Shown here in pieces: positions 1 to 64,000 of a stretch of DNA of 64,000 nt. The translations under genes were made by a program, and so were the position numbers. Below the pieces are notes generated by a model that saw nothing but the letters and a program-made list of their open reading frames with translations, made no database searches and was not told the origin of the DNA. This DNA is from Acetobacterium woodii (GTDB lineage: Bacteria > Bacillota > Clostridia > Eubacteriales > Eubacteriaceae), in the NCBI GenBank assembly GCA_016213825.1, contig JACQZP010000021.1, positions 124,001 through 188,000 on the forward strand, in the 5' to 3' direction. Every line of letters starts with the position of its first letter. Position 1 is the first letter of the stretch.

Positions 1-474
1 CTGATCCGGCATATTTTCGATGAAATAGTCAATCGTCGACACCAGAAAGTGATCCGATACAATTTGAAACTCGTCCAGTACCAGCACAATTTCTTCGTCA
101 TTTTTTAAGCGACTCAAAAAGTACGGGATCATCTGAAAAAGCATCTCCTGCTGCATATTGCTGTCAAGGAGTTGCTGACAATCAATTTGTTCATCCATCA
201 AGTCACTGAGGGAATTAATCAGATAGTTCCAGAAAACAAAGGCCTGATTGGCATGTTCATCCAGGGTGATCCACTTCAGGTTTTTAATTCCCCGTTCAAT
301 GGCAAAGCTTGACATCAGGGTGGTTTTTCCGCAGCCCGCTCCGGCTTTGATAACTGCCACCCGGTAATCCGACAGCTGTTCTAATTGTCCAAACAGCTGC
401 GCTCGAATCAGATAATTTTTTCGCGGTGCTGGCATTTTATGTTTGACTGAACGAAAGGGCTGGGTATAATCCAC
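1..474 (-). CDS. MalT/LuxR-type ATP-dependent transcriptional regulator, N-terminal part
   Basis: Partial gene: the reading frame stays open to the window edge, leaving 158 codons of the N-terminus. The start is read as GTG at 474 because GGAGGTGA lies just upstream. A P-loop GAGCGKTT is at about residues 45-52, and a Walker B stretch ending LVLDEF is near residue 135. This order matches the STAND ATPase domain of MalT-type activators, which carry a LuxR HTH at the far C-terminus (not visible here). It is the next gene downstream of the ABC exporter operon on the same strand and might regulate it, but nothing in the sequence proves that. The ligand is unknown. Confidence 0.7.
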   Translation of the reverse strand, partial: MDYTQPFRSVKHKMPAPRKNYLIRAQLFGQLEQLSDYRVAVIKAGAGCGKTTLMSSFAIERGIKNLKWITLDEHANQAFVFWNYLINSLSDLMDEQIDCQQLLDSNMQQEMLFQMIPYFLSRLKNDEEIVLVLDEFQIVSDHFLVSTIDYFIENMPDQ

Positions 475-609
475 TGGGTTCACCTCCAAGGTGTCGTTTT
501 GCTGCTAAAGCAAATGCATTATTTGCTGTGCACGTAGGATACAATTTGTCAATTTGTTTCATTTTACTTTTTATTCAGCCTGCCGTCAAGGCCACTTCAA
601 GGCTGTCAA

Positions 610-1599
610 TTAGTGGTAAAGATAATCGTTGCGGGTGTTGGCAACGGCAATTACCAGAAAGACTGCCGATATCGCGAATACGTAAACCAACTGAGCGAAG
701 GTACTTTGACTGAGACTGCCTTTTTCCAGCGCGTTGACAAAATTGATAAAATCCTTTTGTGGCAACAGGTGCAGCAATTTGTCAAACAGGGTGGCCTCTT
801 TTGACAGCGAATAAAAAGAGCCCGCCAGAATTGAGGTCAGGATGATGATCGCGGAACCCAGCATATTGGCTGTATCGGCCACCTCAAAGAACGAATTCAA
901 AAACAGCGCAAAGGCCGTGGCCAGTAACGCCAGAACACCGATAAGCCCCGCATAAACCGGCAATGAAAAACCAATATCAATCCCCATCAGAGCGGCTACT
1001 CCCAAAACCAGAAAGCTGGGCACGGCAATGATCAAAAAGATGAATAGCCCATGCCCCAGAAGATAGTGACCAAACGGAAGCGGTGACATGGCAATGCGCC
1101 GGATCAGATGCTTTTCCTTGTCCTCAGCGAAAAACCGGGCATAGAGTACCCCCTGCATCAACAGAAACATCATCATAAATCCCAGAATATTGGTACCGGT
1201 CTGCCTGATCGGACGGTTGTCCGGGGCAAAACCGGTCGGGTTCGCAAGCGCCGTTTCAACCATCGTTTTAAAGGCCGGGTTTTTGATGGTCGTGATCGCA
1301 TCGTTACCGTCTGCGTTAATCGTAACGACGGCATCATAGCGACTTTGTACCAATGCTGACGTTTCCGGTGTCGTTTCCAGAACGGTCACATTAAAATAAG
1401 GGTTCGCCATCAAGGCTGACTCGCGCTCCGACAACACTTGCTGATCGGGCACCACTAGGGCGAGATTGCCCTTTGTTTCGATGTGGGCCGTCAACAGAAT
1501 GGCGGCCGATATCGCAACGATCATTAAAATCAATGAAACCACCAGATACATTTTTTCTTCCCAGAGCCGGTTACAATTATTTTTAAATACTGCTAACAT
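610..1599 (-). CDS. ABC-2 type exporter permease
   Basis: Membrane subunit of an ABC exporter, 329 residues. It has one N-terminal membrane segment, an extracytoplasmic domain of about 110 residues, and a cluster of five or six hydrophobic segments, the usual ABC-2 permease plan. I chose the ATG at 1599 rather than the upstream start at 1632: it follows a GAAAGAGGA ribosome site and overlaps the stop of the previous permease by 7 bases, which suggests translational coupling. It is the last gene of the ATPase-permease-permease operon. The substrate is not evident; drug, lipid or peptide export is typical of the family. Confidence 0.8.
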   Translation of the reverse strand: MLAVFKNNCNRLWEEKMYLVVSLILMIVAISAAILLTAHIETKGNLALVVPDQQVLSERESALMANPYFNVTVLETTPETSALVQSRYDAVVTINADGNDAITTIKNPAFKTMVETALANPTGFAPDNRPIRQTGTNILGFMMMFLLMQGVLYARFFAEDKEKHLIRRIAMSPLPFGHYLLGHGLFIFLIIAVPSFLVLGVAALMGIDIGFSLPVYAGLIGVLALLATAFALFLNSFFEVADTANMLGSAIIILTSILAGSFYSLSKEATLFDKLLHLLPQKDFINFVNALEKGSLSQSTFAQLVYVFAISAVFLVIAVANTRNDYLYH

Positions 1600-2348
1600 A
1601 TGCAATCCTCTTTCCTGAATGTTTTCGCGCAAATAATGAAAACCACGATGATAGCCAGAATTAGACCCATCACGGTGGGATAAAACCAGGCAAAATTATG
1701 ATCATAGATCATCGCAAAACTGGCATTGGCCAACCATTTAGCTGGGGACAGATATGAAAGACTCCTTACTACCGCACCATAACCTTCCATGGGAAACAAC
1801 AGACCGCCTAAAATAGCAAAGATGTTAATGACAATACTGAGGATCTGATTGGCTGTGGCTTCGGTTTTAAAAATACAGCAAAACATCACGCCCAGACCCA
1901 CCGAGAAGAGCTCCGTCAAGACCAATAAAATCAGCAGTTGCGGAATCGCATCCACCCGGATCTTAAAAAGTGTGAACGTCAGGACTGCAACCGTGAGATG
2001 ACAGAGCAGACAGAACCCAAAGGATGAAACAATCTTGGCCAGATAGATCACCCGTTCATTCCCCGGGGCGTAAATGATCCGCATGTTGGGTTTGCGGATC
2101 GTCACTTCCATAAAGGCATTGGCCGAGGTCATTCCACTGGAGATCACCGTATAAATCATCAGGGTAATCCCATAATAATCAAAGGCGCTGACCGCCCCGC
2201 CATAGTTGTCTTTTTGCAGGAAGCCCAGCACGACAATCAGTAAAATGGGAAAGACCAGATTGTAAAAAAGCCACATCGGATTTTTAAACAGGTTTTTGAA
2301 GTCTTCCCGGCTGATTAAATAAAGATTTCTTAAATTGATGGCAATCAT
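1593..2348 (-). CDS. ABC-2 type exporter permease
   Basis: Second membrane subunit, 251 residues with about six hydrophobic segments, resembling the ABC2_membrane family. The start at 2348 is preceded by AGGAGG. The gene lies 12 bases after the ATPase gene and overlaps the next permease by 7 bases. The two permeases probably form a heterodimer driven by the ATPase encoded just upstream. The substrate is unknown. Confidence 0.82.
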   Translation of the reverse strand: MIAINLRNLYLISREDFKNLFKNPMWLFYNLVFPILLIVVLGFLQKDNYGGAVSAFDYYGITLMIYTVISSGMTSANAFMEVTIRKPNMRIIYAPGNERVIYLAKIVSSFGFCLLCHLTVAVLTFTLFKIRVDAIPQLLILLVLTELFSVGLGVMFCCIFKTEATANQILSIVINIFAILGGLLFPMEGYGAVVRSLSYLSPAKWLANASFAMIYDHNFAWFYPTVMGLILAIIVVFIICAKTFRKEDCIC

Positions 2349-2360
2349 TCTTTTCTCCTC

Positions 2361-3299
2361 CTAGTCTCTTAAACTCTTTCCGGTTAAACGGAGAAAGACA
2401 TTTTCCAGGCTGGCGGTTCGGCAGAACAAATTGCGGATTTTTGTTTTGCTGGTGATCACCAGGGCAATGATCTTATCGAGGTTCTCAATATTCTTCAGCG
2501 TCGTAATGGTCAGGGTCTGGGCCTGTTTTTCAACTTTTTTGATGCCTTCAATTTTATAAAACTCGTCCACATTCAAGCACTGGTCTTCTTCGATTTCCAT
2601 AATAAACTGACGTTCATCAAAAATATCCTCTTTCAGGCTTTCCTTGGTGCCCTCGGCAATGATGGTGCCACTGTCCATAATGAGAATCCGAGTGGAGATT
2701 TCCTCCACCTCTTCCATATAGTGGGTGGTATAGAGGATGGTCATACCATGCTGACTCAGCTTTTTGATAGAGCTGAGGATATGATTCCGGGACTGGGGAT
2801 CAATCCCCACTGTCGGTTCATCCATAATCAACAGCTCCGGCTCGTGGGCGATGGCACAGGCAATATTCAGCCGTCGTTTCATCCCACCGGAAAAGGTTTT
2901 GGCCCGGTCTTTTCGACTTTCTTGCAGACCTGAAAAATCCAGCGCTTTACTGACTTTTTCTTCGAGTTCTCGGCCCTTTAAACCATAGAGTGATGCAAAA
3001 AAACGGACATTCTGTTCGGCGCTGAGATCCTCATAAATGGCCAGATCCTGGGGGACTACCCCCAAATTTCGTTTGAACCTATTCAGGCAACTGCTGATAT
3101 TTTCGCCCCGGTAGGACATCTCGCCGCCGTCATAGCCGAGAATCCCGCAGAGCATGTTGATGGTTGTGCTTTTCCCGGCCCCATTTGGACCCAGCAAGCA
3201 CAGAATTTCCCCCTTTTGGACTGCAAATGATATTTCCCTGACAACCGGCTTTTGATTATAACTCTTTTTCAATTGGTTTACCGATACAATCGCGTTCAT
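2361..3299 (-). CDS. ABC exporter ATP-binding protein (DrrA/CcmA-like)
   Basis: ATPase subunit, 312 residues. Walker A GPNGAGKST is at residues 37-45, the signature SGGM at 137-140 and Walker B LLIMDEP at 156-162, so all catalytic motifs are intact. A C-terminal extension of about 90 residues is typical of the DrrA/NatA-like group that powers ABC-2 exporters. AGGAGG precedes the start. It is the first gene of the three-gene exporter operon transcribed leftward. Drug or bacteriocin export is the common role, but the substrate cannot be read from the sequence. Confidence 0.88.
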   Translation of the reverse strand: MNAIVSVNQLKKSYNQKPVVREISFAVQKGEILCLLGPNGAGKSTTINMLCGILGYDGGEMSYRGENISSCLNRFKRNLGVVPQDLAIYEDLSAEQNVRFFASLYGLKGRELEEKVSKALDFSGLQESRKDRAKTFSGGMKRRLNIACAIAHEPELLIMDEPTVGIDPQSRNHILSSIKKLSQHGMTILYTTHYMEEVEEISTRILIMDSGTIIAEGTKESLKEDIFDERQFIMEIEEDQCLNVDEFYKIEGIKKVEKQAQTLTITTLKNIENLDKIIALVITSKTKIRNLFCRTASLENVFLRLTGKSLRD

Positions 3300-3355
3300 T
3301 TTATTTTTCCTCCTGTTTTTTTCTTGTTTTCATTCTATTCCAAAACAAAAAAAAG

Positions 3356-3392
3356 AAAATCAACCAAAAGGTTGATCCTCAGGGTTGATTTT
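3356..3392 (-). terminator. Rho-independent terminator of the antiporter gene
   Basis: AAAATCAACC at 3356-3365 is complementary to GGTTGATTTT at 3383-3392, with a nested alternative stem inside. Read leftward, the hairpin is followed by a T-rich run. It sits just after the stop of the Na+/H+ antiporter gene and before the ABC operon. Confidence 0.75.
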
Positions 3393-3403
3393 CAAGGTCT
3401 AGA

Positions 3404-5440
3404 TTATTCTTCGTTATCGTCCAGCGTGGCACTTTCAATATAATTGATATGGCGTCGCAATTTTTTCGACTGTTCTTTTGAAATTTCACCGGCTTCATAC
3501 ATCCGCTGAATTTCCTGCCGTTCGCTGTCCATGGCTTTAATCCGCAATTCTTCTTTCCGTTCTTCGTCGTCTTCTTTGAATTCCGACCGCTCCATCGAAA
3601 GTCGTCGGATCATCCCCTGGTAGCCCATAATCACTGCATTGATAATATCAGCGTCGGTCTTATTTTCGGTTTTCTGCTGTTCCTGCTCCAGACTTTCAAT
3701 CGCCGCCTGGAAGGTTTTAGTTTGAAGCTCCTTAACATTGGCTATTTTTTCCATCAGTCTTTCCGGATCCTGTTTATATTTTCGCCTGAACTGATGCCAG
3801 ATCCGCAGGGTTTTTCCCAGAAAATACTTGACACTGAACCGCACATCATTTGATAGGGCTTCTTCCCGACGATCCAGAGCAGCTTCAAATTTCTCATAGA
3901 CATTCTTATCGATCTGGTCATTTTCCAGCAAACCTTCAAGATAACCGGCCTCAGCCCGCAGTCCTTTCAGCTTCAGTTCATTGAGTTTCAGCAGATAGGC
4001 ATCGGTTTCCGGGGAATTATGCTCCGCTTGAATCCGTTTAACCATCCGCTTATATTCACTGATCAGCTCATAGGCTGCCATTTCATTCTCCGGTGTTGTT
4101 TCCTGTTTGATGCGGTTAATCGTTGCTAAAAATATTTTGATGATGGCCGAATTGAAATCAATCTGGTCTTTTTCTTTGCTTTCTGCGGTTTCTTTTCGGC
4201 ACAGCAACGGCAAAAACAAAGTCGCTACCAGCAGGGTAACCAGAATGACGCCGGTTGCGATAAAGAGAATCAGCGACCGCTGCGGAAAGGCCTCGCCGCT
4301 GTCTAATAAGGTCGGAATTGAAAGCACTGCGACCATGGTCACCGCACCCCGGACCCCGGTGAGGCTGATCAGCAGACTGGTTTTAACACTTGGTGCGTCG
4401 GTTTGCTTATTTTTGGCAATCACATGTTGAATCGCCGTGGACAGATACGAGTAAACAAAGCGAATCACAAAAATCGTCAGCCAGATCACCAGCACAGCGG
4501 CGATGGCCAACCAGTTGTTGATGTCCACATCTTCAACTGCATCACCCATCGATAACGGAATATTCAGCCCCAACAGGATAAAAATCACCCCATTTAGCGC
4601 AAACAAAAGTACCGACCAGACGTTTTCTGAAATAACCTTTTCTTTGGCCAGCATGGTTGAAGTGTGCTCCGTAATGGCCGCATGGGCAATCCCGGCAACC
4701 ACCACCGCAATAACCCCAGAGGCATGAAATATTTCTTCCGTGGTGATATAGATAATAAAGGGTGTCAGTATCTGCAGCAAACTGTGGAAGGTGGCATCCC
4801 GAATCCCTTTTTTCCGGAGAATAAAACCAATCCAGTCAATCAGCAAGCCCAGCACCAAACCCATTAAAGCTCCGACAATAAACATGTACGTAAAATTCAG
4901 GGCCGCATCCCGGAGTGAGAAATAACCGGTGACAACGGCGGCAATGGCGTAATTGAACGCCACCAGACCGGAGGCATCATTGATTAGGGATTCGCCCCGT
5001 ACTAACGTCAGCACCTTGGTCGGAATGTGGACCCGGCTGGCAATGCCATTGACCGCCACCGGATCGGTGGGCGAAAGCACGGCCGCCAAGGCAAAAGCGG
5101 CGGCAAGCGGGACATAGGGCAATAGCCAGTTGATGAAAAAACCGCCTAAAACAGTTGTCAGCAAAACCAGAATAATGGCATTGCCAAAAATATTCTCTCT
5201 CATTTTCCAGAGATTTTCTCTGGAAAAATGGCGCCCGTCATCATATAAAAGCGGGGCGACAAACAGGAGTAAAAACCATTCCGTCTCTATTTCAATGGCA
5301 TTGTTCTTCATAATAAAGGCAATCCCCAATCCCAACCCGATCTGGATCAGGGCGGTAGGTATAAATGGAATAAAATGACTGATGACATCCGAAATCAATA
5401 AGCAAAGCAGCAGCATTAAAATAATGAGCAGTAAATTCAA
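3404..5440 (-). CDS. Na+/H+ antiporter, CPA1/NhaP family
   Basis: Inner-membrane sodium/proton exchanger for pH and sodium homeostasis. About twelve hydrophobic segments fill the first 410 residues, with the FALAAVLSPTDPVAVNGI segment near residues 115-135 that carries the CPA1 ion-binding Asp. A charged cytoplasmic tail of about 250 residues, rich in Glu, Lys and Arg and partly coiled-coil, is usual for the bacterial CPA1 form. The start is taken as TTG at 5440 because AAGGAG lies 6 bases before it; a longer start at 5455 would place that site inside the gene. A palindromic element ends 26 bases upstream of this start. Confidence 0.85.
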   Translation of the reverse strand: MNLLLIILMLLLCLLISDVISHFIPFIPTALIQIGLGLGIAFIMKNNAIEIETEWFLLLFVAPLLYDDGRHFSRENLWKMRENIFGNAIILVLLTTVLGGFFINWLLPYVPLAAAFALAAVLSPTDPVAVNGIASRVHIPTKVLTLVRGESLINDASGLVAFNYAIAAVVTGYFSLRDAALNFTYMFIVGALMGLVLGLLIDWIGFILRKKGIRDATFHSLLQILTPFIIYITTEEIFHASGVIAVVVAGIAHAAITEHTSTMLAKEKVISENVWSVLLFALNGVIFILLGLNIPLSMGDAVEDVDINNWLAIAAVLVIWLTIFVIRFVYSYLSTAIQHVIAKNKQTDAPSVKTSLLISLTGVRGAVTMVAVLSIPTLLDSGEAFPQRSLILFIATGVILVTLLVATLFLPLLCRKETAESKEKDQIDFNSAIIKIFLATINRIKQETTPENEMAAYELISEYKRMVKRIQAEHNSPETDAYLLKLNELKLKGLRAEAGYLEGLLENDQIDKNVYEKFEAALDRREEALSNDVRFSVKYFLGKTLRIWHQFRRKYKQDPERLMEKIANVKELQTKTFQAAIESLEQEQQKTENKTDADIINAVIMGYQGMIRRLSMERSEFKEDDEERKEELRIKAMDSERQEIQRMYEAGEISKEQSKKLRRHINYIESATLDDNEE

Positions 5441-5466
5441 ACCAAACTCCTTCAAACTATTTTATC

Positions 5467-5637
5467 TAGGCATTTGCGAAATTAAAAAACATCGAACAAT
5501 GGTTGCTTTGGGTACAGTTTCCACAAACAATTTCGTAACGTGTAGGCGAACAGTTCATCAAACTGTCCGCAGTACAGTGTAGAAATTGTTTTGTGCGAAA
5601 CTGGACACAAAGCTCAAGGCACTTTCGCAATTACCTA
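5467..5637 (-). repeat. Palindromic leader element, copy A
   Basis: About 171 bp with near-inverted ends (TAGGCATTTGCGAAA against TTTCGCAATTACCTA) and a long imperfect central palindrome ending in an ACAGTT/AACTGT tip. It is the reverse complement of the copy at 23105. It lies 26 bases before the antiporter start codon, so it would form a hairpin in that gene's leader. A 10-bp repeat TATTTTATCT at 5458-5467 and 5640-5649 could be a target-site duplication, but the area is AT-rich. Confidence 0.85.
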
Positions 5638-5746
5638 ATTATTTTATCTTATATTACCGCATTATCCTCTTTTTCTCAAGAAATTCCGTCACTTTTGCAC
5701 CGGACGCATTTAATTCTCAGTCTTTGGCGTTTTTTAAGCCATTTTT

Positions 5747-5775
5747 TTGTAAACTTTTTCATTTTGTGCTATAAT
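5747..5775 (+). promoter_or_regulatory. Sigma-A type promoter of the PutP-like gene
   Basis: TTGTAA at 5747-5752 and a perfect TATAAT at 5770-5775 are separated by 17 bases. The promoter lies about 30 bases before the symporter start and is outside the palindromic element. Confidence 0.6.
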
Positions 5776-5803
5776 ACGTTGAATTTATATTAGGGGGTAA
5801 AGA

Positions 5804-7366
5804 ATGAATTCTGATTCAATTCAAATACTGATCGCCATGGTCATTTATATCGCGGCGATACTCGGTATTGGTGTGTATTTTTTGAAAATCGCCAACGAAA
5901 ATAGTGACAACTATTTTATCGGCGGACGGACTCTGGGACCATGGGTTTCAGCGATGAGTGCGGAGGCATCCGACATGAGCGGTTGGCTCTTGATGGGATT
6001 ACCTGGCGTGGCCTATTGGTGTGGTTTAAGCGATGCTTTCTGGACAGCTCTGGGGCTTGCAATAGGAACCTATCTAAACTGGAAAATTACCGCCAAACGA
6101 CTGCGAAATTATTCAGTAGTTGCCGGTGATGCCATCACGATTCCGGAATTTTTCAGCAATCGCTTTAAAGAAAATAAGAAAGTGATTCTGTTGATTGCTT
6201 CGGTATTTATTTTGGTCTTTTTTACGGTTTATGCAGCCAGCTGTTTTGTGACCGTGGGCAAACTGTTTAATTCACTTTTCGGTATTCAATACCAGATCGT
6301 CATGATCGCAGGGGCATTTTTTGTTATTTTATATACCTTATTAGGTGGCTTCCTGGCGGAAAGTGTTTCGGATTTTATGCAGGGCGTGATTATGATCATC
6401 GCTTTGATTCTGATCCTCGTTGTTGGTGTTGCGACTGCCGGCGGCATTGGCAATGTGATTGAGAATGCCCAATCGATTCCGGGCTTTTTTGATTTCTTTG
6501 GAATTGCCAGTCCTACGGTGGTGGACGGCGTCCAACAGCTCAGTGCATCGGGAACGCCTTTATTTGGCGATGCGCTGCCCTACACCTTCTTAACGATCCT
6601 CTCGACCCTGTCCTGGGGTCTTGGTTACTTTGGTGTTCCCCAGGTATTGCTGCGGTTTATCGCGATTCGGGATGCCGCTGAGATTCCCAAAGCCAGACGA
6701 ATTGCCACCACCTGGTGTGTAATTTCACTGTTTGCCGCTGTCATCATTGGCTTAATCGGTCGGGTCTTATTCCCAGCAGATCTGCTGACAGCCAGTGGTG
6801 CGGAGAGTATTTTTATTACCATGTCAACGAATCTGCTGCCACCGCTGCTCGCCGGATTTGTAATGGCCGGTATCCTGGCCGCGACGATGAGTTCTTCGGA
6901 CTCCTATCTGCTGATTGCCGCCTCAGCGTTCTCTAAAAATATTTATGAGGGCATCCTGAAAAGAGATGCCACTGAAAAGCAAATCATGCGGGTTTCTCAT
7001 ATCACCCTGATTGCCGTCTCGTTGATCGGGATTATTATCGCTCTTGATGAAACCAGCATCATCTTCAAGGTTGTCTCCTTTGCCTGGGCCGGTTTCGGTG
7101 CCACCTTCGGACCGCTGATGCTCTTCTCCTTGTTCTGGAAACGAACAACGCGAGAAGGTGCCATCGCCGGGATGCTGGCCGGTGGCGGGATGGTCTTTAT
7201 CTGGCGGCTGTTGATTAAACCGTTAGGCGGAGTCTTCGGTATTTACGAATTGCTACCGGCCTTCTTAATATCGTGTGCCTTTATTGTGGCGGTATCCCTG
7301 ATGACCAAGGAACCGTCTCAGGAAATTCAGGATGAATTTGAACAAGCGAAAGCCGCTTCAATTTAA
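5804..7366 (+). CDS. putP: Sodium/proline symporter, SSS family
   Basis: Sodium-driven uptake of proline or a related solute at the cytoplasmic membrane. At 520 residues it has the family length, with about thirteen membrane segments. The N-terminal part carries the PutP-like core YFIGGRTLGPWVSAMSAEAS near residues 38-57. RILFPADLL-like and AATMSSSDSYLL segments follow, the latter matching the TM8 sodium-site region. TAGGGGG precedes the start, with a good promoter at 5747-5775. It is monocistronic, with a terminator after it. Substrate assignment within the SSS family is less certain than the family itself. Confidence 0.85.
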   Translation: MNSDSIQILIAMVIYIAAILGIGVYFLKIANENSDNYFIGGRTLGPWVSAMSAEASDMSGWLLMGLPGVAYWCGLSDAFWTALGLAIGTYLNWKITAKRLRNYSVVAGDAITIPEFFSNRFKENKKVILLIASVFILVFFTVYAASCFVTVGKLFNSLFGIQYQIVMIAGAFFVILYTLLGGFLAESVSDFMQGVIMIIALILILVVGVATAGGIGNVIENAQSIPGFFDFFGIASPTVVDGVQQLSASGTPLFGDALPYTFLTILSTLSWGLGYFGVPQVLLRFIAIRDAAEIPKARRIATTWCVISLFAAVIIGLIGRVLFPADLLTASGAESIFITMSTNLLPPLLAGFVMAGILAATMSSSDSYLLIAASAFSKNIYEGILKRDATEKQIMRVSHITLIAVSLIGIIIALDETSIIFKVVSFAWAGFGATFGPLMLFSLFWKRTTREGAIAGMLAGGGMVFIWRLLIKPLGGVFGIYELLPAFLISCAFIVAVSLMTKEPSQEIQDEFEQAKAASI

Positions 7367-7387
7367 GTATATTTAATTTAATGAGAC

Positions 7388-7426
7388 AAAAACAGAAACC
7401 AGCTTTTCAGCTGGCTTTTGTTTTTG
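7388..7426 (+). terminator. Terminator of the PutP-like gene
   Basis: CCAGC at 7399-7403 pairs with GCTGG at 7410-7414 around a TTTTCA loop. A-rich and T-rich arms extend the stem and a T run follows. It stands 22 bases after the symporter stop. Confidence 0.8.
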
Positions 7427-7533
7427 TCGATGATTCCGTACAGACTAATTGTCACCGTAGTTTTGTCACAAAAAAATATTTTGCGACAAAACTTGGTAAT
7501 TATTTTATCCTCAATAAATCGTTGCCGCATCAC

Positions 7534-8340
7534 CTAACTGTTACTGTCTGACATTTCCGGCATCAACCGATAATGATTGCGATAGAACTGAATCCCTGCC
7601 AACCCGATCAGGAGGATGATTCCCAGTATGACGATCACCGGTAATAAACGGTATTGTCCCTGAAATCCGGTGGGTGACATTAAGGACTGATAGATACCAA
7701 AGTAGCCCCAGGCGACGGGAATGGGAACGATGGCATTTTTGGTGTTTAATACAACAATCACGGTCAAACCGACGGCGACTGCCAAAACGATCACACTCCA
7801 AATTTCCGGGGATATGCCAAATCCACTCCATTCAATCTTAACGAGCCATGCCGCCGTATTAACAACCGTTGCAATCAGTAGCCAGCCGGCGTACATCCCA
7901 AAAGCCGCTGGCAACAGCCAGCTGTTTTTGGTTTGAATGGTCCCCAATTGTTTGATGATCAATGCCAGGATGATGGCAAAGGCAAAGATAAAAATGGTCG
8001 CCAAGCCGATTTGCGTATAGGAAAAACAGACGATCCAGATCATGTTTAATCCACAAGACAGCCAGAACAGCCGACTGATCTGGTCAATGACACTGGCATA
8101 ATAAGCATCCTGATGCTTGATAATCATGACAATCAGTGCGGCAAACAGCAAGGTGTAAATGACACTCCAGATACTAAAGGTAAAGGGTGCCGGTGTTATT
8201 AAGGTTGCGTACATATCTGAAACGGCTTTTTGTGATAACCCATTAAAGAAACCAAACGCACCCAACCCATTGATCACTAACGTCATGACTAAAAGCACCA
8301 GATTAATCCATGCTTTTGTTAATTGATTTAAATTTTTCAT
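7534..8340 (-). CDS. TspO/MBR-related membrane protein
   Basis: Membrane protein of 268 residues with about eight hydrophobic segments. The segment TPAPFTFSIWSVIYTLLF near residues 48-65 and the Trp-rich helices later resemble the TspO/MBR (tryptophan-rich sensory protein) superfamily, which binds porphyrins and other hydrophobic ligands. Classic TspO is about 160 residues with five helices, so this is the longer, divergent form. It stands alone, convergent with the PutP-like gene. The function is not established; a transport or sensing role is only inferred from the superfamily. Confidence 0.6.
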   Translation of the reverse strand: MKNLNQLTKAWINLVLLVMTLVINGLGAFGFFNGLSQKAVSDMYATLITPAPFTFSIWSVIYTLLFAALIVMIIKHQDAYYASVIDQISRLFWLSCGLNMIWIVCFSYTQIGLATIFIFAFAIILALIIKQLGTIQTKNSWLLPAAFGMYAGWLLIATVVNTAAWLVKIEWSGFGISPEIWSVIVLAVAVGLTVIVVLNTKNAIVPIPVAWGYFGIYQSLMSPTGFQGQYRLLPVIVILGIILLIGLAGIQFYRNHYRLMPEMSDSNS

Positions 8341-8452
8341 CTTTTTTCTCCACTCTTATGATTTTCAAAACCTTTACCTTATAGTTTCCCATTTTTTATT
8401 TTTTCAAACAAAATTATGATTTAAGAACAAGCAAAAAAAATAATTGCAAAAA

Positions 8453-8484
8453 AACAGGAAGCATAAACGACGCTTCCTGTTTTT
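8453..8484 (-). terminator. Terminator of the Crp/Fnr gene
   Basis: ACAGGAAGC and GCTTCCTGT form a 9-bp stem, flanked by A-rich sequence on one side and T-rich on the other. It therefore has the shape of a terminator in both directions. Leftward it follows the Crp/Fnr gene. Confidence 0.75.
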
Positions 8485-8624
8485 TATGTATTAATTATCC
8501 TGTTACTATTTAAAAGCTAGCTATTATTGTACTTTAAAAGCACTTTGCTTACAAGCTATTCAGTTGCTTAAAAGAATGACTTTTTGGGGTCCAAGCAATC
8601 AACTCGCCATGTCGTTTGTTATTT

Positions 8625-9314
8625 TTACTGCATCGTCTTTATTAATTCATCCAGCGACACTATTTTAAACGAATTCTGGTAATAATCCAGCAAGCCTTCT
8701 TCTTTCATGCGACTCAGTTCCCGGCTCATGGAGGTGCGGCAAACATTGAGGTATTCGGCTAATTCATTGCGATTGGGAACAATGTCAAAACTGAGGCTGT
8801 TATTCTTTTGGGATTCATTAATCAGATAGGCTGCCAGCTTTTCCCGCATGCCCTTTAACATCAGCAGTTCAATTTTAGAATTCATCCTGAAGTTTTTTTC
8901 ACCCAAAATCATCATCATGTTTTGAATCAGTTGGAAATGAAAATTACAGGCATTGCCACAGGTTTTGATAATCCGCTCAAACGGAATAATCAGGATTTGG
9001 GAAGCCTCTTTCACACGGACACTTACCGGTGCGATTCTGGCTTTGGTACAGACAATCCCTTCCCCAAAAATACTGGAAGGCCCTAAAAAATCCATGATCA
9101 GTCTGGCTCCGGCTGGGTTTTCCTTGATAATCTCAACCGATCCGGTCAACACAATTCCAACAAAACTAATTTGGCTGCCCGCTAAAAATACATAGTCACC
9201 AATGCTGAATTTTTTAATATGGGCATTGATGCAGGTAATCAGTTTTTTGTATTCGTCTTCTTTTATATTCTCAAACAACGGACATTTTTCCATAACAGCA
9301 TAAAATTTCTCCAT
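8625..9314 (-). CDS. Crp/Fnr family transcriptional regulator
   Basis: Regulator of 229 residues: a cyclic-nucleotide-binding-like beta-roll (about 20-130), a dimerisation helix, and a Crp-type HTH with NELAEYLNVCRTSMSRELSRMKEEG near residues 183-207. There is no N-terminal FNR-type Cys cluster; Cys residues are scattered, including two in the first 30 residues. Nearby genes (DUF1858, hemerythrin) and a palindromic operator at 9731-9754 suggest it senses nitric oxide, oxygen or redox stress, perhaps via bound haem as in HcpR-type regulators. That is inference. The recognition sequence itself is not proven. Confidence 0.82.
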   Translation of the reverse strand: MEKFYAVMEKCPLFENIKEDEYKKLITCINAHIKKFSIGDYVFLAGSQISFVGIVLTGSVEIIKENPAGARLIMDFLGPSSIFGEGIVCTKARIAPVSVRVKEASQILIIPFERIIKTCGNACNFHFQLIQNMMMILGEKNFRMNSKIELLMLKGMREKLAAYLINESQKNNSLSFDIVPNRNELAEYLNVCRTSMSRELSRMKEEGLLDYYQNSFKIVSLDELIKTMQ

Positions 9315-9400
9315 CAGGACACCTGCTTTCTATTTTCTGCAATCAAACTGGCTTTTTAGAATTATTATATGACAAGTGGTTTATTGCGTAAACTGTTTAA

Positions 9401-9428
9401 ACAAAAAAGGAACCATTGCGGTTCCCTT
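9401..9428 (-). terminator. Terminator of the DUF1858 gene
   Basis: AAGGAACC at 9407-9414 pairs with GGTTCCCTT ending at 9428. Read leftward the hairpin is followed by TTTTTTG. It lies 16 bases after the DUF1858 stop. Confidence 0.8.
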
Positions 9429-9443
9429 AAGGTTTGGCCAAAC

Positions 9444-9653
9444 TTAGGCTGGTAATGTCGCCAGATGAGCATTGAGTTTGTCAACTAAAGCATCGGCGCT
9501 GGTGCTGTGAACCTGACAAGCTTCTTCAATTGTTTCATTTTGAGAAGATGGGCATCCCAGACAATGCATCCCGATTTCTAATAGAATCGGGGCAAATCCG
9601 CCATCGATTCTTAATAATTCACCGATTTTCATATCTTTGGTAATCTTTTGCAT
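9444..9653 (-). CDS. DUF1858 (hybrid-cluster-associated disulfide domain) protein
   Basis: Small cytoplasmic protein of 69 residues. It has the DUF1858 signature, IDGGFAPILLEIGMHCLGCP near residues 16-35 with a Cys-x-x-Cys pair. Proteins of this family are often encoded beside hybrid-cluster (hydroxylamine/NO) or molybdopterin enzymes and are thought to act in redox or sulfur chemistry. A perfect AGGAGG precedes the ATG. It is transcribed away from the hemerythrin operon, from a promoter that would share the palindrome at 9731-9754. Confidence 0.85.
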   Translation of the reverse strand: MQKITKDMKIGELLRIDGGFAPILLEIGMHCLGCPSSQNETIEEACQVHSTSADALVDKLNAHLATLPA

Positions 9654-9708
9654 GGTAGAACCTCCTAAAATTTACTGAATTAACAGTCTTTTGTTTTATC
9701 TTGAACCT

Positions 9709-9776
9709 AGTATAACACAAAACTCCTTTTAATTTGTAGCTAAAGCTACAAATTTTTTCAAAAAAATGAATATAAT
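9709..9776. promoter_or_regulatory. Divergent promoters sharing one palindromic operator
   Basis: AATTTGTAGCT at 9731-9741 and AGCTACAAATT at 9744-9754 form a perfect inverted repeat with a 2-base centre, the size and symmetry of a Crp/Fnr-family site (TTGT...ACAA). Rightward there is a TATAAT at 9771-9776; leftward a TATACT at 9714-9709. Taking start sites about 7 bases beyond each -10 box, the palindrome centre lies at about -41 of both promoters. That is the class II activator position, and neither promoter has a good -35 box. Confidence 0.6.
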
Positions 9777-9844
9777 GAACGTATCAAATAAAAACACGAG
9801 GGCATTATTAAAGAATCACCCTCAACAATTTCAGGAGGACAAAA

Positions 9845-10450
9845 ATGAGTAAATTTTTAGGACCGATTCATTATTGGGTATATAACAAAATACAGATTCA
9901 ACAGGGCATCGTAGAAGAAATTATTGGCTTATACGGCGAGCAGGACTCCAATGCCAGCGAGGTATTAAACCGACACTATGGGGTTTCACAAACCAGTCCG
10001 TTAGAAGAGATCATCGACGAGAGCAACATTCACGGGTGGCTCCAAACCAACGTTACCCGGGCGGAATACAAACTGGCCGATAGCGTAACCACACTACTCA
10101 AGAAAGATCCGGATAATTTTAAGTCGATTGAGTCGATTTTTTTCAACAAAGGCAAAGCTTTATCCCAGGATAATATGACAGCAGCGATCGCCTATAAGAT
10201 TATCAGCGACAGTCTATTGGATGGGATGCCCTGTGATCATGCCAATGTTTTAATTGAAGAAAATGATGAGCACGTCATCTGGAAGCGCAACACCTGTGTC
10301 CATACTAATTTTTGGCAGGAAGTCGGCGGCGATATTAACGTCTATTATGCGCTAAGAGAAGCCTTGATTCAGGGTTTTCTCGAGAATTCCAGGTTAGTTT
10401 ATGAAAAAACCGATGAAGCAACCAATGTAATCAGGAGGGAAAACCGATGA
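9845..10450 (+). CDS. Uncharacterised protein co-transcribed with a hemerythrin
   Basis: Soluble protein of 201 residues that I do not recognise. It is acidic and mostly helical by composition, with conserved-looking Cys and His in MPCDHANVLIEENDEHVIW and RNTCVHTNFW near residues 128-160, which might bind a metal or a thiol. AGGAGG precedes the ATG. Its TGA overlaps the ATG of the hemerythrin gene (ATGA), so the two are translationally coupled and probably work together. A role in oxygen, NO or redox stress is suggested only by the neighbours and the shared operator upstream. Confidence 0.7.
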   Translation: MSKFLGPIHYWVYNKIQIQQGIVEEIIGLYGEQDSNASEVLNRHYGVSQTSPLEEIIDESNIHGWLQTNVTRAEYKLADSVTTLLKKDPDNFKSIESIFFNKGKALSQDNMTAAIAYKIISDSLLDGMPCDHANVLIEENDEHVIWKRNTCVHTNFWQEVGGDINVYYALREALIQGFLENSRLVYEKTDEATNVIRRENR

Positions 10451-11001
10451 ACAGTATTGAATTAATGGTCTACGAACATACCAATATTATCCGCATGCTT
10501 GCGGTTGTCCGCAAAGCCAGCTATGGCGTTATGAAGGGTGAGGACATCAATTATCAGGACTTTGACAAGATGATTGACTTTATCGCAAATTATGCCGATG
10601 TCCATCATCACGGCAAAGAAGAAAAGTTTCTATTTAAAGAAATGGTTGATCATCTGGGAAAAATGGGTACCAACCTGATTTCCCACGGGATGCTGGTGGA
10701 GCATGACTGGGGTCGATTATTTATCGCAGAATTAAAGGACGCCTTAAAACGGGTCCAGGCTGGGGATGATGAGAGCCGCCTGGATGTGATTGCCAATGCC
10801 GTTGGTTATGCCAACCACCTCGCCCGCCATATTACCAAGGAAGACACTGTGGTTTACACCTTTGCTGAAAAACAGCTGGCTCCCGAAATATTGGCGCAGA
10901 TCAACAACCAGACCGATGCATTTGAAGCAGCTGCCAGCCAACAGGGAGTTCAGAACTTCTACATTGAAATGCTGGTAGAATTGGAACAAAAATATTTATA
11001 A
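10447..11001 (+). CDS. Hemerythrin HHE-domain protein
   Basis: Protein of 184 residues built as a four-helix hemerythrin-like bundle. Candidate diiron ligands are His11, the His53-55 cluster with Glu58/59, His80, His86, His124 and His128 with Glu132, spaced as in HHE cation-binding domains. Such proteins bind oxygen or NO at a non-haem diiron centre and protect anaerobes from both. The start overlaps the preceding stop by 4 bases. A Crp/Fnr-type palindrome near -41 of the operon promoter suggests induction by the nearby regulator. Confidence 0.88.
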   Translation: MNSIELMVYEHTNIIRMLAVVRKASYGVMKGEDINYQDFDKMIDFIANYADVHHHGKEEKFLFKEMVDHLGKMGTNLISHGMLVEHDWGRLFIAELKDALKRVQAGDDESRLDVIANAVGYANHLARHITKEDTVVYTFAEKQLAPEILAQINNQTDAFEAAASQQGVQNFYIEMLVELEQKYL

Positions 11002-11051
11002 AACCGAAAAAATGACTTTAGCCTTTCAGACTCTGCCTTCATTAATGAAAG

Positions 11052-11166
11052 GAGGAAATGATTGCATCAATCGCTGGCAATCATTTCCTCTTGGGCATTA
11101 CATTGACATTCACAAGAGGAAGTGCCGGACAACACCAAGATTATGTTGATACACAATCTTGGTGTT
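11052..11166. other. Two perfect hairpins after the hemerythrin gene
   Basis: The first stem pairs GAGGAAATGATTGC (11052-11065) with its exact complement at 11077-11090. The second pairs AACACCAAGATT (11131-11142) with its exact complement at 11155-11166. Neither has a clear T run, so terminator function is uncertain; they may protect the 3' end of the hemerythrin mRNA. Confidence 0.45.
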
Positions 11167-11239
11167 GTTCCCGTCTGCACTCAACAATTTTCAAAACCCA
11201 CTGGGTGAAATTCGAGTCATTCCACTTGATAATCGCAGA

Positions 11240-11695
11240 TCAGCAAATCGGTACACAGATTTCGCACTTGTGGTTTTCGACCATTTTATATGCATAACGC
11301 TCCATCACTGGTTTTGAATGATCAATTTCATAGCCCCGACGGCTGAGTTCCAAAAACAGTTCCTGCCAGGCCTTGTTCATGGCTTCCGCGGTATGGTCAA
11401 TCTCAAAAACGGCATACTCTCCGGTAGCGATCTTCCCTTTTTGAAGTTCCTTGTCATTAATCAACGGTTCGCTACTAACAAGCAATCCGGCATCATACCG
11501 ACACGCCTCTGGTTTTGTCATTGCGGGATTATCTTGGGGAATTCCGAGAATGATTGACTCGTCATTTAATAAACCATTCACGCTGGCCCAGGTTTTTAAT
11601 TTCGCCATGGTCTCAATATTCCCGATCCCATAGGGACCAATTTTTCGGAAGTAAACAATTTCACACTCCGGGATCATTTCAATCGTCATTTTCAT
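11240..11695 (-). CDS. GyrI-like effector-binding domain protein
   Basis: Stand-alone GyrI-like (SbmC/AraC effector-binding) domain of 151 residues. It has the duplicated SHS2 pattern: an N-terminal strand with YFRKIGPYG near residues 15-23 and a C-terminal MERYAYKMVENHKCEICVPIC strand, the usual closing motif of the family. Members bind small hydrophobic molecules, protect gyrase or hydrolyse cyclopropanoids. No HTH is attached, so it is not itself a regulator. The ribosome site is GAAAGGA. It is monocistronic and convergent with the hemerythrin operon. Confidence 0.8.
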   Translation of the reverse strand: MKMTIEMIPECEIVYFRKIGPYGIGNIETMAKLKTWASVNGLLNDESIILGIPQDNPAMTKPEACRYDAGLLVSSEPLINDKELQKGKIATGEYAVFEIDHTAEAMNKAWQELFLELSRRGYEIDHSKPVMERYAYKMVENHKCEICVPIC

Positions 11696-11961
11696 TTTTA
11701 TTTTTTCCTTTCGCTTAACAAGTCAGACCGGTCTATAAGCAATTTACCATGATTTAAAATGAAAATAAACGAATTTTTTAAAAATGTTTTTTTGTCAATG
11801 ATACTAAAACTATCGGTTATGAAGCCATTATTACTGCAAACGCTGATAATGATTTTCTTTTTAGTTGAGTTAACGCGTCAATCCTGTTAAACTGAAACAG
11901 GTATCACTGGAGAATAAATCAGTCCCGCGATACCTAGTTTAAGTTTTTGAGGAGTAATCAT

Positions 11962-12612
11962 ATGTTAAACGATACAACCAATAATTATTTAAAAGCCTGC
12001 GAGTCCTGGCGTCTGAAATTTCTGAACATGGACAAGCAGCAGCTGCTGGAGAAATTGCCTGAAATCAAAACCGAGGCAGACTATCTTAGCTTGAAACTTT
12101 ATGGCCGAAAATTTGGGATTCATACTCAAACCGGAGAAATTGTTACGCTTGAAGATTGTAAGCCAGCAGCAATCATTAGCCAGTTAAACATTTATACGCT
12201 TCTTGGCTTCGCCTCACCTCAGGCTTCGTTAACGGACAAATGGGTTCCTTTCCGAGAACTGAGTGGCGCTTCCCCTTTTACAATGGCGTTTGAGAAACAT
12301 GTGCTGGAGCCGTTTGCCCTGACCTTTTCCGAACAGACTGAAAAACTAGCAAAAGCCTGTGAAGTTCTCAGTGGAGTCAACCTCTCCCACGCTGACGTCG
12401 GTTATCGCATCAACGCCTTTGACTGTATGCCCATCAAATTTCTTTTCTGGGATGGCGATGATGAATTCCCAGCGCAGGCCAACATTCTATATGATAACAG
12501 TGCCACGGATTTTATTCATGTCGAAAGCACCGTCAGCATCGCCATTGAAGGCATTGAGCGCCTGGCCGAAGCTGCCGGCATTGAGATTAAAGGTCCGATC
12601 TTTAAAATGTAG
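11962..12612 (+). CDS. DUF3786 domain protein
   Basis: Cytoplasmic protein of 216 residues matching the DUF3786 pattern: YLSLKLYGRKFGI in the first quarter, then a WVPFRELSGASPF segment, and ending with LFWDGDDEFPAQANILYDNSA. Such proteins occur in acetogens, methanogens and dehalorespiring anaerobes, often near Fe-S or corrinoid enzymes; the biochemical role is unknown. GAGGAG lies 7 bases before the ATG at 11962, so the longer start at 11947 (TTG, inside the ribosome site) is rejected. It is convergent with the UroD-type methyltransferase. Confidence 0.78.
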   Translation: MLNDTTNNYLKACESWRLKFLNMDKQQLLEKLPEIKTEADYLSLKLYGRKFGIHTQTGEIVTLEDCKPAAIISQLNIYTLLGFASPQASLTDKWVPFRELSGASPFTMAFEKHVLEPFALTFSEQTEKLAKACEVLSGVNLSHADVGYRINAFDCMPIKFLFWDGDDEFPAQANILYDNSATDFIHVESTVSIAIEGIERLAEAAGIEIKGPIFKM

Positions 12613-12642
12613 CTTGCTGACTAAACTACCCCGTTTCATTAA

Positions 12643-12675
12643 AACAGCCGGAGAACAATCTCCGGCTGTTTTTTT
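12643..12675 (+). terminator. Terminator of the DUF3786 gene
   Basis: AACAGCCGGAGA pairs perfectly with TCTCCGGCTGTT around an ACAA tetraloop and is followed by seven T. It lies between two convergent genes. Confidence 0.92.
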
Positions 12676-12751
12676 AGCTGTCTTTTTAATTCAGTTTATG
12701 ATTGATACAGTCAATTATGTCGCTTCATGTATCCCTTTTTATGCTAAACAA

Positions 12752-13762
12752 TTAAGCCATTTCTTTATTGATCTGATTCAATTCTTCAGTGATTGCTTCA
12801 TAAACGCCGGGATAGACGCTACCAGGTCCACCTTGAGTAATGCAAGGGATGTAATAGTGTTTTCCACAACGCGCGACGGCTTTGCGCACTTCAGCGCCAA
12901 CGCTTTCCTGGGTCCAGTTTTCTTCATCAATCAGGGAATTGTCAATGTCGCCCATGAAAGAAATCTGTCCGCCGTATTTTTTAATCAGTTCAGGAACGTT
13001 ATTTGAAGAAATACAACCTTGCCAGATATCAATTCCCATTTCAATCATGTGTGGAACCAAATTAGCCGCGAAGGAGTCACTGTGATGAACAACCAGTTCC
13101 ACGCCATTGGCTTTATAGAATCCGTAGATTTTTTTGTAAGCTGGTACAATAAATTCTTCAAACATATCTGGTGCCATAAATGAATTCAAGGAGCTGCCCC
13201 AGTCGTCATGATGGAAGAGACAGTCTGGTTTATAGTATTTGATCAGTTCAGCCGCATATTTCAATTCATATTCAACAATGTAGTCAATCAGCGCATGCAT
13301 TTCTTCTGGTTCTTCATAAAAACCCATCAAACAGTCTTCCATGCCCATTAAGTGATGACATTGTTCAAATACGCCTGGGGCAACAAATACTGTTGCAAAA
13401 ACTTCATTGCGGTCAATGGCTTCGATTGGTGGTAAAAATGGTGCCCATGCTTCCGCTGGTAAGTCTGTTTCAGGAGCTTTGACAACATCCCGCCATTTGG
13501 TAATATCCTTGAGGACTTTATGTTCTGCATCGTGTAACGGAAATGCGCCGGGAGTGCCAGCTGGCCAGGCAAAGGTAATTCCCCAGGCATTTTTTGCCGG
13601 TTCGCCACCAGGCATGGGAAAAGCACCCTGGGCTGTAATCGGATCACCCATGATCATTCCATAAATGGCATCTGTGCATACAAAGGCCTCATACTGATTG
13701 ACAAAGCGGTCAGGATTACCACCTTTAATCGTTTCCAATAAGTTCTGTCTTTTAGTTAGCAT
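12752..13762 (-). CDS. Uroporphyrinogen decarboxylase-fold (MtaA/CmuA-like) methyltransferase
   Basis: Protein of 336 residues of the URO-D superfamily. The LFHHDDWGSSLNSFMAPDMF segment near residues 188-207, VVHHSDSF near 227-234 and the later QGC and PCITQGGPG pieces supply His/Cys residues of the kind that hold Zn in methylcobamide:thiol or O-demethylating methyltransferases. In acetogens such enzymes move methyl groups between corrinoid proteins and acceptors such as tetrahydrofolate. No corrinoid protein gene is adjacent, so partner and substrate are unknown. A strong AGGAGG precedes the ATG. A perfect palindrome TTAACCGGTTAA lies 102 bases upstream. Confidence 0.8.
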   Translation of the reverse strand: MLTKRQNLLETIKGGNPDRFVNQYEAFVCTDAIYGMIMGDPITAQGAFPMPGGEPAKNAWGITFAWPAGTPGAFPLHDAEHKVLKDITKWRDVVKAPETDLPAEAWAPFLPPIEAIDRNEVFATVFVAPGVFEQCHHLMGMEDCLMGFYEEPEEMHALIDYIVEYELKYAAELIKYYKPDCLFHHDDWGSSLNSFMAPDMFEEFIVPAYKKIYGFYKANGVELVVHHSDSFAANLVPHMIEMGIDIWQGCISSNNVPELIKKYGGQISFMGDIDNSLIDEENWTQESVGAEVRKAVARCGKHYYIPCITQGGPGSVYPGVYEAITEELNQINKEMA

Positions 13763-14173
13763 TATCGTTTCCTCCTATAAAATAGCAATGGCACACATTT
13801 TTAAATGCGTTCATTATTGTAAAATCAATTATATCATCAGTTTTAACTAATATCAAGCATTACTTAACCGGTTAAATTTTATATTTTTTCACGCCAAAAT
13901 CGTTGCTTTAATGCGTTTTTTACGCTGCTATTGTAATCGTATTGAAATTATATATGGTAGTTCGCTATTTTGCAGTCTCGTTATTTTACATTTAATTAAA
14001 AAATCCATATGATTTTATCGAAGAAGTTCTATTTTGCCCGGGTTATCAAGAATGCATAGGTTATTGGTTATCGTAAGAATAAGATAGATCTATTTTAGAT
14101 ATGATTAATTTTCTGCTATAATGGGTATATACAAAAAAATGGTTGCCATGAGCAACAGAATGGAGATATAAAA
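13763..14173. other. Divergent intergenic region with a TTAACCGGTTAA palindrome
   Basis: AT-rich region between the methyltransferase and mop genes. It holds the 12-bp perfect palindrome TTAACCGGTTAA at 13864-13875, a possible operator. The rightward promoter is TTTAGA at 14094-14099, 17 bases, then TATAAT at 14117-14122. A small GTTGC/GCAAC hairpin lies in the mop leader at about 14142-14156. No gene or known riboswitch was recognised. Confidence 0.5.
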
Positions 14174-14587
14174 ATGAAATTAAGTGCAAGAAATCAATTC
14201 CCGGGAAAAGTTGAAACAATTCTGGAGGGCGCAGTAAACACCATCGTGACCCTGAAGACTGATGTTGGTAATATCTCAGCAACAATTTCTGTCGCTGCTG
14301 TTAAAGAATTGGGGCTGGCTGTTGGCAAAGATGCGACTGCCATTATTAAAGCAACCGAAGTTCTAATCGGCACCGGCGACTTCAAACTCAGTGCTCGAAA
14401 CCAGATCAGTGGTGAAATCACGGCTGTTCAAGAAGGCGCCGTAAATGCTATTGTCACCCTAAAAGCTGCCGGCGGAAGCCTCATCACTTCAACCATTTCG
14501 CTAGCGGCTGTTAAAGAACTGGGCTTGGCTCCTGGTGTAAAAGCAGTCGCGATTGTTAAAGCAACTTCGGTTATTATCGCCGCTTAG
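14174..14587 (+). CDS. Tandem Mop (TOBE) domain molybdopterin/molybdate-binding protein
   Basis: Protein of 137 residues made of two Mop repeats, about 1-67 and 70-137. Each opens with KLSARNQ and contains a V-T-L-K strand and an A-A-V-K-E-L-G-L turn. Such molbindins form hexamers that store molybdate or tungstate in the cytoplasm, consistent with an organism relying on Mo/W enzymes such as formate dehydrogenase. A sigma-A promoter lies at 14094-14122. The ribosome site is GGAGAT. The repeats differ enough at DNA level that the duplication is old. Confidence 0.88.
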   Translation: MKLSARNQFPGKVETILEGAVNTIVTLKTDVGNISATISVAAVKELGLAVGKDATAIIKATEVLIGTGDFKLSARNQISGEITAVQEGAVNAIVTLKAAGGSLITSTISLAAVKELGLAPGVKAVAIVKATSVIIAA

Positions 14588-14620
14588 TTTAAGGCATAAC
14601 CAAAGACCTGTATAGCTTAA

Positions 14621-14675
14621 AAAACCTTATGGTACTCCGGGATAGTTATCCGGTTAGCGTATCATAAGGTTTTTA
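14621..14675. terminator. Bidirectional terminator between mop and LysR genes
   Basis: AAAACCTTATG at 14621-14631 is complementary to CATAAGGTTTT at 14663-14673, with an inner CCGG-rich hairpin in the loop and T runs on both strands. It separates two convergent genes. Confidence 0.75.
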
Positions 14676-15542
14676 TTTGTAACACAAATTTACAAAATCC
14701 TGCATATAATCAGTTAGCAACTTATTCCGATGGTAAACAACCATTAGTTTTCGATCCAAATTCAAGTCTTTCACGACTACTTCTTTGAGGGTTCCCGCAG
14801 CCAATTCCTGCTGAACAAGCTGCATTGGTAGCACTGCCAGGCCAAAATTGTTTTCAGCAGCTTTTACCAAGGCAGTCGTGCTGGTGCTCTCCCAAATGGG
14901 ATTCACCGGAAATCCCCAATCACTCATTTTTGCTTCAAACAAATTTCTGACGCCGGCGCCTTTTTCACGTAAGAGCAGATCTTCTTTAATGATATCCTCA
15001 ACGGTAATCTTGTTATGATTAAAAATCGAATGAGCGGGACTGGCTACAATCACAATTCGATCTTTATAAAAAGCTCTCTGCACTAAGTCAAATTCATGAT
15101 TCACTTCTTCCGTCAGGGCAAAATCCAGCTCACCCTTGCGGATCATTTTAACTAAGTCTGATGATTTATTAACATAAATTGACACCTTTGCATCTGTATA
15201 AAGCGCTCGGTACTCACGAATATAACGATGAATCAGAACCGCACCAACGGTGTAATTAACACCAATACGCAAGTTTTTTCGTAAACCGTTTCGTTTCAGA
15301 CTATCTTCTGCCTTTACGTACAAGCTGACAATATGACTGGCATATTCATAAAGGTTTCGGCCAGCATCCGTAACAAAGATCTTGCGGGACAGTCGTTCAA
15401 AAAGCCGTACATCATAATAGCTTTCCAATTCTTTAATCGCCTGACTCACAGAGGGTTGTGTCATGAATAGTTTATTGGCTGCCCTTGTCATGCTCCCTTC
15501 GTTACAGACGGTAATAAATATGTTCAAATGCCGGTTTGTCAT
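14673..15542 (-). CDS. LysR-family transcriptional regulator
   Basis: Regulator of 289 residues. An N-terminal winged HTH (ITVCNEGSMTRAANKLFMTQ near residues 8-27, then SVSQAIKELE) is followed by a periplasmic-binding-like effector domain. The start is taken at 15542: the resulting MTNRHLNIF is typical of LysR proteins, and AGTAGGAT lies just upstream; an in-frame ATG at 15560 is less likely. It is convergent with the Mop gene and stands apart from other genes, so its target is unclear. Self-regulation from the 15.6-kb region is usual for the family. Confidence 0.85.
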   Translation of the reverse strand: MTNRHLNIFITVCNEGSMTRAANKLFMTQPSVSQAIKELESYYDVRLFERLSRKIFVTDAGRNLYEYASHIVSLYVKAEDSLKRNGLRKNLRIGVNYTVGAVLIHRYIREYRALYTDAKVSIYVNKSSDLVKMIRKGELDFALTEEVNHEFDLVQRAFYKDRIVIVASPAHSIFNHNKITVEDIIKEDLLLREKGAGVRNLFEAKMSDWGFPVNPIWESTSTTALVKAAENNFGLAVLPMQLVQQELAAGTLKEVVVKDLNLDRKLMVVYHRNKLLTDYMQDFVNLCYK

Positions 15543-16005
15543 AATCCTACTCTTTCTCATCGATCAGCACCAAACGAAAAGGATTGATTTTACCCACACC
15601 ATCGTGACTTTCTGTGCTTATGTCAATGCATCATATGCGTTTTTATTGATCAGACCTTTTACGTTTTAAAAACCTTTTGACTGTTAAAGATATCTCTGTG
15701 CCAGTATTTCTTAACTAGATTATTATTTCTTTTTATAATATAACATTTGTTTTGTATTGTTTCAATATGTTTTAGTCTATTTTAGTCTGTTATCACACCA
15801 TTTTATTTATGTACGCTTATATTTTTGAGCATAACTGAATTACGGGCATAAAAAATCGACCAAAACGATTATTATCAGTTTTGGTCGATTATGATTAATT
15901 TCACTCTGCGCCTGTTTTAACTCATATCAAATCAAAATCAGCATTATTTCAGACCGGCTGGTCATCTGATTGATTCCAGAATTGTGATTCTTGCCAAGAA
16001 GCTGT
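15543..16005. other. Intergenic region upstream of the LysR gene
   Basis: About 460 bases, very AT-rich. It holds the LysR promoter region, a direct repeat TTTTAGTCTA/TTTTAGTCTG near 15770, and a terminator hairpin (listed separately). No open frame of note. Confidence 0.5.
15849..15890 (-). terminator. Terminator of the 60-residue gene
   Basis: AATCGACCAAAAC at 15854-15866 pairs perfectly with GTTTTGGTCGATT at 15878-15890. Read leftward it runs into TTTTT. It lies about 115 bases after the stop at 16006. Confidence 0.8.
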
Positions 16006-16188
16006 CTAGCTTACCTGTTCGTAGCTGACAAAGGTAATATAGTCGTATTCGCAGTCTGAGCGTGACTCATCTCCTTTTGGGATCGATTTTATTCCACCAA
16101 TCAGTTTACCGCCACGTTCGAAAGCATCACTCAATTGTCGGTTGAAATCATGTGCATTGCCACTCGTAATAATACTTACTCTTCCCAT
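16006..16188 (-). CDS. Small DUF1737-like protein
   Basis: Protein of 60 residues starting at the ATG at 16188, which has GAGGG 7 bases before it; the ATG at 16203 would include that site. The pattern ITSGNAHDFNRQLSDAFERG followed by GGKLIGGIKSI resembles the beta-alpha-beta layout of DUF1737 proteins, whose function is unknown. It has its own terminator and no partner gene. Confidence 0.6.
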   Translation of the reverse strand: MGRVSIITSGNAHDFNRQLSDAFERGGKLIGGIKSIPKGDESRSDCEYDYITFVSYEQVS

Positions 16189-16446
16189 AATATTACCCTC
16201 CATTTTCTATTCAAAGTTTTCAAATAGTATAGCACAGGAAATATTTGTTGTATAAAAGTAATTTTATGCAAACCATTACTGTTTTATTTACTTAAGGTTT
16301 CTTTCAGTTATTGTTAATCTGCTCTTTTCGCCAGTGCCTTTTTCCGATAAACATTCTACGGCAGGTGCTTTGGCGCAATTGATGCGATCCACACGCCTTG
16401 CATTTCATAACATCCGGTTATTTTTGCTTTTCGGATTGACATTTGA

Positions 16447-18513
16447 TCAGTTTTCACTACTTGGATTAACTTTGATCACCTTCTCAATGAATACCTCAAC
16501 AAGCACCGGATCAAATTGCGTCCCGGCATGATTTTTCAACTCACAGATGGCTTCATTTAGAGACATCGCCGGGTGGTAGGAACGGTCCTGGGTCATGGCG
16601 TCGTAAGAATCGACAATGGTGATAATTCTTGCCAGCAACGGAATTTCCTCAGCTTTTAGTCCCTGGGGATAGCCGCCACCATCCCAGCGTTCATGATGAC
16701 AGAGAATGTATTCTGAAATCTTGCGCAATTCCGGGACGGTCTGGGCAATCCGATAGCCAACCTCAGGATGCTTTTTAATTTCAATCCATTCTTCAGCGGT
16801 CAATTTTCCATTCTTATTCAGCAGTTTGCAATCGATGCTTATTTTTCCGATATCATGAAGGGTGGCTACCAGTTCCAGTGCCACCAGATCCTCCTGATCC
16901 AGTGCCAATGCCTGCCCCAGTTGCTTGGCTAAATCGGCCATCCGCTCAGCGTGTTCTTCGGTTTCGTTGCTTTTTTCGAATAAGGTGGTTTTAATCGAGT
17001 CCATAATGGCTGAATGAAAGCTTTTATACTCCAGCAGCTTTTTCCGATACATCGATTCTTCGGCCAATTTAAATACTTTTTCCAGCGATTCATGTTCACT
17101 GGTCTTGGTGTCATATCCCAACGAAATGCTAGTGATGATCACTTCATTATCCAGCTGATAGCCTTGATCACAGGCATTTTTTATTTTTTGAACCAGGCTG
17201 CCGGTTTCGGAGTAGGTTGTTTTCGGCAACAGCATCACAAACTCATCGCCCCCGGTTCGGACCAGCACATCTTTTTCCCGGGCACAAAGTTCAAGAATCT
17301 TGGCAATACTGATCAGCAGTTTGTCGCCTTCGCCATGACCAAAAGCGTCATTAATCAATTTAAGCCCATTGATATCACCGATGATCAGCGATAAGGGCAG
17401 GTAATCCGGGTGGTCCAACCGCTTGCGTTCTTTCTCATAATAGCTACGGTTATGAAGTCCGGTCAGGACGTCATGCTGACTCAAATACACGATCTCGGCT
17501 TCCGTTCGCTTGCGGTCGGTGATATCCCGGCTGATGCCGATTAAGCCCAAGATCTTACCATTATGATCATAATATGGTGTTTTTAAAGTTTCCAGCTGAA
17601 CTTCCCGACCATCTGGATAAGTAACCATTTCCTCATTTTGGCGCGATTTTTTTTCATTCATCATGATCTGGTCCATTTCCCGAAACAGCGTGGCCATCTC
17701 CGGATCAAATAGATCAAAATCATTAAGGCCCACTAGTTCTTCCATGGTTTTGTCGGCAAAGATTTCAAAAGATTTGTTACAGCCTAAATAAACACTCTTT
17801 TCATCTTTATAAAAAACCAGATCCGGGATCGAATCCAGCAGTGAACGCAATAGCGATTCTTTTTTCTGATATTCATAATACAGGTGTTTATAGTTTTCCC
17901 GGCTTTCCATCAAGTTTTTGTCCGACTCCTGGTTTTTAAGTCCCTGGAGCATCACCAGGCAAAGCAGCAGGGTACCGATCGGATAGATGACCAGTACTGG
18001 CAGGGTAATGGTGCTGAGAATCGCAGCCGCTTGCTGATCCGGAAGGGTTAGCATACAGGTCAGCATGGCAAGATGGACAATTAATCCAAACAGATACAGC
18101 TCCGGCCAGACCATCTTTTGCTTTTTCAGAATGATCGGTAACCGGTATTTGTACCAGATCAGACCAATCACCGCAGAAATCACCGTTACCAGAACCCCCG
18201 TCATGGCACCTGCACCACCTAAAGAAATCCGATAGACGCTGATCAGAATAGTGGCTATGATGGTGGGAAGATAGCCCAGAAACATCCCGGAAACGCTGAT
18301 CAAAATGGAACGGGTGTCAAAAATAATTCCGTTTGAAAAATTGAACGTGTTCATCATTAATAGAATCCCCACTCCGCCCAAAAACAACCCAAGCAAACTA
18401 TTTAACCACTTCTTATGGCTGTTGAATCTGACCACAAAGAGATTATAAACAGTACTAATTGAAAGTAGCAGCGCAGTATTAAAGATCAGGTCCTTGATTA
18501 GTTCAGATGACAT
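16447..18513 (-). CDS. Membrane sensor with PAS, GGDEF and HD-GYP domains
   Basis: Cyclic-di-GMP signalling protein of 688 residues. The first 200 residues form a 5TMR-LYT-like sensor with five or six membrane segments. A PAS domain follows (about 215-335, with LLDSIPDLVFYKDEKS). The GGDEF domain has an intact GGDEF motif near residue 422, and the HD-GYP domain has HDIGKIS near 553 and HHERWDGGGYP. Both synthesis and hydrolysis sites look intact, so the enzyme could be switched by its sensor part. 5TMR-LYT sensors are linked to cell-wall signals. GAGGTGA precedes the start. Confidence 0.88.
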   Translation of the reverse strand: MSSELIKDLIFNTALLLSISTVYNLFVVRFNSHKKWLNSLLGLFLGGVGILLMMNTFNFSNGIIFDTRSILISVSGMFLGYLPTIIATILISVYRISLGGAGAMTGVLVTVISAVIGLIWYKYRLPIILKKQKMVWPELYLFGLIVHLAMLTCMLTLPDQQAAAILSTITLPVLVIYPIGTLLLCLVMLQGLKNQESDKNLMESRENYKHLYYEYQKKESLLRSLLDSIPDLVFYKDEKSVYLGCNKSFEIFADKTMEELVGLNDFDLFDPEMATLFREMDQIMMNEKKSRQNEEMVTYPDGREVQLETLKTPYYDHNGKILGLIGISRDITDRKRTEAEIVYLSQHDVLTGLHNRSYYEKERKRLDHPDYLPLSLIIGDINGLKLINDAFGHGEGDKLLISIAKILELCAREKDVLVRTGGDEFVMLLPKTTYSETGSLVQKIKNACDQGYQLDNEVIITSISLGYDTKTSEHESLEKVFKLAEESMYRKKLLEYKSFHSAIMDSIKTTLFEKSNETEEHAERMADLAKQLGQALALDQEDLVALELVATLHDIGKISIDCKLLNKNGKLTAEEWIEIKKHPEVGYRIAQTVPELRKISEYILCHHERWDGGGYPQGLKAEEIPLLARIITIVDSYDAMTQDRSYHPAMSLNEAICELKNHAGTQFDPVLVEVFIEKVIKVNPSSEN

Positions 18514-18764
18514 GGTCTCACCTCTTCTCCGTTTTGATTGTGCTAGCGATGCGTCGTTAAGACCGACTCCATAAACAGTAACATAGTTGATCCTTTTATA
18601 CCCGCTTTATTTTGTTTATCGCATCTTCTAAATGAAACGCGTCGAAAAACAATTTCGGAAAATAGGGACGACTCATCTTCCGGGATTTCATTGTCGAACA
18701 ACGGTAATAAGATATGACGCATCCATCGGATCACATCGGTCATCCCAATTTTTGTAAAATGTTT

Positions 18765-20918
18765 CTAAACGTTAAGCAACGGGCTCGGTTGGCCTTCCCA
18801 CAATAGAAACAGGCGGTGCAGAGCCCGGGTACAGCTAATGTAAAGTAGCCGCTGGTCGGCCTCACTGCGGTAATTGGCTTGGCTGACATCACAGATAAAC
18901 ACGGCATCAAATTCTAGCCCTTTGGACAGATACACTGGCATGATCGAAACGCCCTCAAGCTCAGCCACCGTATCATGACGGATCAGGTTGACCGTTATTT
19001 TTTGCTTTAAGGCCTCATAGAGCACCATAGTATTTTTCTGGGTTTTTAAAATCAGCCCGATCGATTGGTAGCCGGCCTGCACACACTGATTGATCGCTTC
19101 ACAAAGTTTTTCAACCAGGCTCTCGACATCAGCGAACCCGAACAAAACCGGTTCTTCGCCACTGCGGTTAAAGCTCTCCACCGGGATGGCATCGTCAATG
19201 AACTGCTTACTGAAACGCAAAATCTCGCTGGTACAACGGTAGCTCTTGTTCATCGTCACCAGGGCGTTTTTCTTGCGGTTTAAGCGCTTCTCGACCGCTT
19301 CATAAAAGCTGAAATCTTCATTTTTGTCCAGGGTCTGATTGATATCCGCTAAAATGGTCAGCTTGGATTTTAAAAACAGCCGATTAAGAATTTCATAATG
19401 GAGGGGATAATAATCCTGGCCTTCATCGATGATCACCTGTTTGATAGAGGCGTATTCCTTGGCGCCGAACAACCGTAAACTCAGATACCCGAGAGCTACG
19501 GCATCATCGTAGTTCAGGTTTTTGTGAGCCAGATTTCGTTTGGTCACCGCCAGCATTTTATCTATGGTAGCCGGTAGCTTAATCCCTGCGGCCTTTTTAA
19601 AAAAGTAACCGTCTTGCTCAAACAGCTGCTGATACAGATGCAGGGCATCAATTTCGGCAAAGCGCATCATTTCATTGCGGACCGAACTTCTCAGCGGGCG
19701 ACGCCATTTTCCATAGACTTTTTCATTGATGGCCTCTTCCAGATAGCCCAGTTTAGTTTTTAGAGGCGTATTCGGATTGGTACCCAGGCGACTGATTATC
19801 TCGTCCCGGGTAAAAATCGTCTCGCCTTTAAAGGTGATATCCCGGATATTCATAAAACGCTGAGGAATATCGTCAATGAAACGATCGAGGATTTTGATGA
19901 AATCCGCTGATCCTTTAAAGGTCATGCTATCATTTTTTAGGCGGCTCTGGGGGCCATTTGACAGCACGCGTTCCAGAAAAATGTTCTTTGTTTCAAATTT
20001 TCGCTCGATCAGATCCTTAAGAATTTCGTCAAAGATGACGGTCCGGACATTTTCTTCGCCCAGTTCCGGAATGACATTGGCGATGTATTGCTCAAACAGT
20101 TTATGCGGTGAGACAATGATGATTTCGCGGCCCAGCAGGCGGTCTGCTAAGCCCTGATACATCAGATAGGCGGCCCGGTGCAGAGCAATTGAGGTTTTGC
20201 CGCTGCCTGCCACGCCCTGGACAATTAACAGGTCGTTTTTCATATCCCGAATCACCAGATCCTGATCCCGCTGGATCGATTCCACGATGGTTTTCATTTT
20301 GGGAGAGGTATTGCCGGACAAAAGCTTCTTCAGAAAATCATCAAAGACCTGCAGATCGGCATCAAAAAAGAAATCCAGATGACCGTCTTTTATTTCAAAC
20401 TGGCGTTTTAACAGCAGCTGGCCCTCAATTCGACCAACTGGTGCATCATACCAGGCAGCTCCCGGCGCAAAACGGTAGAAAACACTGGCCACCGGTGAGC
20501 GCCAGTCATGGATCAGCAGTTTATAGGCATTTTCTTTTTTAAGCGAATGATGTCCAATATAGATTGCTTCAGTATGCTCGCCCTCACTGAAGCAAAAATC
20601 AATCCGGGCAAAATAGGGCGTGTCGAGAATGCCCCGAAGCTTGGTGATCTTGGCTTCGGTAAATTCATAAAGGGCCGTCCGTTCGGTCACCGGAGCCATC
20701 GCCTGGCTCAATTCAACCAGCGCTTCAAAACCATCAGACCCCCACAGATTACCAATCCCATGGGATGTATTTTCACGGATTTCTTTTTTGGCCTCCTTGA
20801 TCATTTCCCGGTTTTTCTCATTGGCATTGATGGCGTCATCAAGTTGAAGGCTGGCTTCTTTCAAGGTTTCCTTTAACCGTTCTTCTTCAATACACCAGTC
20901 GTTGTTATTTTCATTCAT
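18765..20918 (-). CDS. HelD-like UvrD-family helicase (RNA polymerase recycling)
   Basis: Superfamily 1 ATPase of 717 residues. An N-terminal arm of about 90 residues, rich in Glu and Lys, precedes the helicase core. Walker A GVAGSGKTS is near residue 233, and IIDEGQDYYP and LADINQTLD are motifs II and III further on, with a UvrD-like C-terminal part (LSKGLEFDAVFICD). This plan matches HelD, which binds RNA polymerase and releases it from stalled complexes. Ribosome site AAGGGG. The gene is monocistronic; the 250 bases after it hold no convincing gene. Confidence 0.85.
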   Translation of the reverse strand: MNENNNDWCIEEERLKETLKEASLQLDDAINANEKNREMIKEAKKEIRENTSHGIGNLWGSDGFEALVELSQAMAPVTERTALYEFTEAKITKLRGILDTPYFARIDFCFSEGEHTEAIYIGHHSLKKENAYKLLIHDWRSPVASVFYRFAPGAAWYDAPVGRIEGQLLLKRQFEIKDGHLDFFFDADLQVFDDFLKKLLSGNTSPKMKTIVESIQRDQDLVIRDMKNDLLIVQGVAGSGKTSIALHRAAYLMYQGLADRLLGREIIIVSPHKLFEQYIANVIPELGEENVRTVIFDEILKDLIERKFETKNIFLERVLSNGPQSRLKNDSMTFKGSADFIKILDRFIDDIPQRFMNIRDITFKGETIFTRDEIISRLGTNPNTPLKTKLGYLEEAINEKVYGKWRRPLRSSVRNEMMRFAEIDALHLYQQLFEQDGYFFKKAAGIKLPATIDKMLAVTKRNLAHKNLNYDDAVALGYLSLRLFGAKEYASIKQVIIDEGQDYYPLHYEILNRLFLKSKLTILADINQTLDKNEDFSFYEAVEKRLNRKKNALVTMNKSYRCTSEILRFSKQFIDDAIPVESFNRSGEEPVLFGFADVESLVEKLCEAINQCVQAGYQSIGLILKTQKNTMVLYEALKQKITVNLIRHDTVAELEGVSIMPVYLSKGLEFDAVFICDVSQANYRSEADQRLLYISCTRALHRLFLLWEGQPSPLLNV

Positions 20919-20997
20919 TAACTATACCCCTTTATCTAAATCGGCCATGCCCATGCAAAGCTTCGCTTGGTAGTTTACCATAACCCTGTCATTTAGA

Positions 20998-21125
20998 ACA
21001 GTCTTGTAGTTTTTGCAGTTTCATGGTATGATAGAGGTGCCCAGAAATGGTGCCCACAAAGGTAAGTTTTTTATGATCTGTTTAACCATCCCCCCACTGT
21101 GTGCTTCTTCACCGTGGGGTTTTTT
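20998..21125 (+). terminator. Orphan rightward terminator, possibly of a small transcript
   Basis: CCCCAC (21092-21097) pairs with GTGGGG (21114-21119), and six T follow. No recognised rightward gene precedes it. A TTGCAG/TATGAT promoter-like pair lies near 21015-21035, so a short RNA of about 90 bases is possible. The nested open frames in it are under 25 codons and unconvincing. Confidence 0.4.
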
Positions 21126-21310
21126 ACGCCCTTAATCCCGCTGACGGCTTTGCCGTTTTTCACCACGATGCTGTACATTAATAAGCGGCCGCAACACAAC
21201 TCAACCGCCGCCTGACTCCGATAATACAATTGCCTTCCGAATAACTTTATAACTTTGATTGAAATCACCGAAATTTCTATGGTAAAATAAAAATAACCTG
21301 ATCCTGTTGA

Positions 21311-21476
21311 AAGCATTTACGAAATTAAAAAACAGCGAACAACGGTTGCTTTGGGTACAGTTTCCACAAACGATTTCGTAACGTGTAGGCGAACAGTTCA
21401 TCGAACTGTCCGACGTACAGTGTAGAAATTGTTTTGTGCGAAACTGGGCCCAAAGCTCACGGCACTTTTGTAATTA
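21311..21476 (-). repeat. Palindromic leader element, copy B
   Basis: Same orientation as copy A and very similar in the core, with more worn ends (AAGCATTTACGAAA and ACTTTTGTAATTA). The tip is ACAGTTC/GAACTGT around AT. It ends 29 bases before the S41 peptidase start. A TATAAT at 21479-21484 begins two bases beyond the element, so this copy may lie before the transcription start. Confidence 0.85.
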
Positions 21477-21505
21477 ATTATAATACTGTTGAAAAAGGAG
21501 TTATT

Positions 21506-22990
21506 ATGAAAAAACATGAAATGCGGACACTGATGATAATTGTTGGTTTTGTTTTGGTCGTAACTGTAACCCTCTCTTGGCTCAACAAACCAAGTCCGGC
21601 AACAGATTATAACGATGATTTCAGTGCGCTTAGTTGGACAATGGCGTTTGAAGAATTGCATCAAACCCTGTCGACAGAATATGCGTTTACGGATTGGAAA
21701 GGCATCAATTGGGACCGACTCCATCAGAAGTACCTGGCTAAAATCGAAAAGGCACAGATCAATCAGGACTTTAATAGCTATTATCTCACGCTTCGTGCTT
21801 ATCTCAATGAAATCCCTGATGGACATGTGCGGATGAATAATCTCAAAGAAATCGATGACCAATACATTGGCGGCGGTTTTGGCCTGGCGGTGGCAAAAAT
21901 TGATGATGGCTCGATCATTGTCACTTGGGTGGATGAATCCAGTCAAGCCTGGACGGCCGGAATTCGTCCCGGCGATCTGCTGCTGTCCTGGAATGGCCAG
22001 CCCATTAATGAGGCCCTCGACAGCGTTTCCACCCTTTTTGGTGGAACATCGGCAACGACTGAAAATTTAGAAATAAAAAAAGCCGCCTATCTTGTCCGTG
22101 AACCCGTGGGCACCGAAATTCAGTTAAGCTATCAAACGCCGACCGCTTCTCAAGCTGCTTCGGTTTCGCTGGTGGCTTATGATGATAATGGCTTATCCTT
22201 AAGAAAAAACTATCCCGATTCGGTGGTTTCCAATAAATTGCGGGATATGTTTGTTGGTGTCGACAACCCCGATCCGGTTCCGGGCGCCATGGTGGAATCG
22301 AAGATGCTGGATGACCGCATCTGCTATCTCAAAATTTTAGGCGAATTAGATGCCGATTTGCAGGAAACCGGCACCCTTTTGTCCACCCTGGAATTGGTCA
22401 GTAAGGCGATTGATACCGCCCAACAGAATCATGCTCAGGGGCTCATTGTCGATCTGCGCAATAACATCGGCGGACTTGATCAGATGACTGCTGATATTCT
22501 GGGACATTTTTATCAACAGAAAGCATTTTTTGAATATCAGAATCTCTACAATCCAGACACCAACACCTTTGAACTGCAATCAATGCCAGACGGCTCTCAG
22601 GCATTATCCATCGAACCAGCCGAACCCTACTTTAACGGCCCAATCATTGTCCTGATCAATTCCAAATGTATCAGCTCCGGGGAAGGACTTGCCATGGGAA
22701 TGCAAAATCTGCCCAATGCCGAAACCTTCGGCTTTTATGGAACCAATGGATCGTTTGGGTTAGCTGGTGCGGAAGCAAAAATGCCCGGCGAACTCACCGT
22801 TCACTGGCCATCCGGACAATCATTAAATGAAGACAAAATAATTCAATTGGATAGCCAGCATGGCATTGGCGGCGTCAGCCCTGACATCCGACTGTCAATG
22901 ACTGCTCAAAATGCCATTCGCATTGCCAATGGCGAAGATGTCGAATTAGCCGAAGCGATTAACACACTGCACCGCAAACTGGGCAATTAG
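21506..22990 (+). CDS. S41 family peptidase with PDZ domain
   Basis: Membrane-anchored or exported serine protease of 494 residues. An N-terminal hydrophobic segment at about 9-28 is followed by a domain of about 90 residues, a PDZ domain (GGGFGLAVAKIDDG to GDLLLSWNGQPI), and the S41 core with VDLRNNIGGLDQ and the nucleophile region INSKCISSGEG near residue 389. This is the C-terminal processing peptidase/tricorn-like family. The start at 21506 has AAGGAG before it; the frame is open upstream into the palindromic element, but that part is not coding. A cell-wall or membrane protein is the likely substrate. Confidence 0.83.
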   Translation: MKKHEMRTLMIIVGFVLVVTVTLSWLNKPSPATDYNDDFSALSWTMAFEELHQTLSTEYAFTDWKGINWDRLHQKYLAKIEKAQINQDFNSYYLTLRAYLNEIPDGHVRMNNLKEIDDQYIGGGFGLAVAKIDDGSIIVTWVDESSQAWTAGIRPGDLLLSWNGQPINEALDSVSTLFGGTSATTENLEIKKAAYLVREPVGTEIQLSYQTPTASQAASVSLVAYDDNGLSLRKNYPDSVVSNKLRDMFVGVDNPDPVPGAMVESKMLDDRICYLKILGELDADLQETGTLLSTLELVSKAIDTAQQNHAQGLIVDLRNNIGGLDQMTADILGHFYQQKAFFEYQNLYNPDTNTFELQSMPDGSQALSIEPAEPYFNGPIIVLINSKCISSGEGLAMGMQNLPNAETFGFYGTNGSFGLAGAEAKMPGELTVHWPSGQSLNEDKIIQLDSQHGIGGVSPDIRLSMTAQNAIRIANGEDVELAEAINTLHRKLGN

Positions 22991-23054
22991 CTAACTTTTG
23001 ATGCGCCTGCTTTTTATTCCCAACTTTATAATCGCGGCTATTTTTTATAAATGA

Positions 23055-23084
23055 TTGTTTTTCACTTTATTTTTATACTATAAT
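23055..23084 (+). promoter_or_regulatory. Promoter reading through palindromic copy C into cysK
   Basis: TTGTTT at 23055-23060 and TATAAT at 23079-23084 are spaced by 18 bases. A start near 23091 would put the whole palindromic element in the 5' untranslated leader of the cysteine synthase mRNA. Confidence 0.5.
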
Positions 23085-23104
23085 AATAGATGCACTGATA
23101 CTAT

Positions 23105-23274
23105 TTAGGTGATTGCAAAGTGCCGTGAGCTTTGGGTCCAGTTTCGCACGAAACAATTTCTACACTGTACGGCGGACAGTTCGATGAACTGTTCGCCTAC
23201 ACGTTACGAAATTGTTTGTGGAAACTGCACCCAAAGCAACCGTTGTTCATTTTTTTACTTTCGCAATTACCTAA
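23105..23274 (+). repeat. Palindromic leader element, copy C (reference copy)
   Basis: 170 bp bounded by TTAGGTGATTGCAAAG and CTTTCGCAATTACCTAA. Nested helices: CTTTGGGT 23130-23137 with ACCCAAAG 23229-23236; CAGTTTC with GAAACTG; AAACAATTTC 23151-23160 with GAAATTGTTT 23208-23217; GGCG with CGCC; ACAGTTC 23176-23182 with GAACTGT 23186-23192. It ends 30 bases before the cysK start codon and is most likely transcribed in its leader. Confidence 0.88.
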
Positions 23275-23304
23275 CAGATACCATCTACAGAAAGGACAAC
23301 TCAA

Positions 23305-24210
23305 TTGCAGAAACTTATTTACAATAATATTTTAGAAACCATCGGCCATAGTCCGATGGTGCGGATTAATCACTTGAATCCCAACCCAAATGTGGAGATG
23401 CTGGCCAAGTATGAAGGGGTTAACCCAACCGGAAGCATTAAAGATCGAATTGCCCTGAAAATGTTGGAGCAGGCCGAGGCTGAAGGCGTTTTAACCAAAG
23501 ACAAGATCATTATCGAACCGACCAGTGGGAATACCGGGATTGGTTTAGCGATGATCGCTGCCGTTAAAGGCTATCAGCTGGAAATCGTCATGAGCGAAGC
23601 CGTCTCGATTGAACGCCGTAAAATGATTCAGGCCTTTGGTGCCACGGTGACTTTGACCTCGCCAACCGAAGGAACCGATGGTGCGATTCGCAAGGTGCGG
23701 GAATTAATTGCCGCCTATCCGGACCGTTATTTTAATCCCGATCAATTCAGCAATAAATATAATAAGCTGGCCCACTATTCCACCACCGCCGAGGAAATCT
23801 GGGAACAAACCCAGGGGAAAATCACCCACGTTGTTTCTTCTTTAGGTACCTCCGGCACCATTATGGGGGTTGGGATGGGCCTGCGGGGTCATAATCCGGA
23901 GGTGAAAATTGTCGAAGCCCAGCCGGTGCTTGGTCATTACATCCAGGGCCTGAAAAACATGGACGAAGCCATTGTGCCAGCCCTGTATCAACCGGATGAA
24001 ATTGATGAGCACATCATGGTTGAATCGGAAATCGCCTTTGATTTTGCCCGTCAGATTGTTAAAAAAGAAGGGATCTTTGTGGGCATGAGCAGTGGCGCAG
24101 CGATGTATGCTGCTACCGAAGTGGCTAAAAAAATTGATTCCGGTGTCATCGTAGTCATCTTCCCGGACCGGGGCGAAAAATATCTCAGTACCGATTTGTT
24201 TAAGCTGTAA
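23305..24210 (+). CDS. cysK: Cysteine synthase (O-acetylserine sulfhydrylase)
   Basis: PLP enzyme of 301 residues that makes cysteine from O-acetylserine and sulfide. The PLP lysine is Lys46 in PTGSIKDRIA, the substrate loop is EPTSGNTGIGLA near residues 72-83, and the phosphate-binding loop is SLGTSGTIMGVG. The start is TTG at 23305, with AAAGGA about 7 bases before it; no ATG is available nearby. At 301 residues it is close to the CysK norm. Its leader contains palindromic copy C, which may affect its expression. Confidence 0.9.
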   Translation: MQKLIYNNILETIGHSPMVRINHLNPNPNVEMLAKYEGVNPTGSIKDRIALKMLEQAEAEGVLTKDKIIIEPTSGNTGIGLAMIAAVKGYQLEIVMSEAVSIERRKMIQAFGATVTLTSPTEGTDGAIRKVRELIAAYPDRYFNPDQFSNKYNKLAHYSTTAEEIWEQTQGKITHVVSSLGTSGTIMGVGMGLRGHNPEVKIVEAQPVLGHYIQGLKNMDEAIVPALYQPDEIDEHIMVESEIAFDFARQIVKKEGIFVGMSSGAAMYAATEVAKKIDSGVIVVIFPDRGEKYLSTDLFKL

Positions 24211-24275
24211 ATTTAGCAGCGAGATTTGGCAAGATGGTCAGCACGGACGATCTATTGAAAAACAGCAAAACTGAC

Positions 24276-24312
24276 TGAGCGAACGATTCATGATGTTTTT
24301 ATCGTTCGCTCA
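24276..24312. terminator. Hairpin between convergent cysK and response-regulator genes
   Basis: TGAGCGAACGAT pairs perfectly with ATCGTTCGCTCA, with a T-rich loop. The stem is strong but a following T run is missing, so it is a probable rather than certain bidirectional terminator. Confidence 0.5.
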
Positions 24313-24359
24313 GCACTTAATCTGAACATTCTGATTCCCGGCTCTTATTATCGAAACGA

Positions 24360-25391
24360 TTATTCATCAAAGGTGTATTTTTTTTCGTTGAATAGCGTTA
24401 TACAGGCATCCACAACGAACGGATCATAGAGTTTATTCTTGTTCATGGTAATTTCGTCCATTGCGCATTGTAGACCAAGACTGGGTCGATAAGGTCGGTG
24501 TGATGACATTGCTTCGACAACATCCGCTACCGATATGATTCGCGTCTCAAGGCGAATTTGATCCGCTTTTAGCCCCTGTGGATAGCCGCTGCCATCCAGC
24601 CTTTCATGATGATGATAAACAATTTCTGAAATAGGCCATGGCATTTCATAGCTCCGCAGTACATCATACCCTATTTTAGGATGTTCCTGAATGATTGCAT
24701 ATTCATTTAGTGACAGTTGAACCGGCTTGGTGAGAATCTCAAAGGGAATCGCTATCTTCCCGATATCGTGAATACATCCGGCAATATGCAGACCTTCGAG
24801 GGTATCGGCAGGTAGCTTCAATTCTTTGCCGATTGCTCGAGCCAAACTGCCGACTCTTTTTTGATGTCCTGCCGTATATGGGTCGCGTAAATCCAACATC
24901 GCTGCCGTGGCATATGCGGTGTTCATCATTGCCTGGTGCAGTTTGTGCGTTCTTTCCTCCACAAGCCGTTCCAGGTTTTCCCGTTGTTCCTGGTTTTGTA
25001 GCTCAAGCCTGCGTTTTTCATCAATCAGTTGTTTGAAATTTACCGCGTTCGTTACAGCTTTTATGAGCTCATTACGGTAAACCGGTTTGGTGAGATAGTC
25101 ATGTGCACCAAGCCGGATCGCATCCACCGCAGTGTCGACGGTTGGCTCACCAGTCATCATGATGATGCGGATATCCGGACTTGTTTCATGCAAAAACTTG
25201 AGCAAGGTCATCCCCGATTCCTTTGGCATAATGATATCCGAAAGCACGACATCAACGTCATCCTCTTGCAGCAGCACCCTCGCCATTTGAACGTTTTCCG
25301 CCGTAATGACATGATACCCTTCTTTCTTCAAGAATTCGCTTAAGGTAACACGGATACTCTTTTCATCATCAATAACCATAATGTTTGGCAT
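24360..25391 (-). CDS. Response regulator with HD-GYP output domain
   Basis: Protein of 343 residues: a receiver domain (1-120, phospho-acceptor Asp in DVVLSDIIMP), a coiled linker, and an HD-GYP phosphodiesterase domain (HDIGKIAIPFE, later HHERLDGSGYPQG). HD-GYP domains hydrolyse cyclic-di-GMP. AGGAGG precedes the start. It lies 24 bases after the multi-PAS histidine kinase gene and is surely its partner, turning a kinase signal into lower cyclic-di-GMP. Confidence 0.9.
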   Translation of the reverse strand: MPNIMVIDDEKSIRVTLSEFLKKEGYHVITAENVQMARVLLQEDDVDVVLSDIIMPKESGMTLLKFLHETSPDIRIIMMTGEPTVDTAVDAIRLGAHDYLTKPVYRNELIKAVTNAVNFKQLIDEKRRLELQNQEQRENLERLVEERTHKLHQAMMNTAYATAAMLDLRDPYTAGHQKRVGSLARAIGKELKLPADTLEGLHIAGCIHDIGKIAIPFEILTKPVQLSLNEYAIIQEHPKIGYDVLRSYEMPWPISEIVYHHHERLDGSGYPQGLKADQIRLETRIISVADVVEAMSSHRPYRPSLGLQCAMDEITMNKNKLYDPFVVDACITLFNEKKYTFDE

Positions 25392-25415
25392 GTTTTGGCC
25401 TCCTTATCTAGCATC

Positions 25416-28184
25416 TTACGTCGTCCATCCGTTATCGACTGGAAGAACAAGAATTGCTTTGGTACACTCGCCTTGTTTCGTCTCAAAGCAGAGTTCTCCA
25501 TGGTGATCCTTCACAATTCCATGACTGATGGAGAGTCCCAGGCCGGTTCCTTCGTCCCGGGGTTTTGTGGTGAAAAAGGGATCGAATATCCGTCCCAAAA
25601 GATCCTCCGCGATTCCGGTTCCATTGTCTTGCACAGTGATCTTAAACCATCTGCGACCATCCCGCTCAAACTTCATGCAATTGATTTTTATGATTTTGTT
25701 TTCATGATATCCAGGATATCTTGAATTTAATGCGTCTCTTGCATTTGTAATTAAATTCATCAACACTTGCTGAATCTGCTGGCTTCGGCATTTAATACTG
25801 GGAAGGCCATCCGGAATATCGAGTCTTAGCGTGATTTGATCGTGTCGAAGCATGACGCGAACCAACGAGACGGTTTGATTGATGATATCACTAATCTGGG
25901 CAGGGCTATGGGTTTGCTTTTCCTGGCGTGCAAAGCTGAGTAGATTTCGAACGATCTCTGCGATTCGTTTCCCTTCCCGCATGATTTCCTGACTGTAATC
26001 ATGAATCTGCTCGGTCGAAGTGGACCCGTCTGAAATCAGTTCTGCGTAGTTAATGATTCCGTTGATGGGATTGTTGATCTCGTGAGCCACGCCACCAGCT
26101 AGTGTCCCAATCGATTCAAGCTTTTGTTTTTGACTGAGTTGAAACTCCATATCAAGTTTCACTTTTTCAAATTCTCGCCGTTCTGTCATGTCCCTCAAAT
26201 AGATTAAAGCACCGTCTTTTCCATTGTAAAAAAAAGACACGGCCGATAGTTCCACATCAACATGTTCGCCATCCAGTCTTATGACAGTTTCTTCGCTTAA
26301 GGTTTTCTGCAACAGACCCGTATTTAATTTATGAATATACGTTTCGATACTGCTATTATCTCCGACAAAATGATCTGCAAAGTTTTTACCGATCAAATCG
26401 GTTTGTTTGTTCGCACGGAAAAGTTCCATTGTCTTTTGATTGACATAGTCTATTTGATCATTTGTTTCAACAAGGATGCCATCGGGTGCATTTTCTACAA
26501 ACAATCGAAATCTGCGTTCGCTTTCTTGAAGGTCGTCAATAGCCTTTGTCCGCTCAGTAATATCGTAAATAATGACGTGTAATAAATCTCGCCCGTCAAT
26601 GCTAACCGTTCCGTTAAACAGTTCGACATCGCGAATCGAATGATCCGCTCGAATATGTTGCGTAATGAAATGATTCGTTCCTCTTTTGCGCGAGTTTCCT
26701 AATATTTCAAGGATGTACGCTTTACTATTGGGATTGATATCGAAGACCGTTTTCTTCTTGATTTCATCAAGAGAATATCCATAATATTTACAAGCAGCCT
26801 GGTTCGCATCAACGATCGATGAATTCTGCGCATCGATTACAATCTGAACAGCTGCGTTATTATGGAAAATTTCACGATACCGTGTTTCGCTGGCGATGAG
26901 TTTTTCCCTAACTCGATTTCTTTCGGTAATATCAAAGTTAATGCCCACCATCCGCACGGGTTTACCCGCAGAATCCCGAATGACATCGCCATAGGCTTTA
27001 ATAAAACGGGTGCTCCCGTTCGCCGTTTGGATTCTGAATTCGGTATTGTATTCCTTTTCACCACGCATTGCCCGCTTCGTTTCTAAGTCGCTTTTCGCCA
27101 AATCATCCGGATGAACGCGCGCAAGCCATGCATCGTAGGCACCGCCGAATTGCTCTCTTGATGCATCATATATTTTGTACATTTGATCATCCCAATGCAA
27201 TACATCGTTTGCAATATCCCAATCCCAAATGCCTGCCTGCGCTGCACGAATTGCCAAAGCATAGCGCTCATTGAGCAACTGGATTTCATTCTTGAGCTTC
27301 TTAACGGAAGTCATATCGTAAACCGATGTAACCAGACAGTCCCGACCACCGATATTAATTCGCTGGACCGTGCCATGAACGATCCTGATTTCGCCGGTTT
27401 TTGTTCTGAGATTCATTTCATAATTGCGGATGGGTTCACCTTTTCGCAATTTTTCAACGACTTGGCTTCGATCTTTGACATTCAAATAGATGTTGATCTC
27501 TGACGCCGTCGTCCCCACCAGTTCCTGGTGTGAATAGCCAAACAAGTGCTGATAAGTTTCATTTGCATCGATGATGATGCCATCATCGAGAGATGTTAGC
27601 AGAATTCCGGCTGGTGATGTCTCGAACACCATTTTGAAGCGTTCTTCCGACTCACGCAACATTCTCTTATTTTCAACTTGTTCAGCCAGTACTTTCTTTA
27701 AATCAGCTTGTGCATCCATTCGAGCGAGATCCTCTTGGATAATTTCAGCATAGTGACCCAATAACTTTCCGCTCCAGCTCGGGAATTGCCGCTCATGCAG
27801 ATCCCAAGCGCAGATCGTACCGAAGATTTCTCCTGATGGCCAGAAAATCGGGAATCCGATAAAAGCAACCAGACCAAGGGCTAAATCGGGACTATCCTTC
27901 CATCTTTGATTGAGATTAGCGTTTGATATCGTCAGGCTTTCCCTGGTGTCGATAACGACTTTAGAATAACTACTTCTTGTCAGCGGAAGTATGCCGTCCT
28001 TTCGATAAATCTCCGGTTCATGTCCACTCCGTACGAGAACTTTGAGATCAGCTTGATTTATATGCGCAATCAACGCCATTGGAATGTCAATCATTTCCAA
28101 AAAAAGGTCTAGATATTTCTGCCACTTGTTTTGCATTGAGGATTCGATATCACGATCGTCCTCATGTGGATGAACAGCATTCAT
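25416..28184 (-). CDS. Multi-PAS sensor histidine kinase
   Basis: Cytoplasmic sensor kinase of 922 residues. The order is a GAF domain (about 10-150), four PAS domains (near 175, 320, 440 and 560), a HisKA with GGVAHEINNP (phosphorylated His), then a HATPase with DNGTGI and GTGLGLSISHGI. No membrane segment is seen, so the signal is probably internal, such as redox, haem, flavin or a small molecule. The start at 28184 is chosen because GAGGAG lies 7 bases before it; the frame is open to 28229. It shares an operon with the HD-GYP response regulator. Confidence 0.88.
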   Translation of the reverse strand: MNAVHPHEDDRDIESSMQNKWQKYLDLFLEMIDIPMALIAHINQADLKVLVRSGHEPEIYRKDGILPLTRSSYSKVVIDTRESLTISNANLNQRWKDSPDLALGLVAFIGFPIFWPSGEIFGTICAWDLHERQFPSWSGKLLGHYAEIIQEDLARMDAQADLKKVLAEQVENKRMLRESEERFKMVFETSPAGILLTSLDDGIIIDANETYQHLFGYSHQELVGTTASEINIYLNVKDRSQVVEKLRKGEPIRNYEMNLRTKTGEIRIVHGTVQRINIGGRDCLVTSVYDMTSVKKLKNEIQLLNERYALAIRAAQAGIWDWDIANDVLHWDDQMYKIYDASREQFGGAYDAWLARVHPDDLAKSDLETKRAMRGEKEYNTEFRIQTANGSTRFIKAYGDVIRDSAGKPVRMVGINFDITERNRVREKLIASETRYREIFHNNAAVQIVIDAQNSSIVDANQAACKYYGYSLDEIKKKTVFDINPNSKAYILEILGNSRKRGTNHFITQHIRADHSIRDVELFNGTVSIDGRDLLHVIIYDITERTKAIDDLQESERRFRLFVENAPDGILVETNDQIDYVNQKTMELFRANKQTDLIGKNFADHFVGDNSSIETYIHKLNTGLLQKTLSEETVIRLDGEHVDVELSAVSFFYNGKDGALIYLRDMTERREFEKVKLDMEFQLSQKQKLESIGTLAGGVAHEINNPINGIINYAELISDGSTSTEQIHDYSQEIMREGKRIAEIVRNLLSFARQEKQTHSPAQISDIINQTVSLVRVMLRHDQITLRLDIPDGLPSIKCRSQQIQQVLMNLITNARDALNSRYPGYHENKIIKINCMKFERDGRRWFKITVQDNGTGIAEDLLGRIFDPFFTTKPRDEGTGLGLSISHGIVKDHHGELCFETKQGECTKAILVLPVDNGWTT

Positions 28185-28416
28185 TTGTTTCTCCTCAAAA
28201 TAATTGGTAAATCTAGCAATTAAAACCAATAAACGACAATCAATTTACATTTAGTTTACGCTTTTTTTATTGTGAAGTCAACCTGTACACCCATTGAACT
28301 GACTGGCAGTCATAAAAGAAGCGACTGTGCAAATTCGCGAAGATGCGGATGAAAAACGAGTTGAAGATTCGTTGACAAAGGATCTTTCCAGATCCATATC
28401 GACGACGTTTTTGTAA

Positions 28417-28525
28417 CCTCAGATTTCTCGTCGCCGGGGACACCCTTGACTTAAGCGATGCACATGGCACTACCTACCCGTGCTCGGGATTTTCACCCGT
28501 TAGATTGCGGCCATGCCAGGCGCAC
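28417..28525 (-). mobile_element. 5' fragment of a group IIC intron (domain I)
   Basis: Read leftward from 28525 the sequence starts GTGCGCC, the group II 5' end. It continues with GGCATGG, an ACGGGTGAAAATCCCG hairpin, a region pairing GTAGTGCC, AAGGGTGTCC, and AATCTGAGG, in the order seen in class C introns such as that of Oceanobacillus. It then breaks off; no reverse transcriptase, domain V or 3' end is present. It begins four bases after the T run of a terminator hairpin, exactly where class C introns insert. Recognised from memory, not by a search. Confidence 0.7.
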
Positions 28526-28527
28526 CA

Positions 28528-28570
28528 TTAAAAATCTGGCGTGGCCTACCTGGCCACACCAGATTTTTTT
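28528..28570 (-). terminator. Terminator of the ChW protein gene; intron target
   Basis: AAAAATCTGGCGTGGCC at 28530-28546 pairs with GGCCACACCAGATTTTT at 28552-28568, a 17-bp stem with one mismatch, with T runs on both strands. It follows the ChW gene stop and is immediately upstream of the intron fragment. Confidence 0.9.
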
Positions 28571-28636
28571 TGGGGATCATGTTCAAGCAGTGTCTTTTTA
28601 TTGCTGAGAGCCAACCCTACTGATGCGCGCAAACGT

Positions 28637-31105
28637 TTATAAATCAGCCAGGGTAATGTAGGCTTTGGGGTTTGTTCCTTCACTGGAGACAACGGTTCCC
28701 TTCGGAACGATCTGAATCCGAATCGCTTCTAAACGCAGAGATTGGCCTTCGGTTCCGGCGCGCTCGCCATTTTTCGCCCAATTCAGCCAACCAAAATTCT
28801 TGGCGTGAACCTGATAATAAACATCATATTTTTCGGCCATGGCTCCGGTTAACTGGATCTCAATCGCTTCCAGTCGGAGCCCTTCACCCACGGTTCCGCT
28901 GATTTGTCCGGCACTTTTAAAGCTTGGTTCCCAGCCCTTGTTCTGAATATGACTCTTGTACTCAATGCTTCCGGAATCCGCAAAACCATCAAGGTTTATT
29001 TTGATCGCTTCCAGACGCAGGGATTGGCCGGTGGTGCCGCTGATGGCGCCATTTGTAACGGCTTGTTGCCAGCCGATATTCTGGATCTCGGTGCTGTAAC
29101 TGACGTTACCGGCAGTCGTGGTGGCAATCGTCACCTGCTGAGCGCCTTTGGTGGTGTTGTTTTTGTTGTAAACGGCTTCGTACACGGTATATTTTTTAGC
29201 CGGTGTTCCGGTTACCTGATGGGCTTCCAGACTGGCCTGATTAATCACCGCCTCGGTAGCGATTGGTAGTACAAACCCGGCCTTGTCACTGAGGGTCAGG
29301 CGCTCCGGCTGATAGCTAGGATCGTAATCCTGCCGGGTATCACTAGAATCCAGGAAATTAACTAGCGGCAGGCCGTTATCGTAACCTAAAATTTGGGCAT
29401 TCACCTGCTGCTGGCCGGTGCTCATGGAGATGTTCATGTGCTGGGCGCCAATGCCAAGGGCTTCCGTTCCGGTGGCGCTGAATTTTCCGGCACTGTTGTC
29501 AATGATGGCATTTAACCCGGCATCCTTAATGGTCATTTGATCATTGGCAACACAGCCAATGGCCATGTTATCGCCATTGACCTTAATGTCCGCAACCGCA
29601 TTGTTTTTGAGGCTGACATTCGCCCCCTGGATCCCCATGACCCCCTGGCTGTTGACCGCTTCATCAAGGATTTCCGAATTGACGGTGACGGTGCCGCCAT
29701 CAATGGCCAAGTCCCCAGCGACCCGTAAGCCCTGTTGGAAGATCACCTGTTTGTGATTGCTACTGAGATTGGTCACCAGACTACAGTTTTTGAGGGTCAT
29801 ATTGCCGGCACCCGGCTCGGCGCTCTCACTGCGGTCGGTTGTCACGCCAGCGACGACGATGGGGTCCTCATTAATCGGTTGGTCGGTGGCACTGATTGCC
29901 CCGGTCAACGTGATGGTGGCCCCTTCTGCGGTAAATTGCCCATCACCTTTTAAGGCCACAACGGTGCCCATTTTGGCTTTGGCATCCAGCACGGCTCCCG
30001 GTTTCATGGCAAAATTTCCCACCGCATCATAGGAAGGTAACAGCTGCAGAGCGTTGACTTCCCCGGCAACGGTCAGGGCCGTGTTTTCGGCCATGGCCAA
30101 ATCGGCACAGATGGCACCAATGTATTTATTATTGATGGTGACCTTGGCACTGTCGGTCAGCTTGACAAAGGATTCGGCATAAAGTCCGTAAAAATCAAAA
30201 ACCGTCGGCGTCTGTTTGGGGCCGTCCAACAGCAATGTGCCGGTGCCGCCAATCGTCAAGGTCATGCGGTCGTTAGACGCCCCGCTGGTGGTATGGAAAT
30301 AAAGATCGGCAAAGCTCTTTCTAACCTTATCGGTATCCTGATAACCCTTTTCGGTATCGGCAACAATGGTATTGTCACCAATCAGCTCGATTTTTACCGC
30401 TTTAGCGGGATCATCTGAGGTAGCCGCATACTGCATGCCGACACCACTCATAAAACTATTATAATCGTTGTGATAGGTGAGTTTGGCATTGTTCAGGGTC
30501 AGGGTTTTGCCATCGGCACTTAAGCTGGCCTGACCGCCACCGGTCAGATTGACCGTCTGCCCCATTAAAACGATCTGGTCGCCCAGGGTGGCATAATAGG
30601 CCGGTGAACCGCTGTCAAGGAGATAGGTTGCCGGGTTGGAAACCGTCACCTTGGAGGCATCAGTTTTACTGGTCACCACACAACGCACCACCGTCGTATC
30701 CATCAGGCCCGTACTGATTTTGTTTTCCAGAGTGGCCCGTTGGGAGCCTTCGCCAATAAAATCGTACCATTCATCCGGTTGCCCTTCTTTATGCAATTGC
30801 CATTGCCATTGAAAATCACAGGTTTCCGGATTGGCCACCACAATGGACATATTGGCCGGTTGAGGAATCGTAAAGTGGACATCCTGGGGTTGGGTAATAA
30901 TCACCGGCCCCCCGGCGGTGGAAACCGCATTACTGGCCGTCCCCGTTTCTAAAGCGGGCATCCCGGACCAGCTGGCCGAACCCGTCCCCAAGACCCCATC
31001 ATTTTTGACCCAATTGCTGGTATCCTGAGCCAATACACTGGTGGCTGAAAACAGCGACACCGCCAGCACCAAACAAACAGCCGCTAAAATTTTGATCCGT
31101 TTCAT
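28637..31105 (-). CDS. Secreted surface protein with ChW repeats
   Basis: Exported protein of 822 residues. A signal peptide covers about 1-27 (KRIKILAAVCLVLAVSLF...VLA). An Ig-like stretch and a long beta-strand-rich region with many Thr, Asn and Gly follow. Three clostridial hydrophobic-with-Trp (ChW) repeats close it, each with a GW pair and G-x-x-LRLEAI (near 690-815). ChW repeats anchor proteins at clostridial cell surfaces and are linked to polysaccharide or host interaction. The start at 31105 has GGAGG 7 bases before it. Palindromic copy D ends 27 bases upstream. Confidence 0.85.
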   Translation of the reverse strand: MKRIKILAAVCLVLAVSLFSATSVLAQDTSNWVKNDGVLGTGSASWSGMPALETGTASNAVSTAGGPVIITQPQDVHFTIPQPANMSIVVANPETCDFQWQWQLHKEGQPDEWYDFIGEGSQRATLENKISTGLMDTTVVRCVVTSKTDASKVTVSNPATYLLDSGSPAYYATLGDQIVLMGQTVNLTGGGQASLSADGKTLTLNNAKLTYHNDYNSFMSGVGMQYAATSDDPAKAVKIELIGDNTIVADTEKGYQDTDKVRKSFADLYFHTTSGASNDRMTLTIGGTGTLLLDGPKQTPTVFDFYGLYAESFVKLTDSAKVTINNKYIGAICADLAMAENTALTVAGEVNALQLLPSYDAVGNFAMKPGAVLDAKAKMGTVVALKGDGQFTAEGATITLTGAISATDQPINEDPIVVAGVTTDRSESAEPGAGNMTLKNCSLVTNLSSNHKQVIFQQGLRVAGDLAIDGGTVTVNSEILDEAVNSQGVMGIQGANVSLKNNAVADIKVNGDNMAIGCVANDQMTIKDAGLNAIIDNSAGKFSATGTEALGIGAQHMNISMSTGQQQVNAQILGYDNGLPLVNFLDSSDTRQDYDPSYQPERLTLSDKAGFVLPIATEAVINQASLEAHQVTGTPAKKYTVYEAVYNKNNTTKGAQQVTIATTTAGNVSYSTEIQNIGWQQAVTNGAISGTTGQSLRLEAIKINLDGFADSGSIEYKSHIQNKGWEPSFKSAGQISGTVGEGLRLEAIEIQLTGAMAEKYDVYYQVHAKNFGWLNWAKNGERAGTEGQSLRLEAIRIQIVPKGTVVSSEGTNPKAYITLADL

Positions 31106-31132
31106 TTGCAAACCTCCGTTTTTCTTTTTTCA

Positions 31133-31303
31133 TTAGGTAATTGCGAAAGTGCCATTAGCTTTGTGCGCAGTTTCGCACGAAACAATTTCTACACTGTACG
31201 GCGGACAGTTCGCTGAACTGTTCGCCTACACGTTACGAAATTGTTTGTGGAAACTGCACTCAAAGCAACCATTGTTCGATTTTTTTAATTTCGCAAAAGC
31301 TTA
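31133..31303 (+). repeat. Palindromic leader element, copy D
   Basis: Starts TTAGGTAATTGCGAAAG and ends TTTCGCAAAAGCTTA. The core is like copy C, with the tip ACAGTTC GCT GAACTGT. It lies 27 bases before the ChW gene start but in the opposite orientation to that gene; since the unit is nearly palindromic, both strands give a similar fold. Confidence 0.85.
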
Positions 31304-31443
31304 TTTTTTTTATACCCCGATTATTTTTAAACACACAACAAATAAGAGGTAAAGGGCTGAGCTTTTGTGACTGGCAAATCGTTTTGATAAAAAAATGTTC
31401 TCTGCTACTTGACCACCAGCAAGAATCAGCCTACTTTGATCCG

Positions 31444-32553
31444 TCATCCCTGGACGACTTTGTTCTTCCCTTCTTTTTTGGCCATATATAAACGTTCGTC
31501 GGCCCGGCGCACCAGGCTGTCCAGTTCATCCCCGTCTCGAAAGGCCGCAACCCCAAAGCTGCAGGACAAATGTCCAACTTCTTCAAATGGATGCTCTCCA
31601 ATCATCACTCTTAATTTTTCAGCGATTTCAGCCGCCAGCTGCAGCGGGGTATCGGGAAAGGTCAGAATAAATTTATCGCCGCCCCAGCGGACAAAAATAT
31701 CGGTAATCCGGATGTGCTTTTGAATGAAATTGGCCAACTCCAGTAAAATCGCATCCCCCACCAAATGGCCATATTGATCGTTTATTTCCTTAAAATTATC
31801 AATGTCAAACATCACAATCGATAAATGGCCCTGTTGGCAACGGGCCCGGTCGGTGAGTTCCCCAAAGTCATTATTAAACTTCGCTTTATTATAGATCCCG
31901 GTTAAGGCATCGAGTTCGGCCATTCTTAATAACTCCATCAGATTCAGATAATGGAACCGTTTATAATAGTTGGTGCGATAGGATGCCACACTGCTGGTCA
32001 GAATAATCACCAAGACAAAAACTGCCGCCGTCAAATAGCCGGTTGCAGGGGCATTTTTTAAAACCAGCGCTACAAAAACGAAATAACTGATACTGAGCAG
32101 AAAGGATGTAAAAATGGCATACAGCCAGCGGTTGCTAATCAAAAAAACAAACAGAATCATCACAATCAGGGAGATGACCTGAAACATAAAATCCAGCCTC
32201 ATCAGATTGCTGATAATATAAATCAGGGATAGGCCGATCATGATTTCATATCCGGTAAACCAGTAGCTCAGCGTATCACATCCCTTATCCCAGGTTACCT
32301 TGAAAAACAAGAATATTAAAGCGGTGGTCATCAGGCCACTGATGATGGCAGCTGTCATAAAATCATGGGGATCTTTTATCAAGTCGTGCTCGGGCATGAT
32401 CATCAAAAGGCTTAACAATGCCGCCCCCAGAATCGCCAATCGGACAAGGTTAAAATTCCTGGCGATTTCTACCTGATAAAACTTTTTTTCCAGGGCTTCT
32501 TCCCTGAATTCTCCGAAATAAATTGGTGTTTTTTCATATTGCTCTGAATCCAT
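31444..32553 (-). CDS. Membrane GGDEF protein with altered GGDKF site
   Basis: Protein of 369 residues: a cytoplasmic N-terminus of about 35, six hydrophobic segments to about 190, and a GGDEF domain (AELDALTGIYNKAKFNNDF opens it). The signature reads RWGGDKF near residue 290, with Lys in place of the metal-binding second acidic residue. Diguanylate cyclase activity is therefore doubtful; it might be a receptor or a poor enzyme. The ribosome site is AAGGAAAGGG. It stands alone. Confidence 0.82.
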   Translation of the reverse strand: MDSEQYEKTPIYFGEFREEALEKKFYQVEIARNFNLVRLAILGAALLSLLMIMPEHDLIKDPHDFMTAAIISGLMTTALIFLFFKVTWDKGCDTLSYWFTGYEIMIGLSLIYIISNLMRLDFMFQVISLIVMILFVFLISNRWLYAIFTSFLLSISYFVFVALVLKNAPATGYLTAAVFVLVIILTSSVASYRTNYYKRFHYLNLMELLRMAELDALTGIYNKAKFNNDFGELTDRARCQQGHLSIVMFDIDNFKEINDQYGHLVGDAILLELANFIQKHIRITDIFVRWGGDKFILTFPDTPLQLAAEIAEKLRVMIGEHPFEEVGHLSCSFGVAAFRDGDELDSLVRRADERLYMAKKEGKNKVVQG

Positions 32554-32925
32554 TTTGATCGCCCTTTCCTTTTAATCATTAATCCACTTGGATATAGAAT
32601 TATTACCCTGTAAAAATTATCTAAATCAAAATAAGCACTCCAATTTAAAAACTGTTTCCCATTGCTGAACAGCATCGTGGTTTAGCCAATACCTTGCCCA
32701 AATATTATCCAGATAGCCGTTAAATAAGCGATACATTATAATGTTCCCTCATAATAAAAATGAACCCTTTATGTTAGCATTATTCTTTCTAACATGAAGG
32801 GTTCATTTTATTAACTGTTTGATCTTTTCTTTTTTATAAGAATATATTTTATACCGCTGGTCTCCAATAACAATTGGTACCATTATTTGAAAGCTTGCTC
32901 TTGATAGAACCTGCATTGAGCCGGT
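32554..32925. other. Gap between the GGDEF and M20 genes
   Basis: About 370 bases holding the GGDEF gene's leader and the terminator at 32757-32812. No other structure or gene was seen. Confidence 0.5.
32752..32812 (-). terminator. Terminator of the PucR cluster
   Basis: AAAATGAACCCTT...ATGTTAG (32757-32777) is complementary over 21 positions, with one wobble, to 32789-32809, and T runs flank both ends. Read leftward it closes the operon ending with the M20 peptidase gene. Confidence 0.9.
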
Positions 32926-34368
32926 TTAAAAAATCCCCCCGTCCATTAGCGTTATTAATGCCTGGATATAAATATCGGTCATTTTTCGAAAGCTTTCCAA
33001 TGACAGACTTTCATTTGCTTCATGGGCCAATTCTTCTTCACCGGGAAATAACGGTCCAAAGCAGACTGCATTTTTCATCGCCCTGGCAAAGGTTGCCCCA
33101 CCAATCGAAAGCGGTGCTGTGATCGTATCCTCGGTGCAACTTTGATAAACCCCCATTAATTTTTTAATAAAGGGATCATCTTGCTCAAAATACAAGGGCG
33201 GCAGATAATCAATTTCTTCATAAAGAAACCCGGCGGCTGACATTTCAGTAAATACCTGCTCGCGTGTTCCTGTAATCGTCACAGGGTGACGGACATTGGC
33301 GTTTAACAAAATCTGATGCGATTCAGGGTCAAACAAGACTTTTCCTATATTTAATGTCAGTTCGCCAGAAATTGAATCACAGCTGTTTATACTGGTTTTC
33401 TTTCCGTTAATATCGTCTGCGATAAACCGCATGTATTTCTGGACGAATTCTTCATGCGAAAAATCTTTGCCAAACAGATTGAGCCCATTAATCAGAATAT
33501 CAATGGCATTTTTGCCCTTCTCTGGTGTCATGGCATGGGCGCTTTTGCCGGTTGCCTGAATCTTCAGACAGTTTTTCTCGATCTGATAGGCAAGCTGCTG
33601 ATCGTTAAGCTGGTTTTGATTTTTCAGCATCTCTAAATATTTAATCGGACTTTCACATTTCAGTACGCAATTCGCCTCATCGGGCACAATATTTCTGCCG
33701 TTACCGCCGTTAAAGGCGATCAGCTGGAGTGGCGCCGCCTGATTTATCGGGCTGTTATCTTTTAAGTCAAAATCCAGAAGACCTTTTTCACTGTTGATAA
33801 GGGGAAAATTGGCATCAGGCACAATCGAAAAATCTGGCAATTTTTCTGTGCTGTCAAGATAATGGTTGATAGATCGCCAGCCTTCTTCCTCATCGGTGCC
33901 GATAATCATCCGGATACTAACGCCTGCGGGAATGAGATTGTGATCCTTCAGAAACCGCATCGCATATAAAGTGCTGATCAAAGGACCTTTGTTATCACAG
34001 ACGCCCCGGCCATATAGCTTTTCACTTTTGATTGTCACCTGAAATGGCGAAGTATCCCAACCGTTTCCTTCCGAAACGACATCAATATGACAAAGAATGC
34101 CGATCATATCGTCACCGAAACCGATGGTGATTTCGCCGGCATAACCGTCATAATTTTTGGTCTGCATTCCCCAGGTGTCCGCAAGGTTAAGCAGCCACTC
34201 TAATGCATCTTTTATGTCTTTTCCAAAGGGGGCGCCCTCAAATCCATTGCTGTTGTAGATACTTGGAAAGCTGACCAGTTCAGATAAATCTGCAATCATA
34301 CTGTGAAAATGGGCTTGAAGATATGCCTGGATGTCATCCTGCCTAAATTTGCTCATCTGCAATTTCAT
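32926..34368 (-). CDS. M20 family dipeptidase (PepV/Sapep-like)
   Basis: Zn-dependent dipeptidase of 480 residues, the PepV length. Metal-site motifs are visible: GILCHIDVVSEG near 85-96, GRGVCDNKGPL near 115-125, and GTDEEEGWRSI near 150-160, with an insertion (lid) domain after that. The start is uncertain; ATG at 34368 follows GAGAG, and ATG at 34356 is possible. It overlaps the end of the CodB-like permease gene by 26 bases, so it belongs to the PucR operon. Dipeptides or N-acyl/N-carbamoyl amino acids are the likely substrates. Confidence 0.82.
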   Translation of the reverse strand: MKLQMSKFRQDDIQAYLQAHFHSMIADLSELVSFPSIYNSNGFEGAPFGKDIKDALEWLLNLADTWGMQTKNYDGYAGEITIGFGDDMIGILCHIDVVSEGNGWDTSPFQVTIKSEKLYGRGVCDNKGPLISTLYAMRFLKDHNLIPAGVSIRMIIGTDEEEGWRSINHYLDSTEKLPDFSIVPDANFPLINSEKGLLDFDLKDNSPINQAAPLQLIAFNGGNGRNIVPDEANCVLKCESPIKYLEMLKNQNQLNDQQLAYQIEKNCLKIQATGKSAHAMTPEKGKNAIDILINGLNLFGKDFSHEEFVQKYMRFIADDINGKKTSINSCDSISGELTLNIGKVLFDPESHQILLNANVRHPVTITGTREQVFTEMSAAGFLYEEIDYLPPLYFEQDDPFIKKLMGVYQSCTEDTITAPLSIGGATFARAMKNAVCFGPLFPGEEELAHEANESLSLESFRKMTDIYIQALITLMDGGIF

Positions 34369-35644
34369 TTCTGCTCTCAACTGTATTTTTGTCTTTTAAC
34401 ACCAACCGAAATGCGAGGTAGCAAAGACCGGCGATGATCATGCCATTGATAAACGAGACTCCCCAGGGAATGCGTGTCGCCGCAAACCCAAATCCCCAAG
34501 CTAAAATACCGCCCCAGTACCAGCCTTCCCGCAATTGATAATCACTGGCTTTGCCTTTACAAATGAGATAATATTCAATCAGAAAAATTGCGACAATTGG
34601 CATAAAGGTATCACCCAGAAAATATAAGAAACTTTCAAAAAAATTACTGATTCCCAATGCTGATAAAACAATGCCAATCCCGCCCAGAACAATGGTTGCC
34701 ATGGCTCTTTTATCGTCTTTCAGGCCAAAAACCATAACGGCATCCATGCCGGCACTATAGGCATTGGTGGTGTTGGTTGTCCAGGTCGCTAACATCAGGA
34801 CAATCAGCCCCAATACCGGAATGCCCACCTGAGCAAAGACCAGTGTAATATCATATTCTGACGCAATTTTTGTCATAAAGGCACCCAAGATCAGCATCGC
34901 CATCCCTGCCGGCATCACACCAATTGTCGATGAAAGCACTACATCTTTGCGATTTTTCTGATACCTGGTAAAATCCGGGGCATTGAGCGCACCGGTTGCC
35001 ATAAAACTAATTGTTAATACCACCCCGTCTAAAAACGACATCGAAGGTGTTTCTACGGCGTTCATCAGACTTGCGGTTCCAAATTTTTGAAAGGCCAAAA
35101 AGCAACCGATTGTTGTGACAATAACCAGCGCCGGAACCGCGATGGTATTCAGTTTATCCAGCGCCTTAATGCCATAAATGGCGGTTAACAGCATAATAAT
35201 TCCCAAAACTATGGCAGACACCCAAACGGGTATCGCGATGCCAAAAACATTGGCCATCAGATTGGTAAAAGCATTTCCACAGACCCAGTTTTGAACTGCA
35301 AACCATCCAATCATGGAAATCATAAAGACCGCTGAGATGATTCGGGCCGATCCTTTTTTTCCAAAACACCCTGATGCCACCATACAGGTTGGCACACCCA
35401 GGTCGCTCCCCATTATTCCAATTAATACCATTACGACCGTAATCAGCGCATACCCAATCAGACCTGACAGGATCGCATCGATCATGTTCATTGATTGCGC
35501 CAGGATGCCTCCCAGCATCAAACTCGGGACGCAGATCATAATCCCGGCTTGAATGAGGGCAATGGCAGTCCAACTCATTTTTTCACTATCGGGCACCCTT
35601 GCCAAGGTGGTCGTTTCAACGTGACTCGATTTATTTTTACTCAT
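34343..35644 (-). CDS. NCS1-type nucleobase/hydantoin permease (CodB-like)
   Basis: Membrane transporter of 433 residues with twelve hydrophobic segments. It matches the cytosine/purine NCS1 family, including the MSWTAIALIQAGIMICVPSL first helix and a GALNAPDFTRYQ segment near 218-229. It would bring in cytosine, purines, allantoin or hydantoins with cations. The start at 35644 is chosen because GGAGG lies just before it inside an earlier in-frame ATG. It is third of four genes in the PucR cluster. Confidence 0.82.
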   Translation of the reverse strand: MSKNKSSHVETTTLARVPDSEKMSWTAIALIQAGIMICVPSLMLGGILAQSMNMIDAILSGLIGYALITVVMVLIGIMGSDLGVPTCMVASGCFGKKGSARIISAVFMISMIGWFAVQNWVCGNAFTNLMANVFGIAIPVWVSAIVLGIIMLLTAIYGIKALDKLNTIAVPALVIVTTIGCFLAFQKFGTASLMNAVETPSMSFLDGVVLTISFMATGALNAPDFTRYQKNRKDVVLSSTIGVMPAGMAMLILGAFMTKIASEYDITLVFAQVGIPVLGLIVLMLATWTTNTTNAYSAGMDAVMVFGLKDDKRAMATIVLGGIGIVLSALGISNFFESFLYFLGDTFMPIVAIFLIEYYLICKGKASDYQLREGWYWGGILAWGFGFAATRIPWGVSFINGMIIAGLCYLAFRLVLKDKNTVESRNEIADEQI

Positions 35645-35734
35645 TTTTTCCTCCATTCCTGCTTACTTACTTTTCACATCTGAATTTGGGTCCAGGCTGA
35701 TGCAGGCATCAATATGAGGTTGTGTCTGCCCTTC

Positions 35735-36904
35735 TCAGCTATCTCTAGCGCTCACCGAATCGTGTCCATAACCCAAAATTTTTTCGACCTTAACTGCTAT
35801 CCCTAACAGTTCATAAAAATCCATCGCGGAATCACCAAATTCTAATAAGTTTTTTATTTTATTAATCCGATATCTAATCGTGTTTTCGTGCTGATGCAAA
35901 ATGGCTGCCGCTGCCTTAAAATCGCCGGACGAGGCGATGAAGGTCCGCACCGTCACCAGATACTCTTCCTTGTTTTCCTGTGATAAACCAACTTCAATTT
36001 TTTTAATAAATTCATGATAGAAATCCGTTAATACCTGATTTCCCTGCAATGGCAGCAATAACTGAAGCACCGAAAGCGGATTGTAACAGACGGTTCCATT
36101 ATCAAGTGTCATCGCTGTTGTCATAGCATTTTTGGCCTCATACAAAGCCCGATCAATTTGATTTTTTCGATAGACCCGGCCAATGCCAATCACCGAATCC
36201 TGATAGTTATTTTTGATTACTTGCATTAGAACGTCCTTGTGGGCATTCAGCTGCTCCATATTGGCATGACTTAAGATCAATATCCCGGTGCTTCCCAGAT
36301 TGACAAAAACATCATAGGCTGGGTCAATATAACGGCTGTTATAGTTTATTTCCTCCATGGTTGGGATGACTTGCCCGCGAAAATAGATCGCCAGCAGGTT
36401 TTCTTCAAAACACGGATTGATGTCAGACAACAACTCGATTTTTTCGCTGATGGAAGTGGCGATATCCATAATCCGGGTAATTCTGGATTGATTAATCACA
36501 TTGATCATGTCCGAATTAATGTACCGATTCACTACCTCTAAGACTTCAGCATATGAAATATCTTCTTCAATTAAGACAATCGGAAAACCATACTGATTGC
36601 ACATGCTTTTTACGGCCGCCCCGACCAGCGTCGTTGCGTTTTCGGTGATCCAGATAAGTCCGGCACAGCCACTTTCAATCAGTAATCCGATGACATTTCT
36701 GACCTCCGCCTCCTGAAACCGCAGCAAACCCGAGATAAACAAATCACCGGTTTTAACAATCTTTTTCTCAATGACATCTTTTTGAAAGGGACTGTCGAAT
36801 ACCGACACCCTTCTGACAATTCGATTGGTTCCGGATTCACCGGCAATAATTGTGGCATTATCAAAAATATGGTTTTTAAGGATTCTATCCAGAGCGACAT
36901 TCAT
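35735..36904 (-). CDS. PucR family transcriptional regulator
   Basis: Regulator of 389 residues. An N-terminal PucR ligand domain (VFDSPFQKDVIEKKIVKTGD near 30-50) is followed by a GGDEF-like middle and a C-terminal PucR HTH (SSGDFKAAAAILHQHENTIRYRINKI near 330-355). PucR proteins activate purine or other catabolic genes when the substrate is present. AAGGG lies 9 bases before the ATG at 36904. It lies between the metalloenzyme and the permease genes and probably regulates this operon. Confidence 0.85.
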   Translation of the reverse strand: MNVALDRILKNHIFDNATIIAGESGTNRIVRRVSVFDSPFQKDVIEKKIVKTGDLFISGLLRFQEAEVRNVIGLLIESGCAGLIWITENATTLVGAAVKSMCNQYGFPIVLIEEDISYAEVLEVVNRYINSDMINVINQSRITRIMDIATSISEKIELLSDINPCFEENLLAIYFRGQVIPTMEEINYNSRYIDPAYDVFVNLGSTGILILSHANMEQLNAHKDVLMQVIKNNYQDSVIGIGRVYRKNQIDRALYEAKNAMTTAMTLDNGTVCYNPLSVLQLLLPLQGNQVLTDFYHEFIKKIEVGLSQENKEEYLVTVRTFIASSGDFKAAAAILHQHENTIRYRINKIKNLLEFGDSAMDFYELLGIAVKVEKILGYGHDSVSARDS

Positions 36905-36950
36905 ATTCATCATCCCTTCGATCAGTTAATGATAGAATTATAGCATATTT

Positions 36951-37988
36951 TTACTTATTTATTTCGCTTGGAACCAGGTCGCGAATGTCTTTATCGACAA
37001 TTACACCTTCCTTCATAATCAGACAATCATCAAGCCAGACTGATGAATTTAAACAGATACCATCGCAATGGGACTTGGCACTTTGTCCATGCGGCGGTGC
37101 GTCAAATGGGCTGACATAGCCAATCCCCCATTCGGTACAACCCCAGACCCGTTCATCTTCGACAATATTTCCCGTTAAAATCGCTCCGGGATTAAATCCA
37201 TAGGCGATGTGAGCCATCCGTAACATGCCATCATCCTGAAAACGCTTCAAGAAATCATCAAAAATGCCGGCATCTTTGCCACCTTCAATCTTTACAATTT
37301 TGCTTTTTTCGACGGTTAAAACAATTGGCCGATCTGGAATCGCACCCAAAGGCGGGGTTACCGATCCATCAAAAACAATTTTACCATTAATTGAGCCAAA
37401 CTCCGGCACCACATTGATTTGGCCGGTCAACATATGGATCCCAGGCATCGATGCATCGCCTGAATCACATGCGGTATAATGGGAAGGATCGATATTAAAG
37501 GTGACATCGCCGCCGGCTGGGGTGGTTACCCTCATGCTCCTGGCTGCTTTGGTTTTCGCAGTGATTGCCAGCATAAATTTTCGCAGCTCCACCACCTCGA
37601 CCTTGCCAATGGTTCTGATCATCAGTTCTTCATTAAAATCCACCAGGCACATATATCTGAGCTTTTTATTCGCCGCTTCCGCGCGTTCAAAAGGCGTCGA
37701 ATAAAGCAGCCACTGATGATTAAACTCGATCCAGACATCGGTATGGATGAGCGCCTGACTCAATGGTTCAATTGGCAGCTCTGGATCGGCCGCTTTCCCA
37801 ACCCCTGATGGGGTCGGAATACTAATCACCATCGGATGGGCTCCCACAGCTTTGACGCTTTGGACAACGACTTTAACCACCTGCATGTTGGTATCATCAT
37901 CGGCCGTTATCACGACATTTTCATTTTTTCTAACAGCAAAAATATCACGAATCAGTTTATCTGCCGCCTGTTGTAATTCTTGATTCAT
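36951..37988 (-). CDS. M29 aminopeptidase / NicX-like metalloenzyme
   Basis: Protein of 345 residues of the superfamily that joins M29 aminopeptidases and 2,5-dihydroxypyridine dioxygenases (NicX). The C-terminal metal motif is AKSHCDGIC near 305-313 (His-x-Asp), preceded by Glu in VEDERVWG and a GFNPGA turn near 265. The sequence cannot tell a peptidase from a ring-cleaving dioxygenase; in an anaerobe, a hydrolase is more likely. It is first in a leftward operon with PucR, an NCS1 permease and an M20 peptidase. GAGGG precedes the ATG. Confidence 0.7.
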   Translation of the reverse strand: MNQELQQAADKLIRDIFAVRKNENVVITADDDTNMQVVKVVVQSVKAVGAHPMVISIPTPSGVGKAADPELPIEPLSQALIHTDVWIEFNHQWLLYSTPFERAEAANKKLRYMCLVDFNEELMIRTIGKVEVVELRKFMLAITAKTKAARSMRVTTPAGGDVTFNIDPSHYTACDSGDASMPGIHMLTGQINVVPEFGSINGKIVFDGSVTPPLGAIPDRPIVLTVEKSKIVKIEGGKDAGIFDDFLKRFQDDGMLRMAHIAYGFNPGAILTGNIVEDERVWGCTEWGIGYVSPFDAPPHGQSAKSHCDGICLNSSVWLDDCLIMKEGVIVDKDIRDLVPSEINK

Positions 37989-38049
37989 TTAACACCCTCT
38001 TTTCATCGTTTTTTGTAAAACCATCCTTCCTGATTGATTGCATAAAATG

Positions 38050-38080
38050 AAAGAGACTTCCTATATAAGGAAGCCTCTTT
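38050..38080 (-). terminator. Terminator of the M13 peptidase gene
   Basis: AAAGAG-CTTCCT at about 38050-38062 pairs with AGGAAG-CTCTTT around ATATA with one bulge on each side. It lies about 100 bases after the M13 stop and separates it from the PucR operon. Confidence 0.65.
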
Positions 38081-38180
38081 GCTCTACTATGACGAAATTA
38101 TAACAGTACCACTGAAATTAGAGTATGTTATTTTTTCAAATTTCTTTTCGTTTTTCTGTAATTTTTATAAACATGCCTAG

Positions 38181-40196
38181 TTATTGGGTTGCCTTGGTCT
38201 GCCAGATCGACACCCGATCATCCGGGGCGACATACATTTGATCACCCTCTTTAATTCCATAGCTGTCATAAAAGGCATCGATTGAACTGAGCACCGCGTT
38301 GACGCGAACCGCAGCCGGGGCATGAACATCGGTCAGTAAATAATTCTTTTCCAGATCTGGGGTGGCGAGTTTGGCCCAGATGGTCGCCCAGTTGGTATAA
38401 ACATCGTCCAGGGATTCGCCCTGTTTTTGGGCCACCGCTGTAACTGCGGTTAAGGCGCCCAGATCGGCAATGTTTTCGGACAGGGTCAGGGTGCCATTAA
38501 CCGGATCGCCGGTGGAAATGGTATAGTTGCCGTAATAATCAATGATTTTCTGAGACAAGGCGTCATAGTTCTGATATTCGGCGTCCGTCCACCAGACATT
38601 GTAATTGCCCTTCTCATCATATAAGGAACCGTTTTTATCAAAGGCATGGCTGATTTCATGGGCAATGACAGCACCGATTCCACCCAGGTTTTTGCCGTTA
38701 CTTTGGTTTTCATCAAAATAAGGTGCCTGCAAAATCGCCGCCGGAAAGACGATTTCGTTATTGGCCGGATTGTAATAGGCATTGACCGTCTGAGGGGTCA
38801 TATACCACTGCTCCCGGTTAACACCTTTTTTATACGCATCATAGTCAAATTGGCGGTTGGCCTTCATCAGAGCAATGGCATTGGACAGATAGCTGCCGCC
38901 GTCGGCCAGCGCTGTCACCTGGAGATAGTCGCCGATGGTGCTCCACTGATCGGGATAACCAATTTTTAAATTCATGGTGTCCAGCTTTAGGGTGGCTTTC
39001 TGTTTGGTTTCCGGGCTCATCCAATCCTGAGCGTTGATGATTTCCCGATATTGGTCAATGATCGTCCCAACCATGGTTTTTACATCCTGCTTGGCTTTTT
39101 CATTAAAATATTTGGCTACATAGATCTTGCCGAAGTCCCATTCCAGAAAGCTTGATACCTCGTCAAAGGCCAGCCGGGCATCGGTTTTTTTCTCGGTGGA
39201 GCCATCCAGCTTCATCGCCATATCGAGTTTAAGATCCCGATAGGCAACCGGGGCGTAGTCAGCCAGATCATTCAATACCACAAATTTGGTATATTCTTTT
39301 AACACCGGCAGGTTTGCTTCGGTAAACAGTGCATTGATCTTTTGGGCCGCCGCCACTTCCATCACGATGTAGTGATCGTCACTGGAAAGCCCCTGGGCTG
39401 CCAGATACTTGGGCATATTGATATTTGAGTAAAGGGCTAGCAGTTCGTCATAGCTATAGGCATTATAGTAACTGGCCGGGTCATAAAACTGCTCCGGTGC
39501 CAACGCTTGTGCTGCCACCTCACTGGCAAAGGCATAAACCGCGGCGGCATTGGTTTCGGCCGCCCCTTTTTCTTCGCCGCTAAGCACCAGCATATTGCGG
39601 ATGTATTCTTTATAGGCGTCGCAATATTCCTGCATTGACTCATTTTCCATGTATTCTTTGCCGATCAGATCATCCATGGACGAAAAAGCAACCATCATCG
39701 CATCCGAATTCATATCATCCTGATTGTAACTATAACGCAGCAGACTGGTCTCACCGATGGTCGATAGGGCAATCAGCCCATCCAGATATTGATCCAGATT
39801 TTGGGCCGCTTCAATTTGCTCAAGATATGGCGTCACCGCGGCCAGACCCTGGGCGTTACGATTGTCCAGATCGGTGGCACAAGCATATAAATCGCTGATT
39901 TTCTGTTCACTGCTGCCCTTGGGATAGGTTTTGCCGCTGCTTGACAACTCGGTAACAATCGCCTGGAGCTGGCTGGATGTTTTTTCGTCCAGTTCATAGA
40001 AGTAGGTCCAGGCCCCTTCGGTGGGCGGAATGGTTTTTTCCTTGAGCAAGTCATAATTAATGGCGCCATAGTAGTCTTCAGCCACACTTGGTTTAGCTGT
40101 TTTTCCGCTATTTAAATTAGCACAGCCGGTTAAACTGAACATCGCTAAGGCAGCCATGCTTAGGGCGATTTTTTGAAACACTTTGTTATTTTTCAT
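38181..40196 (-). CDS. M13 family metallopeptidase, lipoprotein (PepO-like)
   Basis: Surface zinc endopeptidase of 671 residues, the neprilysin-family length. A lipoprotein signal with the lipobox LTGC is at about residues 22-25. The zinc site HEISHAFD is near residue 512, with the downstream ENIADLGAL Glu motif some 60 residues later. Members trim peptides outside the cell. The ribosome site is GGAG. It is monocistronic. Confidence 0.9.
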   Translation of the reverse strand: MKNNKVFQKIALSMAALAMFSLTGCANLNSGKTAKPSVAEDYYGAINYDLLKEKTIPPTEGAWTYFYELDEKTSSQLQAIVTELSSSGKTYPKGSSEQKISDLYACATDLDNRNAQGLAAVTPYLEQIEAAQNLDQYLDGLIALSTIGETSLLRYSYNQDDMNSDAMMVAFSSMDDLIGKEYMENESMQEYCDAYKEYIRNMLVLSGEEKGAAETNAAAVYAFASEVAAQALAPEQFYDPASYYNAYSYDELLALYSNINMPKYLAAQGLSSDDHYIVMEVAAAQKINALFTEANLPVLKEYTKFVVLNDLADYAPVAYRDLKLDMAMKLDGSTEKKTDARLAFDEVSSFLEWDFGKIYVAKYFNEKAKQDVKTMVGTIIDQYREIINAQDWMSPETKQKATLKLDTMNLKIGYPDQWSTIGDYLQVTALADGGSYLSNAIALMKANRQFDYDAYKKGVNREQWYMTPQTVNAYYNPANNEIVFPAAILQAPYFDENQSNGKNLGGIGAVIAHEISHAFDKNGSLYDEKGNYNVWWTDAEYQNYDALSQKIIDYYGNYTISTGDPVNGTLTLSENIADLGALTAVTAVAQKQGESLDDVYTNWATIWAKLATPDLEKNYLLTDVHAPAAVRVNAVLSSIDAFYDSYGIKEGDQMYVAPDDRVSIWQTKATQ

Positions 40197-40416
40197 TTCA
40201 TCTCCTTCGTTTTGGAAAATCGGATTTTTGGCACAGGGGTATCCATGATCGATTAGCTGTTATTTTTCACCCGAACACATGATGTCAATCGGTAAGACTG
40301 TCGCTTAGATCACCCCCCATTCTTCACGATCCATTCCTGCCGCAATTTCTGATTGATTTTTAGACGCTTTTATAGTTTAATGTGATAGTAAATCTTAAAT
40401 ATTGAGGAGAATTTAT

Positions 40417-40647
40417 ATGGCAAAACAATGGTACCCGGTTATTGATTATGATTCTTGTGTTAGTTGTGGCAGTTGCACCGATAAATGTACCCACGGTGTC
40501 TATGATACCGAGAAAGCCCCTGCCGCTCATGTTATTTATCCCGATGGCTGCGTTGATCAATGTCATGGCTGTGGCAATCTATGTCCCAGTGGCTCCATTA
40601 CCTATAGCGGTGACAATACCGGTTGGGTTCCCCCGAACCGGCAATAG
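40417..40647 (+). CDS. Small ferredoxin-like 4Fe-4S protein
   Basis: Protein of 76 residues with two Cys sets: C-x2-C-x2-C-x3-C at about 15-25 and C-x3-C-x2-C-x3-C-P at about 45-58. It therefore probably holds two 4Fe-4S clusters and carries electrons or assists a neighbouring redox enzyme. GAGGAG lies 6 bases before the ATG at 40417; a TTG frame from 40402 is rejected because it starts within that region. There is no close partner gene. Confidence 0.8.
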   Translation: MAKQWYPVIDYDSCVSCGSCTDKCTHGVYDTEKAPAAHVIYPDGCVDQCHGCGNLCPSGSITYSGDNTGWVPPNRQ

Positions 40648-40789
40648 TATTATTCCAAAACTTTTTCACAAAATAATCCAAGTCCAGAATGTTTTAAATC
40701 AAACAAGGTGAAAACAGCGAGCTATTTATTGTTAATCTTACCAAATTTAAATAATAATTGCAAAAGCAAAGTACGGAATGGAGTATCAA

Positions 40790-41677
40790 ATGAATAATGA
40801 GATTATCGAATTTATCAAAGATACCGAAAATAAAATAACGCCGGATGGTATTGCGACGACCTTTAACAACGCTCAAAAGCTAATGAAATTACCTAAATTC
40901 GTCCAAAACTTGATTGTTAAGCAGAATACTAAACCGAATCAATACATGGGCTTTGTTGTTGAACCATACAGTCTCTTTTTAGCCTATGAAATTACCGAAG
41001 AACTGGTCAAAAAATACATTACAGATGATTATGAGCTTGTCCCCATTTCAATCTTTGATCAGTCTGAGAAAAAGCTTTGTGCCATTATCGGATGTTTTAA
41101 TGTTCATACCAGTGTTTTTTGGGGTTCGCGATTTGAACTTTATGTTATTGCCAAAAACAAAAAGACCAATTTAATCTCCTGGTTGATCTGTGACTACGAA
41201 TCGAATACGTTTCACTTTGATCCGGGCAAAGGGTTTATCCCGTCTACCTTGCGCCAATCGGTTTTTACCACTAGCTATGACGGAACACTGCTCTGCCACA
41301 TTAAAAGCGCAAAAAGCAGTAATCAAATTGATTTAATGGTTGATATCAATCAGCACAATTGCATTAATTTAAATCAGCGCTTATGGATTGAGGGCAACCT
41401 ATCAATTGATTATGCCGGCGAACTTGACAACAATGGGAATGATCCCTTCGGGCTAATCTTCGACCCAATGGAGATGAAGTGTGCCCAGCATATCGAAGTG
41501 GATCAACTTCAGATCAATAGCCTGGAATTTGGATTTATTAATTCGCAGATGAAACCCTATGAAGCCTGTTGTTTTCCTTTTGCCCAACATTATATGACGA
41601 CTATTTTTCCGGCAGAAAATATGATGAAGGACGAAAATGATTTATATGCTAAAATAAGCGAGATTGTCAATACATAG
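40790..41677 (+). CDS. Uncharacterised 295-residue protein
   Basis: Soluble protein I do not recognise. It is rich in aromatic residues and beta-strand-like stretches, without a signal peptide or membrane segment. The ATG at 40790 has GGAG 6 bases before it; an ATG at 40778 is less likely. It is a single gene with a clear terminator after it. No function is proposed. Confidence 0.7.
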   Translation: MNNEIIEFIKDTENKITPDGIATTFNNAQKLMKLPKFVQNLIVKQNTKPNQYMGFVVEPYSLFLAYEITEELVKKYITDDYELVPISIFDQSEKKLCAIIGCFNVHTSVFWGSRFELYVIAKNKKTNLISWLICDYESNTFHFDPGKGFIPSTLRQSVFTTSYDGTLLCHIKSAKSSNQIDLMVDINQHNCINLNQRLWIEGNLSIDYAGELDNNGNDPFGLIFDPMEMKCAQHIEVDQLQINSLEFGFINSQMKPYEACCFPFAQHYMTTIFPAENMMKDENDLYAKISEIVNT

Positions 41678-41744
41678 CTTCTCGTATTCTTTGCGGTCGA
41701 ATTTTAATGGGTGACAAATGCTTATCCTTTTTTTATACGCCTTC

Positions 41745-41814
41745 AACCCTTTGATTTCAAAGGGTTATCATTAAAAAAACAGGCTCTGGTTCACGCCCGA
41801 AGCCTGTTTTTTTT
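41745..41814 (+). terminator. Two hairpins ending the 40790 transcript
   Basis: AACCCTTTGA/TCAAAGGGTT at 41745-41766 is followed by AAAACAGGCT (41776-41785) paired with AGCCTGTTTT (41801-41810) and eight T. The second is a classic terminator. Confidence 0.85.
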
Positions 41815-42180
41815 CACGTTAGCTTCTTTTACATTTACTTCTATTCTTAGCGGCAGATGACTAGGAGGGTTGGGGTTACCACCCGGTTTGTCAGCGATCA
41901 CTGCCTTTATTCAAGGTCTATTCAAGTTCCATTGGCTATAAATAATCGGGACACTTTTGGTGCATTGTCGTTACTCTTATTGACGCTTCAGACTGCCGGT
42001 TAAATGCCCGGCCACCGTCGCTGTTTGGAGACATTGCAACGCTATCAAAGTGATCCCCCAGTTAAGTCAGTAGTTAAGCGTTCTAAAGCCATCCGGACAG
42101 GTGGATTAAATTGTGAACATTCCTCGTCCCGGACCGGTTTCTCTTGCCTGCTGCAAATTTCACGAAAGGAGAACACAAAA
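41815..42180. other. Long leader before the Pro/Ser-rich protein gene
   Basis: About 365 bases, more GC-rich than other gaps. The coding frame of the next gene is open here back to 42004, but codon content and the strong ribosome site at 42169 argue that it is untranslated. I looked for known riboswitch cores (cyclic-di-GMP, molybdenum cofactor) and saw none. Confidence 0.4.
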
Positions 42181-42765
42181 ATGATCAGTTCAATCAGTCA
42201 AAGTGGTAGTGCTTCCAGTATTTGGCAGGCCTATCAAGCCAAACAAGTTTCATCCAGTGAAACCAGTGATACCGGCGAAACCAGCCAGGTCGATGGCTCC
42301 ATGCCGCCTCCGCCAAAAGGTCCGCCACCACCGCCATCACCGGAAGCCAGTGCCACATCCGACTCCACCGATTCAACCACCCTGACATCGGAACAGGAGG
42401 ATTTAATCAGCTCAATGCTTGAAAATTACGATGCCGCTTCACTTACCGAAGAAGATGCCACCAACATCGTTACAGCATTGAAAGACGCCGGTATTACGCT
42501 AAGCAGCGCCTTAGCCGATGAAGTTGAAGACAACGGCTTTGATCTCAAGGAAATTCTGGACCTCGTTCCGGCTTCTGCCAGCATGCCCAATGGTGGTATT
42601 TCGCAAAACTATATGCAAATCCGTGAATCAATGGGCAGTTTAAGTATCCTGGATGATACCGAGTTGAGTCAAACCACCAAAACCAGCCAATCATTACAGT
42701 CCCTTTTCGAACAATATCAGGACAGTCAAGATTCCAGTAGTCAAGTAGTAAATGTCCTTGCCTGA
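42181..42765 (+). CDS. Pro/Ser-rich protein of unknown function
   Basis: Protein of 194 residues. It has a Ser/Thr-rich N-terminus, a run of prolines (MPPPPKGPPPPPSP near 40-53), and then an acidic helical part with two EF-hand-like repeats of the form LTEEDATNIVTALKDAGI. There is no obvious signal peptide. AAAGGAG lies upstream of the ATG. Homologues of this general design are exported or surface-linked in other bacteria, but I cannot assign a family. Confidence 0.6.
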   Translation: MISSISQSGSASSIWQAYQAKQVSSSETSDTGETSQVDGSMPPPPKGPPPPPSPEASATSDSTDSTTLTSEQEDLISSMLENYDAASLTEEDATNIVTALKDAGITLSSALADEVEDNGFDLKEILDLVPASASMPNGGISQNYMQIRESMGSLSILDDTELSQTTKTSQSLQSLFEQYQDSQDSSSQVVNVLA

Positions 42766-42781
42766 TCGAATATGAGAATTT

Positions 42782-42811
42782 TTAAGGGAAGTCTTTTTAA
42801 ACTTCCCTTAA
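42782..42811. terminator. Bidirectional terminator
   Basis: TTAAGGGAAGT pairs with ACTTCCCTTAA around CTTTTTAA, between the convergent Pro/Ser-rich and DUF4177 genes. Confidence 0.7.
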
Positions 42812-42835
42812 TTCGCATTTTATAAAATTTTCATC

Positions 42836-43033
42836 TTAACCTTGTTTTTCAAATATTAATTCAAAGCGCGTAGCAGAGCCAATTATTCCAGTTGGTGGAG
42901 TCAAAATTTGTACTAACCGCCATCCTTGTCTTGCATGTTCCTCTATTAACAGATGATAGTCTTGTTTAGGCTTTAATTCCGTAAATGAGAACTTTTCTAA
43001 TTCTACTCTTATAAATTTATATTCGTACATCAC
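42836..43033 (-). CDS. DUF4177 protein
   Basis: Small protein of 65 residues with the DUF4177 pattern: a YEYKFIRVEL opening strand, a helix ending ARQGWRLVQI near residues 34-43, and a closing FELIFEK strand. The function is unknown. AGGAGG is positioned near the start. Monocistronic. Confidence 0.75.
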   Translation of the reverse strand: MMYEYKFIRVELEKFSFTELKPKQDYHLLIEEHARQGWRLVQILTPPTGIIGSATRFELIFEKQG

Positions 43034-43143
43034 TTGCCTCCTTTTTAAGATACAATATTCTACTATTGTGAATGTACTTAATTATACAACAAAATCGTGT
43101 AAACAGTTAACCGTTGTAAAAGCGGGCATCTTTCGATCTCCGA

Positions 43144-43175
43144 AAAAATGCCCCTGACAGATTATCTGTCAGGGG
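43144..43175 (-). terminator. Terminator of the DsbA-family gene
   Basis: CCCCTGACAGA pairs perfectly with TCTGTCAGGGG around TTA. Read leftward it is followed by a T run. It lies 21 bases after the stop. Confidence 0.9.
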
Positions 43176-43195
43176 ATCATTTAGTGAAATCGCCA

Positions 43196-43822
43196 TTATT
43201 TTAACCCTTCAATCACGGCCACAAACGTACCCACTGGTTGTGCGCCACTGATGGCTTCTTTGCCATTAAACAAGAAATAGGGCACCCCGTTTATCTGACG
43301 CGAACGAGCATTGGCCTCATCTTGCCGGACTTCTTTTTCATAAGCCGATGATTCTAAAATGCGTAATGCTTCGGCTCGATCTAAGCCCACGTCTGCGGCA
43401 ATAACCGTTAACACATCAAAATCTGAAATGTTTAATCCCTCTGTAAAATAGCCTTTCATCACCGCTTCGGTATAGGCCTTCTGCTTGCCCTGATCCTTGG
43501 CATAATGGGACAAACGATGGGCATCAAAGGTGTTGGTCGGCTGCAGTTTGTCAAAATTGAACGCCAGGCCAACTTCTTTGGCCGCATTGATGACATTCGC
43601 GTTCGCTGCGATTGCTTGTTCGATGCTCATCCCGTACTTCTTTGCCAGCAATTGATTGATGTTCTCATCATAGCGCTTCTTAGCGTTTGGATCTAATTCA
43701 AACGAATTAAAGACGATCTCAACGGCTGCTGTCATCCCGGTTTTCTCCAGGGCCAAGGTTAGCTTTTTTTCCCCGATATAGCAAAAGGGACATCCATAAT
43801 CTGACCAAATTTCTACTTTCAT
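43196..43822 (-). CDS. DsbA/FrnE-family thiol oxidoreductase
   Basis: Protein of 208 residues with a thioredoxin fold and helical insert. The active site is Cys11-Pro-Phe-Cys14, followed by YIGEKKL; the C-terminal VPYFLFN holds the cis-proline. The FrnE group is cytoplasmic and acts in disulfide or polyketide chemistry. No signal peptide. GAGGTGA precedes the ATG. Confidence 0.88.
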   Translation of the reverse strand: MKVEIWSDYGCPFCYIGEKKLTLALEKTGMTAAVEIVFNSFELDPNAKKRYDENINQLLAKKYGMSIEQAIAANANVINAAKEVGLAFNFDKLQPTNTFDAHRLSHYAKDQGKQKAYTEAVMKGYFTEGLNISDFDVLTVIAADVGLDRAEALRILESSAYEKEVRQDEANARSRQINGVPYFLFNGKEAISGAQPVGTFVAVIEGLK

Positions 43823-43978
43823 TTTTTCACCTCATCATTCTTACCAAAGGTAAGACCTTTCAACTAAGTTAAGTGTGGCTAGCATTGCGGACTAAAAACA
43901 TCTGGTTTGCCGTTGAGCATATCTGGGATGTTATCCATGATATGCTGAAGACTTCTAACCTTTTTCAGTATCAGCATG

Positions 43979-44551
43979 TTATCTCGATGGGGATTGTGAA
44001 GATTCCTGGCCCGTCGTATTCATCATATTCCGATCGGTAACGAGGTCTTTTCTCATCAAATAATCTGTCTGGATCTCATCTCCCATTATAAAATCATGTG
44101 AGCCAATTTTATAAAAGTTGTGTTTTTGATAAAAACTTAAGGCTTTTTTGTTATGCTCCCAGACCCCCAACCATAGATAGTTCAGCTTATGGGCTTTTGC
44201 CAGCGCTACTGCTTTATCCATCAATTGCCGTCCCAATCCATTTCCCTGAAAATCGTTCAAAACATAGATTCTTTCTACTTCGAGTGATAAGGGATCCTTA
44301 ATATCGGTTTGTGCTTTGCATTCATTGAGTTTCATATAACCAGCCAATTGTTCATTATAGAATATAAAATAGAAAAATGAGGCTTCATTTAACCATTCGT
44401 TTCTGAGCTTTTCTAAATTAAACGCTTCCTCCAGATAAGCCTGCATAGTAGCTTGCGTATTCATTCCAGCAAAGGTCTCATAATAGGTTTGGCAGGATAT
44501 TTTTTGATAGTCTATTAAATCATCTAAGGAACATTCTTTTATTAAAATCAT
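43979..44551 (-). CDS. GNAT family N-acetyltransferase
   Basis: Protein of 190 residues with the GNAT acetyl-CoA core: LEVERIYVLNDFQGNGLGRQLM near 90-111 (the Q/R-x-x-G-x-G/A loop) and a C-terminal NKKALSFYQKHNFYKIG. The N-terminal part resembles the spermidine/amine-type acetyltransferases. The acceptor is unknown. Ribosome site GGAG. Confidence 0.85.
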   Translation of the reverse strand: MILIKECSLDDLIDYQKISCQTYYETFAGMNTQATMQAYLEEAFNLEKLRNEWLNEASFFYFIFYNEQLAGYMKLNECKAQTDIKDPLSLEVERIYVLNDFQGNGLGRQLMDKAVALAKAHKLNYLWLGVWEHNKKALSFYQKHNFYKIGSHDFIMGDEIQTDYLMRKDLVTDRNMMNTTGQESSQSPSR

Positions 44552-44635
44552 TCTATTACTCCTTCATATCTCATTGCTTCAGGAAACTGCACGACCGCTT
44601 TTAAAAGTGTGTTAAGTTTCATTTACTATTAATTT

Positions 44636-44794
44636 TCATAAATTGTTACCGCCAATAAAGGGATCGCCATCATCTACAAATTTCTGAATGATCACGCTGG
44701 GATCAGCGATGTGGCCGTATTTTACATTTTCCTTTAGTTTCACTGGCAGCCCTTTAGCTGGGATATGGTACGGCTGGACAAAAATAATTGTCAT
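44636..44794 (-). pseudogene. Fragment of an ABM-like domain protein
   Basis: Open frame of 52 residues starting 9 bases after the thioredoxin gene stop. Its YGHIADPSVIIQKFVDDGDPF (in two parts) matches YGLISDPIVIIQEVVDDGDPF of the larger gene at 46168-47037 at most positions. Only the end of the domain is present and no close ribosome site is seen, so it is probably a remnant of a duplicate; a real small gene cannot be excluded. Confidence 0.5.
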
Positions 44795-44803
44795 GTGGCA
44801 AAT

Positions 44804-45142
44804 TTATTTTTTAGGTTCTCCATATAAAAGCGCGTCGTATCGGGAAATTTTTTCTTCAAGATTAATCACGCTAATAATACCAGCTTCGCGGACGGTTTCT
44901 TTCCCTTGAACAAATAGCATCACAACCGGCGCTGAAAAGATACTATAACTGGCCGTCAGTTCCGACACGTTTTGCGCATCAACCTTAACCGCCCGAATAT
45001 TTGGATAGCGGTCAATCATTGCCTCAATTTTGGGCTGCAGATCCCGACACACGCCGCAGGTATTGCTGCCAAAATAAACCAGCAACATGTCATTTTTCTG
45101 AATCAGTTGATGCATTTCTTTGATTGTCTTGACTGGTTCCAT
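44804..45142 (-). CDS. Thioredoxin-family protein
   Basis: Protein of 112 residues with thioredoxin fold. The active site is Cys29-Gly-Val-Cys32 and the cis-Pro lies in SAPVVMLF. It lacks the WCGPC of standard thioredoxin, so it is a variant with unknown partner. AGGAAA precedes the ATG. It lies 34 bases after an alpha/beta hydrolase gene in the same direction. Confidence 0.85.
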   Translation of the reverse strand: MEPVKTIKEMHQLIQKNDMLLVYFGSNTCGVCRDLQPKIEAMIDRYPNIRAVKVDAQNVSELTASYSIFSAPVVMLFVQGKETVREAGIISVINLEEKISRYDALLYGEPKK

Positions 45143-45176
45143 TTATTTCCTCACAATCACACTTCTGCCGTGTTAA

Positions 45177-46118
45177 TCAGTTTTCCTTCGTCGCAATGAT
45201 CGCATTGATGAAGTCGATCATGCCATCCTCGACCTCGTCACGAATGTCCCGATAATTATGAATTTCATGACGATACCCGGAATAAATCTTTGTTTTGACC
45301 TGATTTCCGGTATCTGCCAGCCAGTTTGACACCGCATAGACACCTTCTCCGAAAAGGCCGACGGGGTCCTGATCACCGGCAATATTATAAACCGGAATGG
45401 CAGCCGGAACTTTCTCGGCCCATTGGATGCCAAGAATACTATCAATCATCATGATAAAATCGTAGGTTGAGCGGATATTCGGTGGACTGGTGAAATTGTT
45501 GAAGGGATCACTGGCATGATCGGCAACAATATCCGGATCACCGGCGATCCAATCATTGGGGGTCAGGGGATCCGTGATGCGGTCGGTCATCCATTCGAAA
45601 AGAACCCCTAAATAACTGGGATCGACTTCTTCGCCTTTGCCTTCATCGATGCACTTTTGCAGCGCTGCCGCCAATTCCTGTGTCTTTGGAAAAACCGACG
45701 AGGTTCCGCAGAGCAGCAAACCGTCGATGCCTTCCCCATAAATTGTCGCATAAGATCGAGCAATCATCGAGCCCATGCTGTGACCGTACATAAAATATGG
45801 CAGGTCAGGATAGTCTGCCTGGACCAATTGTCGCAGGCTGTGTTCATCTTCGGCCATGGTCAGATAGCCTTTGTTTCCCCAGTCACTCCAGTTTCCGGAT
45901 TCCGCGGCGGTTTTACCATGTCCCACATGATCATCTGCCGCAACCACAAAGCCAGCCTCATTCAATTTGAGAATCATATGCAGATAGCGTCGTGAATGTT
46001 CGCCAAAACCATGGACAATTTGAACAACCCCCCGGGGTTTGCGAATCGGCTTGTAAATCCAAGCTTGGATGGTATCCTTCTCATTAAATGATCTGAAACT
46101 TCTTTCTTCAAATGCCAT
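45177..46118 (-). CDS. Alpha/beta hydrolase, lysophospholipase-like
   Basis: Hydrolase of 313 residues. The nucleophile elbow is GHSMGSM near residues 112-118, with the oxyanion segment VHGFGEHSRRY near 35-45. The catalytic Asp and His lie towards the C-terminus (GDQDPVG and YRHEIHN). This matches the monoacylglycerol lipase/lysophospholipase group. Cytoplasmic; AGGAGG precedes the start. Confidence 0.88.
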   Translation of the reverse strand: MAFEERSFRSFNEKDTIQAWIYKPIRKPRGVVQIVHGFGEHSRRYLHMILKLNEAGFVVAADDHVGHGKTAAESGNWSDWGNKGYLTMAEDEHSLRQLVQADYPDLPYFMYGHSMGSMIARSYATIYGEGIDGLLLCGTSSVFPKTQELAAALQKCIDEGKGEEVDPSYLGVLFEWMTDRITDPLTPNDWIAGDPDIVADHASDPFNNFTSPPNIRSTYDFIMMIDSILGIQWAEKVPAAIPVYNIAGDQDPVGLFGEGVYAVSNWLADTGNQVKTKIYSGYRHEIHNYRDIRDEVEDGMIDFINAIIATKEN

Positions 46119-46167
46119 TGTCTTCCTCCTGTAAATTTATTATCAGTCTGCATGCAGCCGGATGATC

Positions 46168-47037
46168 TTACGTTAAGTGCACCGGGCTCGCACCCTTTTT
46201 TACCTGCTCCAGCAGGGTTTTTCTGGGGTAAAAACCAAACCGCGCATAAAAGCCGAAGGCCTTCTCGTTGCCAACTGCCACCGACACGGTTTTCGTGTGG
46301 GCCCCCATTTCATCCATCCAGGCAATGGCATTGCTTAACAATGTCTCACCAAGGCCCAGTCCCCGATAGTCGTTCTGCACATATAAGGATTCCATTTCAG
46401 CATCACCCGAAAATTCAACCCGGGAAATACAGTATCCGATATTTTGGGCGGTTTCCTGATCAACCGCAATTTCAATTCGCAGCTGCCCATTTTTGGCTTT
46501 TTGGAGCAGATTTTTTTTGCGCTGCTCAAAAGTAAACGCTTCATAGTGGGATTTAAAATTCACGGCGGCATCGCGATGATGCCGGTTCAGCGCTTCCCAC
46601 AGCTGCTGGATGTCATCCAGCAACGATTCATCGCCGCTGCGATAGGTAATCGCTGTAATTGGGGGTTTTTCGTGTTGCATCGGTTTTTTCGCCTTGTCTT
46701 GCCCCCCGATATCATCTTGGGCTGTGAACGGATCGCCATCATCCACGACTTCCTGAATGATCACAATTGGATCAGAGATCAAGCCATAGTGTTCATCCTC
46801 AGGATAGGTCACCGCAATCGTCGGTTCCTGCCCGGCATAGGCAATCATGCTGGCCATTGAATCCCACTTTGTGCAGAGAAAAAAATGAGCATAGTCACCT
46901 TGTTCGAGGATTTTCAAAAAAGCCCCCCGATTGCCCGGGATGGCCAGGGTATCTTTAACCCCGGTTTGATATTCATATTGTTCAAATGCCGCCCGCATTT
47001 TAAGCGGCACAATCCCATGCCAGGTTCGTGAAAACAT
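46168..47037 (-). CDS. ABM-like domain fused to GNAT acetyltransferase
   Basis: Protein of 289 residues with two parts. Residues 1-105 form a dimeric alpha-beta barrel of the antibiotic-biosynthesis-monooxygenase type (SRTWHGIVPL at the start, then FFLCTKWDSM and YPEDEHYG). Residues 140-289 form a GNAT acetyltransferase (LYVQNDYRGLGLGETLLSNA; NEKAFGFYARFGF). The linker is acidic. Fusion of these two folds is unusual; the first may bind a substrate or control the acetyltransferase. AAGGAG precedes the ATG. Confidence 0.78.
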   Translation of the reverse strand: MFSRTWHGIVPLKMRAAFEQYEYQTGVKDTLAIPGNRGAFLKILEQGDYAHFFLCTKWDSMASMIAYAGQEPTIAVTYPEDEHYGLISDPIVIIQEVVDDGDPFTAQDDIGGQDKAKKPMQHEKPPITAITYRSGDESLLDDIQQLWEALNRHHRDAAVNFKSHYEAFTFEQRKKNLLQKAKNGQLRIEIAVDQETAQNIGYCISRVEFSGDAEMESLYVQNDYRGLGLGETLLSNAIAWMDEMGAHTKTVSVAVGNEKAFGFYARFGFYPRKTLLEQVKKGASPVHLT

Positions 47038-47120
47038 GATAACTCCTTTTATACTATTCTCGCCAGCACATCTGGCGGATTAACATTTTCATTTGTTCCT
47101 CTTTACGACGCCGTTTGTCA

Positions 47121-47498
47121 TCATTGATTTCGCAGTATTGCATTGGCAATTAGTCGATCAAATTTTCTGACATCGACCCCTTTTCGTAAATTCACTTTAA
47201 TATGACCGGCACGGGTCCAGAGTTCAACTTCAGCATTTAGATCAAGGATCTTGCCGGCATTTTCAGTTGACCACATATTAATTGACGAGTATGGTAACGA
47301 GTATACTTCTACTTTTTTCCCACTCAATCCCTGGGCATCTCTTACAATTAAACGTTTATTCGTAAAAACCGCACTGTCGCGGATTGTTTTATAAGCGGCT
47401 ACCGCCTCTTCCCCTTCAACTAACAATTCCTGCACATCTTCTGGAATGGGACACTCCGAAATAAAGGTCCATAATAAAATTTGACTTGTTTCTGCCAT
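47121..47498 (-). CDS. Bacterial PH domain protein
   Basis: Protein of 125 residues made of one bacterial PH domain (bPH family): a helical start, then VFTNKRLIVRD near 45-55, YSLPYSSINMWS near 66-77, and a closing helix. Such domains may bind peptides or lipids; the function is unknown. AAAGGAG precedes the ATG. No membrane segment. Confidence 0.75.
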   Translation of the reverse strand: MAETSQILLWTFISECPIPEDVQELLVEGEEAVAAYKTIRDSAVFTNKRLIVRDAQGLSGKKVEVYSLPYSSINMWSTENAGKILDLNAEVELWTRAGHIKVNLRKGVDVRKFDRLIANAILRNQ

Positions 47499-47863
47499 TT
47501 CAATCTCCTTTTGAGTTAATATTTTTTGTTTGCTTCTGAATAATTAATGATGCATTTTCTTTTTTTTAAATATTTACAAAGCTAGTATGATCATGTTCCT
47601 TTGAAATTACTTAGTCAAGTATGACCATCACCGAGGCTGCTTTTGGCTGGTGGAATCAGGCCGGAAAGTGATCATTTAAAAAAGCGTCGTTTGACACAGC
47701 AAAACATTTATTTTAATGCCTATGTAATCGGTTCGAATGGATTTATTGTATCATTTAATGGCGTTGATGGAAAGTTTTTATCATTAATTAGGAAAAAAAA
47801 CAAACTCCCAAGATTGACTCTTGAGAGTTTATTAAATCGTTGCTTGTTTATCTCTAAAACCAT
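47499..47863. other. Boundary gap before the phage-like module
   Basis: About 365 bases. It holds the PH gene's leader and, at the left of the lysis genes, their terminator (47801-47831). No attachment site or repeat could be matched with the other end of the module. Confidence 0.4.
47801..47831 (-). terminator. Terminator of the lysis gene module
   Basis: AAACTC-CAAGA pairs with TCTTG-GAGTTT around TTGAC. Read leftward it is followed by eight T. Confidence 0.85.
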
Positions 47864-48274
47864 TTATTCGTGTCGCTTCTCTTCCACCTCCCCCAACTCC
47901 CGAATCACGGCTTCCAGCCGCTTTGGTAAAGGCACCCCCAGCCGTCCGAGGTTTTCCAGAATACTCAGGCCCTCGTTGGAAAGATAGAAGCCGATCATCG
48001 CTACCCGCAGCGGAGCCCCGGCACCACCAAGAAGGGTGATGTCCAGCAGGTTCCCCATCCCCACGACCATAAAGATCAGGATTTTTTTAAGAATGCCCCG
48101 GAAGCCCTGGGCGCTGGAAAGTTTCTTTTTCTGAAGCGCACAGAGCACTCCGGTTACGTAGTCCATCACCACAAAAGCGATCAGACATTGTAAAAAGCCG
48201 TCAAAGCCGCCGAGCATTTGGCCGAGCATCCCGCCGACCAGGGCAAAGATCAGCGAGATTTCACTGATTTTCAT
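47864..48274 (-). CDS. Phage holin, Cph1/TcdE family
   Basis: Membrane protein of 136 residues with three or four hydrophobic segments and the family segment FVVMDYVTGVLCALQKKKLSS near 35-55. Such holins let endolysins pass the membrane at phage lysis or release proteins. Its ATG overlaps the stop of the endolysin gene (TAATG), the usual lysis cassette coupling. Confidence 0.88.
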   Translation of the reverse strand: MKISEISLIFALVGGMLGQMLGGFDGFLQCLIAFVVMDYVTGVLCALQKKKLSSAQGFRGILKKILIFMVVGMGNLLDITLLGGAGAPLRVAMIGFYLSNEGLSILENLGRLGVPLPKRLEAVIRELGEVEEKRHE

Positions 48275-48819
48275 TACACCTCGCAGTGAACAAAGCCCTG
48301 CTCCAGATAGAGGATGGTCATAAGGCCCAGACTTTCGGCGATACTGGCGACTCGTGTAATATCAATCCCCGGAGCATAGAGATCAGCAGCCTGGCCGACA
48401 CAGTGTCTGGAACCCGGGATGCCGCCCACTTCGGCGTTGCGGATTTCGCAGCGCAGCCCTGAGGTGATCACCACCGGAGCATTCAGGGCATTGCGGAGGG
48501 CTTCCAGCTTCAGTAACAAGCCCAGATCCATCGCTGCCGGAAAGCCGTCACAATAAATGCCCTGACAGTCGCAGGCAAATTCGACCTTGGCAAAGTGCGG
48601 GGTGGCGCCATCACCGTCCATTGAAATCACTGACAACTGTTCCCGAAACAGTCGGTTTTCGGTGAGCGGCCCCACCAAGCCATCCGGTTCCAGACCGGCA
48701 TCTTTTTGAAAGGCAGCCACGGCCTTTTTGGTTTTAGGGCCGTCTTTGCCATCGACTTTTAAGGGGCCATAACCCCGGTCATTGAGAGCGGTTTGAATTT
48801 TTTTGATAAAGGCGTTCAT
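48274..48819 (-). CDS. Endolysin: peptidoglycan-binding domain plus M15 peptidase
   Basis: Protein of 181 residues. An N-terminal PG-binding domain (KVDGKDGPKTKKAVAAFQKD near 20-39) is followed by an M15A D-Ala-D-Ala peptidase-like domain with the zinc motif SRHCVGQAADLY near 140-151. It would cut cell-wall peptide links. It is translated just before the holin and lies in a small phage-like module. Confidence 0.87.
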   Translation of the reverse strand: MNAFIKKIQTALNDRGYGPLKVDGKDGPKTKKAVAAFQKDAGLEPDGLVGPLTENRLFREQLSVISMDGDGATPHFAKVEFACDCQGIYCDGFPAAMDLGLLLKLEALRNALNAPVVITSGLRCEIRNAEVGGIPGSRHCVGQAADLYAPGIDITRVASIAESLGLMTILYLEQGFVHCEV

Positions 48820-48925
48820 TTTGTTTTCCTTTCTTAATTGACATTGCGTTGCCCCAGCGGGGCGGGCGTGTGAACCACGCCCTTACGAATCTGAACAAAT
48901 CAGCTACAGAACAGGAACCAGCGCC

Positions 48926-49150
48926 TTAGCTCATTGAAAAGGCGGATTTGTCAGTGATCACCAGTTCGGCTTTAACCTTGGCGGTCAGCAGCTGGCCATC
49001 GGGGGCGAAGATGGCTTTTTGAATCATCCCGGCCATGGCGGTGTTGACTTCGTCAACGGTGAGCCCGACTTTGGGATCGGTGATGGACATGGTGGTGGTT
49101 TTTAAGTCGGCCCGTTTAAAGGTCAGTTGTAGTACAGTATTTGCTGCCAT
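48926..49150 (-). CDS. DUF2922 protein
   Basis: Protein of 74 residues matching DUF2922 (LQLTFKRADLKTTTMSITDPK near the start; TVDEVNTAMAGMI helix). GGAGGT lies before the ATG at 49150. The frame is open further upstream into the palindromic element, but that part is not coding. DUF2922 and DUF1659 genes commonly lie side by side in Firmicutes; their role is unknown. Confidence 0.82.
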   Translation of the reverse strand: MAANTVLQLTFKRADLKTTTMSITDPKVGLTVDEVNTAMAGMIQKAIFAPDGQLLTAKVKAELVITDKSAFSMS

Positions 49151-49270
49151 TTGTTTACCTCCTTTCTTAGTTTGCGGGTTAGTGGCAATGATGCTGTCAA
49201 CCCAATTGTTGTTCCCTTTGGGGACAACGGGCGATTGATAATCGCCCCTTGATAAATGCCGAGCCATTTG

Positions 49271-49387
49271 TTGCTTAGCATTTAGTTTCCACAAACAATT
49301 GTGTAACGTGTAGGCGAACAGGCGGTAGCCTGTCCGACGTACAGTGTAGCAATTGTTTCGTGCGAAACTGAATGCTAAGCGCACGGC
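49271..49387 (-). repeat. Palindromic leader element, copy E (short, diverged)
   Basis: About 117 bp lacking the outer ends of the others. Read in the orientation of copy C it keeps CAGTTTCGCACGAAACAATT and GTTTGTGGAAACT. The outer helix is GCTTAGCATT/AATGCTAAGC instead of CTTTGGGT/ACCCAAAG, the middle one has TTG/CAA, and the tip is ACAGGC/GCCTGT. All changes keep pairing. It lies 120 bases before the DUF2922 start. Confidence 0.82.
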
Positions 49388-49400
49388 AGTTTATCAATGG

Positions 49401-49622
49401 TTAAATCATTGTCAGCAGTGCCAGTTCGTGTTTGATGACTTCTTCCAGGGTGGGTTGCTGCAGCCCCGCAATAATCAGGGCAGTGTCGTAAATTGCCTGA
49501 TCGGTGGCGGTGGCAACAATGTCCCCGTAGGTTCGGGCCGTGATTTTTTCCTTGCCGTCAACCATGCCGTGATTGGAGCGGATCTGAACTTTTTTGGTTA
49601 AAAAATCGCTTGTCAGTGCCAT
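49401..49622 (-). CDS. DUF1659 protein
   Basis: Protein of 73 residues with the DUF1659 pattern (LQIRSNHG-like KVQIRSNHGMVDGKEKI, then a conserved TARTYGDI and a helical tail). It is the partner of DUF2922 in many Firmicutes. AGGAGG precedes the ATG. Palindromic copy E lies between the two genes. Confidence 0.82.
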   Translation of the reverse strand: MALTSDFLTKKVQIRSNHGMVDGKEKITARTYGDIVATATDQAIYDTALIIAGLQQPTLEEVIKHELALLTMI

Positions 49623-49685
49623 TGGTCGTCCTCCTTTCCTTTATTTGATTTTATTTTAACATCCCGTGATACTGGCTTTAAATGG

Positions 49686-50081
49686 CTATGCGACGGGGTT
49701 AAGCAAAATATCACCAATGGGATTGGTCAGCTCCAGCCCCTGCTGATGAAGTCGGTAAATCCAGCGGAGATCATAATTCATGGCGTCGGCGATGGCTTCA
49801 AAGGATTGATGATTGATATAACGGCGGGTCAGAATTTCCTGAATCCGCCAGTCGTTCAGCGCTTCAATGGATGCGATCATTTGGGCGTTGAGTTTTTCAA
49901 CCATCCGACTGTCGGCTTCAATCTGTATTGTTAAGCGGTCAATCCGGTCCCGGGTGCGGTGGGCCGTTTCCGGGGTGGATCGGTAAATAAGCGCCAGCTG
50001 GTTCTCATACTGACTGAGATACTGGGTGTTGCGAAAGATCTGACCAGATAATCGGGTGATCTCGTTTTTTAAAGCTTTCAT
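49686..50081 (-). CDS. ArpU/sigma-like HTH protein of the phage-like module
   Basis: Protein of 131 residues: an N-terminal coiled coil of about 85 residues and a C-terminal sigma-region-4-like HTH (LTRRYINHQSFEAIADAMNY near 87-106). This resembles DUF1492/ArpU-type late regulators of Gram-positive phages. AGGAGG precedes the start. It may control the lysis and DUF genes downstream of it. Confidence 0.7.
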   Translation of the reverse strand: MKALKNEITRLSGQIFRNTQYLSQYENQLALIYRSTPETAHRTRDRIDRLTIQIEADSRMVEKLNAQMIASIEALNDWRIQEILTRRYINHQSFEAIADAMNYDLRWIYRLHQQGLELTNPIGDILLNPVA

Positions 50082-50565
50082 GGTTTCCTCCTGGTATTTG
50101 TATTTGGTAAGGTTGCCCCCATCAGCGGAGCGGACAACCTTGAATGGGTGCGTGGAGAGCGGGCGATTGCGAAGACCCTCGCCCGTAACGTTAAGCGCCA
50201 GCCAAAAGCGCGCCGGCGGCTAATCCCCCTACAAACCGAAAATCAGCGGGTTCATCGGGGGGAGGGAATCGCCCGGATGCAGGATCGGTTTGTTTAGGGA
50301 GTACCGTATTGTTACGCATTATTTCGGACTGAAATGCAATCCCCCCGATCAACCGGGCGGATCATTTCGGAAAGGGTGGAAAGGGTAGACCCCGGTTTTT
50401 TCTCAGGTATTGTTTTTCAACTTTAGAAAAAATTTTCGCCATAATAGCAATAACCCTTTCCATCCTTTCCGATGGCGTTAATAAGCCAAACCAACCCTTT
50501 CCGTTTTTTCGTAAATTACTTCATTTTCGCAAATAATTCGCCAATTTTTCGCTAGATAACCTATT
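50082..50565. other. Gap with inverted GGAAAGG repeats in the phage-like module
   Basis: About 480 bases. CGGAAAGGGTGGAAAGGGT at about 50366-50384 recurs, inverted and with one change, at about 50452-50470, and a third CGGAAAGGGTT lies near 50490 in the inverted direction. An A+T stretch separates them. This could be an operator, a replication origin or a large hairpin. No gene seen. Confidence 0.45.
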
Positions 50566-52908
50566 TTAAGCTGCTGCCTCAAAATCCAGCAGCTCAATTC
50601 CAGCATACAGAATCCGCCGGGTTACCAGTTCCCTGATCTTTTCCAGTTCTGGAAAAGCTTCTTTTAACTCCATCCAGAAGCGTTTCTGACTGACCGACCG
50701 CAATCCTGAATCCTGACAATAATGGGCATAGGCTTGAAAAAGCTCGGTGGCGGATACCTGCGTCTGGTTTTTAATCACACAGAGCTCATCCACAAAGGAC
50801 AGCACCGAGCTGCCGGCAATCCGATAGTCTTCCAGGGCGGCATCACTTTGGGTCGAATTGGAAAAACGATACTGATTGGCCTGTAACCGGGCCAGTCCCG
50901 CCAACGCCCAGTTTAAAATCCCGGCCGCTTCCCCTTTAAGCTTATCCTTGAGATGAAGATCCCGTTGCTCCGGGGGTTTGGGTGGCAGAAAGGGAACAAT
51001 GATCAGCCGCCGGTAAAACGCCTCGGAGCGGTCGCCCAGATTTTTGGGCAGGCTGTTGCAGGAAAACACCAGTCGGGCGGTGGCTTTAAAGGAAAACGGG
51101 TCCTTGTTTTTACGCTCGGCGGTAATGAAATCCTCCCCGGTGATACTTTTAAACAGTCCGTTATCTTCAATCGATTTGGACGGCAGATCAGCAAAAATAT
51201 TACCCAGCATCCCAAACAGTTCTGCCGTTTTAAAGCGATCCCCCAGATTCTGCCAGGGAATATTGGACACATTGACCGGTCCCAGCAGCACATCCTGCGC
51301 CACTGACAGCAGGGTCGATTTTCCGGCACCGCCCTCGCCCACAAACACAAAAGCCTTCTGGGCACAGGTTTCCGGGATCAGCAGATAACCAAAAATCTCC
51401 TGGATCAGCAACTGCGTCTGTTCATCCAGACAGTCTGCGAGGAAGGCCATAAAAATCGGGGCGACGGCTTTTTCATCATAGCAGGGTTGTAACTGAATGG
51501 TGGATAGGCTGGCGGGGTCATGGGGCAGCAGCTGCCGCGTCACCAGATCGTAATGGCCGTTTTTGAGATTGATGATGCGCTTATCCCGATTAAGACCCTC
51601 GGCACTGCGGCTGATTTCCACGGTCCACTGGCATAATACGTCATTGATCTGGGCCATCTGAACATGATCCGGGCGCAGGTATTTACGGACAATCTTCTGA
51701 CAGTGCCGGTCGTCCACCATCCGATAGACCCCACCCAGATATTGGTAGTAGGCTTCCCCGGCATAAAAAATCCGCTTGTGTTTAGCCAGTTCATTGGCCA
51801 GAATCCCGGGCATTAGCCGATAGCCATTGGGCTTTTTCAAATACCAGATTGGCAGCGGCGACTTCCCACGCTCCCAGGGCGATTTCGCCGGACAGCTGCC
51901 CAACCGGGGACAGTGATAACCCCATCCCCGGAGTGTTTCACAGGTCATGGGTCCGGCCCCGGTGCTGTTAAACTGGGCGATTTTTTTCGCGGTGGCCGCT
52001 GGCGAATAGCCGGGGTGATCCCGGGACAGTTCCTGGATGACAGCGTCCCCGCCCGCCAGCCCGGCCAGTTGGGTGATCATGGCGTACCACAGTGGTTCAC
52101 TTAAGGTTTTTGCGGTGGCTTTGGCGTGGATCAGAAACTCACAGGACTTGATCATCCGCTGGGGGTTCACCTCGTCGGCAGATGGAAAGAAACCGGGGAT
52201 GCTGATCGCCGTGGGGCTGCTGGCGGATTTTGCCGCTGCCACCGGAGCGGCCGGGGTTGGTGACGGCGCCGATTTGGTGACGCTCTGAATGGCCAGATCA
52301 ATGTCTGTCTGGGTGTAGCGGAGCTGGGGATCGAATTTGAGACAGGTAACCAGCACCGGCTCTTTCTTGTTGTGGAAAAATCCCGGCAGCCGCATCACCC
52401 GGCTGCGATTGGAAATCACCGGATCGCCTTTAAAAACAGCGGCCAGCGCTTTCTGGATCGAACTGAATGAACTGAGGCTTTGGGATTGATCCGCTACGGC
52501 GCTCTCTGGAGGCTGCAACAGCCAATACCCGTGCAATGATTTGCGGGTCTGCACGATAATCGAAGGTTCCAGGGGGAAGGTCTGGAGATTGGCGTACTGC
52601 TCCTCCAGCGGCAGATCGTCGGCCTCGACAAAATGTGCCGCCACCCTGGTAATGGCATCGTCCCGGTGCCCGCCAGGATTGACGACAAAGAAGACCCCCT
52701 GACAGTCCCGCTGATTGACCAGATGCAAACCGGCCTGAAAATCGGTCGCCGCCAGCTCGACAGCACTGACCTGATAATTCCGCCCGGCCCCTTTGCCCGT
52801 ATCCGAAAAGGTCCGTAAATAATAGGGGCCTGGATGAAAAGCCGCCAAAAAGGTACCTGGTTCCACGTTGATTGATCTGGCCTCAGCCAGCGTTTGATTT
52901 GATTGCAT
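50566..52908 (-). CDS. Phage/plasmid primase-helicase (RepB_primase plus D5/SF3 helicase)
   Basis: Replication protein of 780 residues. The N-terminal part (about 1-215) is a RepB-type archaeo-eukaryotic primase: VEADDLP near 91-97, then SLHGYWLL and RVMRLPGFFH. The middle is a D5_N-like linker, and the C-terminal SF3 helicase has Walker A GEGGAGKSTL near 512, Walker B IFADLPS and a later VFSCNSLPK. A winged-helix end follows. It would start replication of a phage, satellite or plasmid. AGGAGG precedes the ATG. Confidence 0.88.
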   Translation of the reverse strand: MQSNQTLAEARSINVEPGTFLAAFHPGPYYLRTFSDTGKGAGRNYQVSAVELAATDFQAGLHLVNQRDCQGVFFVVNPGGHRDDAITRVAAHFVEADDLPLEEQYANLQTFPLEPSIIVQTRKSLHGYWLLQPPESAVADQSQSLSSFSSIQKALAAVFKGDPVISNRSRVMRLPGFFHNKKEPVLVTCLKFDPQLRYTQTDIDLAIQSVTKSAPSPTPAAPVAAAKSASSPTAISIPGFFPSADEVNPQRMIKSCEFLIHAKATAKTLSEPLWYAMITQLAGLAGGDAVIQELSRDHPGYSPAATAKKIAQFNSTGAGPMTCETLRGWGYHCPRLGSCPAKSPWERGKSPLPIWYLKKPNGYRLMPGILANELAKHKRIFYAGEAYYQYLGGVYRMVDDRHCQKIVRKYLRPDHVQMAQINDVLCQWTVEISRSAEGLNRDKRIINLKNGHYDLVTRQLLPHDPASLSTIQLQPCYDEKAVAPIFMAFLADCLDEQTQLLIQEIFGYLLIPETCAQKAFVFVGEGGAGKSTLLSVAQDVLLGPVNVSNIPWQNLGDRFKTAELFGMLGNIFADLPSKSIEDNGLFKSITGEDFITAERKNKDPFSFKATARLVFSCNSLPKNLGDRSEAFYRRLIIVPFLPPKPPEQRDLHLKDKLKGEAAGILNWALAGLARLQANQYRFSNSTQSDAALEDYRIAGSSVLSFVDELCVIKNQTQVSATELFQAYAHYCQDSGLRSVSQKRFWMELKEAFPELEKIRELVTRRILYAGIELLDFEAAA

Positions 52909-53161
52909 AATAACCTCCTGTATTTTGGAATTTTTAATGTGTTGTTCCCGACCGCCAACATCAACTCATCACCACCGCCCCATAACAGAGCAATAAAAAA
53001 CCGGATGCACTTTAAAATTCACAGGCTGGCTGTGATTTAAAGCGACATCCGGTAGTTTAGTGGCTCAATGGCCCAGTTTAACTCAGTATGTATGCTGATA
53101 TATTAAATTGATGTTGTGATCTCAATGTGATTTTCATAATCTTAATGGGTTGTGCCGCACT

Positions 53162-53644
53162 TTATGCACTGACCGCATTTTTATCATTATCGCGCCAGTG
53201 GCCCTGACCGGGACCGTACCAGATCACGATATCGCGGTGGGTCGGACATTTAAATTCAAGTAAGCATCCACCGACTTCGACGTAAACATCCAGAATCCGT
53301 TGTCCACAAACGGGACATCTGATCGGATAAAAAACATCGGGAATCTCTGCCGCCGAATCGCTATGCTGATCGGCTTCATCCCAAAACAACATTTTTGAAC
53401 CCATTTGTTTGATAACCATGACCTGCTTCGTTCGCTGACATCGATACCGAAACCAAACAACGGTATTGGTGTCGGCTAAATCAAAGAGTCGTCCATAACA
53501 TCGCCGCTTTTTCCCCACTGATTTGATCTCCCCATAATAGGGGCATCCCGCCCGATATGGACACAGTACCCGAAACATGGCTGGTTTTATTGCTTCGCTG
53601 GTCTCCAAAAATTCATTCTCTTTTTTTAATACGCTCATCGCCAT
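53162..53644 (-). CDS. Zinc-ribbon-like protein of the phage-like module
   Basis: Protein of 160 residues with several Cys pairs: CPYRAGCPYYGE near 29-40 and CPVCGQRI near 110-117 with a later C-P-T-H. These would hold one or two Zn ions. I do not recognise the family. It lies 250 bases upstream of the primase gene in the same direction and is the first gene of the module. Confidence 0.65.
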   Translation of the reverse strand: MAMSVLKKENEFLETSEAIKPAMFRVLCPYRAGCPYYGEIKSVGKKRRCYGRLFDLADTNTVVWFRYRCQRTKQVMVIKQMGSKMLFWDEADQHSDSAAEIPDVFYPIRCPVCGQRILDVYVEVGGCLLEFKCPTHRDIVIWYGPGQGHWRDNDKNAVSA

Positions 53645-54221
53645 TACTTCCTCTCTCTAAGTTTTTATTAAAGACGCCTTTGACGTCGTAAATAATACCC
53701 TCATTGAAAGGAAACCTTCTCGACCATGCTGGTGTTTTTCCTTTATTTGCCTCTTTCCTGGCATTTTTGCCATTTTTGTTAAGTGAGTTTAATTCGCATG
53801 ATTGTTGTTTTTATTGACACGTTTATTTTACCATAATGCTCAATTCGAGAACAGGCAAAATTCTTGTCATTAGCGTGTCTAACTAAATTTGCCGTTTAGA
53901 ATTGAATTGTTCTAAATACACTACTGATATTTTATCGTGTTATTAAGTTATTAAAATCATTTAATATCCGCAGACGTCGCTAATCAATTCTTGTAATCCC
54001 ACTGTACCGCGGTTTTTCCTTTCGGTTAATCGCTGAAACGGATTACCGATGGGTGCGGCCTTGTAACTTAACACTTTCTTAATCTAAAAATAACAGTCCC
54101 TTTACCCAGATCTCAACATTTCTTTTTGAGCGCTTAAATAGCGCTAAATTTTACCCTATGTGATTGTTTTTATAGTTCGGTAGGGGGCGTTGTTCCAGCT
54201 GGGAACCGACAGCGCCGCTTT
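53645..54221. other. Right-hand boundary gap of the phage-like module
   Basis: About 580 AT-rich bases. They hold small hairpins (CGGTTAATC/GATTACCG near 54023-54048; AGCGCT/AGCGCT near 54130-54147) and a larger imperfect one at 54184-54226 followed rightward by CTTTTTATTT, which may end a rightward transcript. No gene, integrase remnant or attachment repeat was recognised. Confidence 0.4.
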
Positions 54222-54779
54222 TTATTTACTGGCATTATCGGGGTTTACAGTAAGTTGATTCGGTTCCATCCGTCCACGATAGCTTTTTATAATTTGATAA
54301 AGCAGCAATCCATAAAAAGCCAGAATAAAACTGGGCTGTCCTGGACCCGTGTACATGCCTAAACTAAAAATTTGATCAATCAGCTGCTGGTTAATGCTAA
54401 ACACAAAATTAATATTAAAATAAATGGGATAGCTAAGGAGAATCAACAGAGCATAGCACAACCCCAGAAGGTTTCCCGCCAGGATCGCCTTGCTTTTAAA
54501 TTTCTTAATGCCGAATACCAAAATAAATGCCCCAGCGCCCAGCACCAGATTAATCAGAATCGGAAGGATAAATACCGATAAGTTATGGTAAGACATACTG
54601 GCATCGGGTCCAAATGTGATTTCATCCCGGGCCAAAAATCTTGCGTAGTTTAAGATCCAGGGGCATAGGGTCAGGTATAAAAACGGGAGTGCCCACATTA
54701 AAACGGTATAACTCCACTGCATTACTTTATTTTTGTTGTTATGCTGTTCTTGTTCAACGTCCATTATCGACTCCTTCAT
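54222..54779 (-). CDS. Uncharacterised membrane protein
   Basis: Protein of 185 residues with four or five hydrophobic segments and a charged N-terminus. I do not recognise it. AGGAG overlaps the stop of the gene before it and lies 6 bases before this ATG, so the two are translationally linked; a second ATG at 54764 also has a good site. It probably works with the exported protein encoded just upstream. Confidence 0.7.
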   Translation of the reverse strand: MKESIMDVEQEQHNNKNKVMQWSYTVLMWALPFLYLTLCPWILNYARFLARDEITFGPDASMSYHNLSVFILPILINLVLGAGAFILVFGIKKFKSKAILAGNLLGLCYALLILLSYPIYFNINFVFSINQQLIDQIFSLGMYTGPGQPSFILAFYGLLLYQIIKSYRGRMEPNQLTVNPDNASK

Positions 54780-54780
54780 T

Positions 54781-55524
54781 CTATACTCCTAACCCTGAAT
54801 CAATTACCATCACCATGGTTCGTGATTCACCATTTGCCGGGGACAGATTTCCCGAGAAAATGGTTTTACTATGGACAAAACCATTCACCCACAAAAACCA
54901 GGGACTGGGTGCAATTTTTTCTGTTTTGTAGCTATTTGCCTCGGTTTCCAGATCCCACAACACCTGCTCATTGACAGCACCATTTTCCACCCCAATACCG
55001 TTGATAATTTGATAGCCTAGAGTAGCATCTGTCAGACGGACTGTTGGGTCGGTTATTTCCCAATTTACATAAACACCATCAATCCGCAGGACTTCATAAA
55101 TTCCGGAATCCCCCGTTGAATAGCGTATCCCCAGCACGGCAGAAATCACATTGTTTTCATCCGTCTGAGGACTGCTGTATAGTGTCCCATAACCACTTTG
55201 GTTAACATTTTCCGGCAGGGTAATTGTGATTTCCTGAAAATATTGCTTTTCCCCGGTATTTTCATTGAAGTAGATCAGTTGAGGATCAGCACTTTGCGAC
55301 ACCAGTTGCTTGTCGTTTTTTGAATTGAATTCGATTGATTCGCCGGTCTCTGCATTGGCGATAACACCCTTCCATTCCATCAACTCCAGGGGATTAGAGT
55401 CTGCTTTTCCCTGAACCTCAAGCCCTGCTTTACTTTTTTCCATTGCTATGATTCCCGATGGCAGTAAGCCACAAATTAGAACCATCCCGATGATCAGATA
55501 AGTTTTAATTTTTTTAGATTTCAT
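54781..55524 (-). CDS. Exported protein of unknown function
   Basis: Protein of 247 residues. The start is taken at 55524 (MKSKKIKTYLIIGMVLICGL), giving a clear signal peptide or anchor; the frame is open back to 55572. The rest is beta-strand-like, with no recognised domain. It is followed after one base by the gene of a membrane protein, so the pair form an operon. Confidence 0.65.
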   Translation of the reverse strand: MKSKKIKTYLIIGMVLICGLLPSGIIAMEKSKAGLEVQGKADSNPLELMEWKGVIANAETGESIEFNSKNDKQLVSQSADPQLIYFNENTGEKQYFQEITITLPENVNQSGYGTLYSSPQTDENNVISAVLGIRYSTGDSGIYEVLRIDGVYVNWEITDPTVRLTDATLGYQIINGIGVENGAVNEQVLWDLETEANSYKTEKIAPSPWFLWVNGFVHSKTIFSGNLSPANGESRTMVMVIDSGLGV

Positions 55525-55632
55525 TAATTTATCTTCCGATCTTTTAGAATTTTGGGTGGCTGGTGCGTTCAAACGGATTTTTAGTTTTATCTTGTTCCGA
55601 CAAGCAGTCGTTTTATCATCAGATCTGCTCTT

Positions 55633-56013
55633 TTAAACCTGATTTTCCGTAATTTCCCGCTGTTTCTTTTTCGTCAGTTTCATAAAAACGGTCTGATATG
55701 CCAGTTGGATGCAGTCGATCAAAACCGGTTCCGGGACATCGCCGTCAAGCAGAATCGAATTCCAGTGTTGTTTATTCATATAATAGCCGGGAATAATATC
55801 CGGATAACGGGAGCGGAGAATTTCGCCATCGCCGACCGGCAGCTTGAGGGTCAACAGTGAGTCGCCGTTCTTGTTCTCCCCGCGCATGGCAAACATCAAC
55901 TCGCCGACAAAATATCGCACGGCATCCCATTCCGGCTGGTAGTCCCGGGTTGCTCCCGGCTGCTCTAAAGCTGTTTGTTCAATCAGCTGATCCCATTTTT
56001 CACACGGTTTCAT
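55633..56013 (-). CDS. MmcQ/YjbR family protein
   Basis: Protein of 126 residues with the MmcQ/YjbR fold: VRYFVGELMFAMRG near 32-45, LTLKLP near 54-59, and PGYYMNKQHWNSILLDGDVP near 75-94. Members may bind DNA or nucleotides; the function is unknown. AGGAGAT precedes the start. Confidence 0.85.
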   Translation of the reverse strand: MKPCEKWDQLIEQTALEQPGATRDYQPEWDAVRYFVGELMFAMRGENKNGDSLLTLKLPVGDGEILRSRYPDIIPGYYMNKQHWNSILLDGDVPEPVLIDCIQLAYQTVFMKLTKKKQREITENQV

Positions 56014-56248
56014 TTCTATCTCCTTTATTAAAACACCTCTGACAGATTGAGGCTTATTTCTGATCGTTTGGCAATTTAGGTTCCCGTTGCTCTATGAAAA
56101 CGACAAGGTCATCATACAATTAATGTAAGGTAATATCCTGTTCGTTTGGCCCTTCAATACTGTGCTCCGTGACTCGCACCTGTCTGAAATACGTTGGATC
56201 AGATAGTAAACAAAACCTCCGTCCCCTTGTGTACCACACAAACGCATA

Positions 56249-59200
56249 TTATAATTGATCATCATCCAAACGCCCTAAGCCGCTATCTATTTCTTCTAAT
56301 TCAATCTCCATTTTTGCAACAACATTGGAAATTATATTTTTAGCGTAACTCTTTACATTCTCATACATTATATTATCGAGGTTATCAAGAACAATTAATA
56401 AATCTCTAATCGTATGAATAACCAACTCCCTGTTGTTAATAATAGCGTATGCATCACATAATTCTGACAAAGTATAGGCCAAACCCATATTATTCTGTTC
56501 TTGAAGATAAAGTTCAGTAGCGGTTAGGTAAATAGAAATAGCCTCCTCGGTATTGACACTCAGTTTTAGTAAATTGCCTTTGCTCCTGAGCAGATTGGCC
56601 AGCCCAAGATTGGCTTGCTCCTTGATGTAGAGGGCTTCCGCTTGCTCATAGCCCTTTTTCGCGCCTTCGCTATCACCGAGGCGGCGGAGTAGATCACCTT
56701 TGCTCTTTAGCAGATTGGCCAGCCCAAGATTGTTTTGCTCCTTGATGTAGAGATTTTCTGCTTCCTCATAGGCCTTTTTTACGCCTTCAATATCACCGAT
56801 GCGGCAGAGTAGATCGCCTTGGCTATGGAGTAGATTGGCCAGCCCAAGATTGGCTTGCTCCTTGATGTAGAGGGCTTCCGCTTGCTCATAGCCCTTTTTC
56901 GCGCCTTCGCTATCACCGAGACGGCTGAGCAGATCGCCTTTGCTCAAGAGCAGATTGGCCAGCCCAAGATTGTCTTGCTCCTTGGTGTAGAGCGGTTCTG
57001 CTTCCTCATAGGCCTTTTTCGCACCTTCGAGATCACCGACGCGGCAGAGTAGATCGCCTTGGCTCCTGAGCAGATTGGCCAGCCCAAGATTGGCTTGCTC
57101 CTTGGTGTAGAGCGGTTCCGCTTGCTCATAGGCCTTTTTTGCACCCTCAATATCACCGAGGCGGCTGAGTAGATCGCCTTGGCTCTTTAGCAGATTAGCC
57201 AGCCCAAGATTGGCTTGTACCTTGATGTAGAGCGGTTCCGCTTCCCCATAGGCCTTTTTCGCGCCTTCGATATCACCGAGGCGGCGGAGTAGATCGCCTT
57301 CGCTCCTGAGCAGGTTAGCCAGCCCAAGATTGGCTTGCTCCTTGATGTAGAGCGGTTCCGCTTCCTCATAGGCCTTTTTCGCGCCTTCAATATCACCGAG
57401 GCGGCGGAGTAGATCGCCTTTGCTCCTGAGCAGGTTGGCCAGAATAACCTGCTTCTCTGTTTTATTATGATAGTACGTGCATAATCGATCTAATACATCT
57501 TTTGAATCTGATGAGAATTGATAGTAATTGCCCATCCTTAAACAAAATTCAAAAATAAATCTTTCAGTTACTTCACTTTGATCTCCCGTTGTCAAAACAT
57601 TTAAAACATTAAACACTTCAGGCAAAACCATAATCATATCATTATGGGATGTCTCATGATCTGGATTATCGTTGTATGCATTATTAACTCGGTTTAACAG
57701 GGCTTGACTCCAAAGCATCTTGCTGCGTTCGCATCCCCCTGGCGAATTCTTATTGGTATACTGAAAACAAACGCCCTTAATTGGTATTAACATTGCAAGC
57801 TGCCCGTTTCTGTAAAACGCTAAATTCGACTTGATGAGTTCCCGCCGTCCCTCATGCCATTCGTGTTCACTGTATAATTCCTCATGTTCCAATGTTTCTG
57901 CCAAAAGTTCTTCAGATATATCCCCTTTTGCAATCGAGAGCAATCCCCAAATATCGCACGCCGATGGGATATTAACGATCCGATTCCATGACATTTTTAA
58001 GGCAATGGCTAAACTGTCGTGTCTAGGATTTTGACTCTGGCTTTCTGCATCTCGCCAACGCTTAAGAACGGCGCCAATGGTAGGTTCATACGATGCCTGG
58101 GTGGCAACCAGCACGATTGCCAGCGGATATCCATCGAGCTCAACCAGCAACTCATTAATTCTGTCTTTATCCGGATATTCAGATTTACATAATTGATTAA
58201 ATAGTATCCTATCATCTGGTGGGCGCAAAGGCTTTAGATTTATTGCTTCATGCTCCCAATTCCCAGGATATTCACGGCTTGAAATCAGCAGATCAACACG
58301 AATTTCTTTCAACTGGTTCATCCAGTTCGATATTTTTTTTCGCTCATGGCTGTCTTTACTCACCCCCCACCATACATCTTCCCAGTTATCCATATAGATT
58401 ATGGTTTGTTTCTTATGGTTATTCTCAGCTATGTGAGAAATTAAATAATCTGCGTACTTATCAGGCATCATTGATTCGGAAAATGTTATTCCCAGCCCCT
58501 TTGCTACACAAACAAAAAATTGAGTGATGGTAGTTGCCTCTGCACAGTCTACAAAGGGCATGAAAGTTGAAGGGCTTTGAACAATTATTTTATTATAAAC
58601 ACCCTTGCAAAACTCCGTTTTTCCAATGCCTGGAGGTCCCGTCACCACAATGACGTTTCCGCCTTCTGAATTTAATAGGTAATTCACGGTCTGATCGACT
58701 TCATCATCACGACCAACAAGCTTGTGAAATGGCTCAAAAAGTCCCGTTACTAATGCTTTTTTTTTATACCTTTCCGAAAGCTTCGTTAGTAAGGCCTCCA
58801 TCGCTTCAGCATGCATTCCAAACGGATAGCAAATACAATTGATATTATGGTGAGCTAAATGTCTTCTTATTTTGTTATATTCAAGTTTAAATGATCCATC
58901 TGCTTCTTTTAAAATCGGCGCATACAGAACAGCTTGGTTTTTAGTATCTTCCGGTAAACCGACAAGTGCAAAATGATCGAGCGCATCGGAACAGGAGCGC
59001 ACAACATTCATTGTTCGATCCGATGCCAGACCGCAACCCAGAAACAACATCACTCTTGCTGAGATTAACTGTCTGATGTTGCGTGGCAGTTCTTTGCTAA
59101 AATCAATGTTATGCTTGTCATTTCCATAGACATCATCATACTGACCCTTGGTTAAAACCATGTTATGCACATCGTTAATATCACCATGCAATTTAATCAG

Positions 59201-59692
59201 TAACTGATGGTTTTGTTGAGCAGCTCCATCGATACGTGGTATTTCTTTTTTCGAATTCGGAAAGATGGAATCAATAGCAATATTTTCCTGCTGGAATGCC
59301 GTTTCAATAACGCGGTCAAAATTCGTCGTCATGATTGTCCCATTCCAAATTTGAGGAATAGCGGATACGTACTCCGGCATACTGTCCAGTGTTATTTTTT
59401 TTTCAGAAAAAGTCTCCTGAAGTTCTTTCAAAAACGTGTGTTTGACAACTTCCTCCTCAAGACGTTCCGCGGCTTCTTCAAATTCTCCAGCAATAAGCAT
59501 TTTGCTAATTTCCGGTGCAATTCCATATGCGGTAGCAATATCGGTTAATAATTTGCTCCACGTTGGGTATGTCCATGCTGACATACCGGAACCGATAAAC
59601 GGAATTACATTGTTTCTATCCATTTGTGTGCATAAACTGTCAAAAATCCCTTGATTCTTTTCATGACACCCCATTAACTCTTCAAAAGTCAT
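56249..59692 (-). CDS. SIR2-STAND-TPR protein, likely antiphage NADase
   Basis: Protein of 1147 residues. A SIR2-like domain covers about 20-310: GSGMS at 34-38, TTNFD at 122-126 and His169, the NAD-binding and catalytic positions. An NB-ARC/STAND ATPase follows: Walker A GPPGIGKTE at 352-360, Walker B IIYMDNWEDV at 431-440. The C-terminus holds TPR-like units: seven nearly identical 40-residue repeats (751-1030) and a more worn eighth. SIR2-STAND proteins such as Avs5 sense phage proteins and destroy NAD to stop infection; that role is inferred. The gene looks more AT-rich than its neighbours outside the repeats. Confidence 0.85.
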   Translation of the reverse strand: MTFEELMGCHEKNQGIFDSLCTQMDRNNVIPFIGSGMSAWTYPTWSKLLTDIATAYGIAPEISKMLIAGEFEEAAERLEEEVVKHTFLKELQETFSEKKITLDSMPEYVSAIPQIWNGTIMTTNFDRVIETAFQQENIAIDSIFPNSKKEIPRIDGAAQQNHQLLIKLHGDINDVHNMVLTKGQYDDVYGNDKHNIDFSKELPRNIRQLISARVMLFLGCGLASDRTMNVVRSCSDALDHFALVGLPEDTKNQAVLYAPILKEADGSFKLEYNKIRRHLAHHNINCICYPFGMHAEAMEALLTKLSERYKKKALVTGLFEPFHKLVGRDDEVDQTVNYLLNSEGGNVIVVTGPPGIGKTEFCKGVYNKIIVQSPSTFMPFVDCAEATTITQFFVCVAKGLGITFSESMMPDKYADYLISHIAENNHKKQTIIYMDNWEDVWWGVSKDSHERKKISNWMNQLKEIRVDLLISSREYPGNWEHEAINLKPLRPPDDRILFNQLCKSEYPDKDRINELLVELDGYPLAIVLVATQASYEPTIGAVLKRWRDAESQSQNPRHDSLAIALKMSWNRIVNIPSACDIWGLLSIAKGDISEELLAETLEHEELYSEHEWHEGRRELIKSNLAFYRNGQLAMLIPIKGVCFQYTNKNSPGGCERSKMLWSQALLNRVNNAYNDNPDHETSHNDMIMVLPEVFNVLNVLTTGDQSEVTERFIFEFCLRMGNYYQFSSDSKDVLDRLCTYYHNKTEKQVILANLLRSKGDLLRRLGDIEGAKKAYEEAEPLYIKEQANLGLANLLRSEGDLLRRLGDIEGAKKAYGEAEPLYIKVQANLGLANLLKSQGDLLSRLGDIEGAKKAYEQAEPLYTKEQANLGLANLLRSQGDLLCRVGDLEGAKKAYEEAEPLYTKEQDNLGLANLLLSKGDLLSRLGDSEGAKKGYEQAEALYIKEQANLGLANLLHSQGDLLCRIGDIEGVKKAYEEAENLYIKEQNNLGLANLLKSKGDLLRRLGDSEGAKKGYEQAEALYIKEQANLGLANLLRSKGNLLKLSVNTEEAISIYLTATELYLQEQNNMGLAYTLSELCDAYAIINNRELVIHTIRDLLIVLDNLDNIMYENVKSYAKNIISNVVAKMEIELEEIDSGLGRLDDDQL
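56603..57442 (-). repeat. Seven 120-bp tandem repeats in the SIR2-STAND gene
   Basis: Each unit codes for 40 residues beginning LANLL and containing GDLL-R-GD-EGAKK-YE-AE-LY-KEQ-NLG. Units are mostly identical at DNA level. Units 5 and 7 share special residues (SEGAKKGYEQAEAL), so a two-unit block has been copied. This points to recent expansion or conversion. Confidence 0.9.
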
Positions 59693-60088
59693 ATTTAGCC
59701 CCCTTCTGTTTCAGGAATACTCATTTTCGCTATATCTCCTATCATATCATTTTGTTTAATTACATGCAATAATAAGGCAAGATTATATCGACCATTTGGC
59801 AAAAAAATAAACTCACAGGATTAAGTCCTGTGAGCTGTAAAAAGTGCTCTGTGTAACGGATCACCCATTTTGTTAACACGCTTTCGCCAATATCATTATT
59901 ACTTCACTTCCTTTTGGATAATTTTCATCGATTTGATGAATCATTTTTTTCAGCATTATTTATTGAATATCTAAGATTTGTCCGGGTATATTTTTAACAA
60001 TAGCATTAAACATAACAGACAGGCGATCTAACCACTTTTTTGTTTTGGCACATTTCATCGTTTTTATATTTAATCAGGAGGTCTTGAT
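59693..60088. other. Gap between the SIR2-STAND and sulfatase genes
   Basis: About 400 bases, very AT-rich. It holds promoters for both divergent genes and a leftward terminator at 59806-59834. Two tiny leftward frames precede the terminator: 60058-59960 (32 codons) and 59956-59873 (27 codons). Neither has a ribosome site, so they are not called as genes. Confidence 0.4.
59801..59834 (-). terminator. Leftward terminator upstream of the SIR2-STAND gene
   Basis: CTCACAGGA at 59812-59820 pairs perfectly with TCCTGTGAG at 59826-59834 around TTAAG. Read leftward it is followed by a T-rich run. It stops any leftward transcript before the defence gene, or ends a small RNA. Confidence 0.75.
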
Positions 60089-61807
60089 ATGAATCTAAAA
60101 AAAGCGGCTCTGGGCATCACCCTGGCAACCTCTTTGCTGAGTGTGTCAGGCTGCACCCAAAGCTCATCCAGCCAGACCATCGATCAAAAAATGGCTGATG
60201 TCGATGCGCGACAGAATAGTGATGGCAATTATAATATTGTTTTTGTGACTGTGGATCAGGAGCATTATTTTGACAAATTCCCGGAAGGCACCAATTACAA
60301 GGCGCGCGAACTTCTGGAGAAAATGGGAACTACCTTTGAAAAACATTATACCTGTAGCAATGTGTCCACTTCCTCCCGGTCAGTTATTTACACCGGCACC
60401 CACATCACCGACACCCTGATGATTGACAATACCGAATCCCCCTGGCAGGAACCGATCTCAGAAAACCTGACCACCGTCGGTGACCGGATGCTCTCAGCCG
60501 GTTACTACTCCGCCTTTAAAGGCAAGTGGCACATGGGCGATACCAGCGTTTTTGATGACACCAGCCAACCCGCCATGCAGGAACAGAATGGCCTGCTCGG
60601 CTATGGATTTTCTGACTGGAATGCTCAGGGTGATATTGTCGGTCAGCTTCAGCAGGGCTACATGCAGGATAGCAACATTGCCGGGGACACTGTTAGTTGG
60701 TTGCGATCCAAGGGAACTGCCACCAATGCCGCCGGACAGTCTTTTTTTCTGGCGGTTAATCTTGTCAATCCCCATGACATTATGTATTATGATACTGATA
60801 CCAACGGCGAAGCCGTTCAGAACACCGGCCAAACGACCTTTGCCATCGCCGGAGCCCCGGCCAATTCGATTTATCAGACGACCTATCCAAAGGCCGCCAT
60901 TCCGTCCACCTGGAACGAGCCCATTGATGCCGCCGGACGCGTCCCTGCAGAGCTTGAATATTTCAACTTATGGAACCGCCGGGTTGGTGAAATCCCCTCC
61001 GAAGCATCGCGCTGGGAAAATTTCCGCAATTATTATTATAATTGTATTCAGGACAACGATGATCAACTCGAAAACATCTTAGCTGAATTGTCCAATCTTG
61101 ATATGCTGGATAATACCATCATTGTCTTTACCAGCGATCATGGTGATATGCAGGGTGCCAACGGACTCCGGGGAAAAGGCGGATTTATGTATGAAAACAA
61201 TATCCATGTTCCACTGATTATCGTCCATCCCGAATATAAAGGCGGCACTTCGATCGATGCCGTAACCAGTCATCTCGATTTGGCCCCCACTTTTATTGAC
61301 ATGACAAATCTGCCGGATGATAAAAAAGCGCAAATCGCCGCCGGGCTACCAGGACACAGTCTGATGGATTTAATGGATGGCAGCAAAACGGAAATTAGAG
61401 AGGGCTCATTATTTGCCTATGAAATGATCTCGATGATCGACAGCAACATGATGCAAACCACTGATCCGACTACCAATCTCACAACTTATCAGATTGATTA
61501 TACAAAACGGGGATTTGTCCGAGGCATTACCACCGAAAAATATAAGTTTGCCCGATATTTCTCGCCATTAACGTTTAATCTGCCAACAACTATGGAAGAC
61601 TTATATGCGAATAATGATGTTCAGCTATTCGATCTGGAAAAAGATCCCAATGAATTAGTCAACCTGGCTGCCAATAAGGAAACCAATGCCGCCCTGATCA
61701 TGGAACTTAACGGTCAGCTCAATGATCTGATCACCAAAGAAATTGGCGTCGATGACGGCAATGAAGCGACCACGGTAATTTCTCAGATCAACAAAACGCC
61801 AAATTAA
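60089..61807 (+). CDS. Lipoprotein sulfatase, Ser-type with atypical motif
   Basis: Alkaline-phosphatase-fold sulfatase of 572 residues. A lipoprotein signal ends with VSGC near residues 19-22. The active-site motif is S93-T-S-S-R97-S-V-I-Y-T-G, against the usual C/S-x-P-x-R, so Ser93 would become formylglycine and the proline is Ser. Metal-site pieces FVTVDQEHYF and TSDHGDMQG are present. GGAGG precedes the ATG. Its stop overlaps the start of the maturase gene by one base, so the two are coupled. Substrate: probably a sulfated sugar or ester outside the membrane. Confidence 0.85.
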   Translation: MNLKKAALGITLATSLLSVSGCTQSSSSQTIDQKMADVDARQNSDGNYNIVFVTVDQEHYFDKFPEGTNYKARELLEKMGTTFEKHYTCSNVSTSSRSVIYTGTHITDTLMIDNTESPWQEPISENLTTVGDRMLSAGYYSAFKGKWHMGDTSVFDDTSQPAMQEQNGLLGYGFSDWNAQGDIVGQLQQGYMQDSNIAGDTVSWLRSKGTATNAAGQSFFLAVNLVNPHDIMYYDTDTNGEAVQNTGQTTFAIAGAPANSIYQTTYPKAAIPSTWNEPIDAAGRVPAELEYFNLWNRRVGEIPSEASRWENFRNYYYNCIQDNDDQLENILAELSNLDMLDNTIIVFTSDHGDMQGANGLRGKGGFMYENNIHVPLIIVHPEYKGGTSIDAVTSHLDLAPTFIDMTNLPDDKKAQIAAGLPGHSLMDLMDGSKTEIREGSLFAYEMISMIDSNMMQTTDPTTNLTTYQIDYTKRGFVRGITTEKYKFARYFSPLTFNLPTTMEDLYANNDVQLFDLEKDPNELVNLAANKETNAALIMELNGQLNDLITKEIGVDDGNEATTVISQINKTPN

Positions 61808-62997
61808 TGGGAACGAATAATAACCCCAACCCGGACGCCCGGACTTATGCGATTATGGCTAAACCCGTCGGCGCGGCCTGCAATCTTCGCTGCCACTATT
61901 GCTATTACCTGGATAAGAAAGCTTTAGTAAAGCAGCCATATCGGCTAATGCCGGATGCAGTACTGAAGGCCTATATCCAGCAGAATCTGGCCATTCACGG
62001 ACAAAATGCGGTGGTCGAGTTTGCCTGGCATGGTGGGGAACCAACCCTGGCGCCCCAGGATTTTTACCGCCGGGCTTTGGCTTATCAAAACCAGTTTGGA
62101 CTTGGCCGACAAATACAAAATACCCTTCAGACCAATGGCACACTGTTAGATGATGCCTGGTGTGCATTCTTTGCTGCCCACAATTTTCTCATTGGCGTCA
62201 GTATTGACGGGAATGCGTCACTCCATGATACCTATCGCCAAGACCATCACGGCGGAACTTTTAGCAAAACCATCCAAGGCATCAAGCTGCTTCAAAAACA
62301 CGGCGTCGCTTACAACACCCTGACTACTGTCAATGCCGTTAATTCAAAACACCCCAAGGCGGTTTATTTGTTTCTACGCGAACTGACCGATTACATGCAG
62401 TTTTTGCCCGTGGTCGAATGTGCACCTGCCACTTATGAAGCGGCCTCCGGCCAACGGTTTGCCATGCCCGCGGGCATCCATTCCCCGGCCATGAAGCATC
62501 CGCTGACCGATTTTTCGGTGACGGCCAATGACTATGGCTTGTTTCTTAGTGAGATTTTTAAGCTGTGGAAAAAATATGATCGTGGCAAAAAACATGTCCA
62601 GGTGATTGAATCGACGCTTGCGAATCTCAACAACCAGCCGGCCGGAGTCTGTGTTCACGAAGCACTATGCGGACATGCTGGCGTGCTTGAAATGAATGGC
62701 GATCTTTTCAGCTGTGATCGATATACCTTTGAACCCTATAAGTTGGGAAATATTTTAAAAACCCCGCTGGCAGAATTAATGGAGAAGAACCGTCAATTTG
62801 GACTGCACAAAACCATGGGCTTGCCGGAAGAATGTCTGGATTGCGACGATGTCCGCCTTTGTTTTGGTGGTTGTCCCAAGGATCGGTTTCTTTTATCAAA
62901 AGACGGACAAAATGGGAAAAACTATTTGTGTGAAGGTTATAAATTGTTTTTTGAACAGGTTATAGCCGCTACGGGACGGCGATCTCACCGCACTTGA
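61807..62997 (+). CDS. Anaerobic sulfatase-maturating radical SAM enzyme
   Basis: Radical SAM enzyme of 396 residues. The SAM cluster motif is C-x3-C-x2-C in CNLRCHYCYYLD near residues 25-36. A C-terminal SPASM part carries further Cys sets (CGHAGVLEMNGDLFSCDRY and CLDCDDVRLCFGGCPKDR) for two more 4Fe-4S clusters. It oxidises the Ser or Cys of sulfatases to formylglycine without oxygen. It is translated directly after the sulfatase and is clearly its partner. Confidence 0.92.
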   Translation: MGTNNNPNPDARTYAIMAKPVGAACNLRCHYCYYLDKKALVKQPYRLMPDAVLKAYIQQNLAIHGQNAVVEFAWHGGEPTLAPQDFYRRALAYQNQFGLGRQIQNTLQTNGTLLDDAWCAFFAAHNFLIGVSIDGNASLHDTYRQDHHGGTFSKTIQGIKLLQKHGVAYNTLTTVNAVNSKHPKAVYLFLRELTDYMQFLPVVECAPATYEAASGQRFAMPAGIHSPAMKHPLTDFSVTANDYGLFLSEIFKLWKKYDRGKKHVQVIESTLANLNNQPAGVCVHEALCGHAGVLEMNGDLFSCDRYTFEPYKLGNILKTPLAELMEKNRQFGLHKTMGLPEECLDCDDVRLCFGGCPKDRFLLSKDGQNGKNYLCEGYKLFFEQVIAATGRRSHRT

Positions 62998-63206
62998 GAA
63001 AGCAAATCTGAAGTGATTTTAAAACATCTATCTAGTATGCCTGTAAAATCGACTTGGTGCTTCACTTGGTGCTTGTCCTGTTCGACGATGGTATCTAAAA
63101 CAGCGGATAGCGTGAATTCGATAAACACGCCGGAATCATTAGATTTTCTTGCCGCTTCGATTGCATCATCGTATTGCGGACGCTTCTCAAACATAACGGA
63201 TTCCAA
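62985..63206 (-). pseudogene. C-terminal remnant of a Fic-family protein
   Basis: A 73-codon frame. Its YDDAIEAARKSNDSGVFIEF segment resembles the end of Fic-family proteins, where a Y-x-A-I-x-A-S-x-x-x-D-x-T-x-FIEF stretch is usual. The Fic catalytic HPFxDGNGR part is absent, so it is a fragment. It contains a 12-bp tandem duplication (ACTTGGTGCTTC on the top strand) and overlaps the maturase stop by 13 bases. Confidence 0.55.
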
Positions 63207-63217
63207 AAGAATCTCTT

Positions 63218-64000
63218 TTAGAATATCTTCTTTAAAGCACCTAATTTTTTACCATAAATTAATGAAGCCATCTCTCTACTGATATAGGTACCACCAGCCC
63301 CGCTCATTGCCAAGAACGGGTAGTTTACTAAATCATTGCTTAATACAACAATGGTCATATCGTCATCAATGTATTTCTCAAAATGAGACGTGTAACCATT
63401 TGGCATTGACCCACCATGGCAGATACTTTTACAATCAAAATGTTTTTTTACAAACAATCCATATCCGCATTTTACATATTTTCCGTCATGGTGAGGCTTT
63501 TGCATTTCCTTTATTGTTTGCGTTTTCAATAGTTTACCATCATGGATTGCTCGATCAAGCAAATAAAAATCACCAACCGTTGTGACCATATCACCACAAG
63601 CAAAGAACATTGATGGGTCCATATAGAACCCTTTTTTACCGTTAATATAATTATTGGCGACATTTTTTTGTTCGTCATCAATAAATCCTGAATGATTCAT
63701 TTTAGCAGGAATAAATAGATAATTTTTAACATATTGGTGATAATTCATTCCCGAAACCATTTCAATGATCAAACCAAGAATAAGATAATTCGTATTACTG
63801 TACGACCATTTTTCACCAGCTGGGAATTTCAATTTATATCCTTTTACAATTTGTAGTATTTCTTGGGGGGTATGATGTTCTCCCCATTTTATTTGTTTTC
63901 TTAGCATCACGTAGTTCGGTATTCCCGACGTATGCGTTAGCAGATGATGAATTGTAATGCCCTGACCCTGGTAGACGTCTGGAAGATAATCGTCAATGTG
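63218..64000 (-). CDS. Serine hydrolase, beta-lactamase class C-like, C-terminal part
   Basis: Partial: the frame runs off the right edge of the window, so the N-terminus with the S-x-x-K nucleophile is outside. Visible are ITIHHLLTHTSGIPNY next to the edge, the second catalytic motif YSNTNYLILG, and the C-terminal CHGGSMPNGY (the His-Gly-Gly, in place of Lys-Thr-Gly). This is the class C beta-lactamase/esterase (PBP4*-like) family; peptidase or esterase action is more likely than antibiotic resistance. Confidence 0.82.
   Translation of the reverse strand, partial: HIDDYLPDVYQGQGITIHHLLTHTSGIPNYVMLRKQIKWGEHHTPQEILQIVKGYKLKFPAGEKWSYSNTNYLILGLIIEMVSGMNYHQYVKNYLFIPAKMNHSGFIDDEQKNVANNYINGKKGFYMDPSMFFACGDMVTTVGDFYLLDRAIHDGKLLKTQTIKEMQKPHHDGKYVKCGYGLFVKKHFDCKSICHGGSMPNGYTSHFEKYIDDDMTIVVLSNDLVNYPFLAMSGAGGTYISREMASLIYGKKLGALKKIF

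Follow-up and report, generated by a model that had tools for sequence, protein, structure and literature searches.

The repeats that stand shortly before start codons in the window (the whole 64-kb stretch of DNA analysed) are very probably non-autonomous MITEs moved by the DUF772-type transposase of an insertion sequence (IS), with an SD-like DNA motif as the target. The evidence supports target choice as the cause of their spacing. If this is true, an IS family across Clostridia and Halanaerobium is guided to its landing sites by a motif that ranks among the commonest functional ones in bacterial genes, which would explain how well over a hundred copies can build up in one genome without gene breakage. 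Safe-site targeting would gain a simple example that needs a single gene, 5′ leader hairpins would have a natural origin, and such an element might perhaps be used to place DNA downstream of a promoter and ahead of the ribosome-binding site. Caution would also be called for, in that evenly spaced leader repeats may stem from target choice and not from regulation.

MITE copies and their neighbouring genes

All five copies claimed in an earlier note on this DNA were found in the window sequence by a profile search, copies 1 to 4 with scores of 197, 183, 192 and 192 bits, respectively, and the decayed copy 5 with 108 bits. The copy borders were refined and set as TAGG to CCTA. Copy 1 (5467..5637, minus strand; also numbered L011) has an 11-bp duplication with one mismatch, and on its gene side the duplication (5456-5466), a gap of 5 bp and GGAG (5447-5450, minus strand) precede the TTG start at 5440 (minus strand) of a Na_H_Exchanger gene (3404..5440, minus strand). 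Copy 2 (21310..21480, minus strand) lies between duplications at 21299-21309 and 21481-21491 (mutated), followed by a gap of 5 bp, GGAG (21497-21500) and the ATG at 21506 of a Peptidase_S41 gene (21506..22990, plus strand). The duplications of copy 3 (23106..23273, plus strand) are located at 23094-23104 and 23274-23284 with two mismatches, and 5 bp further on GAAAGG (23290-23295) precedes the TTG at 23305 of a PALP (cysK-like) gene (23305..24210, plus strand). In copy 4 (31134..31303, plus strand) the gene-side duplication (31123-31133) is separated by 5 bp from GGAGG (31113-31117, minus strand), behind which a ChW-repeat gene (28637..31105, minus strand) begins with the ATG at 31105 (minus strand).

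The start codons are 26, 24, 31 and 27 bp away from copies 1 to 4, respectively, and the earlier observation was confirmed. The orientation was also as described, one end facing the gene in two of the four copies and the other end in two. Copy 5 (49235..49404, minus strand) is the exception to the rule. Its borders are uncertain, with 7/15 mismatches at each end, it is located directly 3′ of a stop codon with the next start 83 bp away, no duplication was found, and the usual place is without an SD motif. No Rfam 15 family reached its gathering score in the window (0 matches).

In a larger set of 72 copies from 864 kb of two genomes, which includes weak partial matches with extrapolated edges and G009 stretches chosen mostly where TIR matches lay, an outward start codon was found 24-31 bp from the edge in 47 copies, compared to 2.76% expected from random noncoding points (binomial P 3.9e-55). 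The home-made gene caller used favours SD-bearing starts, equally for copies and random points. Chance is excluded as the cause of the spacing. Many of the 25 copies outside 24-31 bp are partial or decayed. None of the 72 copies was inside a called gene, as would be expected if insertion were random and selection had left the leader insertions only. This explanation has practically no chance of being correct: the region 33-150 bp upstream holds 6/72 copies versus about 32% of random points, the orientation of the IS described below is left without account, and the fixed 5-bp gap had already refuted it.

Distribution of the MITE family and its autonomous relative

The repeats are palindromic MITEs of ~171 bp with the TIR TAGGTAATTGCGAAA and with target duplications of 9-13 bp at 43 unique sites, where their length of 52-180 bp is too short to code a transposase of 485 aa. 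MITEs were found in 17 of 18 congeners and in none of 42 genomes outside the genus. A number of ~140 copies in one genome was derived from 308 TIR matches versus 31 in the control. Lone TIRs in the window's own genome were rejected as possible borders of an autonomous element; the examined ones proved to be short derivatives (52-66 bp), a single 147-bp copy or ends lacking a partner.

Autonomous elements with MITE-like ends (L117-L119 and relatives) were identified in other Acetobacterium genomes. This IS of 1.76 kb encodes a DUF772/DDE transposase of 485 aa, and the first 15-16 bp are identical between the MITE ends and the IS ends. The earlier note had counted identity with the end pair of a known transposon against its reading; this applies by half, since the ends do fit a transposon, though an unnamed one identified in this analysis. 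A DDE_Tnp_1 search of six congeners gave 21 loci, three of them with the TIR, and the transposase passes the Pfam gathering scores of DUF772 (40.1 bits, cut-off 23.1) and DDE_Tnp_1 (23.9 bits, cut-off 23). Relatives of the IS down to 34% identity are present in Clostridia and Halanaerobium. Its target duplications are 10-14 bp long, and one duplication is common to all three members of a tandem trio. That the MITEs are mobilised in trans by this IS can only be inferred, because the window's genome gave no IS match and G014, the one congener with ten IS copies, gave no MITE match. Phages gave no transposase match, and plasmids gave three matching records, two with most of the protein; in these two the transposase is absent from the listed genes, the gene table being incomplete.

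A PDB sequence search with the transposase gave no match, and Foldseek with its structure model gave nothing at E ≤0.001. The best, weak match of the model was a piggyBac transposase (E 2.2e-3, TM 0.26); the target of piggyBac is TTAA, and this candidate was rejected as the 10-14 bp duplications follow no TTAA rule. The nearest named transposase family is IS1182 (NCBIfam NF033551), with 61.5 bits over residues 262-461, far under the family cut-off of 270 bits, and membership was rejected. One IS1182 member has 4-bp repeats (PMC3196728), unlike the longer duplications here. MITEAba12 (PMC6382973) resembles the present MITE in being a short non-coding element with TIRs common with its IS, ISAba12, and with duplications of about 9-11 bp; these are described as AT-rich without a sequence trend, whereas a GGAGG motif at a fixed distance is found here.

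A GGAGG-like motif beside the insertion sites

At 46 of 53 unique IS sites, an AGGAGG-like motif (at least 5 of 6 letters of AGGAGG) is located 14-22 bp outside the transposase-5′ end, compared to 0/42 far IS flanks and 6.6% of shuffles. The count is without 23 loci, namely six duplicate sites, 11 lacking the N-terminus, three with a short or masked flank and three lacking a recognisable SD-facing end. Below the threshold were L160, L161, L191 and L215 with weaker purine runs, L250, which abuts another element, and L171 and L200, which are without the motif. For the MITE only sites bearing a duplication were counted, the side being picked by the better motif, and at least 5 of 6 letters were found on the better side in 28/43 and on the other side in 0/43. 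Two copies of an unrelated IS in G009 served as a control, a very small sample, with the motif in none of four flanks.

Although the duplications differ in length, the cut on the motif side lies exactly 5 bp from GGAGG in most cases. The gap was 5 bp at 20/28 MITE sites and 17/27 IS sites, and 8 bp at 5/28 and 6/27, respectively; this second class is a point against the best explanation, and odd gaps were seen at L201 and L188. In a profile of 63 exact sites, from which the inner two members of the tandem trio were left out, the motif peaks at +7 to +10 past the duplication. The distances from edge to motif and from motif to start codon were uncorrelated (r -0.11, n = 36), and the start codon was rejected as the ruler. 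In the literature searched, with subscription journals largely outside the scope, no description of SD targeting by an IS or a MITE was found.

Most sites are in 5′ leaders and the cysK copy is placed shortly past a TATAAT box, so that targeting might instead follow translation or transcription (a ribosome footprint, promoter opening or an R-loop) with the SD merely as a neighbour. This is extremely improbable when the motif and not the start codon is the ruler. Furthermore, the motif occurs at some MITE sites where there is no start (L099:11032 and L096:1705 are examples), ribosome-binding sites account for 163 of the 201 AT-flanked GGAGG in noncoding DNA anyway, and at two of seven rejoined G014 sites the IS splits an ORF at an internal GGAGG, from which it appears that the motif is read in DNA, and not the start codon.

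How the target may be recognised

The proposed target is an SD-like DNA motif with the core GGAGG, or also GAAAGG or AAGGAG. One strand would be cut at a fixed distance before the motif, mostly 5 bp, the other would be cut 10-14 bp further off in AT-rich DNA, and gap repair would generate the target duplication. The element would land just before an intact SD and the gene would stay translatable, the IS with its transposase-5′ end towards the motif and the near-palindromic MITE either way. Insertions at GGAGG within genes would be purged by selection, and as the site would survive each insertion, tandem arrays would be possible.

We infer that the transposase, or a partner bound to it, reads GGAGG in DNA; its structure model gives no sign of what reads the motif, and we know of no targeting subunit for this IS. 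By analogy, a host DNA-binding protein on GGAGG-like DNA could recruit the transposase, as TnsD recruits for Tn7 and Pol III factors for Ty3. A motif 5 bp outside the cut and a floating far cut would be expected if the position were determined by a factor bound next to the cut. The same spacing is, however, found in IS relatives of 34-100% identity whose hosts are unrelated, which fits a protein of the element itself better, and a host protein is considered unlikely. Tn7 and Ty3 likewise land at a fixed position next to a landmark on which genes depend, but here the element is a one-gene IS and the landmark an SD motif in DNA.

In predicted folds of 13/13 transposase leaders examined, a CUCC arm pairs with the element's own SD. 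It is very unlikely that the IS family is a separate, nucleic-acid-guided class of SD-homing transposons in which this arm would also pair with the target GGAGG, both damping transposase translation and finding the next ribosome-binding site.

The MITE hairpin in leaders

The MITE adds a very stable hairpin to the leader (z -9.5 for the cysK leader) and the stems are retained in 42 MITE copies, as might be expected of a conserved cis-regulatory leader kept in place by selection on the hairpin. Covariation is weak, however, and its presence in 6/39 predicted pairs does not show selection on the RNA. The repeat is also found before unrelated genes, in both orientations and with target duplications, and leader control is not needed for the even distance because the IS, which lacks the 171-bp hairpin, inserts at the same position. 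In the cysK comparison, which covered 16/17 loci with one at a contig edge left out, copy 3 was shared with G010 and was absent from 14/16 orthologous leaders. A regulatory origin is therefore hardly credible, single copies may have found a later regulatory use, and the hairpin is presumably mostly tolerated by the host.

Sister species have empty sites, and the site of copy 2 is empty in G010. Between leader control and a mobile repeat choosing such sites, both put forward in the earlier note, the mobile repeat is favoured by the TIRs, the target duplications, the relatives' empty sites and the autonomous IS, whose ends match and which chooses its sites in the same way.

On visual inspection, every orthologous leader compared has the TATAAT box shortly before the position of the cysK copy.

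Structure and distribution of the MITE

All five related copies that the earlier note had listed in the window were recovered both by mutual alignment and by a repeat search; their refined borders are 5467-5637, 21310-21480, 23106-23273, 31134-31303 and, less certainly, 49235-49404 (copies 1 to 5). The unit, described there as a near-palindrome of some 170 bp, is about 171 bp long and indeed nearly palindromic, with the terminal inverted repeat (TIR) TAGGTAATTGCGAAA. Against a profile built from 20 full copies, copies 1-4 reached 183-197 bits and the decayed copy 5 reached 108 bits. With 23105-23274 as query, 40 places were scored among 148 first-look candidates in the window's genome. Allowing at most 2 mismatches, the TIR pattern matched 104 times in this genome (reversed control, n = 26) and 308 times in the related genome G009 (reversed control, n = 31). 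The MITE was matched in 17 of the 18 other genomes of the genus and in none of 42 genomes searched outside it. This genus is Acetobacterium, since the insertion sites of the insertion sequence (IS) described below are, for two of the compared genomes, common to A. wieringae and A. fimetarium records. Four longer MITEs in the window's genome (L019, L020, L022 and L029, in C15 and C20) carried an additional palindromic insert of about 80-90 bp within one arm, at the identical position in three copies and at the mirror position in the fourth.

Position relative to genes

Genes were called in the window, in 400 kb more of its contig and in 400 kb of G009, a sample holding 72 MITE copies. In 47 of the 72 the MITE edge lay 24-31 bp from an outward-reading start codon, a distance found for 2.76% of points drawn at random from noncoding DNA (P = 3.9e-55). 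In this sample the even spacing claimed in the earlier note extends beyond the window, and the random scatter it had named as contrary evidence was not found. The same distance was seen in 33 of 42 full copies, in 25 of 38 copies from the window's genome and in 22 of 34 from G009. Only three copies each lay at 33-60 bp (9.2% expected) and 61-150 bp (23% expected), and none of the 72 was within a called gene. The elements face genes either way, as had been noted (31 one way and 18 the other).

Comparison with relatives revealed empty sites. Of 17 cysK loci, 16 leaders were compared: the site was occupied in two, those of the window's genome and of the related genome G010, and vacant in 14. The S41 peptidase site held the element in the window's genome and lacked it in all six other genomes having the gene; G010 displayed a clean empty site. 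An element precedes apparently the same molybdate-permease-type gene within an operon in the window's genome (L046:2442-2493) and in G009 (L085:8079), by either inheritance or independent insertion.

The target site

A target duplication of 9-13 bp was identified at 43 unique MITE sites. At 28 of these, at least five of the six letters of AGGAGG, a Shine-Dalgarno (SD)-like motif, adjoined the duplication on the better side; the other side had it at 0 of 43. The gap between duplication and GGAGG was 5 bp in 20 of the 28 sites and 8 bp in five; the remaining three sites had gaps of 2, 6 and 10 bp. Copies 1, 2 and 4 of the window have the 5-bp gap, and in copy 3 GAAAGG starts 5 bp past the duplication. 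The distance from edge to motif showed no correlation with that from motif to start (r = -0.11, n = 36), which identifies the motif as the ruler of insertion. When 63 exact sites (33 MITE, 30 IS) were aligned at the duplication end nearest the motif, positions +7 to +10 of the resulting profile were G (.65), A (.89), G (.92) and G (.73), and the only feature of the duplication was its AT-richness.

A DDE_Tnp_1 search of six congeners gave 21 loci, three of which bore the TIR of the MITE; the element there is an autonomous IS, 1760 bp long, that encodes a 485-aa transposase. The transposase-5' end was recognisable at 53 unique IS sites; five or six letters of AGGAGG were present on that side at 46 of them, with GGAGG 14-22 bp outward, against 0 of 42 far flanks and 6.6% of shuffled flanks. 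In the 27 IS sites having both duplication and motif, the duplication varied from 10 to 14 bp and the gap was 5 bp in 17, 8 bp in six and odd in four; one of the six, L157, has an additional GGAGG at the 5-bp distance. With duplication length variable and the gap mostly constant, the cut on the motif side is thus fixed in place and the far one shifts. Seven of the 53 sites fell below five letters: L160, L161 and L191 had AAGG-type runs, L215, with a weak end match, had GGAGAG on an SD-side flank resembling the 5' end of a tRNA gene, L250 directly adjoined another element, and L171 and L200 had no motif of any kind. The 8-bp gap forms a second class, frequently with GAAAGG, seen at IS sites L174, L175, L178, L180 and L204 and at MITE sites L015, L017, L083, L093 and L097. 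On the Butyrivibrio plasmid pCY360 (L250:900-1510), an IS adjoins a second far-end TIR, by eye another copy.

The target appears to be the GGAGG DNA motif and not the start codon. Two of 23 rejoined IS copies, both in the genome G014, sit at a GGAGG inside a long reading frame, which they split; this test covered seven of the eight unique G014 sites, leaving out a tandem trio. Among the 285 AT-flanked GGAGG motifs of the two genomes sampled, 84 fell in coding DNA and the other 201 in noncoding DNA, where 163 were ribosome-binding sites; reading of the DNA motif together with loss of harmful insertions therefore predicts roughly the observed pattern. The tandem trio (L151:695-5966) consists of three IS copies that share a single 11-bp duplication and a single SD, as expected if the target site survives insertion.

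The IS and its possible effects

The transposase, intact or broken, was found in 10 of 19 genomes in a genus-wide protein search, which gave no match in the window's genome. G009 has two IS copies, both decayed. G014 has ten, and no MITE match was obtained there in the genus search; four scored copies were identical in protein, and the G014 copies look young. Relatives comprised 33 loci from named genomes, mostly Clostridia and Halanaerobium with one MAG labelled Bacteroidales, and a second set taken from 26 of the 391 genomes in the class. The transposase comprises a DUF772 plus a DDE domain and is conserved in 16 relatives. The predicted transposase model (mean pLDDT 74.8) had at best a weak structure match, to piggyBac, and gives no indication of which part would read GGAGG.

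Directly observed are the common ends, the duplications, the constant gap, the orientation of the IS, the empty sites and the interrupted frames. The transposase or a partner probably reads GGAGG, and the IS probably mobilised the MITEs. The host would mostly tolerate insertion, because promoter, SD and gene remain intact. IS-plus-MITE pairs are of an already known kind; an SD-motif-based target rule was not found in the open literature, a search that left most subscription journals and ISfinder outside.

The cysK leader with the MITE hairpin had a predicted fold of -87.4 kcal/mol (z = -9.5) with the SD unpaired. The stems were retained in 42 copies, with slight covariation (6 of 39 pairs), and a regulatory role for the putative leader hairpin is possible.

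In each of the 13 transposase leaders that were folded (L117, L155, L161, L170, L174, L178, L180, L187, L189, L190, L201, L207 and L216), the SD of the transposase gene itself is predicted to pair with a CTCC-type arm lying upstream. These SD-arm repeats are perfect up to 12 bp, the arm co-varies with the SD in distant relatives, and the pairing may damp transposase translation.

Elsewhere in the window, seven direct repeats with 120-bp spacing were located at 56448-57467, within an ORF of 1147 aa (56249-59692).
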